Positions 1 through 37,804 of a DNA stretch of 37,804 nt are shown here, one piece after another. The DNA is taken from contig JAFYNR010000062.1 of assembly GCA_017548045.1 (NCBI GenBank), positions 1 through 37,804 on the forward strand. Reading direction: 5' to 3'. The notes below the pieces were generated by a model. It had not been told where the DNA came from. It did not search any database and worked only from the letters and a program-made list of their open reading frames with translations. The position numbers and the translations under genes were made by a program. The stretch's first letter is position 1. Every line of letters begins with the position of its first letter. Source of the DNA: Clostridia bacterium (GTDB lineage: Bacteria > Bacillota > Clostridia > Oscillospirales > Acutalibacteraceae).

Positions 1-2762
1 AAGATTTCTCCGGCACTGTCGGCTTCTGGGCAGACATGGACGATCCCTATGTTACCTATCATGACAGCTATATCGAATCAATCTGGTGGTCACTCAAGGA
101 AATCTGGAACAAAGGACTTCTTTATAAAGGCTTCAAGATTGTTCCCTACTGCCCCCGTTGCGGAACTCCTCTTTCATCTCACGAGGTTGCACAGGGCTAT
201 AAGGCAGTAAAAGAGCGTTCGGCAGTTGTAAGATTCAAGGTTGTTGGCGAAGATGCTTATTTCCTTGCATGGACAACAACTCCCTGGACTCTTCCCTCAA
301 ACTGCGCACTCTGTGTTAACCCCACAGAAACCTACTGCAAGGTTAAGGCTGCAGACGGCTATACTTATTATATGGCAAAGGCACTTCTTGACAATGTTCT
401 CGGTTCGCTCGGCGACAAGGAAAACGGCGTTGCAGCTTACGAAATCCTTGAAACATACAAGGGCACAGACCTTGAATACAAGGAATATGAACCCCTCTTT
501 GCCTGTGCAGGCGAAACCGCAAAGAAGCAGAACAAGAAGGCTCATTTCGTAACAGTTGACAACTACGTTACAATGTCAGACGGTACGGGTATCGTTCATA
601 TCGCACCCGCATTCGGTGAAGACGACGCAAAGGTCGGCAGAAGCTATGACCTTCCCTTCGTTCAGTTCGTTGACGGCAAGGGCAACATGACAGAGGAAAC
701 TCCCTATGCCGGTATGTTTGTTAAGGATGCAGATCCCAAAATCCTTGTTGACCTCGACAGCGAAGGAAAGCTCTTCTCAGCTCCCAAGTTTGAGCATGAC
801 TATCCCTTCTGCTGGAGATGCGACACTCCGCTTATCTACTATGCAAGAGAATCCTGGTTCATCAAGATGACAGCCGTTAAGGATAATCTTGTTAAGAATA
901 ACAACACCGTTAACTGGATTCCCGAAAGCATCGGCAAGGGCAGATTCGGCGACTGGCTTGAAAATATTCAGGACTGGGGCATCAGCCGTAACCGTTACTG
1001 GGGTACACCCCTCAACATCTGGGAATGCGAATGCGGTCACAGACATTCAATCGGTTCAATTGAAGAACTCAAATCAATGAGCAGCAACTGCCCCGACGAT
1101 ATTGAGCTTCACAGACCGTTCATTGACGACGTTACAATCAAGTGCGAAAAGTGCGGCGGCGAAATGAAGAGAGTGCCTGAGGTTATTGACTGCTGGTACG
1201 ATTCAGGCGCAATGCCCTTTGCACAGCACCACTATCCCTTTGAGAACAAAGACCTTTTCGAGCAGCAGTTCCCTGCAGAGTTCATCTCTGAGGCTGTTGA
1301 CCAGACAAGAGGCTGGTTCTACTCACTTATGGCAATCTCAACCCTGCTCTTTGACAAGTCACCCTATAAGAACGTTATCGTTCTCGGTCTTGTTCAGGAT
1401 GAAAACGGTCAGAAGATGTCAAAGTCAAAGGGCAATGCCGTTGACCCCTTCGATGCACTTGCAAAGCACGGCGCAGATGCAATCCGCTGGTATTTCTACA
1501 CCAACTCCGCACCTTGGCTTCCCAACCGTTTCCACGACAATGCGGTTGTTGAAGGTAAGCGTAAGTTTATGGGTACTCTTTGGAATACCTACGCATTCTA
1601 CGTGCTCTATGCAAATATCGATAAATTCAATCCCACAGAGCATAAGCTTGATTACGATAAGCTTTCCATTATGGACAAGTGGCTTCTTTCAAGGCTCAAT
1701 ACTCTTATTGATACCGTTGACGGCTACCTTGACAGCTACGCTATCCCCGAAGCGGCAAAGGCACTTCAGAGCTTTGTTGACGATATGAGTAACTGGTACG
1801 TGCGCCGCGGCAGAGAGCGTTTCTGGGCACAGGGTCTTGAACAGGATAAGATCAACGCTTATATGACTCTTTACACCGCACTTGTTACCGTTGTGAAGCT
1901 TGCGGCTCCCATGATTCCTTTCATGGCAGAGGATATTTACCGCAACCTTGTATGCAATGTTGATAAGTCTGCTCCCGTCAGCGTTCACCTTTGCGATTAT
2001 CCCGTTTCGGACAAGGCATTCGTTGATGCAGACCTTGAAGCTTCAATGGATGAAATTCTCAACATCGTTGTTCTGGGCAGAGCCGCAAGAAACACTGCAA
2101 ACATCAAGAACAGACAGCCTCTGGGCAAGATTTTTGTAAGCGCACCCAAGGTTCTTGGCAAGGAATACTGCGAAATCGTTGAGGATGAGCTTAACATCAA
2201 GACTCTTGAATTCGTAACCGATTCATCAGGCTACGTTTCATATAACTTCAAGCCTCAGCTTAAAACTCTCGGACCCAAGTACGGCAAAATGCTTGGCGCA
2301 ATCAGAGAATATCTTGCATCTCTTGATGGTTCAGCCGCAAAGGCAGAGCTTGACGAAAAGGGTGCACTTACCTTCACCGCAGGGGATACGGAAATTTCAC
2401 TTGCAGTTGAGGACCTTCTCATCGAAACCGTTCAGAAGGAAGGCTTCCAGGCTGAAAGCGGCAACGGTGTTACCGTTGTTCTCGATACTAACCTTACCGC
2501 TGAACTCATTGAAGAAGGCTTCGTAAGAGAGCTTATTTCAAAGATTCAGACAATGCGTAAGGATGCAGGCTTTGAGGTTATGGATACCATTAAGATTTAC
2601 GTAAGCGGCAACGAAAAGATTGAAGCAATCTTCTCCGCAAACGCTGAGGAAATCAAGCACGACGTTCTTGCAACCGATATTATCACAGCCGAAGGCGGCT
2701 CGTACACCAAGGCTTGGGATATCAACGGCGAAAAAGTAACAATGGGCGTTGAAAAGAACTAA
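1..2762 (+). CDS. ileS: Isoleucyl-tRNA synthetase, type 2 (5' end outside window)
   Basis: Cytoplasmic class I aminoacyl-tRNA synthetase that charges tRNA-Ile. The frame is already open at position 3 and reads GFWADMDDPYV across the first ATG at 36, so that ATG is internal and the true start, with the HIGH motif, lies upstream. About 920 residues are present of a family usually near 1030. The editing (CP1) region contains TTTPWTLPSN. A Cys-rich stretch near residues 360-390 of the visible part (CECGH, CEKCGGE) is a probable zinc site. GQKMSKSKGN is the KMSKS loop, and WFYSLM lies just before it. The C-terminal anticodon-binding region includes NWYVRRGRERFW. The KMSKSKGN spelling and the PYCPRCGTPLSSHEVAQGYK segment fit the eukaryote-like type 2 enzyme common in Clostridia, a group often insensitive to mupirocin. 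That property is family knowledge and is not shown here. Confidence 0.97.
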   Translation, partial: DFSGTVGFWADMDDPYVTYHDSYIESIWWSLKEIWNKGLLYKGFKIVPYCPRCGTPLSSHEVAQGYKAVKERSAVVRFKVVGEDAYFLAWTTTPWTLPSNCALCVNPTETYCKVKAADGYTYYMAKALLDNVLGSLGDKENGVAAYEILETYKGTDLEYKEYEPLFACAGETAKKQNKKAHFVTVDNYVTMSDGTGIVHIAPAFGEDDAKVGRSYDLPFVQFVDGKGNMTEETPYAGMFVKDADPKILVDLDSEGKLFSAPKFEHDYPFCWRCDTPLIYYARESWFIKMTAVKDNLVKNNNTVNWIPESIGKGRFGDWLENIQDWGISRNRYWGTPLNIWECECGHRHSIGSIEELKSMSSNCPDDIELHRPFIDDVTIKCEKCGGEMKRVPEVIDCWYDSGAMPFAQHHYPFENKDLFEQQFPAEFISEAVDQTRGWFYSLMAISTLLFDKSPYKNVIVLGLVQDENGQKMSKSKGNAVDPFDALAKHGADAIRWYFYTNSAPWLPNRFHDNAVVEGKRKFMGTLWNTYAFYVLYANIDKFNPTEHKLDYDKLSIMDKWLLSRLNTLIDTVDGYLDSYAIPEAAKALQSFVDDMSNWYVRRGRERFWAQGLEQDKINAYMTLYTALVTVVKLAAPMIPFMAEDIYRNLVCNVDKSAPVSVHLCDYPVSDKAFVDADLEASMDEILNIVVLGRAARNTANIKNRQPLGKIFVSAPKVLGKEYCEIVEDELNIKTLEFVTDSSGYVSYNFKPQLKTLGPKYGKMLGAIREYLASLDGSAAKAELDEKGALTFTAGDTEISLAVEDLLIETVQKEGFQAESGNGVTVVLDTNLTAELIEEGFVRELISKIQTMRKDAGFEVMDTIKIYVSGNEKIEAIFSANAEEIKHDVLATDIITAEGGSYTKAWDINGEKVTMGVEKN

Positions 2763-2763
2763 A

Positions 2764-3080
2764 ACAAAAGACCGTGACAAGGGCGACCCTTCACAAGGAA
2801 TTTAAGCCTTAAAAAGGCTATTTTGGTATATAACCGCGTTGAAAATGCTCGGAATCCGTCAAGGATTCCTGTGCTTTTCGCCTTGTTCTATATCCAAACT
2901 ATCTCTTTTTAAGGTGCAAAGCAGTTTTTATCAGGTTATTTTTCGTTCAGACAAAATGACAAAAATCCCGTAATACTTGATGTATTACGGGATTTTTTCG
3001 TGAAGTATTAACGGAAAAGAATCGATAAAAACCTTAACTTCCTTATGAAGGGTCGCCCAACAGCCACGGTCTTTTTAAGT
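2764..3080. repeat. Non-coding element with ~35-bp imperfect terminal inverted repeats (MITE-like)
   Basis: Directly after the ileS stop, AAAGACCGTG (2767-2776) followed by GGGCGACCCTTCACAAGGAA (about 2780-2799) is mirrored at the right end by TTCCTTATGAAGGGTCGCCC (about 3040-3059) and CACGGTCTTTTT (about 3064-3075). The inner 20 bases differ by one position. Inside are further nested palindromes: TTTGGTATATA with TATATCCAAA (2822-2832/2889-2898) enclosing GGAATCC-GTCAA-GGATTCC (2851-2869), and a 13-bp hairpin at 2964-2994. No open frame of note is seen. The layout fits a miniature inverted-repeat element or a large structured RNA. No clear target-site duplication was seen. Confidence 0.5.
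2964..2998 (+). terminator. Intrinsic terminator-like hairpin downstream of ileS
   Basis: A 13-bp perfect stem (2964-2976 with 2982-2994, core TCCCGTAATAC) has a 5-nt loop and is followed by a T-run. It sits inside the inverted-repeat element and would end ileS transcription before the next promoter. Confidence 0.75.
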
Positions 3081-3107
3081 GCAAAGTGCAGGAACTTATA
3101 TTCTTAC

Positions 3108-3136
3108 TTGCAATACGGTTTTGTTTATGGTATATT
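3108..3136 (+). promoter_or_regulatory. SigA-type promoter for the exported metallophosphoesterase
   Basis: TTGCAA (3108-3113), a 17-nt spacer, then TATATT (3131-3136), 30 bases before the start codon. It lies just outside the right end of the inverted-repeat element. Confidence 0.65.
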
Positions 3137-3166
3137 ATTTCTATATTTCAAAAATGAGGTGTAAAA

Positions 3167-4876
3167 ATGAAGAAAATACTGAGCGTTTTACTCTCTGCAA
3201 TTCTTCTTGTAACATCCCTCACCGTGGGCTTCACCGCCTTTGCGGCAGAGGATGAAATGGGCTTTGCAGTTGCATCCGACCTTCACTACAACGTTCCCTC
3301 CGAGGAGCTTGAAACAATCATTGAGGGCGAAGAAATTTATTGGTACGCAAACCGCAGAGCCGCTATGGAGGAAGAAAGCGGACTTATTATTGATGCGCTT
3401 CTCGAACAGTGCGCCGAGGACGAAAAATGCGAATTTCTTCTTATTCCCGGCGACCTTGCAGATAACGGCAAATCCGTTCATCAGGAGCATATCGACGTTG
3501 CCGCAAAGCTCAAAAAGTTTGAGGCTGAATCGGGCAAGCCCGTCTACGTTATACCGGGCAACCACGATTACGGCGTTGACTGTGCAACAAACCTTGATGA
3601 TTTCATCAGAGTTTATGCGGATTTCGGTTACAGCGAAGCTCTTGAAACCCTTGAAGGCACAGCTTCTTACACCGTGAATCTGGGCGAGAAATACAGACTT
3701 ATTGCCCTTGACAGCAACGACCCCACAAAGTCAACCGAGGACGGTATGTCGCTTGAAAAGATTGAGTGGGTTCACGAGCAGGCTGATAAGGCAAAGGCAG
3801 ACGGCAGATATCCCATTCTTATGATGCACCATAATCTGCTTGACCACCTTCCCGTTCAGAGAATTCTCAGCAGAAACTTCATTGTAAGATTCCACTACAC
3901 AACCGCAACCCTCTTTGCGGATTGGGGCATAAAGCTTGTTTTCACAGGTCACGAGCATTGCAGTGATGCCACATCATACACAACACCTTCGGGCAACGTT
4001 ATCTATGACTTTGCAACAACAGCACTTTCGATGTATCCCTTGCAGTACAGATTCTTCACCCTTACCGATGATGAAATAAAGTATGAGGCAAGAACAATCG
4101 ATTCAATCGATACCGATGCACTCACCGCAACAACCGCAGGATATACTCAGGAGCATATCGACCTTATGAACGAGGGTCTGAATGACTATGCAAAGGGCTT
4201 CCTTAAAGCAGGTGTTCAGTACCGTCTGGGCAAAGGCTTCAGAATGGAAGAAATGGGCATTGCCGAGGATGCATTCTATTATGACCTTGTTGCAACCGCA
4301 GTCGGCGGACTTGTTAAAATCCTTGAAGATCCCCTCTACGGTGAAGGCGGTATTCAGGAGCTTGCGGCAGGCTATAACCTTGAAATTCCCGACAGCGAAT
4401 ACGAAAACGGCTGGGATATCGTAACGGAGCTTGTTTCCTGGCATTATGCAGGCAGTGAGCCTTATAACATTTACAGCAGAGATATCACAATCTTCCTGCG
4501 CCTTGTATCGCTTCTTCTTAAAGACGACCTTGCAACAATCGCAGACGACGTGCTTCTCAAAGCCGCAAATGAGCTTTTCTCAGTTTTCGGCACTGATTCG
4601 GTAATCACCGATATCACAAAGATTGCAACAAAGGTTCTCGGCCCCGTAAGTGCGGTTGAATATTTCCTTATTGCTCTTGTTTCGCCTCTTGTATGCGCTT
4701 TCATTGCAGATGATGACGGCGTTGAGGATAACAACGGCACACTTCCCGGCTACGGCACAGTGAATGCACAGAGCAGAATCAGCAATGTATTCAACAGCAT
4801 CGTTGCAACAGTTAAAAATATTTATGAATCGATTGCAATAATGTTCGGTATTCTCATTAAAATCTTCATAGCATAA
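3167..4876 (+). CDS. Exported calcineurin-like metallophosphoesterase
   Basis: Secreted or surface two-metal phosphoesterase; the substrate is unknown. Residues 1-26 form a Sec signal peptide ending TAFA. The calcineurin-like motif set is complete: DLH (38-40), PGDLADNG (94-101), GNHD (131-134), HH (221-222) and GHEH (261-264), the expected metal and phosphate ligands in the right order. After about residue 310 comes a long, mostly helical C-terminal half, ending in a hydrophobic/amphipathic stretch (about 540-569, closing IAIMFGILIKIFIA) that may hold the protein on the membrane. At 569 residues it is longer than a bare catalytic domain. The start is set by GAGGTG a few bases upstream. It has its own promoter and terminator, so it is monocistronic. 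Whether it acts on nucleotides, phospholipid head groups or teichoic acid cannot be told. Confidence 0.88.
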   Translation: MKKILSVLLSAILLVTSLTVGFTAFAAEDEMGFAVASDLHYNVPSEELETIIEGEEIYWYANRRAAMEEESGLIIDALLEQCAEDEKCEFLLIPGDLADNGKSVHQEHIDVAAKLKKFEAESGKPVYVIPGNHDYGVDCATNLDDFIRVYADFGYSEALETLEGTASYTVNLGEKYRLIALDSNDPTKSTEDGMSLEKIEWVHEQADKAKADGRYPILMMHHNLLDHLPVQRILSRNFIVRFHYTTATLFADWGIKLVFTGHEHCSDATSYTTPSGNVIYDFATTALSMYPLQYRFFTLTDDEIKYEARTIDSIDTDALTATTAGYTQEHIDLMNEGLNDYAKGFLKAGVQYRLGKGFRMEEMGIAEDAFYYDLVATAVGGLVKILEDPLYGEGGIQELAAGYNLEIPDSEYENGWDIVTELVSWHYAGSEPYNIYSRDITIFLRLVSLLLKDDLATIADDVLLKAANELFSVFGTDSVITDITKIATKVLGPVSAVEYFLIALVSPLVCAFIADDDGVEDNNGTLPGYGTVNAQSRISNVFNSIVATVKNIYESIAIMFGILIKIFIA

Positions 4877-4881
4877 ATAAT

Positions 4882-4920
4882 AAAGGCTTGTACGAAACCG
4901 TACAAGCCTTTGATTTTTTT
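4882..4920. terminator. Terminator between convergent genes
   Basis: A perfect 13-bp stem AAAGGCTTGTACG / CGTACAAGCCTTT (4882-4894 with 4899-4911) with an AAAC loop is followed by GATTTTTTT on the plus strand. It lies between the convergent phosphoesterase and dehydrogenase genes. On the minus strand the following bases are only moderately T-rich, so it is strongest for the plus-strand gene. Confidence 0.85.
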
Positions 4921-4923
4921 ATC

Positions 4924-6447
4924 TTATTTAAGGTCGCCGCCTACCGAGCCGTCCCAGGTGTCAACGGTCTGAGCCTTCATTTCTTCCTCGTCAAACCAAC
5001 GGGTTGTAACAGCCTTTGTTTCTGTGTAGAAACGGAAGCCGTCCTTGCCAAGGCAGTGAAGGTCGCCGAAGAATGACTGCTTATGACCCGTGAAGGGGAA
5101 TACGCCTACGGGTACGGGAATACCGACGTTAACGCCAACCATACCGCCGTCTGTTCTCTTTGCGAATTCTCTTGCGTAGTAGCCGCTCTGTGTGAAGATA
5201 ACCGAGCCGTTTGCAAAGGGATTTGCGTTCATAACTGCAAGACCCTCTTCAAAATCCTTTACTCTCTTTACGCAAAGAACGGGTCCGAAGATTTCTCTCT
5301 GACCTACGGTCATATCCTCTGTAACGTGGTCGAAGATTGTGGGGCCTACGTAGAAGCCGTTTTCGTAGCCGGGCACAACGGGATTTCTGCCGTCAAGCAC
5401 AAGCTGAGCACCTTCCTCAATGCCCTTTTCAATCCACTTGAGAATGGACTGTCTGTGAGCCTCGGTAACAACGGGGCCAAGGGTTGATTCCTTATCGTAT
5501 GCAGGGCCAAGTTTCAGCTCTTTTGCAAATTTAACAAGATAGCCCACAAGCTCGTCTGCAATGCTTTCCTGTGCAACGATAACGGGCAGTGCCATGCAGC
5601 GCTCGCCTGCACAGCCGAATGATGAGTTGATGATACCTCTTGCGCTTCTTTCAAGTGCGGCATCCTCAAGCACAAGGCCGTGGTTCTTTGCTTCGCAGAG
5701 AGCCTGAACTCTTTTGCCGTTTGCGGCTGCTCTTGAATAAATGTGAAGACCGACGCTTGTTGAACCGACAAAGGTGATACCCTTTACGTCGGGATGGTCC
5801 ATAAAGATTTCAGCTTCGTTTCTTGAACAGGTAACGATGTTGATAACGCCGTCGGGGAGACCTGCCTCCTGCCACAGCTCTGCAAGACGCATGCAGGTCA
5901 TGGGAGTCATTGAAGCGGCTTTGAGAACGATTGTGTTACCGCACACAATGCAGAGGGGGGACATCCAGCCCATGGGAATCATACCGGGGAAGTTGAAAGG
6001 AACGATACCTGCGAAAACGCCTACGGGCTCTCTGTAAAGTGTGGTATCGTAGCCCGATGAAGTATCTCTCATGCTTTCGCCCATAAGAAGTGAGGGTGCC
6101 GAGCAGGCAAGCTCAACGGGTTCCTTTACTTTAAGGATATCGCCCTTTGCCTCGCTCCATACCTTGCCGTGCTCTCTTGCACAGATTTCGGTAAGCTCGT
6201 CCATATGCTTATCGAGAAGCTCACGGAACTTGAAAACAACCTGAACTCTTTTCATAACGGGGGTTTCAGACCAGGTTTTGAAGGCCTCTTTTGCGCAGGC
6301 AATGGCTTCGTTAACCTCGTCCTTTGTGCAGCAGGGGGTCTGTGCGATAACCTCGCCCGTGCTGGGATTATAAACGTCCATATATTTTTCGCAGGAAGAA
6401 TCAAGCCATTTGCCGCCTGCGAAATATTTGAGCTTTTTAACTGCCAT
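4924..6447 (-). CDS. mmsA: Methylmalonate/malonate-semialdehyde dehydrogenase (CoA-acylating)
   Basis: Cytoplasmic aldehyde dehydrogenase superfamily enzyme that oxidises (methyl)malonate semialdehyde to propionyl-CoA or acetyl-CoA with NAD+ and CoA, in valine or inositol catabolism. Read from MAVKKLKYF it has 507 residues, normal for the family. The catalytic cysteine in GERC falls at residue 284, the same number as in Bacillus subtilis IolA. The position that is glutamate in hydrolytic ALDHs is replaced by the family's AKNHG stretch (253-257). PFNFPGMIPMGWM (150-162) is the NAD-binding entry typical of the group. The start at 6447 is chosen because GGAGTG (6454-6459) precedes it by 6 nt; a further ATG at 6477 lacks a site. 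It stands alone, with no iol, bkd or mut genes in view, so the pathway is open. The gene symbol reflects the family, not proven substrate. Confidence 0.85.
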   Translation of the reverse strand: MAVKKLKYFAGGKWLDSSCEKYMDVYNPSTGEVIAQTPCCTKDEVNEAIACAKEAFKTWSETPVMKRVQVVFKFRELLDKHMDELTEICAREHGKVWSEAKGDILKVKEPVELACSAPSLLMGESMRDTSSGYDTTLYREPVGVFAGIVPFNFPGMIPMGWMSPLCIVCGNTIVLKAASMTPMTCMRLAELWQEAGLPDGVINIVTCSRNEAEIFMDHPDVKGITFVGSTSVGLHIYSRAAANGKRVQALCEAKNHGLVLEDAALERSARGIINSSFGCAGERCMALPVIVAQESIADELVGYLVKFAKELKLGPAYDKESTLGPVVTEAHRQSILKWIEKGIEEGAQLVLDGRNPVVPGYENGFYVGPTIFDHVTEDMTVGQREIFGPVLCVKRVKDFEEGLAVMNANPFANGSVIFTQSGYYAREFAKRTDGGMVGVNVGIPVPVGVFPFTGHKQSFFGDLHCLGKDGFRFYTETKAVTTRWFDEEEMKAQTVDTWDGSVGGDLK

Positions 6448-6480
6448 TCGGAACACTCCATTCAATTTAATAATCACTTC

Positions 6481-6509
6481 ATTTTATAACTTTCAGAAAA
6501 ATATGTCAA
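6481..6509 (-). promoter_or_regulatory. SigA promoter for the semialdehyde dehydrogenase gene
   Basis: On the minus strand, TTGACA (6509-6504), a 17-nt spacer and TAAAAT (6486-6481) stand about 34 bases before the chosen start at 6447. The -35 box is a perfect consensus. Confidence 0.75.
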
Positions 6510-6538
6510 TAGACCAATGACTTAAACAAGTCAAAAAA

Positions 6539-6578
6539 ACCGCCGTTTCAGCCTTAGGGTGAAAGGCGGTGATGTTTT
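6539..6578 (+). promoter_or_regulatory. 5'-leader hairpin covering the ribosome binding site of the RepA_N gene
   Basis: ACCGCC-G-TTTCA (6539-6550) pairs with TGAAAGGCGGT (6560-6570), with one bulged G and a 9-nt loop. The 3' arm contains AAGGCGGTGAT (6563-6573), one mismatch from the full anti-Shine-Dalgarno complement AAGGAGGTGAT. The stem would therefore hide the ribosome binding site. A short T-run follows (6575-6580), so it could also act as a weak attenuator. Confidence 0.5.
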
Positions 6579-7391
6579 TTGAGAATGGAATCCTTTATAA
6601 AATTCCCCAGAGGGCTTCTGGAAAGGCCTGAATTTTCGGGGATGAGCGTTGAGGCAAAGCTGCTTTTTGCCCTTATTCTGGACAGAACGGGTGTTTCGGA
6701 AATGAACAGCGGAAGGTTCACCGACAAGCAGGGCAACCTTTTTGTGATATATACACTTGACGAAATATGCGGAAAGCTGGGGTGCAGTAAGCCTACCGCC
6801 GTGAAAGTTCTCAAAGAATTGCAGGAGAGAGAAATGATTGAAAAAAAGCGTGAGGGTGCAGGTAAAGCATCAAAAATTATTGTAAAAAAATCTGCATTGT
6901 CAGTGCTTAAAATTTTACCCGACAGTTCAAAAAAATTTAATCCGTCAGGTAAAGAAAATGAACCCGATGAAGTAAAGAATTCTGACCCTATTTATAATAA
7001 AGAGAACTATAATAATCTCAGTTATACCCATTCATCCACATACGAGGAGCTGACGGAGAGAATTGAAGATCAGATTGAATATGACTGTATTATGGGCGAT
7101 GCGGAAATTGTGAGAGAGATAATTTATGTTATTGCGGATGTTATGACGGGGCTGAGCCCTACGGTGAAAATCGGCAGTGAGGCATTCCCCAGAGAGGTTG
7201 TCATATCCCGATACAAAAAGCTGACGGCGGAGCATATTCAGTATGTTGTGAACTGCATTGAAAATGCGGAAACGAAAATCGTCAATATGAAGGGCTACCT
7301 TGTTGCCGCCCTTTTCAACGCTCCCGCAACCATGGCAAGCGCCGATGCGGCGGATATTGCCTATTACCAATACAAAAAGAACAATTCGTAA
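6579..7391 (+). CDS. RepA_N-type replication initiator, orphan copy
   Basis: Resembles the RepA_N/replication initiator A family of Firmicutes plasmids and conjugative elements. The N-terminal winged-helix part (about residues 4-110) carries FIKFPRGLL, MSVEAKLLFALILDRTGVS, DEICGKLGCSKPTAVKVLKE and REGAGKASKI, close to the family pattern of a helix-turn-helix followed by a basic wing. A polar linker follows, then a C-terminal alpha-helical part (from about 150) like the domain usually attached to these proteins. TTG at 6579 lies 9 nt after GGCGG, while ATG at 6585 is 15 nt away, so TTG is preferred, though ATG is possible. A stop at 6570-6572 prevents any longer start. No relaxase, integrase or partition gene is nearby, so this looks like a remnant or a domesticated regulator rather than an active replicon. 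Confidence 0.72.
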   Translation: MRMESFIKFPRGLLERPEFSGMSVEAKLLFALILDRTGVSEMNSGRFTDKQGNLFVIYTLDEICGKLGCSKPTAVKVLKELQEREMIEKKREGAGKASKIIVKKSALSVLKILPDSSKKFNPSGKENEPDEVKNSDPIYNKENYNNLSYTHSSTYEELTERIEDQIEYDCIMGDAEIVREIIYVIADVMTGLSPTVKIGSEAFPREVVISRYKKLTAEHIQYVVNCIENAETKIVNMKGYLVAALFNAPATMASADAADIAYYQYKKNNS

Positions 7392-7403
7392 TTAACAGTT
7401 ATT

Positions 7404-7428
7404 CGCTTTGAAATTTGCACTTAAAAAG
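7404..7428 (+). repeat. Short degenerate intergenic repeat related to GAAATTTGCACTT
   Basis: CTTTGAAATTTGCACTTAAAAAG follows the RepA_N gene. Related strings lie at 3077-3090, 17222-17241 and 19163-19206. See the finding on this repeat family. Confidence 0.3.
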
Positions 7429-7470
7429 CGTTGAACGTGTAAAATCATTGGAATAATTGCACAAAAAATA

Positions 7471-7499
7471 TTTACTTTTTATTAATATAGTGTTAATAT
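7471..7499 (+). promoter_or_regulatory. Probable SigA promoter of the long hydrolase operon
   Basis: TTTACT (7471-7476), a 17-nt spacer and TAATAT (7494-7499) lie in an AT-rich stretch 33 bases before the first gene. A shifted -10 (TAGAAT) is also possible. This is the only good promoter seen ahead of the ten-gene run. Confidence 0.55.
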
Positions 7500-7532
7500 A
7501 GAATAATAATAAAGCGGAAAGAGGTTGTCTTT

Positions 7533-9368
7533 ATGAAAAAGGTTATTGCGTTCATTATTTCGGCGGTGCTCGTTATGAGCATTGCTATGTCTCCTGCTTA
7601 TGCATCGGCGCAGGAGCAGACGGAATACGCTTCCGTTGTTGATTACGTTGCCGAGGCTGAAGCAAACGACGAAACCGATTCAAAAATAAAATTCGGCAGA
7701 ATAATCAACGGACTGAGCAATTTTGTGATTAACGATTTTCTCGGCACCGTGCTCAAGCTGATTCTTCCCGATTCTGCGGCGGTTGCGGATTATGAAAAAT
7801 TCGATATTGACAAATACGAAAATTTCTATGAGGGCACCGAAAATTTCATTGACGAGCCTCAGGGCGATAAGGTATGGAGTCTGGGCTACGGCAAGGCTTC
7901 CGTGCTTCCCGATGATTTCGGTGAAAAGCAGTATGCAAAGGGTGCCTACATACCCTATATTTTCGGCAACGATATGTATACCGATGAAGACGGCAACAAG
8001 GAAGACCTTATGGTAAGAGCAGTTGTTATGAACGACGGCTCGGGCAGAGGCAACGTGCTTTTCATTGCTCTTGATGCAATGGGCTTTGCCAATGCAGACG
8101 TAAGGCAGGTGCGTGCAGGCCTTAAAGAGCTTGCAGAGGAATACAACATTGTGAGCATCAACGTTTCCTGCACACATATCCACACGGGTATTGATTCACA
8201 GGGTGTATGGACAGACCCCATCGGCTGTATCATCAACAATTCCTTCAGCAAGATTACCCGTCACGTGAAATACGGCGTTGAGCGTTCCTTCATCGAGGCT
8301 GTTGTTGAGGGCTCAAAGCAGGCGGCTCAGGATGCTCTTGACGATATGACTCAGGGCAAGCTTTATTATTCGAGCATAAATGCCGAGAATTATATGAACG
8401 ACAGAACCGCACCCATTTCACTTGACACCAACATCTATAAGCTGGAGTTTGTTCCCTTTGCAGAGGATAAAACCCCCACAATCATTGCAACCTTCGGCTG
8501 TCATCCCGAATCCGCAAGCTACGACTGGGCAAGCGCAGACCCCGAAAAGACCCTTTCCTTCGATAAGAAGTTCACCCCCGATTTCATCTGGAGTGCGGAG
8601 ATGGTTATGAACGATGCAGGCTATAACTTCATTTTCCTGCAGGGCAACGTTTCAACCGTAACCTCATCAAGATATTACACGGGTGACGGCGTTGACGAAT
8701 TCCCCGGCAACGCTCATTATACTTCTGTCCGTTACGGCTACGAAATCGCATATATCCTTCTGGGTATGAATATGAACGAAGCCGAAAGAATTGCACTCAA
8801 CGAGGCAACGGGTGACAGGCTTGACATTGCAAAATATAACGGTCAGGGCAGATACACCGTATGGTACGAGGGTCTTGAAACTGTTGACGCAAAGGAAGTA
8901 AAGCCCGTTCTCAACATAAAGCACAAGCAGTTCACGGTTCAGATTGATAACAATGTTATCGTTCTTCTGGGCAAAACCTCTGTTGCGGATAACTTTGTGC
9001 TCAAAGATAATTTCGGCAGATACTACACCGTATCCGAAGTGGGCTACCTTGAAATCGGTGACGATATGAAGGTTTATATGAGCCCCGGCGAAACCTTCGG
9101 TGAGCTTGTTTTCGGCGGCAAGGGTGCAGAGGGCTTTGAGCTTGCACCCGTGAGAGAATACACAGGCGAGGATATTATCGTTATGGACCTTATGAACGAT
9201 GCCGCAGGCTACGTTGCAAACCCTGCCAACTACTGCCTTGCAGGTATTCAGTATAACGAAGAAAAGGGTGAATATGACAGCGATACCTGGTGCCTTATCT
9301 CATACGGCAAGGGTGCCGCACCCAAATTCATCGGCAGCTTCTACGAAATTTATGACAGTGTAAGATGA
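7533..9368 (+). CDS. Exported neutral-ceramidase-like hydrolase (copy 1)
   Basis: Resembles the neutral/alkaline non-lysosomal ceramidase N-terminal domain family, zinc amidases that in known members cleave the N-acyl bond of ceramide. A Sec signal peptide spans residues 1-26 (ending AYASA). A short hydrophobic helix region (about 55-82) follows, then the catalytic domain: RAVVMNDGSGRGNVLFIALD (162-181), the zinc-type motif THIHTG (214-219), GCHPE (322-326) and QGNVS (370-374), where the family has its QG..S active-site serine. About 611 residues, close to the family length, with a beta-rich C-terminal end. It is first gene of the operon; GAGG lies just before the start. The next gene begins 1 base after its stop. 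The family call is moderately secure. Activity on ceramide is not shown, as many clostridial members are uncharacterised. Confidence 0.7.
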   Translation: MKKVIAFIISAVLVMSIAMSPAYASAQEQTEYASVVDYVAEAEANDETDSKIKFGRIINGLSNFVINDFLGTVLKLILPDSAAVADYEKFDIDKYENFYEGTENFIDEPQGDKVWSLGYGKASVLPDDFGEKQYAKGAYIPYIFGNDMYTDEDGNKEDLMVRAVVMNDGSGRGNVLFIALDAMGFANADVRQVRAGLKELAEEYNIVSINVSCTHIHTGIDSQGVWTDPIGCIINNSFSKITRHVKYGVERSFIEAVVEGSKQAAQDALDDMTQGKLYYSSINAENYMNDRTAPISLDTNIYKLEFVPFAEDKTPTIIATFGCHPESASYDWASADPEKTLSFDKKFTPDFIWSAEMVMNDAGYNFIFLQGNVSTVTSSRYYTGDGVDEFPGNAHYTSVRYGYEIAYILLGMNMNEAERIALNEATGDRLDIAKYNGQGRYTVWYEGLETVDAKEVKPVLNIKHKQFTVQIDNNVIVLLGKTSVADNFVLKDNFGRYYTVSEVGYLEIGDDMKVYMSPGETFGELVFGGKGAEGFELAPVREYTGEDIIVMDLMNDAAGYVANPANYCLAGIQYNEEKGEYDSDTWCLISYGKGAAPKFIGSFYEIYDSVR

Positions 9369-9369
9369 T

Positions 9370-12300
9370 ATGAAGAATAAATCAAAAATTTATACCGCAT
9401 CCAATGCTCATCTGGATACCTCGTGGCTGTGGACTCTGGAACAGAGCATTGATGAGTTTATACCCGATACTCTTAAAAGGAATTTTGAGTTTATCAAAAA
9501 ATATCCCGAATACAAATTCAATTTCGAGGGCAGCTACAGATATGAGCTGATAAAGGAATACTACCCCCAGGAATTTGAAAGGCTGAAAAAATACGTTGCC
9601 GAGGGCAGATGGAATCCCTGCGGTGCCTGCTACGAAAACGGCGACGTGAATATTCCCTCACCCGAGGCGCTGACACGGAACATTCTTTACGGCAACGGCT
9701 TTTTCCGTGAGGAGCTTGGCAGTGAATCCAACGATATCTTCCTGCCCGACTGCTTCGGCTTCGGCAAGGCACTGCCTCAGGTTGCGGCTCATTCGGGGCT
9801 GACGGGCTTTTCAACGGGCAAGCTCTTCTGGGGCTGCAGTGTTGACGTACCTTTTGATATCGGCAGATGGACGGGTGCCGACGGCAGCGGTGTATGGGCG
9901 GCGCTCAAGCCCTTTTCATACACCACGATTTTCAAAAAGCTTCCCAAGGCAAAGCGTGTGCTTGAAAAGCTTGAAAAATCAAAAGAAAAAAATCTTCCCC
10001 TCATTACCTTTGCCTACCACGGCAACGGCGACAGAGGGGGAGCGCCCCATAAATCATCGGTAAAGAATATTGTTGACGCTCAAAGGAACAACGAAAATTC
10101 AGATGTTGAGGTTTATTCCGCAACCACCAAGGAATTTTTTGATGCCCTTGAAACGATGCCCCAAGATGAAAAAGCAAAAATGCCCGTTTATGACGGCGAA
10201 TTTCTGCTGACAGCCCACGGTACGGGCAGTTACACCGCAAGAACGGTTACGAAAAGGTGGAACAGAAGAAGCGAGCTTCTCTGGGATGCCGCCGAAAGAT
10301 TCTCTGCCGCCGCTTACGTAAACGGCTTTGCACCCTATCCGCAGTACGGTCTTGACTGCGGAATAAAAAAGGTTATTGCCCACCATTTTCACGATGATAT
10401 CACGGGCACATCCTTTGAGGAATGCTACAAGAGAAGCCACAACGATTACGTTCAGGCAATGAACACATTCTCTGCGGAATACACAGCCGCCTGCAAGGCT
10501 CTTGCAAAAAATCTTGACACCGACTTTGTGACGGGCATACCCGTTGTTGTTGCAAACCCCGTGCAGAGCGTATCTTCAAGAAAAGGTGCGGTAAGTGTTG
10601 TGCTGAATACCGACGGGGAAAGCTTTTCCGTTTTCGGTAAAGAGGGCAGTGAAGTTCCCTCGCAGGTGAAAAAATTATCAGACGGTAAAAGGGAAATCAC
10701 CTTTATTGCGGATGTTCCGTCCTGCGGTATGGCGGTTTACGATTTGCGTGAGGGCAAGGAATGCGAAAGCAAAACGGAGCTTGCCGTTACGGAAAATTCC
10801 CTCCAAAACAAATACCTTGCGGTTAAAATCGACGGAAACGGGGATATCTGCTCCGTATACGATAAAACCCTTGGCAGGGAGCTTATCAAAAGCCCCGTAA
10901 GGCTTGGGATTTATAACAATATCCACAGCCTTGAATGGCCTGCCTGGGAAGTTAAATACAAGGATCTGTGCGAAAAGCCCTATATGTATGCAGGCAGTCC
11001 CGAAATTAAAATCAGGGATAAGGGCCCTGCGCTCTGCTCCCTTGAAATCACAAGAACAGCAGGCAAATCAAGGTTCACTCAGATAATCTCCCTTGACAGT
11101 GAAAGCAGTTGTGTTTCGGTTTATAACGAAACCGATTGGCGTGAGGAAGCTTCGCTTCTGAAAGCGGAATTCTGCTTCACCGCAGAGAATGAATATGCGG
11201 AATACGATACGGGCATCGGCTGTGTTCAGAGAGGCACCAACACCGAAAAGCTCTGCGAGGTGCCTGCACAGAAATGGGCGGATATTACCCACAAAGACGG
11301 CGGATACGGCGTTGCGGTATTCAGCGATTCAAGGCAGGGATGGGATAAGCCCGACAGCTCAACCCTTCGACTGACACTTATCCACACGCCGATGAATAAC
11401 TACCGCCACGAATGCTCACAGCACGTTATGGATATGGGTCTTAACCGATATTCCTTTGCGATAAAGGGCAATTCGGGAAGCACTGAAAATATGACTGCAT
11501 ATGCGGATGAATTCTGCCAGCCCATGCATACCTTCATCACCGAAAAGCACGGCGGTGAATGGGGCAGAGAATATTCATTTGCAAGGCTCAGCAACGATAA
11601 GGTGAGAATCACGGCACTTAAAAAGGCGCAGAATTCCGACGGAATAATTCTCCGTGTTGCGGAGTGCTCGGGCAGTGAGCAAAAGGGTGTTGAAGCATCT
11701 TTTTCACTTCCCGTTCAGAAGGCATTTGAGGTCAGAGGCGACGAACAGAATCCCCGAAGCGTTGATGTAACCGACGGCAGACTCATTTTTGATATGGGTC
11801 GCAATCAGATAAGAAGCTTTGAAATTGTGTTTGCAAAAGAAGAAACAAAGCAGAAAAGCGTAAGCATTCCGCTGAATTTCAACGCCGTGGGTATCACGAC
11901 AGATAAAAACCGCAGTGCCTCAACCCTTAAAGGGGGAGTGTCAATACCCCGTGAAATCACGCCCGAAGGCTTTGCTTTTTCGGGAATTGAGTATGAATTT
12001 TCAAAGGATGAGGGTGAAAACTGCCTTGTGTGTGACGGCGGCGAAATCGTCCTTGACGGTGAGTACAAAGCCCTTCACCTGCTGGTTGCCTCTTTGGGCG
12101 GAGATAAAACCGTCGGCATAGGCGGCAAGGAGGTTACGGTGCCCGATTGCGCCGAGGCTCTGGGCTTATGGGATTTGATGATGCTTCGTGAAACGGGTTA
12201 CATAAAGCCCGTGCCTCAGGCAATAACTCTGAGCCATACCCATTGCCCCGAGGGTAATCTTACCGCAAAGCAGTTTTATCTTTTCAGCGTGAAAATACCC

Positions 12301-12657
12301 GTTGAGGGCAAAAAAGCCGTAGCCCTTCCCGACGATAAGGATATTGTCATATTCTCCGCATCGGCAGTGAAAGAGGATACCCTTTTCGAAAAGGGCGGTG
12401 CTCATTTCGATGAGCTTGAAAAAAGAAAGTTCGACTATGAATTTTCCGATTACGCAAAAAAGCATATGCAGAGGAATTTGTTTGAGCGTGTGCTTGATAA
12501 AATCGTTGACAGAAACCTTGTTATCAATATGGTGACAGGCGAATTCTACAATAAATATTCTCTCAGCGACCTTTATTTCATATTCAGAACCGCCCGTGAC
12601 AGGCTTATGCACAAGAAGGATATGAAAAGAGTTATTGAGAGCAGAAATAAGAAGTAA
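9370..12657 (+). CDS. GH38 family alpha-mannosidase
   Basis: Glycoside hydrolase family 38, retaining zinc-dependent alpha-mannosidase. All four landmark residues are visible: AHLDTSW with zinc ligands H14 and D16, LPDCFGFGKALPQ with nucleophile D127, and HDDITGT (341-347) with the third zinc ligand region. FAYHGNGDRGG (214-224) is also typical. At 1095 residues it has the usual catalytic N-terminal third, then a three-helix part and large beta-sandwich domains. There is no signal peptide, so it acts in the cytoplasm on imported mannosides. Translation is probably coupled to the upstream gene: the ATG starts 1 base after that stop and no separate strong ribosome site is seen. It sits between the two ceramidase-like genes and shortly before a GPH sugar symporter, which points to use of a mannosylated lipid or glycan. 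Confidence 0.93.
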   Translation: MKNKSKIYTASNAHLDTSWLWTLEQSIDEFIPDTLKRNFEFIKKYPEYKFNFEGSYRYELIKEYYPQEFERLKKYVAEGRWNPCGACYENGDVNIPSPEALTRNILYGNGFFREELGSESNDIFLPDCFGFGKALPQVAAHSGLTGFSTGKLFWGCSVDVPFDIGRWTGADGSGVWAALKPFSYTTIFKKLPKAKRVLEKLEKSKEKNLPLITFAYHGNGDRGGAPHKSSVKNIVDAQRNNENSDVEVYSATTKEFFDALETMPQDEKAKMPVYDGEFLLTAHGTGSYTARTVTKRWNRRSELLWDAAERFSAAAYVNGFAPYPQYGLDCGIKKVIAHHFHDDITGTSFEECYKRSHNDYVQAMNTFSAEYTAACKALAKNLDTDFVTGIPVVVANPVQSVSSRKGAVSVVLNTDGESFSVFGKEGSEVPSQVKKLSDGKREITFIADVPSCGMAVYDLREGKECESKTELAVTENSLQNKYLAVKIDGNGDICSVYDKTLGRELIKSPVRLGIYNNIHSLEWPAWEVKYKDLCEKPYMYAGSPEIKIRDKGPALCSLEITRTAGKSRFTQIISLDSESSCVSVYNETDWREEASLLKAEFCFTAENEYAEYDTGIGCVQRGTNTEKLCEVPAQKWADITHKDGGYGVAVFSDSRQGWDKPDSSTLRLTLIHTPMNNYRHECSQHVMDMGLNRYSFAIKGNSGSTENMTAYADEFCQPMHTFITEKHGGEWGREYSFARLSNDKVRITALKKAQNSDGIILRVAECSGSEQKGVEASFSLPVQKAFEVRGDEQNPRSVDVTDGRLIFDMGRNQIRSFEIVFAKEETKQKSVSIPLNFNAVGITTDKNRSASTLKGGVSIPREITPEGFAFSGIEYEFSKDEGENCLVCDGGEIVLDGEYKALHLLVASLGGDKTVGIGGKEVTVPDCAEALGLWDLMMLRETGYIKPVPQAITLSHTHCPEGNLTAKQFYLFSVKIPVEGKKAVALPDDKDIVIFSASAVKEDTLFEKGGAHFDELEKRKFDYEFSDYAKKHMQRNLFERVLDKIVDRNLVINMVTGEFYNKYSLSDLYFIFRTARDRLMHKKDMKRVIESRNKK

Positions 12658-12671
12658 AGGGGAAATTTCAG

Positions 12672-14408
12672 ATGAAAAAAATCATTGCAGTTATTCTTGC
12701 GGTAACGCTTGCGTTTTCGGGTACGGTCTTTGCCGCCGCATCCGACGGCGAGGCAATGGATAACAGCGGAATTATGTTCTGCACCAACGCCATAAACGGC
12801 ATTCTCAATGCGGTATTCAAGGGCTTCGGCGCCCTTTTTCCCAAGGATTTTGCAGATATAGAAGATTATGAAACCGAAAATTTCTATGAGGGCACCGAAA
12901 ATTTCATTGATGCTCCTGCGGAAAACGCAAAATGGTATCTGGGCTTCGGCAAGGCAAGTATGGTGCCCGAAAATCTGAAGGACGGCTCCAAGGAATATTA
13001 CACAGGCGGCTATTTCACCCAGAAAATCAACGGCGTTTACGACGACCAGGGCGCAAATGCCGTGGCTCTTACCGATAATTCGGGCAGAGGCACCGTTGTT
13101 ATGGTTGCGGTTGACGGTATCGGCGTTTGCAATGCGGACGTAAGAACAATCCGTGCCGAGGCTGAAAAGAAGCTTGCGGATATGGGTGTTGAGAGCGATA
13201 TCGTTGCAATCAACATCAACAGCACCCACTGCCATACGGTTATCGACACTCAGGGCTTCGGTCTTGAGCCTCTCATCAAAACCGTATTTCAGAATCTTTT
13301 CTCATTCCTGCCCTTTATTGAAAAAACAAGGAGCATCGACCCCGAATTCTATGAGCTTATGATTGACGGCGCATCTGACGCAATCGTTGAGGCATATACC
13401 TCAATGGAGCCCGGCACTCTTTATTATTTTGAAACCGAGGGCATCGGCAGAAGCGAAAGAAACAACAATTATATGGATGACAAATACGGCTACATCTTCA
13501 ACAAGCGTTACGATATGGAGGGCTATCAGCACGTTATCGCCTGCTTCAAATTCGTGCCCGATAACAAGGAATCCGCCCCCACCGTATTTGCCAACGTAGG
13601 CGGCCATCCCACCACAATCAACAGAGAAACAAAGCTTCTCTCGGCGGATTACCCCAACTACACCGAATACAAAATGAACGCCGAGGGCATTAACTTTATG
13701 TTTATTCAGGGCGCACAGTCACCCATTTCCGTTAACGCAGGCGGCGTTGAAACCGAGGAAATCCTTGACGAAGTTGCAAAAGAGATTGAAGCCGACCCCG
13801 TTACCGAGGATTATGAGCAGGCAAAGAAGCTGGGCTACGAATTTGCAAGAATCATTCTTGAGGCCGAAGAAAACGCAAAGCCCGTTGAGCCTGTTCTCAA
13901 CGTAAAAATGAAGGAAATCGTTGTTCCTCTCGAATACGGTCTTATGGAGCTTGGCGCAGTTTCGGGGCTTCTGGGTCAGACCGTTGTGCGCGATAAATCC
14001 GCACAGGCAGGCTACTCGCTTATCACCGAGGTGGGCTACCTTGAATTCGGCACGGATATCGTGATGCTTACCGTACCGGGCGAGCTTATCCCCCAGCTTG
14101 TTTACGGTAACGTTGTTGATAAAACACAGTCATACACAGGCACAGACTGGAATTACGAATACACTGCGGATATCATCGGCGAAGGCAAAACCGTTCTTGT
14201 AATGGGTCTTTGCAACGACGCAATCGGCTACATCGTGCCCGATAACGATTACGCTCCCTTTATTGCGGATTCTCTCTGGAATACGGATATGGGCGAAAAG
14301 CTCTGGGGCGAGCCTCAGCGCCACTATGAAGAAATGCTTTCCGCAGGCAGTGAGGCAGGCTCATCGGTTATGAGCGAGCTTAATGCACTTGCAAAGGAAT
14401 ATAACTGA
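12672..14408 (+). CDS. Exported neutral-ceramidase-like hydrolase (copy 2)
   Basis: Paralogue of the first gene of the operon and a member of the same ceramidase-like zinc hydrolase family. Signal peptide 1-22 (ending TVFAA), an amphipathic segment at 38-56 (NAINGILNAVFKGFGALF), then the shared FYEGTENFID (71-80). The catalytic landmarks are STHCHT (184-189), GGHPT (310-314) and FIQGAQSP (345-351). The last matches the family serine motif better than copy 1, whereas GCHPE in copy 1 has become GGHPT here. 578 residues. GGGGAAA lies before the start, 14 bases after the mannosidase stop. The two copies are clearly diverged overall except for one 36-base identical block. They may split the work by acyl chain or head group; this is inference. 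Confidence 0.7.
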   Translation: MKKIIAVILAVTLAFSGTVFAAASDGEAMDNSGIMFCTNAINGILNAVFKGFGALFPKDFADIEDYETENFYEGTENFIDAPAENAKWYLGFGKASMVPENLKDGSKEYYTGGYFTQKINGVYDDQGANAVALTDNSGRGTVVMVAVDGIGVCNADVRTIRAEAEKKLADMGVESDIVAININSTHCHTVIDTQGFGLEPLIKTVFQNLFSFLPFIEKTRSIDPEFYELMIDGASDAIVEAYTSMEPGTLYYFETEGIGRSERNNNYMDDKYGYIFNKRYDMEGYQHVIACFKFVPDNKESAPTVFANVGGHPTTINRETKLLSADYPNYTEYKMNAEGINFMFIQGAQSPISVNAGGVETEEILDEVAKEIEADPVTEDYEQAKKLGYEFARIILEAEENAKPVEPVLNVKMKEIVVPLEYGLMELGAVSGLLGQTVVRDKSAQAGYSLITEVGYLEFGTDIVMLTVPGELIPQLVYGNVVDKTQSYTGTDWNYEYTADIIGEGKTVLVMGLCNDAIGYIVPDNDYAPFIADSLWNTDMGEKLWGEPQRHYEEMLSAGSEAGSSVMSELNALAKEYN

Positions 14409-14430
14409 TTCATTCTGAAGGAGTGTAAAT

Positions 14431-16035
14431 ATGGCTGAAAACAATGATTACAAGTCAAATGCAAAAGCCTATGAGGAGCTTCGGCGTATGCAGGAGGGCA
14501 ATGAGCAGAAATCTGCGGCATCCAAAACTCAGGACAGACGTTACGTGGGTACAAAGGAATCCGTGGGCTTCATCATCTGGGATGCGGCGCAAAGCTTCAA
14601 TATCAATATTTTTTCAAACCGATTCATCACAAGCATTGTAGGTGTTGACCTGGGTATCCAGACCGTTGTTAACACAATCAACAGCGTTTGGGATATTGTC
14701 AACGATATTTTCTTCGGTGCCGTGGTTGATAAAACACGTACCCGCTGGGGCAAGTTCAGACCTTATCTTATGTTCCTTGCCATCCCCGGCTGCGTGCTTA
14801 CCTGCCTTTATTGGCTTATGCCCCACCTTTTTGAGGGCACAACCTCCACTGACGTTACCAAAATGATGTTCTATCTGCTTCTCACCGTTGCCAGAGAGGG
14901 CATCACCACCTTCCAGACAATTTCAAGAACGGGTCTTATGTCAACCATAACCCCTCACCCCAACGACAGAACAAGGCTTATTACCCTTGCAAACTTCGCT
15001 TCGGGCTTCTTCGGTGAAAAGCTGCCCGAGCAGGCGGTTACCATTCTTATTGACGTGCTCAGAAGTATGTATCTGGGCGATGCAGGCAAGCTTGCCACGG
15101 CATATACAAACCTCTTTGTGGGTATGGGTGTATTCACCACCGTTGCCTCAAGCGCATCCTCCTTCTGGTTCTTCTACAACACGGAAGAAAGGGTTATGCA
15201 GTCCATAAAAACCCCCAGCGTGCTTATGTCCATCAAATCGGTTATCCGCAACAAGCCCCTGCTTCTCATAACTCTTTCCGATTTCCTCAGCGGCTTTGCG
15301 ATTAAGGGCAGTGAGGACGATTATTACACCGACGTTCTCCACTTCTCGTCAATGACCCTTGTTGCAGGCATACCTGCCGCACCCATCAGCCCTGCCAGCT
15401 ATGCCTGGGTACCCTGGATGAGAAGACGTTTCTCAAGCCGTCTGCTTTACATACTGGCAAAAGAAATCGGCAATATCCTTTATATCCCCGTTTTCCTTTT
15501 CGGCTGTATCGGTATGAAGAAGGATTATTCGGGCGGTATGTATCAGAAGGTTGTTCCCATGGGCATTGCAATGGCACTGTGGGAGATTATATGGACTCTG
15601 TTCTTCGGCCTTAAATCCGTTATCGGCACCGAAATGTATAACGAGGCAATGGATTACTGCGAATGGAAAAACGGCTACCGCACCGAGGCAATGGCTTCTG
15701 TTGCAAAGGGCATAGCCGCCAAGATATCCTCAAACACAAGCGCCGTTGTCACAACAGCCATAAAGAAGATGATAGGCTACGAGGCAAACGCATTCAGAAC
15801 AGGCACCGAGCAGACGGATAAGGTTAAGTTCTTCCTTTTCGCAATGTTCACCATTATCCCTGCGGTAACAGGCTCGCTGGGTATTATCCCCATGCTTTTC
15901 TATGACCTTGATAACGACAAGAAAGAAAAAATGTATGCCGAGCTTCTTGAACGCCGCAGAATGATGTCAGATGCGGTTGAAAGCGGCAACGAGGATATGT
16001 TGAAATTTGCAACCGAATCCCAGATAATCAGATAA
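14431..16035 (+). CDS. GPH-family sugar:cation symporter (MFS)
   Basis: Inner-membrane transporter of the glycoside-pentoside-hexuronide group (MelB-like). The signature loop after the second membrane helix is unmistakable: DKTRTRWGKFRPYL (about 105-118). About 12 hydrophobic segments are seen over 534 residues, with a hydrophilic N-terminal tail of some 45 residues and a charged C-terminal tail (LLERRRMMSD). Members carry oligosaccharides or glycosides with Na+ or H+. AAGGAGTG sets the start, 22 bases after the previous stop. Its place right after a cytoplasmic mannosidase suggests that it brings in the mannose-containing product released outside by the exported hydrolases. Substrate is inference from context. 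Confidence 0.9.
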   Translation: MAENNDYKSNAKAYEELRRMQEGNEQKSAASKTQDRRYVGTKESVGFIIWDAAQSFNINIFSNRFITSIVGVDLGIQTVVNTINSVWDIVNDIFFGAVVDKTRTRWGKFRPYLMFLAIPGCVLTCLYWLMPHLFEGTTSTDVTKMMFYLLLTVAREGITTFQTISRTGLMSTITPHPNDRTRLITLANFASGFFGEKLPEQAVTILIDVLRSMYLGDAGKLATAYTNLFVGMGVFTTVASSASSFWFFYNTEERVMQSIKTPSVLMSIKSVIRNKPLLLITLSDFLSGFAIKGSEDDYYTDVLHFSSMTLVAGIPAAPISPASYAWVPWMRRRFSSRLLYILAKEIGNILYIPVFLFGCIGMKKDYSGGMYQKVVPMGIAMALWEIIWTLFFGLKSVIGTEMYNEAMDYCEWKNGYRTEAMASVAKGIAAKISSNTSAVVTTAIKKMIGYEANAFRTGTEQTDKVKFFLFAMFTIIPAVTGSLGIIPMLFYDLDNDKKEKMYAELLERRRMMSDAVESGNEDMLKFATESQIIR

Positions 16036-16061
16036 TTGCAGAACACAACGGAGTATATATT

Positions 16062-17222
16062 ATGGAAATAAGATATATAAAAGAAAATGAGGCGGCGGAT
16101 TACCAGCGTGTGTCCGCGGCATCGTTCATATGGAAATTTGACGAAAAAGAGGACAGCACCGTTGAAATTCCCGTTCTTGCCGCTTTTCACGAAAACAAGC
16201 TGATTGCAGGTGTTGAAATCTTTGATTTCAGAGTGAATTACTGCGGCAATTTCCTCAATTCCGTTATCGTCAGCGGTGTATGCAGTCAGCCCGAATACCG
16301 CAGAATGGGCGGTATCCGTGAGATAATGAAAAAAATCGGTGAAACCGCCGAGGAAAACGATTGGGTTCTGGGCTTTCTTCATCCCTTCTCAATCGAATAC
16401 TACGAAAAATTCGGCTATGCAAACCTTAACCGTATGTTTGCAATTAAAATTCCTTTTGAGAAGATTAAAAATATTCCACGCAATACCGACGTTATTCTCT
16501 ACACGGGTGAGCAGTTTGATGAATTAAGCGCTCTTCACGCAAAATGCGCCCTTAAAGAGAACCTTATGACCCTGCGTGAGGAGAAAAAGCATTTCTGCGA
16601 CAAGCCTCTTGAGGAGGCGGATTACACCTATTTCAGACGGGATGAAAACGGCGTTGCCGACGGCTATGTGCGTTTCACCGTCAAAAGACCCGATGAGGTT
16701 ATTGTTGAAGAATTTTTTGCGCTGACACCCGAGGCGGTTTACGGTCTGCTGGGATTTCTCCGCAACTATGACGGAATAGCCAAATACATCCGCATAAAAA
16801 AGCAGTATCAGGGTAGTGACGTTTCCTGCATTGCAGACCGTATTGACGGCATTTCCTATGATTACGACGGCGGTGCCGCAGGCAGAATTTACAATATGCA
16901 AAGGCTTCTGGAATGTAATGCCTACCCCGAGGAATACGGAATTTTCCGCCTGAAATCCGTTGACGAATTTGAGCGTAACAACGGCATTTTCGAGGTTGAA
17001 TACAAAAACGGAAAAGCAACCGTCACAAGGAAGGATGAGGGGGATTACGACATCTGCCTCACCGCTGCCGCCGCCGCAAGACTTATGCTTGCAGGGGAGG
17101 GTCACGATGCTCAGAGTGCCCTCTACATAAACGGTGTTGAAATAAAAGGCAATGCGGATGCATTCTTCAAAGCCTTCCCTTACCGTCACACAAGATTTAC
17201 GGACAGCAGCTGGTCGATCTGA
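16062..17222 (+). CDS. Eis-like GNAT N-acetyltransferase with SCP2-type C-terminus
   Basis: Cytoplasmic acetyltransferase of the Eis type (two GNAT folds and a sterol-carrier-like C-terminal domain). The acetyl-CoA loop is SGVCSQPEYRRMGGI (71-85), and HPFSIEYYEKFGY (107-119) is the conserved segment that follows in Eis relatives. The second, degenerate GNAT half spans about 140-280. The last 100 residues, with ICLTAAAAARLML and FTDSSW near the end, resemble the SCP2-like domain. 386 residues, near the family norm of about 390-400. Known members acetylate amines, including aminoglycosides and lysines, but most clostridial homologues are unassigned. In this operon an amino sugar or a released long-chain base is a possible acceptor; that is speculation. 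GGAG lies 10 nt before the start. Confidence 0.8.
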   Translation: MEIRYIKENEAADYQRVSAASFIWKFDEKEDSTVEIPVLAAFHENKLIAGVEIFDFRVNYCGNFLNSVIVSGVCSQPEYRRMGGIREIMKKIGETAEENDWVLGFLHPFSIEYYEKFGYANLNRMFAIKIPFEKIKNIPRNTDVILYTGEQFDELSALHAKCALKENLMTLREEKKHFCDKPLEEADYTYFRRDENGVADGYVRFTVKRPDEVIVEEFFALTPEAVYGLLGFLRNYDGIAKYIRIKKQYQGSDVSCIADRIDGISYDYDGGAAGRIYNMQRLLECNAYPEEYGIFRLKSVDEFERNNGIFEVEYKNGKATVTRKDEGDYDICLTAAAAARLMLAGEGHDAQSALYINGVEIKGNADAFFKAFPYRHTRFTDSSWSI

Positions 17223-17262
17223 AAGTGCAAAGTTGAAATTTGAGGACGGGCTATGCCCGTAC
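17222..17262 (+). repeat. Intergenic repeat relic with small hairpin
   Basis: AAAGTGCAAAGTTGAAATTTG (17222-17242 region) resembles strings at 3077-3090 and 7404-7428. It is followed by ACGGGC-TAT-GCCCGT (17246-17260), a 6-bp hairpin, in the 62-base gap between two operon genes. The hairpin lacks a T-run, so it is not a convincing terminator. Confidence 0.35.
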
Positions 17263-17284
17263 CCGTTTTAAGTGAGATGATAAA

Positions 17285-19162
17285 ATGAAAAAAAGATTTG
17301 TAAGCCTTATTCTTGCGGTGATAACGGTGATGTTACTTTTCACCGTTCCCGTATCTGCGGCGGAGAGGGGCTTTGCGGTTAAGGATGCGGTTATTGTCCT
17401 ACCCGAAAACGCAGGCATAACCGATACCTATGCGGCAGAGCGTCTGAAATATTATCTTGACGAAATTACGTCGGGAAATATTGAAATTGCATACGGCGGT
17501 GTGCACGACGGCTGTGCAATCACCCTGCAGAGCAACGCAGGCGGTGCAGACGGCAGCTATACCATTGCTTCAACCGAAAACGGGCTTGCCGTAACAGGCT
17601 CGGGCAACAAGGGCGTCATAAACGGTGTTTACCGATTCCTTGAGGAATTCTGCGGCTGTCACTGGTATGAGGCGGAGGTTATCGTTGTTCCCGAAAACGA
17701 AAATCTTACCGTTCCCCGTGATATCAATATCGAATATACCCCCTTCTTTGAGTATTCCGAAACGGATACAAGAAGTGCAATGGATGCGGAATTTTCCGTT
17801 GCAAACGGACTTACGGGCGGCATTTACAAAGACCTTTCACCCGAGCAGGGCGGTGCGGTTGAATATATCGGCGGCTCAAGCCACACCCTTGTCAATCGGT
17901 ATTGCAAGCCCTCGGTTTATTTTGAGGAGCATCCCGAATATTTTGCCCTGGTTGACGGCGTAAGAACGGGAACTCAGCTTTGCCTCACAAATGAGAACGT
18001 GAAGGACGTTGTGACTGCCGAGGCTCTTGCAGTGCTTGAAAAACAGCATAACCCCGATGCAGACGTGCAGATTCTTTCAATCACTCAGGCGGATAACGGA
18101 TATTACTGTCAGTGTGATAACTGTAGGTCTCTTGACGGTGCAACCGGCTCGCCTGCAGGCACAATGCTGACCTTCGTTAACGAAATCGCAGGCAGAATAA
18201 AGGCTTCGGGCAATTATGACAACGTAGCCTTCGACACCTTCGCCTATCAGTATACACGCAAGGCGCCCGTGGGTGTTGTGCCCCGTGAGGACGTTATAGT
18301 GCGCCTTTGCTCAATCGAGTGCTGCTTCGGGCACACTCTTGACGACCCCGATTGCAAAAGCAACACAGCCTTTATGCAGGATTTGTCGGAATGGAGCAAA
18401 ATCTGCAACAGGCTTTACATATGGAACTACAACCTCAACTGTGACGAAAGCATAAATATCTATGCCAATTTCGGCACGATGCAGAGAAACACTCAGATTT
18501 TTTATGAGCACAACGTAAAGGGAATCTATCAGCAGGGTGTTTATTACATCTCTGAAAGCGACGGCGAATTCGGTGAGATGAAAACCTATCTTCTCACAAA
18601 GCTTATGCAGAATCCCTACCTTGATTTTGACAAAGAAATGACGGAGTATATGACCGCTGTTTACGGTGACGGCGGCGTATACCTTAAGGAATTTATCGAT
18701 ATAGTAACCGACCATGCGGTTACAAAGTACAAGCACCTTTACCTTGAAGAGGATTCACGTTATTCACTGCCGGGTATGATGCCTTGGGAAGTGAGCAAAT
18801 GCGACGAGCTTTGGGAAAAGGCAAAGTCGCAGGCGGAAACCGAGGAGCAGCTTAACCGTATTCTTCGCTCGGAAATCTGCTGGCGATACTGGAAATGCTC
18901 CAATATGCGCTCGGAATTCTCCCTTCTTCAGCATCCCTATCTGTGGATGAAGGCGAGAAAGGACCTTTATAACGATTTTGTGAAATTCGGCATAACCCGA
19001 ATGGGCGAAAGACCCAACCACGAGCTTTCAAGCAACGATTTAAGGCATCTGACACGCAGGATTTACACCTGGATTACCCTCTATGACGAGCCCGTATGGG
19101 ATGCCATCAACCCCTATGCCGTTGCCTTCTACGAGCTTATGGAAAAGCTTTATAATTTTTAA
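17285..19162 (+). CDS. Exported DUF4838 protein, putative glycosidase
   Basis: Secreted protein of the DUF4838 family, related to GH20-like hexosaminidases and often found in glycan-use clusters; no activity is established for this branch. Signal peptide 1-26 (VPVSAA). The N-terminal alpha/beta domain (about 30-150) has YAAERLKYYLDEIT (49-62) and GNKGVINGVYRFLEEFCGC (108-125), the fold that precedes catalytic barrels in GH20/GH67-type enzymes. The barrel part has HPEYFALVDG (216-225), QLCLTNENV (231-239) and a CxCDNC group (275-280) that could bind metal or form disulfides. 625 residues. The last part is helical with many Trp and Tyr residues. It could remove a terminal sugar before the mannosidase acts, but the target sugar cannot be read from sequence. 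Confidence 0.75.
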   Translation: MKKRFVSLILAVITVMLLFTVPVSAAERGFAVKDAVIVLPENAGITDTYAAERLKYYLDEITSGNIEIAYGGVHDGCAITLQSNAGGADGSYTIASTENGLAVTGSGNKGVINGVYRFLEEFCGCHWYEAEVIVVPENENLTVPRDINIEYTPFFEYSETDTRSAMDAEFSVANGLTGGIYKDLSPEQGGAVEYIGGSSHTLVNRYCKPSVYFEEHPEYFALVDGVRTGTQLCLTNENVKDVVTAEALAVLEKQHNPDADVQILSITQADNGYYCQCDNCRSLDGATGSPAGTMLTFVNEIAGRIKASGNYDNVAFDTFAYQYTRKAPVGVVPREDVIVRLCSIECCFGHTLDDPDCKSNTAFMQDLSEWSKICNRLYIWNYNLNCDESINIYANFGTMQRNTQIFYEHNVKGIYQQGVYYISESDGEFGEMKTYLLTKLMQNPYLDFDKEMTEYMTAVYGDGGVYLKEFIDIVTDHAVTKYKHLYLEEDSRYSLPGMMPWEVSKCDELWEKAKSQAETEEQLNRILRSEICWRYWKCSNMRSEFSLLQHPYLWMKARKDLYNDFVKFGITRMGERPNHELSSNDLRHLTRRIYTWITLYDEPVWDAINPYAVAFYELMEKLYNF

Positions 19163-19217
19163 GTGCAGAGTGAATAAAGATTAATCACGCATTGAAATTT
19201 GCAGACCGGGAGATAAT

Positions 19218-19739
19218 ATGAAATACTACGCAGCACAGTTTCTGGGTATACTCGTTACCCTTGCAGTTATACTTACCCTTCAGATGAAAAAGAAAAAGCA
19301 GATGCTTTTTGTATCGGTGCTTTCCAACGTTTTCTCAGCCGCAAACATCCTTTTGCTTGACGGCTTCAATTCGGGCGTTGTGGTGTGCCTTGTGGCGGTG
19401 TGCCAGCTTTTCGTTTCCCTTTGGCACGAATACAAGGGCACTCAGTCGGGCACTGCGGAAAAGGTGATTTTCCTTATTCTTTATGCGGCAGGCGGCCTGC
19501 TGGGCTACAAAATACCCCTTGACCTGCTTTCAACCCTTGCGGCGGTGTTCTATATGCTGGCGGTGTTCCAGAAAAAAGAGCAGAACATAAGGCTTATGCT
19601 TCTTGCCAACCTTTCGCTGTGGACAATCTACCATTCCGTTCTCGGTTCAACCGCCGTTTTCGCTCAGATTGCAGGCATAATTTCATCCCTTATCGCCCTT
19701 TACAGGTTCAGAAATAAAAAGCAGGGAGGAGTTCAATGA
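19218..19739 (+). CDS. YgjV-like integral membrane protein
   Basis: Small membrane protein of about 173 residues with five or six hydrophobic helices. It resembles the YgjV family (Imp-YgjV), whose function is unknown. Visible landmarks are QMKKKKQMLFVSVLSNVF (22-39), a basic loop followed by an Asn-containing helix, and LLANLSLWTIYHSV near 128-141, the paired Asn/Trp/Tyr segments of this family. GGGAG lies 8 bases before the ATG. Its stop overlaps the next start (ATGA), so it is translationally coupled to the metallophosphoesterase, suggesting that the two products work together at the membrane. Confidence 0.65.
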   Translation: MKYYAAQFLGILVTLAVILTLQMKKKKQMLFVSVLSNVFSAANILLLDGFNSGVVVCLVAVCQLFVSLWHEYKGTQSGTAEKVIFLILYAAGGLLGYKIPLDLLSTLAAVFYMLAVFQKKEQNIRLMLLANLSLWTIYHSVLGSTAVFAQIAGIISSLIALYRFRNKKQGGVQ

Positions 19740-21001
19740 GTTCGATAAGCGGAATTTTTCTTGCGGTGCTTATTGCCTACGGAAGCTTTGTTTCCCTTCT
19801 GGCAAACCCCAAAGCACCTGCGGATACGGGGGATTTTACTCCCGTTGTAAGGTTCCTTGTCACAAGCGATTCCCATATCACCACCATAGGCGACGTTCAG
19901 AGCTTCAGACTTCAGCGTATGATTAAGCTGGGCTATGATATTGCCGAGAAGGATGAGGAATATAACGGACTTGATGCGGTGCTTGTTGCAGGTGATATTA
20001 CCGACGTAGGCACGAAAATCGCCTTCGGCAGCATCAAGGCGGCAACAAAGCCCGTTCTGAAGGAGGGAACACAGTTCCTTGCCACCGTATCAACCTCTCA
20101 CGATGACCGCAGTCTCGGTAAGGAATCCCTTACCTTATACAGCGAAATTATGGAGCAGGAAACGGATTTCCACCGTGTGATAAACGGCTTCCATTTCATC
20201 GGCGTTTCCGCCTCCATTAACGAAGGCGAGCATTACGGCGAATATCAGAAAAAATGGCTTAAAGAACAGCTTGACCTTGCGGTTTCGGACGACCCGTCAA
20301 AGCCCGTTTTCGTTATGCAGCACGAGCATATTCTGAATACGGTTTACGGCAGCTCGGATTTTGAGGGCTGGGGAATGCCCGATTTTGCGGAAATCCTCAA
20401 GGAATATCCTCAGGTCATTGATTTTTCGGGCCATTCACATTACCCCATAAACGATGCAAGGTCAATCTGGCAGGGTGAATACACGGCTTTGGGCACAGGC
20501 GGTCTTTACTATGCGGAGATCACCGTTGACGACGTGCGTACGGTTCACCCCGAAAATTACAGAAGCTGTTCAACCTTCTGGGTGGTTGAGATTGATAAGG
20601 ATAACCGCATAAGGCTCCGTGCCGTTGACCTGCTTGCAAAGGAATATCTTTGCGAATATATTCTCGAAAGCCCTTTTGACAGAAGCTATACCCCCGAAAA
20701 ACGCCTTGAGGCATCAAAGGCTCCCGTTTTTGACACGGATGCAAGCCTTAAAATTTCAAACGGCAAGGTTAAATTCAGTGCCGCGCAGTCAGCCGACGGT
20801 ATGCCGATTTTCATATACAGAGCCTTTGCCGTTGATGCACAGGGCAACAGAATTCCCGTGGGCAAAACCGTTCCGAAGTATTACCGCTATGACGTGCCTG
20901 ACAGGGTGACGATAGAGCTTGAAAATCTTCCCCAAGGGGAGTATACCGTTGAGGTTGTGGCGGAAAACTGCTACGGAATACAGTCAGCACCGCTGAAATA
21001 A
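19736..21001 (+). CDS. Membrane-anchored or exported metallophosphoesterase with altered GNHD motif
   Basis: Calcineurin-like phosphoesterase. An N-terminal hydrophobic segment (about 5-24) acts as signal or anchor. Motifs in order: SDSH (44-47), AGDITD (85-90), STSHDD (119-124), QHEH (195-198) and GHSH (232-235). The third motif is normally GNHD/E. Here the asparagine that bridges metal and phosphate is serine (S121), while H122 and D123 remain. The other phosphoesterase in this window (3167-4876) keeps GNHD. A C-terminal fibronectin-like beta domain (about 330-421, ending YTVEVVAENCYG) follows. 421 residues. It overlaps the upstream membrane-protein gene by 4 bases and is followed after 13 bases by a lipase-like gene. 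A phosphodiester of a lipid head group is an attractive but unproven target. Confidence 0.82.
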   Translation: MSSISGIFLAVLIAYGSFVSLLANPKAPADTGDFTPVVRFLVTSDSHITTIGDVQSFRLQRMIKLGYDIAEKDEEYNGLDAVLVAGDITDVGTKIAFGSIKAATKPVLKEGTQFLATVSTSHDDRSLGKESLTLYSEIMEQETDFHRVINGFHFIGVSASINEGEHYGEYQKKWLKEQLDLAVSDDPSKPVFVMQHEHILNTVYGSSDFEGWGMPDFAEILKEYPQVIDFSGHSHYPINDARSIWQGEYTALGTGGLYYAEITVDDVRTVHPENYRSCSTFWVVEIDKDNRIRLRAVDLLAKEYLCEYILESPFDRSYTPEKRLEASKAPVFDTDASLKISNGKVKFSAAQSADGMPIFIYRAFAVDAQGNRIPVGKTVPKYYRYDVPDRVTIELENLPQGEYTVEVVAENCYGIQSAPLK

Positions 21002-21014
21002 AGGAGAACTGAAA

Positions 21015-22877
21015 ATGAGAAAGATAATGAAAAGAGTGATAGCCTTTATGGTTTGTGCATCATTGCTCGCCTCGGCCCTTGCGCCGTCGGCATCGGCGCT
21101 TGAAACGGATTGCGGCGGCAGATGTGAGCATTCCCCCGTAATCGTTCTTCCCGGCATCAATCATTCGCCCACCTACCTTTACGATGAAAACGACGATCCC
21201 GTTACGTATAACGGCTCTCATATCGGCAGCACCCTGCTTATTCTTAACGAGGCGGCGCTTTCAACCTCCAACATTCTGAAGCTTGTGGGCAGTGCGCTGG
21301 GTACGATTCTTCTGCAGACCAACGTGGGTCTTGACAAGGTTGCCTATAATCTGGTTTCGGAAATCTTCAAATATCAGAGATGCGACGATAAGGGCGACCA
21401 CGTTGAAAACTTACAGACAAAAAGGTGGGATTATTCACTTGAGCATATGTCCGAGGAGGATCTTGACTGGACTTACAGAATGGTTCCCATGCAGGCGCTT
21501 GTGAATGAAATCGGTGAGGATCACGTTTATTTCTTCACCTTCAACCTTGTGGGCGACCCTATGGATTCTGCCGACGACCTTGCGCAGTACATTGAAATGG
21601 TAAAGGAGCAGACGGGTCACGAGAAGGTAACCCTTCTTCCCGTTTCCCTGGGCGGCACGATTCTCACCGCCTACCTTGAAAAATACGGCCACGGCGAGCT
21701 TGACCAGATTGTGAATGCGGTTGCCTGCCTTGACGGTACGGATATCGTTGCGGATTTCTTCGCAAGGGAATGGCGTCTTGATGACGAGTATCTCTACCAT
21801 CAGTTTATGACCAATATATTTATTGAATCCGAGGGCGAGCCTACTCTGGGCTACCTTATCAACACCCTTCTCCATATTATTCCCCGTTCGGGTGTGGATG
21901 CACTGCTTTCGGGTGCAATAAGCGCAATTCTCGATACCCTTATGCTTAACTGCCCTCAGTTCTGGGCTATGCTTCCCTCTTACAGATACGAAGCCCTTGC
22001 GGAAAGATACCTCAGCGATAAGCCCGAGCTTAAAGCAAGAACGGACAGCTTCCAGACCGCAAGACTGAATCTTAAACAGAATATTCTTGATGCGGTTGCC
22101 GACGGAGTAAGGGTTAACTCCATTTCCGGCTCCAACCTTGATTTCGGTGAAGAAATGTATACATATTTCAACATCGTTGCATCCGCCGAAAAGCATAATT
22201 CCGACGGTATCGTGAATCTTTCGTCAACAACTCTCGGTGCAACAGGTGCTCCCGGCAGGCTCACTCTTGCCGACGTTGACTACGAAAAGAACACCTATTG
22301 CACAAATCCCGACCATAATCACGTGTCACCCGACAATATGGTTGACGCTTCCACGGCAATTCTTCCTGAAAATACGTGGATTTTCCTTGACCAATACCAC
22401 GAAGTAGGTTACAATGATGTAGTACTCAATCTTGCAAAGGCAATTATTCTGGGCGAGGTAACGGACGTTAACGATAACCCCGAAATGTATCCCCAGTATA
22501 ATTACCCCTGCTACACCCAGAGCATCCGCCGCTGGAAGCTGCCCGATGCAAAGAGGGTAGATCAGTCAAACCTCAGCGAGGAGGATAAGGCAGAGCTTAA
22601 CGCGGCTATTGCCGAGGGCGAGGCGGTGCTTAAAATGACCGTTGCCGACCAGCCCCGTGTTGAAGCCGCAGAGGCAAGGCTTATTGCCATTCTTCACAAG
22701 GTGGGTGCGGAAGGCTACGAAAATATTGAGGTAAAAAAAGAATCGGCGCTTGACCCGATTCTTGAAGATATTACTTATGCAATGAGCAAGGGCTCGCTTT
22801 TCCTTCTGGGCGGCGGAAGTCTTATTGACAGAATTCTTTCACCCTTCAGAGCGCTTCTCAAGCTTATTACAAAGTAA
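21015..22877 (+). CDS. Exported lipase-like alpha/beta hydrolase (copy 1)
   Basis: Predicted secreted serine hydrolase distantly like LCAT/lipase-type alpha/beta hydrolases. Signal peptide 1-28 (SASA). Oxyanion-side strand VIVLPGINHS (42-51). Nucleophile elbow LPVSLGG (208-214), with S211; the first glycine of the usual GxSxG is proline or valine here. Probable acid D397 in NSDGIVNLSS and histidine H462 in YHEVGYND, the order expected for the triad. A second conserved string, DHNHVSPDNMVDAST (433-447), is shared with the next gene. The C-terminal 30 residues (LIDRILSPFRALLKLITK) form an amphipathic basic helix at the very end. 620 residues. AAGGAGAA lies before the start. Phospholipase or acyltransferase action is possible; the substrate is unknown. 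Confidence 0.68.
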   Translation: MRKIMKRVIAFMVCASLLASALAPSASALETDCGGRCEHSPVIVLPGINHSPTYLYDENDDPVTYNGSHIGSTLLILNEAALSTSNILKLVGSALGTILLQTNVGLDKVAYNLVSEIFKYQRCDDKGDHVENLQTKRWDYSLEHMSEEDLDWTYRMVPMQALVNEIGEDHVYFFTFNLVGDPMDSADDLAQYIEMVKEQTGHEKVTLLPVSLGGTILTAYLEKYGHGELDQIVNAVACLDGTDIVADFFAREWRLDDEYLYHQFMTNIFIESEGEPTLGYLINTLLHIIPRSGVDALLSGAISAILDTLMLNCPQFWAMLPSYRYEALAERYLSDKPELKARTDSFQTARLNLKQNILDAVADGVRVNSISGSNLDFGEEMYTYFNIVASAEKHNSDGIVNLSSTTLGATGAPGRLTLADVDYEKNTYCTNPDHNHVSPDNMVDASTAILPENTWIFLDQYHEVGYNDVVLNLAKAIILGEVTDVNDNPEMYPQYNYPCYTQSIRRWKLPDAKRVDQSNLSEEDKAELNAAIAEGEAVLKMTVADQPRVEAAEARLIAILHKVGAEGYENIEVKKESALDPILEDITYAMSKGSLFLLGGGSLIDRILSPFRALLKLITK

Positions 22878-22893
22878 CGAAAGGGGTATAATT

Positions 22894-24714
22894 ATGAAAA
22901 AAATCATTTCCTGCATCCTTGTGGTTGCACTGGCATTTTCAATGCTTACGGTAAGTGCATCCGCAGTGAAAACCGAGTGCAACGGCGATTGCGACACCTG
23001 TCCCGCCATTGTTGTTCCCGGTATCGGTCAGTCAAACGTATGGGCGCTTGACGAAAACGGCGATTACCTGCTTGATTCAGACGGCGAAAGAATAAGCTGC
23101 TTCCCCGCAATTTTCGACGTAGGCTCAATCGTAATGAGAGTTCTTGTTCCCGCACTTCTCACACTTGCAACTCAGCACGATATCGGCCTTTCAAATGCAC
23201 TTTGCGACGTTGTTCTGGATGCATTTTCAGTTAATCTCTGCGATGAAAACGGCAAAAACACAGGCAACCTCGAGGTTGAAAAATATCTTTATTCCGTAGC
23301 TGAATGCTCGGATTACGAAAAAAAGCAGATCTATAATAACATTCCTCTCCAGGCATTTGCCGAGCAGGCAGGCGAGGACCATCTCTATTATTTCGCATAC
23401 AACTCATTCGGTAACAACTACGACACCGTAAAAGAGCTTTATGAATTCATTCAGATGGTCAAGGAAGAAACAGGCCACGACAAGGTGAACATCGTTCCCA
23501 TCAGTATGGGCGGCTCCCTTGCAAACGCTCTGCTTCAGTATTATCCCGACGTTATGAATGACCTTAACAAGGTTGTTTATATCGTTCCCGCACTTAACGG
23601 CTCAACAATCGTAGGCGACCTTTACACAAAGAATTTCGCTTTCTTTGACACCGAATTCCTCTATAACGGCTTCCTTGAGGCGCTTATGGACGAAGAGGAT
23701 GCAAGAATGATTGAGGTTATCGCAAGAATCCTGCCCGACCAGGTTCTTTCAAGCGTGCTCAAAAAAGTTGCGGACTGCCTTGTTGAGGACGTTGCCGCAA
23801 ACGTTACAAGCCTTTGGGGTCTGTGTCCCAAGGAATATTACCCCGAAGCATCGGCTGCCCTTCTTGCAGACAAGCCCGAAATCAAGAGACAGACCGATAT
23901 GTTCTACGAGGCACAGGTAAATTCGCTTGCAAATATCCAGAAGCTTATTGATAACGGCGTTCAGGTGTTCAACATCGTTGACTACGACGTACCCCTTTAC
24001 CTCATCGGTAACTCCTGGAACGACGATAATGCAGACGGCGTTATCCACCTTTCATCAACAGCTATGGGCGTTCACAGCGCACTCTGCGGCGAAACTCTGG
24101 GTGAGGATTATCAGCAGGCAAACACAAGCGTAAACTGCTCCGATAAGTCACACAACCACATTTCACCCGATAACGTTGTTGACGCTTCAACAGGTCTTCT
24201 TCCCGACCACACCTTCTATTTTGACGGTCAGGGTCACGAGCAGACCGCAAGAAACGATGCTATCATCGCTCTTGCAACAAGACTTTTGGCAACCGATGAT
24301 ATTACCGACGTTTATTCAACCGAGGATTTCCCCCAGTTCAACGGCAGAAGAGATCCCCGTGCTCTCAAGAATACGTATATTCCCGAGGCAAAGGCAGTTG
24401 ATACTTCGGCTCTGAGCGCAGAGGATGCACAGGAGCTTGCCGAAGCACTTGCCGAGGCGGAAGCCTTCGTAAACAGCACCGCAAGCTATGACGGCCAGCA
24501 GAAGGAAGTTGAAACAAGACTTGTGAATATTCTTGTGAAGATAGGTGCAAGGGAAGCAAAGGTTGAAGAAGAGCCCTCAACCTTCTTCACAAATCTCAGC
24601 CTCTGGCTCTATGATACCTACGGCGCAAACGGCTTCTCCGAAATGCCCGGTCTTACGGTTGTGCTTCTTTTCAACACTGTATTCGGTGCAATCGGTTCAC
24701 TTTTCGGTAAATAA
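22894..24714 (+). CDS. Exported lipase-like alpha/beta hydrolase (copy 2)
   Basis: Tandem paralogue of the preceding gene. The start at 22894 is chosen because GAAAGGGG precedes it and the product then begins with a normal signal peptide (MKKIISCILVV, cleavage near SASA at 24); the longer frame from 22825 would overlap the upstream gene and bury that peptide. Landmarks: CPAIVVPGIGQSN (36-48), nucleophile elbow VPISMGG (201-207) with S204, ADGVIHLSS (380-388) with D381, SHNHISPDNVVDAST (419-433), and GHEQTARND (447-455) with H448. The tail ends in a hydrophobic helix (VVLLFNTVFGAIGSLFGK). 606 residues. It is the last gene of the long operon, 16 bases after copy 1 and 9 bases before a terminator. 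Sequence similarity to copy 1 is clear but not high, so the duplication is old. Confidence 0.68.
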   Translation: MKKIISCILVVALAFSMLTVSASAVKTECNGDCDTCPAIVVPGIGQSNVWALDENGDYLLDSDGERISCFPAIFDVGSIVMRVLVPALLTLATQHDIGLSNALCDVVLDAFSVNLCDENGKNTGNLEVEKYLYSVAECSDYEKKQIYNNIPLQAFAEQAGEDHLYYFAYNSFGNNYDTVKELYEFIQMVKEETGHDKVNIVPISMGGSLANALLQYYPDVMNDLNKVVYIVPALNGSTIVGDLYTKNFAFFDTEFLYNGFLEALMDEEDARMIEVIARILPDQVLSSVLKKVADCLVEDVAANVTSLWGLCPKEYYPEASAALLADKPEIKRQTDMFYEAQVNSLANIQKLIDNGVQVFNIVDYDVPLYLIGNSWNDDNADGVIHLSSTAMGVHSALCGETLGEDYQQANTSVNCSDKSHNHISPDNVVDASTGLLPDHTFYFDGQGHEQTARNDAIIALATRLLATDDITDVYSTEDFPQFNGRRDPRALKNTYIPEAKAVDTSALSAEDAQELAEALAEAEAFVNSTASYDGQQKEVETRLVNILVKIGAREAKVEEEPSTFFTNLSLWLYDTYGANGFSEMPGLTVVLLFNTVFGAIGSLFGK

Positions 24715-24723
24715 GAATAAATC

Positions 24724-24750
24724 AACCGGCGGAGAAATCCGTCGGTTTTT
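24724..24750 (+). terminator. Intrinsic terminator ending the long hydrolase operon
   Basis: AACCGGCGGA / TCCGTCGGTT (24724-24733 with 24738-24747), one G-T wobble, GAAA tetraloop, then a T-run to 24750. The -35 box of the next promoter begins 2 bases later. Confidence 0.85.
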
Positions 24751-24751
24751 C

Positions 24752-24780
24752 TTGCGGTAAAAAGGGTTATATGCTATAAT
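24752..24780 (+). promoter_or_regulatory. SigA promoter with extended -10 for the small protein and ridA
   Basis: TTGCGG (24752-24757), a 17-nt spacer, then TATAAT (24775-24780) preceded by TGC (extended -10). It is packed directly behind the terminator of the preceding operon. Confidence 0.8.
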
Positions 24781-24811
24781 ATTATCCAACACCGAAAAAG
24801 GAATGATAAAT

Positions 24812-25096
24812 ATGATAATGCCAAACTCAAATCATACGGATTATATGGCGAAAACGGCAGCCGATACCGAAGAGTGCCTGCAATATGTTAAAAAAATTGA
24901 AGATATTCTCAAAAAAGAATATTCTGAAAAAGGCTTTGGCTTTACGGAAGCGGACAGTGAGTTTTACCGAAATATAAACGAGCACACCGAAGCACTTGCA
25001 AAGCTGCTGGAAATCAAACTGTCCTATATCGAAAGATTAAGGACAGAATATGATGAAGCAGACAGCAGATTAACGGAAATGGCAAAGAGTTTTTAA
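24812..25096 (+). CDS. Small charged coiled-coil protein, unknown function
   Basis: 94 residues; not recognised. It is rich in Glu, Lys and Leu, and from about residue 15 to the end looks entirely alpha-helical, with heptad-like runs (CLQYVKKIEDILKKEY; LAKLLEIKLSYIERLRTEY). This fits a coiled-coil or helical-bundle dimer. There is no signal peptide or membrane segment. AAAAGGA (24796-24802) is 9 nt from the ATG at 24812 but overlaps the earlier ATG at 24803, so 24812 is preferred; another ATG at 24818 is possible. Transcribed from the extended -10 promoter upstream and probably co-transcribed with ridA 24 bases downstream. Confidence 0.65.
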   Translation: MIMPNSNHTDYMAKTAADTEECLQYVKKIEDILKKEYSEKGFGFTEADSEFYRNINEHTEALAKLLEIKLSYIERLRTEYDEADSRLTEMAKSF

Positions 25097-25120
25097 CAAT
25101 AATTCAAAAGGAGAATTTAT

Positions 25121-25492
25121 ATGGATATCATCTATACAAAAAACGCGCCCGATGCAATCGGCCCTTATTCACAGGCAATCGTTGCAGGGGGACTTGTTTT
25201 CACCTCGGGTCAGATTCCCATTAACCCCGAAAGCGGTGCCGTTGAGGCGCAGACAATCACGGAGCAGACCGAGCAGGTTTGCAAAAATATAAAAGCCGTT
25301 CTCGAAGCGGCAGGAAGCAGCCTTGAAAAGGTTGTGAAAACCGTTTGTTTCCTCAGCGATATGGGCAACTTCGCTCCCTTCAACGAGGTTTACGCAAAAT
25401 ATTTCACGGGTAAGCCTGCACGCTCCTGCGTGGCAGTGAAGGAGCTTCCCAAGGGTGTTCTTGTTGAAATTGATACCGTAGCAGAGGTTTGA
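25121..25492 (+). CDS. ridA: RidA family enamine/imine deaminase
   Basis: Cytoplasmic trimeric enzyme of the RidA/YjgF/UK114 family that hydrolyses reactive 2-aminoacrylate-type enamines/imines made by PLP enzymes, releasing ammonia and a keto acid. 123 residues, the typical length. Family landmarks: AIGPYSQAI (12-20), GLVFTSGQIP (24-33), NIKAVLEAAGSSLEKVVKT (56-74), and KPARSCVAV with substrate-binding R101. E116 in VEIDTVAEV completes the site, so the protein should be active. AAAGGAGAA lies 7 nt before the start. A terminator follows at once. Confidence 0.95.
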   Translation: MDIIYTKNAPDAIGPYSQAIVAGGLVFTSGQIPINPESGAVEAQTITEQTEQVCKNIKAVLEAAGSSLEKVVKTVCFLSDMGNFAPFNEVYAKYFTGKPARSCVAVKELPKGVLVEIDTVAEV

Positions 25493-25501
25493 GAAAGTAT
25501 T

Positions 25502-25553
25502 AAAGACCGTTTGAACAGTTAACGTTGGGCGACTGTTCAGACGGTCTTTTTTT
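25502..25553. terminator. Long terminator hairpin between ridA and the ECF operon
   Basis: An 18-bp stem (25502-25519 with 25532-25549, one G-T wobble) with a loop containing GTTGGGCG is followed by TTTTTTT on the plus strand. The ECF operon reads toward it on the minus strand, so it may serve both. Its GTCGCCCAAC and CGGTCTTT strings recur at the right end of the 2764-3080 element. Confidence 0.85.
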
Positions 25554-25674
25554 ATCTTACAAATTTTTCTTGATTTTCTGAATCTGTATTCCGTGAAAAG
25601 CTCCGGCCCGAAAGGGCAAGACCTGTTACCGCACCGCCACGAAATAAATCAGATTAACCGCAGGGTGGCAAAAC
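25554..25674. other. Non-coding stretch with GNRA hairpin, unassigned
   Basis: Downstream of the S-component stop. It contains GCCC-GAAA-GGGC (25606-25617) on the plus strand and a possible GCCAC/GTGGC pairing further right. It looks structured but matches no RNA family I can name. It could be the 3' untranslated region of the ECF operon. Confidence 0.3.
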
Positions 25675-26379
25675 TCAAACCCCATTTTCACCCTCCGTCA
25701 TACCGTACTTCATTTTTACTCTGTCCAGCTTTTCAAGAAGGGGCTTGCCGAAAAGAAGCATCATAAGTGCGGTGCAGATGCCCTGACTTACGTTGACGGG
25801 GAAGCCCGATGCAAGGGACGCCGTTACCGTTGAAATATTTATTTCGGGCATCATAATAAATATGTGCGAGGTATCCAGCAGAGGACCGATCCAGAATACA
25901 ACCGAAAGGAATCCGATTACTGCCATTATCCACGGCTTTTTCGGGATTTTATTTCTGATAAACACAAAGCCTGCCAGCATACCGCCTGCACCGTAAGCCA
26001 TCATCTGCCAGGGCATATATGCGCCCTGTCCGTAGAAAAAGTTGCTTGCGAATGCGGTTATTGCGCCTGCGATGAAGCCTGTTTCGGGGCCGAAGGCGAT
26101 ACCCGTAAGCATAATTATTGCAAAAGCCGCCTTGAAATGGGGGATGGGGATTGCCACACGCCCGATAACCGCAAGAGCAATCATAACCGCAAGAACAACA
26201 AGCTCTCTCGCCTGCGGCCTTCTTTTTTCAAACGCCATAAAAAACGGCACGGAAAGCTCAATTATGATAAGAACGCCCGTTATGTAGTAGCCCTTGCCGG
26301 GGAGCTTATCTCCGAGGAAAAGGGTCAGCGGAATGAGTGCGAGGAACACTGTCAGCATTGCAACGTTTGATTTTTTCAT
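25675..26379 (-). CDS. cbrT: ECF transporter S component, predicted cobalamin-specific (CbrT-like)
   Basis: Membrane substrate-binding subunit of an energy-coupling factor importer. About six hydrophobic helices over 234 residues, with the loop-helix string AFGPETGFIAGAITAFASNF (94-113) followed by FFYGQGAYMPWQM, which resembles S components tied to vitamin B12. Independent support is strong: it is the last gene of an operon that starts with a cobalamin riboswitch and includes EcfT and EcfA, so the predicted substrate is cobalamin or a corrinoid precursor. The start ATG overlaps the ecfA stop by 4 bases (ATGA), and GGGAGGAGC precedes it. Specificity rests on the riboswitch and family memory, so the gene symbol is provisional. 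Confidence 0.85.
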   Translation of the reverse strand: MKKSNVAMLTVFLALIPLTLFLGDKLPGKGYYITGVLIIIELSVPFFMAFEKRRPQARELVVLAVMIALAVIGRVAIPIPHFKAAFAIIMLTGIAFGPETGFIAGAITAFASNFFYGQGAYMPWQMMAYGAGGMLAGFVFIRNKIPKKPWIMAVIGFLSVVFWIGPLLDTSHIFIMMPEINISTVTASLASGFPVNVSQGICTALMMLLFGKPLLEKLDRVKMKYGMTEGENGV

Positions 26380-28034
26380 TGTGCTCCTCCCTTGTTTTTG
26401 CAGTAAAGCTCAACAACGTTTTCAGCCGTTACGGCATTTGTGAAAACGTGCCTGCTCATACGGTTGGCCGCCGTTGTGTAGAAGCTGTTTGAGCCGAAGA
26501 ATTTTCGGGGAGAATCGGTTGTGAGCACCTGACCGTCAAAGAACATACTTACTCTGTCTGCATATTTTGCACAGAATTCAACGTCGTGGGAAACCGCAAG
26601 TATTGCAATGCCCTGCGATTTCAATTCGTTCAGAATTTCGGCAAATGTTTCTTTGAAGAAGCTGTCCATACCCTTTGTGGGCTCGTCAAGAAGAAGAATT
26701 TTCGGCTCGGTGAGAAGAACCTTTGCAAGTGCGACCCTCTGCTGCTCACCGCCCGATAAATCGTAAGGATGATTATTCATAAGGTCTGTAATATGACAGA
26801 TTTCCGCAATTTCATTAATTCTGTTTTTATCCTTCGTCATTTCCGCAAGCTCGTCAAAAACCTTGTTTTTCACAAACAGACTTTTGGGGTCCTGCGGAAG
26901 CATTGATATGCAGTTTCTGAAAAGCTCGCCCGATCTGAATTTGCCGACGGGCTTGCCGAAAACCTTGATTTTGCCTCGGTAGGGTCTGCATATTCCGCAG
27001 ATTGCCTTGAGCATTGTGGATTTGCCTGCACCGTTGCCGCCCACTATTGCAGATATGCTGCCCGACGGAACCTCAAGGCTGACACCTCTGAGAATATCGG
27101 GGGAGTCCTTTTCGTATCTGAACCATAATTCTTTGAGTGATAATGCAGGGCTTTCGATATATTCGTCGATGTTTTCGCAGGGAATTTCCTTGATATCGGG
27201 CTCTGCTTCAAATTCCTTGCTGAGCCACGCTCTGCCTTCTCTGACTGTCAGAGGGCAGTCGCCGTTGCCGTTTGCATTGTAAAAAACACGAACAGGCGCA
27301 GGCATTGCGGTAAACATGGGGTTATTCTGCTCAAAAAGAAATTTGCCTATGCTTCTCGGTGCACCGTCGGCAATGATTCTGCCCGAATCCATAACGATGG
27401 CTCTGTCCGCATAAGGGAAAATATCCTCAAGACGGTGCTCGGTTATGATAACGGTTGTGCCGAGCTCCGTGTTGATTTTTCTGACTGTATTGAGAAAATC
27501 CGATGCGGCAATGGGGTCAAGCTGGCTTGTGGGCTCGTCAAGGATGAGAATCTCGGGCTGCATTGCCATAATCGAAGCAAGGTTAAGAAGCTGCTTCTGA
27601 CCGCCCGAAAGCAGGGCAACGTCTTTGTGAAACCAATCCTGAATACCGAAATAGCACGCCATTTCCGCAACTCTTGAACGCATTGTTTTTCGGTCACAGC
27701 CGAGGCTTTCAAGGCCGAAGGCAAGCTCGTGCCAGACCTTATCCGTCACAATCTGGTCGTCGGGATTCTGCATAACAAAGCCGATTTTGGAGGATTGATT
27801 GCGGCTGTCAGCATCCTTCAAAGCAGTGCCGCTGAAGTATATTTCACCCGTTCTTTTACCGTGGGGGGTGAGAACGGTTTTAAGGTGACGGAGAAGGGTT
27901 GTTTTGCCGCTTCCCGATTTGCCGCAGAGAACGGTATATTCGCCTCTGTTTATTTTAAGCGACACGTTATCAAGAGATTTGTTCTGTGAGGCGGGGTATG
28001 AAAAGCTTAAATTTTCGATTCTGAAAATTTCCAC
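26376..28034 (-). CDS. ecfA: ECF transporter ATPase, two fused ABC domains
   Basis: Cytoplasmic energy-coupling ATPase; the usual EcfA1 and EcfA2 subunits are fused into one 552-residue chain. Domain 1: Walker A GKSGSGKTT (38-46), Q-loop QNPDDQ (89-94), signature LSGGQKQ (142-148), Walker B and catalytic Glu ILILDEPTS (162-170), H-loop H200. Domain 2: Walker A GGNGAGKST (332-340), signature LSGGEQQR (426-433), Walker B ILLLDEPTKG (446-455), H-loop near 480. Both sites look complete. Start is GTG at 28034 with GGAGG 7 nt upstream; an ATG is not available. Overlaps ecfT by 28 bases upstream and the S-component gene by 4 bases downstream, so subunit production is tightly coupled. Confidence 0.95.
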   Translation of the reverse strand: MEIFRIENLSFSYPASQNKSLDNVSLKINRGEYTVLCGKSGSGKTTLLRHLKTVLTPHGKRTGEIYFSGTALKDADSRNQSSKIGFVMQNPDDQIVTDKVWHELAFGLESLGCDRKTMRSRVAEMACYFGIQDWFHKDVALLSGGQKQLLNLASIMAMQPEILILDEPTSQLDPIAASDFLNTVRKINTELGTTVIITEHRLEDIFPYADRAIVMDSGRIIADGAPRSIGKFLFEQNNPMFTAMPAPVRVFYNANGNGDCPLTVREGRAWLSKEFEAEPDIKEIPCENIDEYIESPALSLKELWFRYEKDSPDILRGVSLEVPSGSISAIVGGNGAGKSTMLKAICGICRPYRGKIKVFGKPVGKFRSGELFRNCISMLPQDPKSLFVKNKVFDELAEMTKDKNRINEIAEICHITDLMNNHPYDLSGGEQQRVALAKVLLTEPKILLLDEPTKGMDSFFKETFAEILNELKSQGIAILAVSHDVEFCAKYADRVSMFFDGQVLTTDSPRKFFGSNSFYTTAANRMSRHVFTNAVTAENVVELYCKNKGGAQ

Positions 28035-28897
28035 TGTATAACCTCCCTGATGTTAAGAATTGTCGGTATCAGAAGATAGCCGAAATATGCGATAAATCCG
28101 ATTGCGTTAAAGCCTTTTATCGGTGTAATATCCCTTTCGGGCAGAAATTGCACATTCATTGAGCCGCTTGCGGCAAAAAAGATAACAACCGAAATCAGCA
28201 CAAGCATTACCGCAGATAAAATCCAATCGGTTGCGGTCATTCTGTAAATCATAAAGCTTGTCCGCTTTGCCGTGCCGTAGCCCCTTGAACGCATTGAATC
28301 GCTTGTTGTGATGCTTCCTTCAAGCGCCCACGAGGTGAGAATACCCATAACCGTCATACCCGAATTCAGTTTATCCTTCAGCGATGATTTTTCTGCCGTT
28401 CCCTTGCCGATTGAGCTTCGCACGCCGATAATCTGCTTTGCCTTCTGCAAGAGGTTGGGTATCATACGGAACACCATTACAAGAAGCAGTGACAGCGACG
28501 GCGCAAGATTGCCGAAAAGGCAGGTGAATTTATCGCCCGTGAGCACCCTTCCGCAGCATCCGAACCATAAAAGCATCAAAACAAAGGTTGCCGCAACCGC
28601 AACGCCGTAGATGAGTGCCTCAAGGGTGTAGGGTCTGTCAAGATATGAAAAAAGAACTGTTACACCGCGGGTGTTTACAATCGGATTAAAAAGCGTGACG
28701 AATATAAAAAGCGGTATCATTAAAAGTATGTTTTTCAGCCCTTTTCTGCCGTTGAGGAACAGGTAATACGCTCCGCTTGCAAATATGCCCGCAAGCAGAT
28801 AAACGGGGTGCTGCAGAAGAACACCGAAGGCTATTGCTCCGATGAAAAACAGCAGATTCACCGCAGGATGAAGTTTTGAGAATGCGTCTTGTTTCAT
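28007..28897 (-). CDS. ecfT: ECF transporter transmembrane subunit EcfT
   Basis: Integral membrane coupling subunit that connects the S component to EcfA. About 296 residues with five or six hydrophobic helices. The conserved cytoplasmic coupling motif TTSDSMRSRGYGTAKR (near 204-219) holds the Ser-Arg-Gly element (family A-R-G/S-R-G) that contacts the ATPase. The EcfT core LLQHPVYLLAGI and MVFRMIPNLLQKAKQI fits the family as well. Two starts are possible: GTG at 28906, 2 bases after the upstream stop, and ATG at 28897, with GGTG 6 nt before it; ATG is given here. It overlaps the ecfA gene by 28 bases. Confidence 0.92.
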   Translation of the reverse strand: MKQDAFSKLHPAVNLLFFIGAIAFGVLLQHPVYLLAGIFASGAYYLFLNGRKGLKNILLMIPLFIFVTLFNPIVNTRGVTVLFSYLDRPYTLEALIYGVAVAATFVLMLLWFGCCGRVLTGDKFTCLFGNLAPSLSLLLVMVFRMIPNLLQKAKQIIGVRSSIGKGTAEKSSLKDKLNSGMTVMGILTSWALEGSITTSDSMRSRGYGTAKRTSFMIYRMTATDWILSAVMLVLISVVIFFAASGSMNVQFLPERDITPIKGFNAIGFIAYFGYLLIPTILNIREVIQWKFSESKI

Positions 28898-28908
28898 ACC
28901 GTTCACCG

Positions 28909-29091
28909 TTATTTTTTTCTTGATTCTTTCAGCTTTGCCGCTTCAAGTGCTCTCGGCCACGGACCGAGAAAGGCTTTGATGCGTGATAAGGTTACCACGT
29001 CAAAATCATCCTTTTTGGGGAGTCTGCCAAGCTCATTGTTCTTTTCTCGCAGTTGTTCTGTTGCCCACTGCTTCTTTTCCTCAGTTATCAC
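28909..29091 (-). CDS. Small HNH-repeat (homing-endonuclease-associated repeat) DNA-binding protein
   Basis: 60 residues. After a charged helix (MITEEKKQWATEQLREKNNE) comes one repeat unit LGRLPKKDDF...LSRIKAFLGPWPRALEAAKL, matching the homing endonuclease-associated / HNH_repeat helix-turn-helix unit (G-x-P, then FG-x-W-x-x-AL-x-x-A-x-L). There is no nuclease part. The start is GTG at 29091, with GAGGTG (29102-29097) 5 nt away, directly after the riboswitch terminator; the next gene starts 2 or 11 bases after its stop. It is therefore first gene of the riboswitch-controlled cobalamin import operon. A DNA- or RNA-binding regulator is plausible; role unknown. Confidence 0.68.
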   Translation of the reverse strand: MITEEKKQWATEQLREKNNELGRLPKKDDFDVVTLSRIKAFLGPWPRALEAAKLKESRKK

Positions 29092-29102
29092 AATTTCACC
29101 TC

Positions 29103-29145
29103 ACAAAAAAATAAAACTCTTTCAACCGGAAACAGGTTGAAAGAG
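29103..29145 (-). terminator. Riboswitch expression-platform terminator
   Basis: On the minus strand, CTCTTTCAACC (29145-29135) pairs perfectly with GGTTGAAAGAG (29127-29117), followed by TTTTATTTTTTT (29116-29105), just before the first ribosome binding site of the operon. GGTGAGAAGAG upstream (29284-29274) could pair with the 5' arm at 9 of 11 positions and act as antiterminator; that pairing is inference. Confidence 0.85.
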
Positions 29146-29289
29146 TACAACAGACATTTCAAAGGGTCGGCAAATACGGCATTTCTGTTACGGATAAACG
29201 GTTGTGCTTTTCAGGCAACAAAAAAGAATGCACGATTTCAAATGCCTTGACAGCCTTTGAACAATCGGTTGCACTCTTCTCACCAAAGT

Positions 29290-29436
29290 TGTGTTTTAAC
29301 CTAAAAAGACACGGCAGGTGTTCTGACTTGTTACATAGCGTAATTTACAGTAATGGCGGTTGTTCAGGATTCGAACCTGATTTCCCTTTTGATTTACTCA
29401 GCGTACAACTTTTCAAACCGTATCTTGTCATATTTA
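29290..29436 (-). promoter_or_regulatory. Cobalamin riboswitch aptamer
   Basis: Minus-strand motifs match the B12 aptamer in order: GGGAA (29386-29382), GGTTCGAATCC in the place of GGTGnAAnTCC, CCGCC, ACTGTAA (about 29351-29345), and AAGTCAGAACACCTGCC (29329-29313), the form of the conserved box usually written near AAGCCAGAAGACCTGCC. It follows a consensus promoter and precedes a terminator. High cobalamin should end transcription of the ECF operon. Boundaries are approximate. Confidence 0.88.
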
Positions 29437-29446
29437 ACTGGTAAAC

Positions 29447-29475
29447 ATTATAACCCCGTTTGCCGATATTGTCAA
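29447..29475 (-). promoter_or_regulatory. Perfect-consensus SigA promoter of the cobalamin ECF operon
   Basis: Minus-strand TTGACA (29475-29470), 17-nt spacer, TATAAT (29452-29447). Both boxes are exact consensus, so basal strength should be high and control is left to the riboswitch. Confidence 0.93.
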
Positions 29476-29619
29476 GTGCGGCGGAAAAGGTGAATTTTCA
29501 GCTTCGGTTCCTTTCAAAGACGCAGAATTCTTGCAGGAATTTTTTTGCGGAAAGTAAGATTTACATACATAACTTGTGAAAACATAATATTAAGCAATTT
29601 TTGTATTAAAAGTTACGTA

Positions 29620-29652
29620 ACAAAACAGGGAACGGAAAAAATCCGTTCCCTG
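29620..29652 (-). terminator. Terminator of the Ntn-hydrolase gene
   Basis: Minus-strand CAGGGAACGGA / TCCGTTCCCTG (29652-29642 with 29636-29626), loop of five T, followed by TTTTGTTACG. It lies 5 bases after the stop codon at 29657. Confidence 0.85.
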
Positions 29653-29656
29653 CTTC

Positions 29657-30841
29657 TTATTTATTCAAAATCTTCAAAGGCTCGTTAACCGAGAACTTAT
29701 AAACATTTTCAAAATCATACATAGCACACATATCAAAAGTCTTGTCTGTGTTGTTATATACTGCACTCCAAATTGTTGAGCAAATATAACCGTGCAAGTC
29801 AACGTTTTCAAGATGTGTTGCATCAAGAATATTCATTGCTTCTTCTTCGCTTACAACACAGTTCTTTTCGGCAAGCATGGATTTTGCGATTTCATATCTG
29901 TCATAACCTACACCGTCAGGGTCATCAACACCCTCTGAAAGCCAAAAGTTTGTTGCGATAAGTGTTCCTGTTTCGTCAGGTCTCAGAACTGTTGTTTCAC
30001 CGTTTACATACTCAATAATAGCGGTATCACCTGATGCATCAGCAACCTGATAATGATATGTGCATCCTGCACCGAGTAAATCGTGCATATCAAATTCATT
30101 GAAAACAGCAACAGCTTCTTCTACGGTTGCCGCATGGTCAAGCACATGACGGATTATTGCAGTTGTTGTTATATCCTTCTTCTCTGTCTGTTGGAAAGTT
30201 TCAGGAGTTTCAAGTTCAAGAACACCGATTGAAAGACCCTTTTCATTCATTCCGTCAACAGGAATGTAAGGAGCTAAAAGAGTGAGAAGCGACGTCAGAA
30301 GGTCTTCGGGGAGAAAACTTCCGCCATAACCAAAGAAATAAAGAGAAACGGTTGATACACTTGCATAGCCGTCTGACGGATGAGTCCATACTGTCATACC
30401 GGGAGAATCCATATAGTCGTAGTTTCTTGCAAAAATTTTATCGCCTGACGGTGTTGTTGCATTAAAGGTGGTGCAACCGAACGACGCGAAATCTGAAATA
30501 TCCTTAAAGAACTTTGAAACGCCTTCGTTGTCAATATCAATATACATACCTAAATTTGCAATAATCTCTTTTGCCTGAGGATTGAGTTCTAAAAACACGT
30601 CTGCAAAAGAATAAAGCAGCATTCCTACCGTTGTTGAATTACCTGTGTTGCTTTCAAGCAAGGTGTCAAGGTCATAGTCATATGTGTAGTCCATAAGATA
30701 GTAATTATCAGCAACTTTCTGAATGGATTCAAGAGAATTGAGTTGCTCTGTCCAAATACCTGTTGTTGAGCTGAAAAAGCCAAGCAACGCAGAAAGAATT
30801 ACTGAAAGTGTTTTTGTGAAAAACTGAATTATTGCATTCAT
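29657..30841 (-). CDS. Exported choloylglycine-hydrolase/acyltransferase-type Ntn hydrolase
   Basis: N-terminal-nucleophile amidase of the linear-amide C-N hydrolase / isopenicillin-N-acyltransferase superfamily, which includes bile salt hydrolases and acid-ceramidase/NAAA-type enzymes. A hydrophobic N-terminus (about 10-24) suggests export or anchoring. About 95 residues of pro-region precede SFGCTTFNATTPSG, where C123 after Gly is the likely self-cleavage site and nucleophile. Downstream are FARNYDY (about 137-143) with the conserved Arg and Asp, and MNEKGLSIGV (around 209), the Asn-containing strand of the family. 394 residues. Unlike bile salt hydrolases, the Cys is not next to the initiator Met, so processing is required. 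Own promoter and terminator. TGAGGT sets the start. Substrate could be a bile salt, fatty-acid amide or peptide amide. Confidence 0.8.
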   Translation of the reverse strand: MNAIIQFFTKTLSVILSALLGFFSSTTGIWTEQLNSLESIQKVADNYYLMDYTYDYDLDTLLESNTGNSTTVGMLLYSFADVFLELNPQAKEIIANLGMYIDIDNEGVSKFFKDISDFASFGCTTFNATTPSGDKIFARNYDYMDSPGMTVWTHPSDGYASVSTVSLYFFGYGGSFLPEDLLTSLLTLLAPYIPVDGMNEKGLSIGVLELETPETFQQTEKKDITTTAIIRHVLDHAATVEEAVAVFNEFDMHDLLGAGCTYHYQVADASGDTAIIEYVNGETTVLRPDETGTLIATNFWLSEGVDDPDGVGYDRYEIAKSMLAEKNCVVSEEEAMNILDATHLENVDLHGYICSTIWSAVYNNTDKTFDMCAMYDFENVYKFSVNEPLKILNK

Positions 30842-30870
30842 AAATAATACCTCACTGACTTTGTTTTGTA

Positions 30871-30899
30871 ATTATAACAAATAAATCAATTGCTGTAAA
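30871..30899 (-). promoter_or_regulatory. SigA promoter of the Ntn-hydrolase gene
   Basis: Minus-strand TTTACA (30899-30894), 17-nt spacer, TATAAT (30876-30871), 30 bases before the start codon. Confidence 0.85.
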
Positions 30900-31002
30900 T
30901 GGTTTTCAGGTCTTTTCAGGGATTTGTCAGAAAAGAAGTAACCCTGAAAAACTGATAAAAGGATGTTTCAAAACTTTCGAATTAATCAAATGAAACAAAA
31001 AT

Positions 31003-31032
31003 AATGCACTTATCAGTATTGATTTGTGCATT
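31003..31032 (+). promoter_or_regulatory. Inverted repeat AATGCAC...GTGCATT across the -35 box
   Basis: AATGCAC (31003-31009) and GTGCATT (31026-31032) are exact inverse copies 16 bases apart that flank the -35 box of the second catabolic operon. GATTTGTGCA occurs again at about 31069-31078, downstream of the -10. A repressor or activator site is likely by position; the factor is unknown. Confidence 0.45.
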
Positions 31033-31047
31033 TTGTTATATTATAAT
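31019..31047 (+). promoter_or_regulatory. SigA promoter of the GH101-like/GDPD/LRR/transporter operon
   Basis: TTGATT (31019-31024), 17-nt spacer, TATAAT (31042-31047). About 64 bases separate it from the first start codon. Confidence 0.82.
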
Positions 31048-31110
31048 ATAGATATTAACTTAAATTGCGATTTGTGCAAAATAAAAGCGTGCCAAACGGG
31101 ATGGTGAATA

Positions 31111-32487
31111 ATGAATCAGAAAAAATTCAACTATGACTATTCAAAAACTTTGTGGATGAAGATGTTTCTTGCAAAACCCGATTGGGAGAAAAGAACATCC
31201 GAGGTTCTTATCAATTTTGAACAGGCACTTGAAATAATCAGGATGATGGATAACATAACGCAGGGTATAAAGAAGATTGTTTACCTTGTGGGTTGTCAGG
31301 GGCTCGGGCACGATGACTGTTACCCCGAAATGGAAGTTATCAATCCCTATCTCAAACGAGACTGCGATGCTACGCCGAGAGACAGCTTTATGTGGCTTTT
31401 TGAAGAAGCCAAAAAATACAACACCGTAGTAAGTGTTCACGGTAACATTGCCGACGAATATGATGCAAACCAATCACATCCCGAATTTGTTGAAGCAAGC
31501 GCAATAACAAAATATCCCGACGGAACTCCTGCGGTTATTGAGGTTTTCTACGGCAGAAACGCATATAAAACATCATATAAGCAGTATTGGGAAAGCGGTC
31601 TTTTTAAAAAATATTTTGACCGCTTCTGCCAGGTTATTCCTGTCAGAGAGGCAGGCACGGTTCATCTCGATAACTTCTGCATTGCGGAAAATTTCGGGCC
31701 GAGAACAGAAATGCACGAGCAGGATGAGGCAAGAAACAAGATGCTCGACTATATTATGAGCCTGGGAATTGACGTTACGAGTGAATATACTTACCGTGAA
31801 ATGCCGTTGCGCTCCGAGAGTAACCACCCCATAAGAAAGTATTACGAAAAATGCGGTGCTGAAATTATTGATACAGACTGGCGGGATGCACCTATCCGCA
31901 CGCTTGGCAGAATTCCTGCCGTCTGGTGGATGAGCAATATGACAATCGACGATTGCATCAATATTCAGGCAGATGAATTCAGCGGATATCTCAACGTTGA
32001 GCCTTTGAGAAATGTATTCTACGGTACGGTGCACGGTGAAGATATCTGGATGAATAACGGCATTGAAAAAGACGTATGGGTGCCGATGTTTATCAGGCAG
32101 TTCTGCACAATGCAGGTACCGTATACATATCTTAACCGATATAAGAGGCTCAGCTATACGGGTAATGACAAAGAAGGTTATAAAGTGACTTTCTCTGACG
32201 GTGTTGAAACCTGCGGAAACGAGCTTTCAATCACCAAGAACGGCATTGAACTGAAAAAAGGTTACGACGTTATTCTGCCGTTAACGGAGGATAACAAAAT
32301 CTTTATCGCATATTCCGAAAACGGAAAAGACGGCGAGTGGAATGTTCCCGATGCTGAATTTGACAAAGCCGTGGTATATAACATCACCGCTGACGGCAAC
32401 GAATATCTTTGCGATGTTACGGTTGAAGATAAAAAAATATCACTCAGTTTAACGGCAGGTCAGGCTGTGGCTGTTATTGCAGAATAA
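31111..32487 (+). CDS. GH101-related protein (endo-alpha-N-acetylgalactosaminidase family-like)
   Basis: Putative cytoplasmic glycoside hydrolase with a TIM-barrel N-terminal part. The string IVYLVGCQGLGHDDCYPE (56-73), then DATPRDSFMWLFEEAKKYNT (86-105) and VSVHGNIADEYDAN (107-120), resembles the catalytic region of endo-alpha-N-acetylgalactosaminidase relatives (family GH101). AGTVHLDNFC (181-190) holds D187, a likely catalytic aspartate by position. The last 110 residues form a small beta domain. At 458 residues it is much shorter than secreted multi-domain GH101 enzymes and lacks a signal peptide, so it probably works inside on imported glycoside. It leads an operon ending in a GPH-like transporter, which agrees. 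No clear ribosome site is seen other than GGGATGGTG. Confidence 0.62.
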   Translation: MNQKKFNYDYSKTLWMKMFLAKPDWEKRTSEVLINFEQALEIIRMMDNITQGIKKIVYLVGCQGLGHDDCYPEMEVINPYLKRDCDATPRDSFMWLFEEAKKYNTVVSVHGNIADEYDANQSHPEFVEASAITKYPDGTPAVIEVFYGRNAYKTSYKQYWESGLFKKYFDRFCQVIPVREAGTVHLDNFCIAENFGPRTEMHEQDEARNKMLDYIMSLGIDVTSEYTYREMPLRSESNHPIRKYYEKCGAEIIDTDWRDAPIRTLGRIPAVWWMSNMTIDDCINIQADEFSGYLNVEPLRNVFYGTVHGEDIWMNNGIEKDVWVPMFIRQFCTMQVPYTYLNRYKRLSYTGNDKEGYKVTFSDGVETCGNELSITKNGIELKKGYDVILPLTEDNKIFIAYSENGKDGEWNVPDAEFDKAVVYNITADGNEYLCDVTVEDKKISLSLTAGQAVAVIAE

Positions 32488-32503
32488 AAAGTAAGGAGTA
32501 AAA

Positions 32504-33346
32504 ATGATGAAAAAAGAATATTGCGGAATGCCGATGAGAATTGCACATACGGGTGTGACACAGTTTGCTCCTGAAAACACCCTGGAAGCATTCAGAAAAA
32601 CTGCAGAACTCGGTTTTGAGGGCATTGAGCTGGATATTCAGCTGTGCGGAGACGGAGAAATAATTATAACTCATAACAGCAATATGGGTTATATGACCTT
32701 TGAAAAGCACCGTGACGTTCTGCTGGATATGACAGCTGAGCAGATAAAGAAATTTGATATTCCTTATCGTGATGCACTTAAACTTAAATATCCTCCTTAT
32801 CCGTGGACGGAGCATTTCGGCGGAAGACGTATGATCACACCGCCCGATTACGTTGAAGACAGAGTGACCCATCTGATAACCTTCCCCGAATTTGATACAT
32901 GGCTGTCAACTGTTGACTATGACCTCACTGTTGAGGTTGAATTCAAGTGCAAGGGTATGTGTCCCCGAATGGATGAAATTCTTGCAAAATCTGAAAACGT
33001 TTCAAAATACATATTCTTCTCAGGTGACCGGGAAGTGCTTGAAGAGATGCAGGAACATTACCGTAAAAACGGAAAGCCTGAGGGACTGCGTTTGGGTGCA
33101 AATATCCGTTTTATAAATGAACAAACAATGGGCTTCGTTAAACGCTCCGACCTTTGGGAAGTGGGTCTCAATAACGAAGCGTTCACTAAAGAGGACGTTG
33201 AAATGTTTGAGTCTATGGGTATCAAAGTGTTTTCAAATCTCGGTGATTATCCCGAGTGGTGGCAGCAGATATGTGATATGGGCATAGCGGGATTCAAAAC
33301 CAACTATCCCGATGCCTACACCGAATGGTGGTTAAGTACCTGCTGA
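32504..33346 (+). CDS. Glycerophosphodiester phosphodiesterase-like protein with altered HR motif
   Basis: GDPD-family TIM barrel. AHTGVTQFAPENTLEAF (14-30), IELDIQL (41-47) and ITHNSN (55-60) align with the family pattern of AHRG...PENT..A, E-x-D and H-D. Ligands E42 and D44 and catalytic histidines H15 and H57 are kept, but the Arg of the first motif is Thr (T16) and the Asp after the second His is Asn (N58). The C-terminal GFKTNYPDA matches the family's closing strand, with TN for TD. 280 residues, no signal peptide, so cytoplasmic. Changes around the phosphate site suggest a non-standard substrate, perhaps a sugar phosphodiester. AAGGAG is placed well, 16 bases after the previous stop. 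Confidence 0.82.
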   Translation: MMKKEYCGMPMRIAHTGVTQFAPENTLEAFRKTAELGFEGIELDIQLCGDGEIIITHNSNMGYMTFEKHRDVLLDMTAEQIKKFDIPYRDALKLKYPPYPWTEHFGGRRMITPPDYVEDRVTHLITFPEFDTWLSTVDYDLTVEVEFKCKGMCPRMDEILAKSENVSKYIFFSGDREVLEEMQEHYRKNGKPEGLRLGANIRFINEQTMGFVKRSDLWEVGLNNEAFTKEDVEMFESMGIKVFSNLGDYPEWWQQICDMGIAGFKTNYPDAYTEWWLSTC

Positions 33347-33364
33347 AAAGGGAGGAATAGATGA

Positions 33365-34438
33365 ATGGCTGACAATATTACAATCAGCAAAACAGAATTG
33401 CTTTACGATCCGCTTTTTGACAAAAAGCCTGACCTGAAAATGAAAGGCAGAAAAAATACGGTATTCAAGGCGTTGTTCATTATTATAATATCGGTTTTTG
33501 TGGGTGTTTCTCTGTTTTTCAGTTTCAATTCAATCAGCTCCGATAAGTATACATATAAGGAAAACGACAGCGGATATACTCTTTATCAGTTTGTGGGCAA
33601 GGAAGATGATATAACACTGCATATTGATTATGTCAGAGATGAGGCAGGCACAGTTGATACAACAAAACCTGTTACCGCAGTCCGCGAATTTTCAATGAGC
33701 TGTAATGAATATGTGCGTTTTATATTTATCGGAAAAGATGTTTCGGAGCTTGAACCCCATTGCTTTTATTATACCAAAAACCTTATGGCAATAATTGTTG
33801 ACCCCGAAAATCAGAGCTACACTTCTGTTGACGGTGTTCTTTATTCTGAGGATATGAAAGAAATTATTCTCCATCCTATGAGAAACCATCAGTACAGAGC
33901 GGCGCTGGGAGCAGGAATTGCAGCCCCTTCCGATGAAAAAACCGCCGAAGTATTTCTCGGTGAATTTTCAAAGAAATACGGTGATGAAACAACGGCTGAT
34001 GCCGAAGAATACGAAAAGCAGTTTTCAAAGGAAGCCTTTTATAAAATACCCCATTCGGTTACAAAAATTGAGGATTCGTGTTTCAGCGACTGCGAAGCGC
34101 TGACATATGTTGATATTCCTTCATCGGTCAAAGAAATCGGCAGTCTTGCTTTCTTCAAGTGCAAGGGCTTTGAAACAATTACAATACCCGACGGAGTTGA
34201 ATCAATCGGTTCCGACGGCTTTTCGTATTGCGAAAGAGTTACATATATTTATGTGCCCGAAAGCGTAAAGTTTATCGGACACCACGCCTTTTTCGGCAAT
34301 CTGGGATGTGAAAAAATATATCTCGGTGCCGAAAACGAAGATATGATTGAATTCGGCGAAAACTGGCTTCCTAAGCAAAGCACCACATCTCTTAAAGATG
34401 CGGAGGCTGTTTACGGTCAGGAAAGGAGGGCAAGCTGA
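33365..34438 (+). CDS. Membrane-anchored BspA-type leucine-rich-repeat protein
   Basis: 357 residues. A basic cytoplasmic N-terminus (1-33) leads to one transmembrane helix (34-55, FKALFIIIISVFVGVSLFF), then an outside domain of BspA/LRR_5-type repeats. Clear units are IPHSVTKIEDSCFSDCEAL, IPSSVKEIGSLAFFKCKGF, IPDGVESIGSDGFSYCERV and VPESVKFIGHHAFFGNLGC, each about 23 residues. An earlier, more degenerate set lies near residues 95-165. It has no signal cleavage site and no cell-wall anchor motif. GGAGG precedes the start, and the stop overlaps the next ATG (TGATG), so it is coupled to the transporter gene. A glycan-binding or transporter-partner role is possible. Confidence 0.82.
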   Translation: MADNITISKTELLYDPLFDKKPDLKMKGRKNTVFKALFIIIISVFVGVSLFFSFNSISSDKYTYKENDSGYTLYQFVGKEDDITLHIDYVRDEAGTVDTTKPVTAVREFSMSCNEYVRFIFIGKDVSELEPHCFYYTKNLMAIIVDPENQSYTSVDGVLYSEDMKEIILHPMRNHQYRAALGAGIAAPSDEKTAEVFLGEFSKKYGDETTADAEEYEKQFSKEAFYKIPHSVTKIEDSCFSDCEALTYVDIPSSVKEIGSLAFFKCKGFETITIPDGVESIGSDGFSYCERVTYIYVPESVKFIGHHAFFGNLGCEKIYLGAENEDMIEFGENWLPKQSTTSLKDAEAVYGQERRAS

Positions 34439-36300
34439 TGGGCAACGGCAAAATGACGGCTTTGGTTCAGAACGTAAAAAATCATTGGAATGAGCCTGAC
34501 AGAGAAAAAGGGAATTACGTTCCCTTCAAAGAGTATCTGACAGTATTCTTTGGTGTCGGAATGAATTACAGCATCAAATCTCCTCTTGAATATCTCGGAT
34601 TCAGCGCATCCTGCTTCCTCATAATGTATCATTATAAGCTTCCCTATCTTGCATTTTCCGTCATTACTCTCATCGGACTTCCGCTGACTTATCTGTGGAA
34701 TGTTCTCAACTGGTTCGTTAACGATAATCTCGGTATTCTTGAAAAGAAAACAGAGAAAAAACTGCTTGCTTTTTACGGAATAGTTTCATTTGTGGGATTA
34801 TGTATGATACTGTTCGACTCTTCCGCGTTTCTTCCCTTGTCACTGGTTAAAGTTCTCAACGGAATAAACGGTGTAAGTGCAAGAAGTTTTCTTAAAATAT
34901 TCGGCATACAGCTGTTTGTGAATGCATACGGCGGACTTCGTAATATTCTTTGGAGAAAGAAACTTGTTCCCAAATACGGAAGATATAAATACGTTCTGTT
35001 TTCAAACTTTGTCCAGAAGTCTGCAATGATAATCCTTATCGGATGGCTTCCGATATATAATGTAAAGCTTGTTGAAGACAGAATGTGGATGGCATATCTT
35101 CTGTTTATGGTATACGATATGTTCCCCTTTGATAACGTTATTGAGCAGTGCACTCAGAACATTTCTCCCAACCCTCACGAAAGAATGCTTATAAGAACCT
35201 GGCCCGTAAAACTTTCCCATTTCGTGAAAAATGTATTTGATGTTATAATTCCGATTTTCGGAATTGCTTTCAGCGATATAAGGTTTTATAAGTTTGTTAT
35301 TCCGGCAGTATTCATTCCCATGGGAGCGTTGACCCTGCTTAGTGTCAGAAACATTTCAGAGAGAATTCCTCAGCCTCCCCTTGAAAAAAAGCAGAAGATA
35401 TCCTTATGGTACGGAATTTCTCAGGTTATGAAAAACAAGTATAACTGGCTGAATACCATTTCCACACTGCTTGATTCATTCGGCAACGGAATGATAAGCA
35501 TTGTAAACGTTATGTATTTCTTCTCGTTCCGTATGTATACACAGTGTGCAATTTACGGTCTGATGAAAACGATTATGAGTTTCAGATCAACGCCTCTCAG
35601 CTTTGTTGCACCGTACTTTGTGAAGCGTTTTTCATACAGAAGCCTGAAAATCATAAAGCTTGTGGTATGTGCGGTCAGTGCCGCAGCAGAAATGCTGACG
35701 ATTATGGCTTTCCCCACAAACCAGAATTTGTGCGGTATCGTTATTTTTGCGTGCGAATTCTTCAAAGGTATTGCAACTTCAATTCCCGACGTTGCCGACG
35801 GTGATATGGGTGTCAGAAAGAACGACTACCAGATGTATCTTTCAGGTGAGCGTCTTGAAAATTTCAGCGGAGTTTTCAACTGGATTATTTCTCCCGTTAC
35901 AACGTTTGTCAGCCTGATAATACCCGTTATCATTCTCAGAAACGGCTTCAATTCAAACTGGGACGTTCTTTACATAGATTCTGCAAGGTTCAATATTCTT
36001 GCCGTTCCGCTGATATTTGACCTTATCGGTTTCGTTATGATGATTATTCCTTATCTGTTCTGGGATTTCAACAATCCGCAGCACGAATATGTCATGGAGG
36101 TTCTGAAGCAAAGAGAAAAACTTGCAAAAGAAGGTTATTTCCCGTCAGAATACGAAGGCGGACTTAATTTCATTGAACCCGGCGAGCTTCATGCGGGAAT
36201 CCCCGTTGATTCCGCTGCTATGATTGAAAGGCGTAACAACATAATCGCAAATATGCAGGAAACACTCAAAGAAACAACGGCAGTTGAAGAAACAATTTAA
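34438..36300 (+). CDS. Large GPH/MFS-like transporter
   Basis: 620-residue polytopic membrane protein with about 12 hydrophobic helices, in two halves separated by a charged loop (ISERIPQPPLEKKQK, about 301-315). The C-terminal end, YLFWDFNNPQHEYVMEVLKQRE, has the form seen at the end of GPH symporters (helix 12, then an acidic DFN string and a helix with paired charges). The usual DxTRTRWGKxRP loop is not intact; the N-terminal half instead has WRKKLVPKYGRYKYVLFSN (about 174-192) where a related basic loop would be. Distant GPH/MFS relative with extended tails, probably carrying a glycoside. Overlaps the upstream gene by one base and is followed by the operon terminator. Confidence 0.7.
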   Translation: MGNGKMTALVQNVKNHWNEPDREKGNYVPFKEYLTVFFGVGMNYSIKSPLEYLGFSASCFLIMYHYKLPYLAFSVITLIGLPLTYLWNVLNWFVNDNLGILEKKTEKKLLAFYGIVSFVGLCMILFDSSAFLPLSLVKVLNGINGVSARSFLKIFGIQLFVNAYGGLRNILWRKKLVPKYGRYKYVLFSNFVQKSAMIILIGWLPIYNVKLVEDRMWMAYLLFMVYDMFPFDNVIEQCTQNISPNPHERMLIRTWPVKLSHFVKNVFDVIIPIFGIAFSDIRFYKFVIPAVFIPMGALTLLSVRNISERIPQPPLEKKQKISLWYGISQVMKNKYNWLNTISTLLDSFGNGMISIVNVMYFFSFRMYTQCAIYGLMKTIMSFRSTPLSFVAPYFVKRFSYRSLKIIKLVVCAVSAAAEMLTIMAFPTNQNLCGIVIFACEFFKGIATSIPDVADGDMGVRKNDYQMYLSGERLENFSGVFNWIISPVTTFVSLIIPVIILRNGFNSNWDVLYIDSARFNILAVPLIFDLIGFVMMIIPYLFWDFNNPQHEYVMEVLKQREKLAKEGYFPSEYEGGLNFIEPGELHAGIPVDSAAMIERRNNIIANMQETLKETTAVEETI

Positions 36301-36380
36301 AGCTTTCAGAGGGCGATAAAAAAGCGGATGAGAAAAGCCGCACAATCACCTCTGTGCATAATTTGATTTCTATTATTATA

Positions 36381-36412
36381 AACCGCTTCACTTTTTGTGA
36401 GGCGGTTTTTAT
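36381..36412 (+). terminator. Terminator of the second catabolic operon
   Basis: AACCGCTTCAC / GTGAGGCGGTT (36381-36391 with 36397-36407) with one T-G wobble and a TTTTT loop, followed by TTTATA. It stands 80 bases after the last stop codon. Confidence 0.82.
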
Positions 36413-36435
36413 ATGTTTTTACTCGTTTTCAGTTG

Positions 36436-36472
36436 TACAATGCATTTGCAAAAAACTTGCAGGTGCATTGTA
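36436..36472. promoter_or_regulatory. 37-bp interrupted palindrome
   Basis: TACAATGCA-tt-TGCAA-aaaac-TTGCA-gg-TGCATTGTA is symmetric apart from the central 5 bases and one tt/gg internal loop. No T-run follows, so terminator function is unlikely. It lies 50 bases before the -35 box of the secreted-protein gene. The AATGCA...TGCATT arms echo the inverted repeat at 31003-31032. Confidence 0.45.
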
Positions 36473-36521
36473 TTATTTATTTTATATAAATTTTAAAGGT
36501 GAATTTTTACATTTTCCATAA

Positions 36522-36550
36522 TTGCGAACAGGAAATATGTGTGATAAAAT
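36522..36550 (+). promoter_or_regulatory. SigA promoter of the secreted repeat protein
   Basis: TTGCGA (36522-36527), 17-nt spacer, TAAAAT (36545-36550), 53 bases before the ATG at 36604. Confidence 0.7.
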
Positions 36551-36603
36551 AGAGTATGGATGATTGTATTCAATTTTGCATTCACATAAAAGGAGGAAAC
36601 TCT

Positions 36604-37804
36604 ATGAAAAAGACAAGCAAAATTTTAAGCATTATTCTTGCGATTGCAATGCTTTTGTCAATGGCACCGCTGAGCCTTACCGCATCTGCGGCATCGGCAA
36701 ATGACAAATTGTATTTTGCATCCAGAGCCATTTATTTAAAATGTAATGCAGCTGTTCTGGAAGCAGGCAGTAAATCGGGCTACACCAAGATTAAAGTTGA
36801 CGGAGAATACGTTGATTTTTCGAAGTGCGTATATAATGATAATTTTATGTACCCTCTCGGAAACAGCAATTATGAAGCTGACCTCTCAAAGATTGCTATA
36901 TGTGGTGCACTTTATGGTTCAACGACAGGCAACATCAACATCACAATGAACGGCGGTGTTGTAGATACACTTCAAGGCGGCTGTGCTGACCCGGGCACAC
37001 TTTTTACAGGAAACGTCAACATCACAGTGAACGGCGGTAAAGTTGGTGAAATCATAGCCGCAAGACACGCTGTTAAAGGAAACGTTACCGTAACAATAAC
37101 CGGGGGTACCGTATCCTCTTTAAGATTTGCATACAGTAATGATTCAGTCATTGAAGGTGATTGCAGACTGACGGCTACCGGCGGAAGTATCGGCTTATTA
37201 AATTGGGAGTATGATTACAGAGCTTCAATTAATGGCTCAACTAATTTGTATACCACTTTTCGAATCAACGGATATGAGTCCGGATACGCCACTAATTATG
37301 TTTACATAGACGGCTCAACATGGAAGTTTGCCGGCGATACCGTAACTGCGCTTAACGGCAACACCCTGACGATTGCATCCAATCAGAATGCAACGGTTGA
37401 CAGCGGTAAAACTCTTTCAGGCACCATTGTGAATAACGGCACAATAAATGTTAAAAACGGCGGAACACTTTCGGGAACAGTCACTAACAAAGGAACAGTT
37501 TGGAATTACGGCAATGTCAGCGGCGTAACCAACAGCGGTTCGGGCAAAACTATCAAAAAAGTGACCGCAAGCGGCACAAACGTTACTTTCAACGACAGCG
37601 CATGGCAGAATAACGCAACGAACTATGACGATGCTTACACAGCAACCCTTACAGCGGCAAGCGGATACGTGCTTCCCGATACCGTAACCGTAAAAGTTGG
37701 CGGTAATACTCTTGATTCAAGCAATTATACCTATTACAAGTCAACAGGTTCTCTCAGCATCCCGACAGCAAAAATTAATACGGACACAACGGTTTCCGCT
37801 GTTG
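36604..37804 (+). CDS. Secreted repeat-rich surface protein, 3' end outside window
   Basis: Frame open to the window end (400 codons seen). Signal peptide 1-30 or so (MKKTSKILSIILAIAMLLS, ending SLTASAA). From about residue 105 there are repeats of the form GN[IV]xITxNGGxVxxL: GNINITMNGGVVDTL, GNVNITVNGGKVGEI, GNVTVTITGGTVSSL. This spacing fits a right-handed beta-solenoid. Near residues 280-310 a second repeat style appears (SGTIVNNGTINVKNGGTLSG, then SGTVTNKGTVWNYGNVSG). The visible end (YVLPDTVTVKVGGNTLDSSN) looks like an Ig-like bacterial surface domain. AAAGGAGG lies 7 nt before the ATG. Function is not known; an adhesin or surface-exposed glycan binder is the usual guess. The missing 3' end prevents judging the anchor. 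Confidence 0.75.
   Translation, partial: MKKTSKILSIILAIAMLLSMAPLSLTASAASANDKLYFASRAIYLKCNAAVLEAGSKSGYTKIKVDGEYVDFSKCVYNDNFMYPLGNSNYEADLSKIAICGALYGSTTGNINITMNGGVVDTLQGGCADPGTLFTGNVNITVNGGKVGEIIAARHAVKGNVTVTITGGTVSSLRFAYSNDSVIEGDCRLTATGGSIGLLNWEYDYRASINGSTNLYTTFRINGYESGYATNYVYIDGSTWKFAGDTVTALNGNTLTIASNQNATVDSGKTLSGTIVNNGTINVKNGGTLSGTVTNKGTVWNYGNVSGVTNSGSGKTIKKVTASGTNVTFNDSAWQNNATNYDDAYTATLTAASGYVLPDTVTVKVGGNTLDSSNYTYYKSTGSLSIPTAKINTDTTVSAV

Follow-up and report, generated by a model that had tools for sequence, protein, structure and literature searches.

The window analysed here, a stretch of 37,804 nucleotides from a Clostridia bacterium (contig JAFYNR010000062.1), carries ten open reading frames (ORFs), g1 to g10, on the forward strand between positions 7533 and 24714. 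The gaps from g1 to g10 are 1, 14, 22, 26, 62, 55, -4, 13 and 16 bases, the last counted from the ATG of g10 at 22894 (the mechanical ORF opens at a TTG at 22825), in agreement with the ten closely spaced same-strand genes and single 4-base overlap described in a first-pass annotation. The terminator placed behind the operon by that annotation was also recovered, as a good hairpin directly following g10 (24724..24747, + strand; 10 pairs, loop of 4, T-rich tail), among 36 terminator-like sites across the region compared with 23.2 ± 4.7 in shuffled sequences. The promoter proposed ahead of the operon fared less well: the nearest candidate upstream of g1 is a weak site (TTAATA-17-AATAAT, 7482..7510, + strand) matching at 9/12 positions, a chance-level match given that the 35 such sites across the region are not clearly above the 25.5 ± 5.2 in shuffles. 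Judging from this layout, g1 to g10 are predicted to form a single transcript.

Both g1 (7533..9368, + strand; 611 AA) and g3 (12672..14408, + strand; 578 AA) are predicted to encode exported ceramidase-like zinc hydrolases of the PF04734 type, given their zinc-site residues and, in g1, a hydrophobic N-terminus; export was assigned throughout from N-termini by eye together with a crude hydrophobicity score. Their PF04734 scores (28.9 bits for g1 and 22.0 bits for g3) miss the curated cut-off of 32.1 bits; among six paralogs, one exceeded it (the first copy in locus L044, 45.3 bits), two fell under it and three gave no match. Neither g1 nor g3 alone as query matched any PDB sequence up to E 1. 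A profile of 33 relatives matched human neutral ceramidase ASAH2 (4wgk, E 3.8e-9) and the Pseudomonas neutral ceramidase (2zws, E 5.3e-5). The HxH motif, the second His, the Glu of PGE and the Tyr of ND..GY are all in place in g1, and these zinc-site residues of neutral ceramidase (HxH, His, Glu and Tyr) are invariant in all 80 full-length family members from 58 fetched regions; the 4wgk alignment covers HxH and the second His, whereas Glu and Tyr align no better than in a further, low-scoring segment (2.6 bits). A published study gives His196 and Tyr579 as catalytic in neutral ceramidase (PMC6952831), and another describes a GDVSPN motif that contains the active-site Ser (PMC5874051). The other residues of the site are taken to be the remaining zinc ligands. 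This motif is not kept, its place reading GNVSTV in g1 and GAQSPI in g3; the Ser itself is retained in both, and in 14/80 family rows overall. A scan at E 0.01, which a diverged copy could escape, detected no second ceramidase Pfam domain (C-terminal Ig-like) in g1 or g3.

The gene between them, g2 (9370..12657, + strand; 1095 AA), encodes a GH38 α-mannosidase with four GH38 Pfam domains above cut-off and, like other enzymes of this family, the complete set of N-terminal, middle and C-terminal domains. Its best PDB matches are Ams1-type, the nearest solved structures, and other α-mannosidases, and it is probably cytoplasmic, no N-terminal signal being seen by eye. Unlike other GH38 enzymes, g2 is placed between two ceramidase-like genes, and it is divergent, sharing 24-26% AA identity with the two other GH38 proteins of the genus compared. 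g4 (14431..16035, + strand; 534 AA) is a putative GPH-type cation symporter (MFS_2, 130.2 bits) that aligns with MelB (E 4e-15) and visibly retains the WD..ND motif, whose Asp pair we take to form the cation site. It differs from MelB-type symporters, however, in that the place of Asp124, presumably sugar-binding, is not Asp, the score of 141.5 bits misses the NCBIfam gph cut-off (TIGR00792, 231.35 bits), and a weak likeness to the lysolipid symporter MFSD2A is found. g5 (16062..17222, + strand; 386 AA) is an Eis-like GNAT N-acetyltransferase with an SCP2-like C-terminus, for which Acetyltransf_9 and SCP2_2 matches were obtained and which lies far below the NCBIfam Eis equivalog cut-offs.

The remaining genes encode a putatively exported DUF4838 protein, g6 (17285..19162, + strand; 625 AA; 267.6 bits), with a signal-like N-terminus by eye, weak NAGLU_N and GH20b matches under cut-off and one single PDB match (E 0.64); a YgjV-type membrane protein, g7 (19218..19739, + strand; 173 AA; Imp-YgjV, 69.1 bits); a calcineurin-like phosphoesterase, g8 (19736..21001, + strand; 421 AA; Metallophos, 31.3 bits; Rv0805-type PDB match, E 2.7e-5), which by eye appears exported or membrane-anchored; and two putatively exported, lipase-like α/β hydrolases, g9 (21015..22877, + strand; 620 AA), over one Pfam cut-off, and g10 (22894..24714, + strand; 606 AA), just over that of Lipase_2. 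The latter two are paralogs (33% AA identity) and as a profile match LipA-type lipases around the nucleophile, with Ser204 and His448 of g10 invariant across 21 aligned sequences. Lipases and a phosphoesterase are easier to reconcile with a lipid substrate than with a glycan, which counts against the sugar-scavenging role considered below. The earlier product names hold for the GH38, MFS_2, DUF4838, Imp-YgjV, Metallophos and GNAT proteins, all above Pfam cut-offs, and less firmly for the two sub-threshold ceramidase-like proteins, while the joint encoding of metal-dependent amidase-like enzymes (exported, to judge from their N-termini), an α-mannosidase and a cation symporter in one operon was supported.

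For 21 g3 orthologs, the partners found most often in the surrounding same-strand run are the g5 N-acetyltransferase (19) and the g4 symporter (13), so that g3, g5 and g4 form the steady core; DUF4838 (7), GH38 (5), lipase (2) and phosphoesterase (0) are less steady. Counted anywhere in these loci, the lipases g9 and g10 are present in 8 and 7, respectively. The conserved core of ceramidase-like, GH38, ceramidase-like and GPH genes anticipated earlier was thus not found, GH38 occurring in 5/21 loci and DUF4838, phosphoesterase and lipases coming and going. The order g1-GH38-g3 is nevertheless an inherited arrangement, shared by five of the 21 orthologous loci and the window, with GH38 proteins 65-87% identical to g2. 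One of the g3-ortholog loci (L114) reads on one strand, from an NagK-like end, SIS, GH84, lipase, g1, GH38, g3, GNAT and DUF4838. Outer genes turn over fast between close relatives: g6, g8 and g9 are missing from the locus in G021, g1 adjoins g3 without an intervening GH38 in G022, and g1 lies immediately ahead of g4 in G032 and G036. Such turnover is consistent with a loose assembly, in which g3, g4 and g5 share one job and the GH38, DUF4838, YgjV, phosphoesterase and lipase genes are gained and lost nearby without a common substrate. We consider this unlikely, as the same families return to the same spot, GH38 lying between g1 and g3 in 5/5 same-strand runs that contain it and DUF4838 directly behind the GNAT gene in 7/7. 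Beyond these loci, GH38 was rejected as a general partner of the family, since none of the 150 GH38 places listed among 207 found (the GH38 genes of the window and G021 lying outside those 150) is within 6 kb of the 175 members, with ~4.3 expected; four of the 150 are within 8 kb of a member. DUF4838 was likewise rejected as a genus-wide partner (1/78 within 3 kb; 3/78 within 6 kb compared with 2.0 expected).

The ceramidase-like family is expanded in the uncultured genus of the source organism, among whose named relatives genomes from ruminant hindguts predominate. Relatives were found with g1 as query in 43/45 genus genomes and 3/35 others, and at least 175 distinct genes were collected from 42 genomes. 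Members are undercounted because the list was merged by hand from thresholded searches (eight g1-type rows, weaker ones dropped, plus searches at E 1e-60 and E 1e-40); a broken gene in G006 was counted once, its second fragment being left out. With chance expectations that assume uniform gene placement, a ceramidase-like gene is found no more than 3 kb from 17/33 GH84 genes (0.82 expected) and no more than 6 kb from 11/12 murQ genes (0.59 expected). The 12 tandem-pair loci of the 11 MurQ genomes, one of which is the source genome's own cassette (G000:C15), contain GNAT in 12, MurQ in 11, a NagK-like kinase in 11, GH84 in 10 and NamZ, which we take to be ybbC of B. subtilis, in 7, these families being established by Pfam/NCBIfam in L037 and extended elsewhere by similarity clusters. 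In six loci, NagK-SIS-GH84 is preceded by a paralog sharing 60-67% identity with g3 (families checked in L120), and a Clostridia genus of another family carries NagK-SIS-DegT-DegT-PF04734 (L153 by Pfam, L158 by similarity). GNAT genes stand within two genes of every multi-member unit (21/21 and 34/34) and of only 6/40 and 11/19 single-member units, in two overlapping sets drawn from the 58 fetched regions with family members; this is a non-random sample because the loci were picked for holding such members. The GNAT of the tandem loci lies on the opposite strand, and the linkage may trace to only two inherited arrangements. Other branches have different surroundings: paralogs 62-64% identical to g3 (L119, L121-L123) follow genes for MscS and cation efflux rather than sugar genes, and, being as close to g3, count against a scavenging role; elsewhere the neighbours are a GDSL hydrolase together with what looks by eye like a PTS-type membrane protein, or else genes outside all partner clusters. 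A Pfam/NCBIfam scan of the window operon found no GH84, MurQ or kinase, an absence that counts in the same direction.

The first member of the tandem pair occurs in 11/11 MurQ genomes and 1/34 others, suggesting that all members, g1 and g3 included, could act as amidases on muropeptides, splitting the MurNAc-L-Ala bond in place of AmiE, with mannose-carrying wall polymers (e.g. lipoglycans) and peptidoglycan of other bacteria as food. In B. subtilis, according to a published account, amiE lies beside murQRP and nagZ (PMC5061867), and Amidase_2, the AmiE/AmpD family, was found in only 1/45 genus genomes (E 1e-8), the single copy lying 31 bp behind a ceramidase-like gene. This explanation appears quite improbable, however, given that Amidase_3 amidases are present in 40/45 genus genomes, including 10/11 MurQ genomes, and that the window operon lacks any MurNAc gene. 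The former count also rules out the idea that these genomes are without any muramoyl amidase. The association of MurQ with the tandem pair gave 1e-9 in a Fisher test, a value set aside because the genomes are related and the genes linked. On a 28-row paralog tree used as a stand-in for a species tree (28/45 genomes, 9/11 MurQ genomes), MurQ requires five changes and independent pairs give none discordant and at most four concordant (p 0.125), a number that cannot reach significance.

The first-pass annotation had favoured stepwise attack on a lipid bearing mannose, of the sphingolipid or GPI-like kind (MIPC, plant GIPC, GPI or lipoglycan), in which the ceramidase-like enzymes would take the N-acyl chain, GH38 the mannose, and the lipases and phosphoesterase the rest. 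Of this proposal, the co-encoding of amidase-like enzymes, mannosidase and symporter stands. The ceramidase-type metal site, the active-site Ser of both g1 and g3, the mannosidase between them and the exported lipases in g3-ortholog loci are all consistent with it, as is the hindgut origin of the relatives, where plant and microbial membrane remains are to be expected. Nonetheless, we judge it improbable: the conserved core fell away, with GH38 in a minority of loci and no same-strand run containing the phosphoesterase, GDVSPN and the second ceramidase domain were not found, and a branch of close paralogs lies in amino-sugar cassettes. Because paralogs are placed in cassettes for MurNAc and GlcNAc salvage, amino-sugar glycoconjugates are favoured over ceramide as such, and g1 and g3, whose relatives often stand beside amino-sugar salvage genes, may cut amide bonds other than that of ceramide.

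The preferred interpretation is that an exported zinc-amidase family has been recruited to glycoconjugate and amino-sugar scavenging, with the window operon as its mannose-directed version, a proposal drawn from gene content and conserved residues to which we give slightly less than an even chance. The operon would be one of several in the genus that scavenge amino-sugar-containing glycoconjugates. Outside the cell, g1 and g3 would act as zinc-dependent amidases on an N-acyl (amide) bond of the conjugate. This bond would join a peptide or an acyl group to an amino sugar, ceramide being just one possibility. The mannose-bearing product so released may then be imported by the g4 symporter, after which g5 could acetylate the exposed amine in the cytoplasm, allowing acetamido-dependent enzymes to act, and cytoplasmic g2 would take off α-mannose. 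DUF4838, the phosphoesterase and the two lipases may be lineage-specific helpers stripping further groups. A more specific version, which we put forward only tentatively and regard as rather unlikely, is that the ceramidase fold was recruited in one ruminant-hindgut Clostridia genus for exported amino-sugar-conjugate amidases, the tandem pair substituting for AmiE in peptidoglycan-sugar salvage and g1/g3 serving likewise for a mannose-bearing conjugate, each with a re-acetylating acetyltransferase. The label "neutral/alkaline ceramidase" in gut metagenomes prompts a sphingolipid interpretation, which would be wrong for the whole expanded group if the family acts on amino-sugar conjugates; peptidoglycan and glycoconjugate salvage would then gain a new class of exported amidase.

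Compared with known systems, g1 and g3 resemble neutral ceramidase (PF04734; ASAH2 and the Pseudomonas enzyme) in N-terminal domain homology, zinc-site residues and predicted export, but differ in their sub-threshold Pfam scores, the loss of GDVSPN, the undetected second domain and the sugar-salvage genes beside their paralogs. Among the papers searched, none combined neutral ceramidase with peptidoglycan and amidase, and the listings and abstract openings covered contained nothing linking ceramidase-like genes with sugar salvage. Set against the B. subtilis MurNAc cluster murQRP-amiE-nagZ-ybbC, as outlined in PMC5061867, the window operon differs in lacking MurQ, kinase and GH84 altogether. 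The paralog cassette also departs from that outline, with a NagK-like kinase and no PTS seen, GH84 in place of NagZ and a ceramidase-like pair in place of Amidase_2, but shares with it MurQ, a GlcNAc-releasing glycosidase family and often NamZ, and its putatively exported amidase-like pair occupies the spot held by AmiE.

The ten genes g1 to g10 lie on the + strand at 7533-24714 of contig C60, part of a 2.4-Mb draft genome, with gaps of 1, 14, 22, 26, 62, 55, -4, 13 and 16 bases, and the operon was rightly observed in the first-pass annotation. The terminator proposed there is borne out by a strong terminator-like hairpin directly 3' of the last gene; a match to the proposed promoter is present upstream, but is not clearly above chance level. 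Pfam searches backed GH38 (g2), MFS_2 (g4), a GNAT acetyltransferase ending in an SCP2-like tail (g5), DUF4838 (g6), Imp-YgjV (g7) and Metallophos (g8), while the ceramidase-like g1 and g3 scored under the cut-off; the lipase-like g9 and g10 are mutually related alpha/beta hydrolases. A RepA_N/DUF6017 protein is encoded immediately upstream of the operon (6579-7391, +) and is missing at the matching place in genome G021 (L036). The closest named relatives are metagenome-assembled Oscillospiraceae/Clostridia, and the sampling sites recorded for 46 of the 53 loci retrieved are the cecum, colon or rectum of a goat, sheep, cow, yak, buffalo or deer, with no site recorded for the other seven; judging from these sites, the source genome probably shares this habitat.

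The operon had been read as a pathway for a mannosylated lipid, such as a sphingolipid, with a ceramidase-like/GH38/ceramidase-like/GPH core. In the same-strand runs around 21 g3 orthologs (70-94% identical), the g5 acetyltransferase was found in 19, the g4 symporter in 13, g1 in nine, DUF4838 in seven, GH38 in five, g10 in two, g7 in one, and g8 and g9 in none. Counted at any position in the whole loci (up to 10 kb per side, some ended by contig ends), g9 occurred in eight, g10 in seven, g7 in three and g8 in two. Given these counts, the conserved core is not the proposed one but g3 with the acetyltransferase, usually the symporter and often g1, which in G032 and G036 lies immediately upstream of the symporter. 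The mannosidase is a recurrent yet optional insert, 65-87% identical to g2 and placed between g1 and g3 in every one of its five loci; two further GH38s of the genus are only 24-26% identical to this type.

MurQ is present in 11 of the 45 genus genomes, including the window's own, and it co-occurs with a tandem pair of ceramidase-like proteins (~490 aa), the first member of which (at least 72% identical) was found in 11/11 MurQ genomes versus 1/34 others. In this one exception, G006, the 11.8-kb contig (L080) also lacks the second member, GH84 and GNAT. The 12 tandem-pair loci of the MurQ genomes carry GNAT (12), MurQ (11), a NagK-like kinase (11), GH84 (10) and NamZ (7), and kinase, MurQ, GNAT, GH84 and pair stand together in nine loci from eight genomes, in one of which (L072:10575-12058, G027) the second member is broken in frame. 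Exceptions are G039, with MurQ 197 kb from the pair on the same contig, G041, with a DUF4838 gene at the GH84 position, and G044, with a locus devoid of GH84. For L037 the family names come from Pfam and NCBIfam; MurQ and GH84 were named by family searches, and the remainder by similarity clusters. Of the MurQ genes, 11/12 have a family member no more than 6 kb away (0.59 expected), and of the GH84 genes 17/33 have one no more than 3 kb away (0.82 expected). A tree-aware pairing of MurQ with the tandem pair, however, yields at most four pairs, none discordant (p 0.125), which tempers the salvage linkage.

The mannosidase form of the operon and the amino-sugar form are united in one gene row at the g3-ortholog locus L114, where a single strand encodes the end of a NagK-like kinase (blastx, 53.7% across 134 aa; no match in a Pfam scan of the fragment), a SIS-type protein, GH84, a g10-type lipase, g1, GH38, g3, a g5-type GNAT and DUF4838. 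Paralogs 60-67% identical to g3 precede a NagK-like kinase, SIS-domain protein and GH84 in L115-L118, L120 and L147 (L117 by its best segment, 63%; families verified in L120). Equally close paralogs (62-64%) follow MscS and cation-efflux genes in L119 and L121-L123, which argues against a simple rule tying paralogs to sugar genes, and several paralog branches have no recognisable adjoining sugar genes. Another branch (L076, L087-L092, L124-L146) is another glycan locus of the family: a tandem pair beside GNAT, frequently accompanied by GH3 and/or GH42, with cytidylyltransferase and BNR_2 sialidase-like genes close by. In the window's own genome a further copy lies downstream of GH20 and a GH28-like gene (L049), and a genus from a different Clostridia family encodes a PF04734 protein above cut-off on the same strand as NagK, SIS and two DegT genes (L153; L158 alike). 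In two overlapping, non-random sets, GNAT lies within two genes of 21/21 and 34/34 units of at least two family members, and of 6/40 and 11/19 single-member units. Genus-wide, DUF4838 was not linked to the family. Amidase_3 occurs in 40/45 genus genomes, including 10/11 MurQ genomes, so the genus is not devoid of muramoyl amidases; Amidase_2 (AmiE/AmpD family) was found at E 1e-8 in 1/45, 31 bp behind a ceramidase-like gene (L051:9203-12005) and with a lipoprotein-like N-terminus as judged by eye.

Elsewhere on the contig, GH101-like (slightly under cut-off), GDPD, BspA-type LRR and MFS-like transporter genes in series (31111-36300, +) are 91-98% conserved in G021, where a MurQ/ceramidase-like cassette lies immediately upstream (L037). 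A Cobalamin riboswitch (29296-29437, -; 52.8 bits) precedes ECF-transporter-like genes (25675-28906, -), comprising an S component and a double ATPase by Pfam and a third gene with no Pfam match. The CBAH/AAT superfamily takes in acid ceramidase and NAAA, and thus the CBAH/AAT-family amidase at 29657-30841 (-), with a hydrophobic N-terminus, gives the contig a second, unrelated amide hydrolase type.

We infer every step beyond the gene list: the exported zinc enzymes would cleave the amide of a glycoconjugate, the symporter would take up the product, the acetyltransferase would cap a free amine and GH38 would trim mannose within the cytoplasm. GH84 and GH20 enzymes rely on the acetamido group carried by the substrate itself, which would give the acetyltransferase a role here. 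In MelB, an Asp pair forms the cation site and a further Asp binds sugar; g4 keeps the pair and not the latter. The operon is best read as a mannose-directed version of the family's putative salvage role, ranked above the sphingolipid pathway, which is still possible but no longer the best reading. A lipid-linked substrate is possible too, with exported lipases and a phosphoesterase in the operon. What is new is a lineage-expanded ceramidase-like family tied to amino-sugar and cell-wall salvage.

A g1 query was positive in 43/45 genus genomes versus 3/35 other sampled genomes. Among 391 evenly drawn Clostridia (up to three candidates scored per genome) the family profile matched in 20, the close matches being confined to the window's genome and a pair of genomes from one other family. 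Copies in a distant Clostridia family (f37; L148, L149), 42-44% identical to genus copies, are possibly a transfer. GDVSPN, given as the ceramidase hexapeptide in PMC5874051, is not conserved in the family, its Ser being kept in 14/80 rows, including g1 and g3. Human Arg257 is said in PMC6952831 to be held by this Ser; the putative Arg257 column, a tentative reading of the alignments, has Arg in 43/80 and Lys in g3. A 33-member profile matches the N-terminal domain of human neutral ceramidase at E 3.8e-9 and that of the Pseudomonas enzyme at 5.3e-5, and the HxH motif, second His, PGE Glu and ND..GY Tyr are invariant in all 80 full-length members (of 83 found across 58 fetched regions), which is consistent with a functional metal site.
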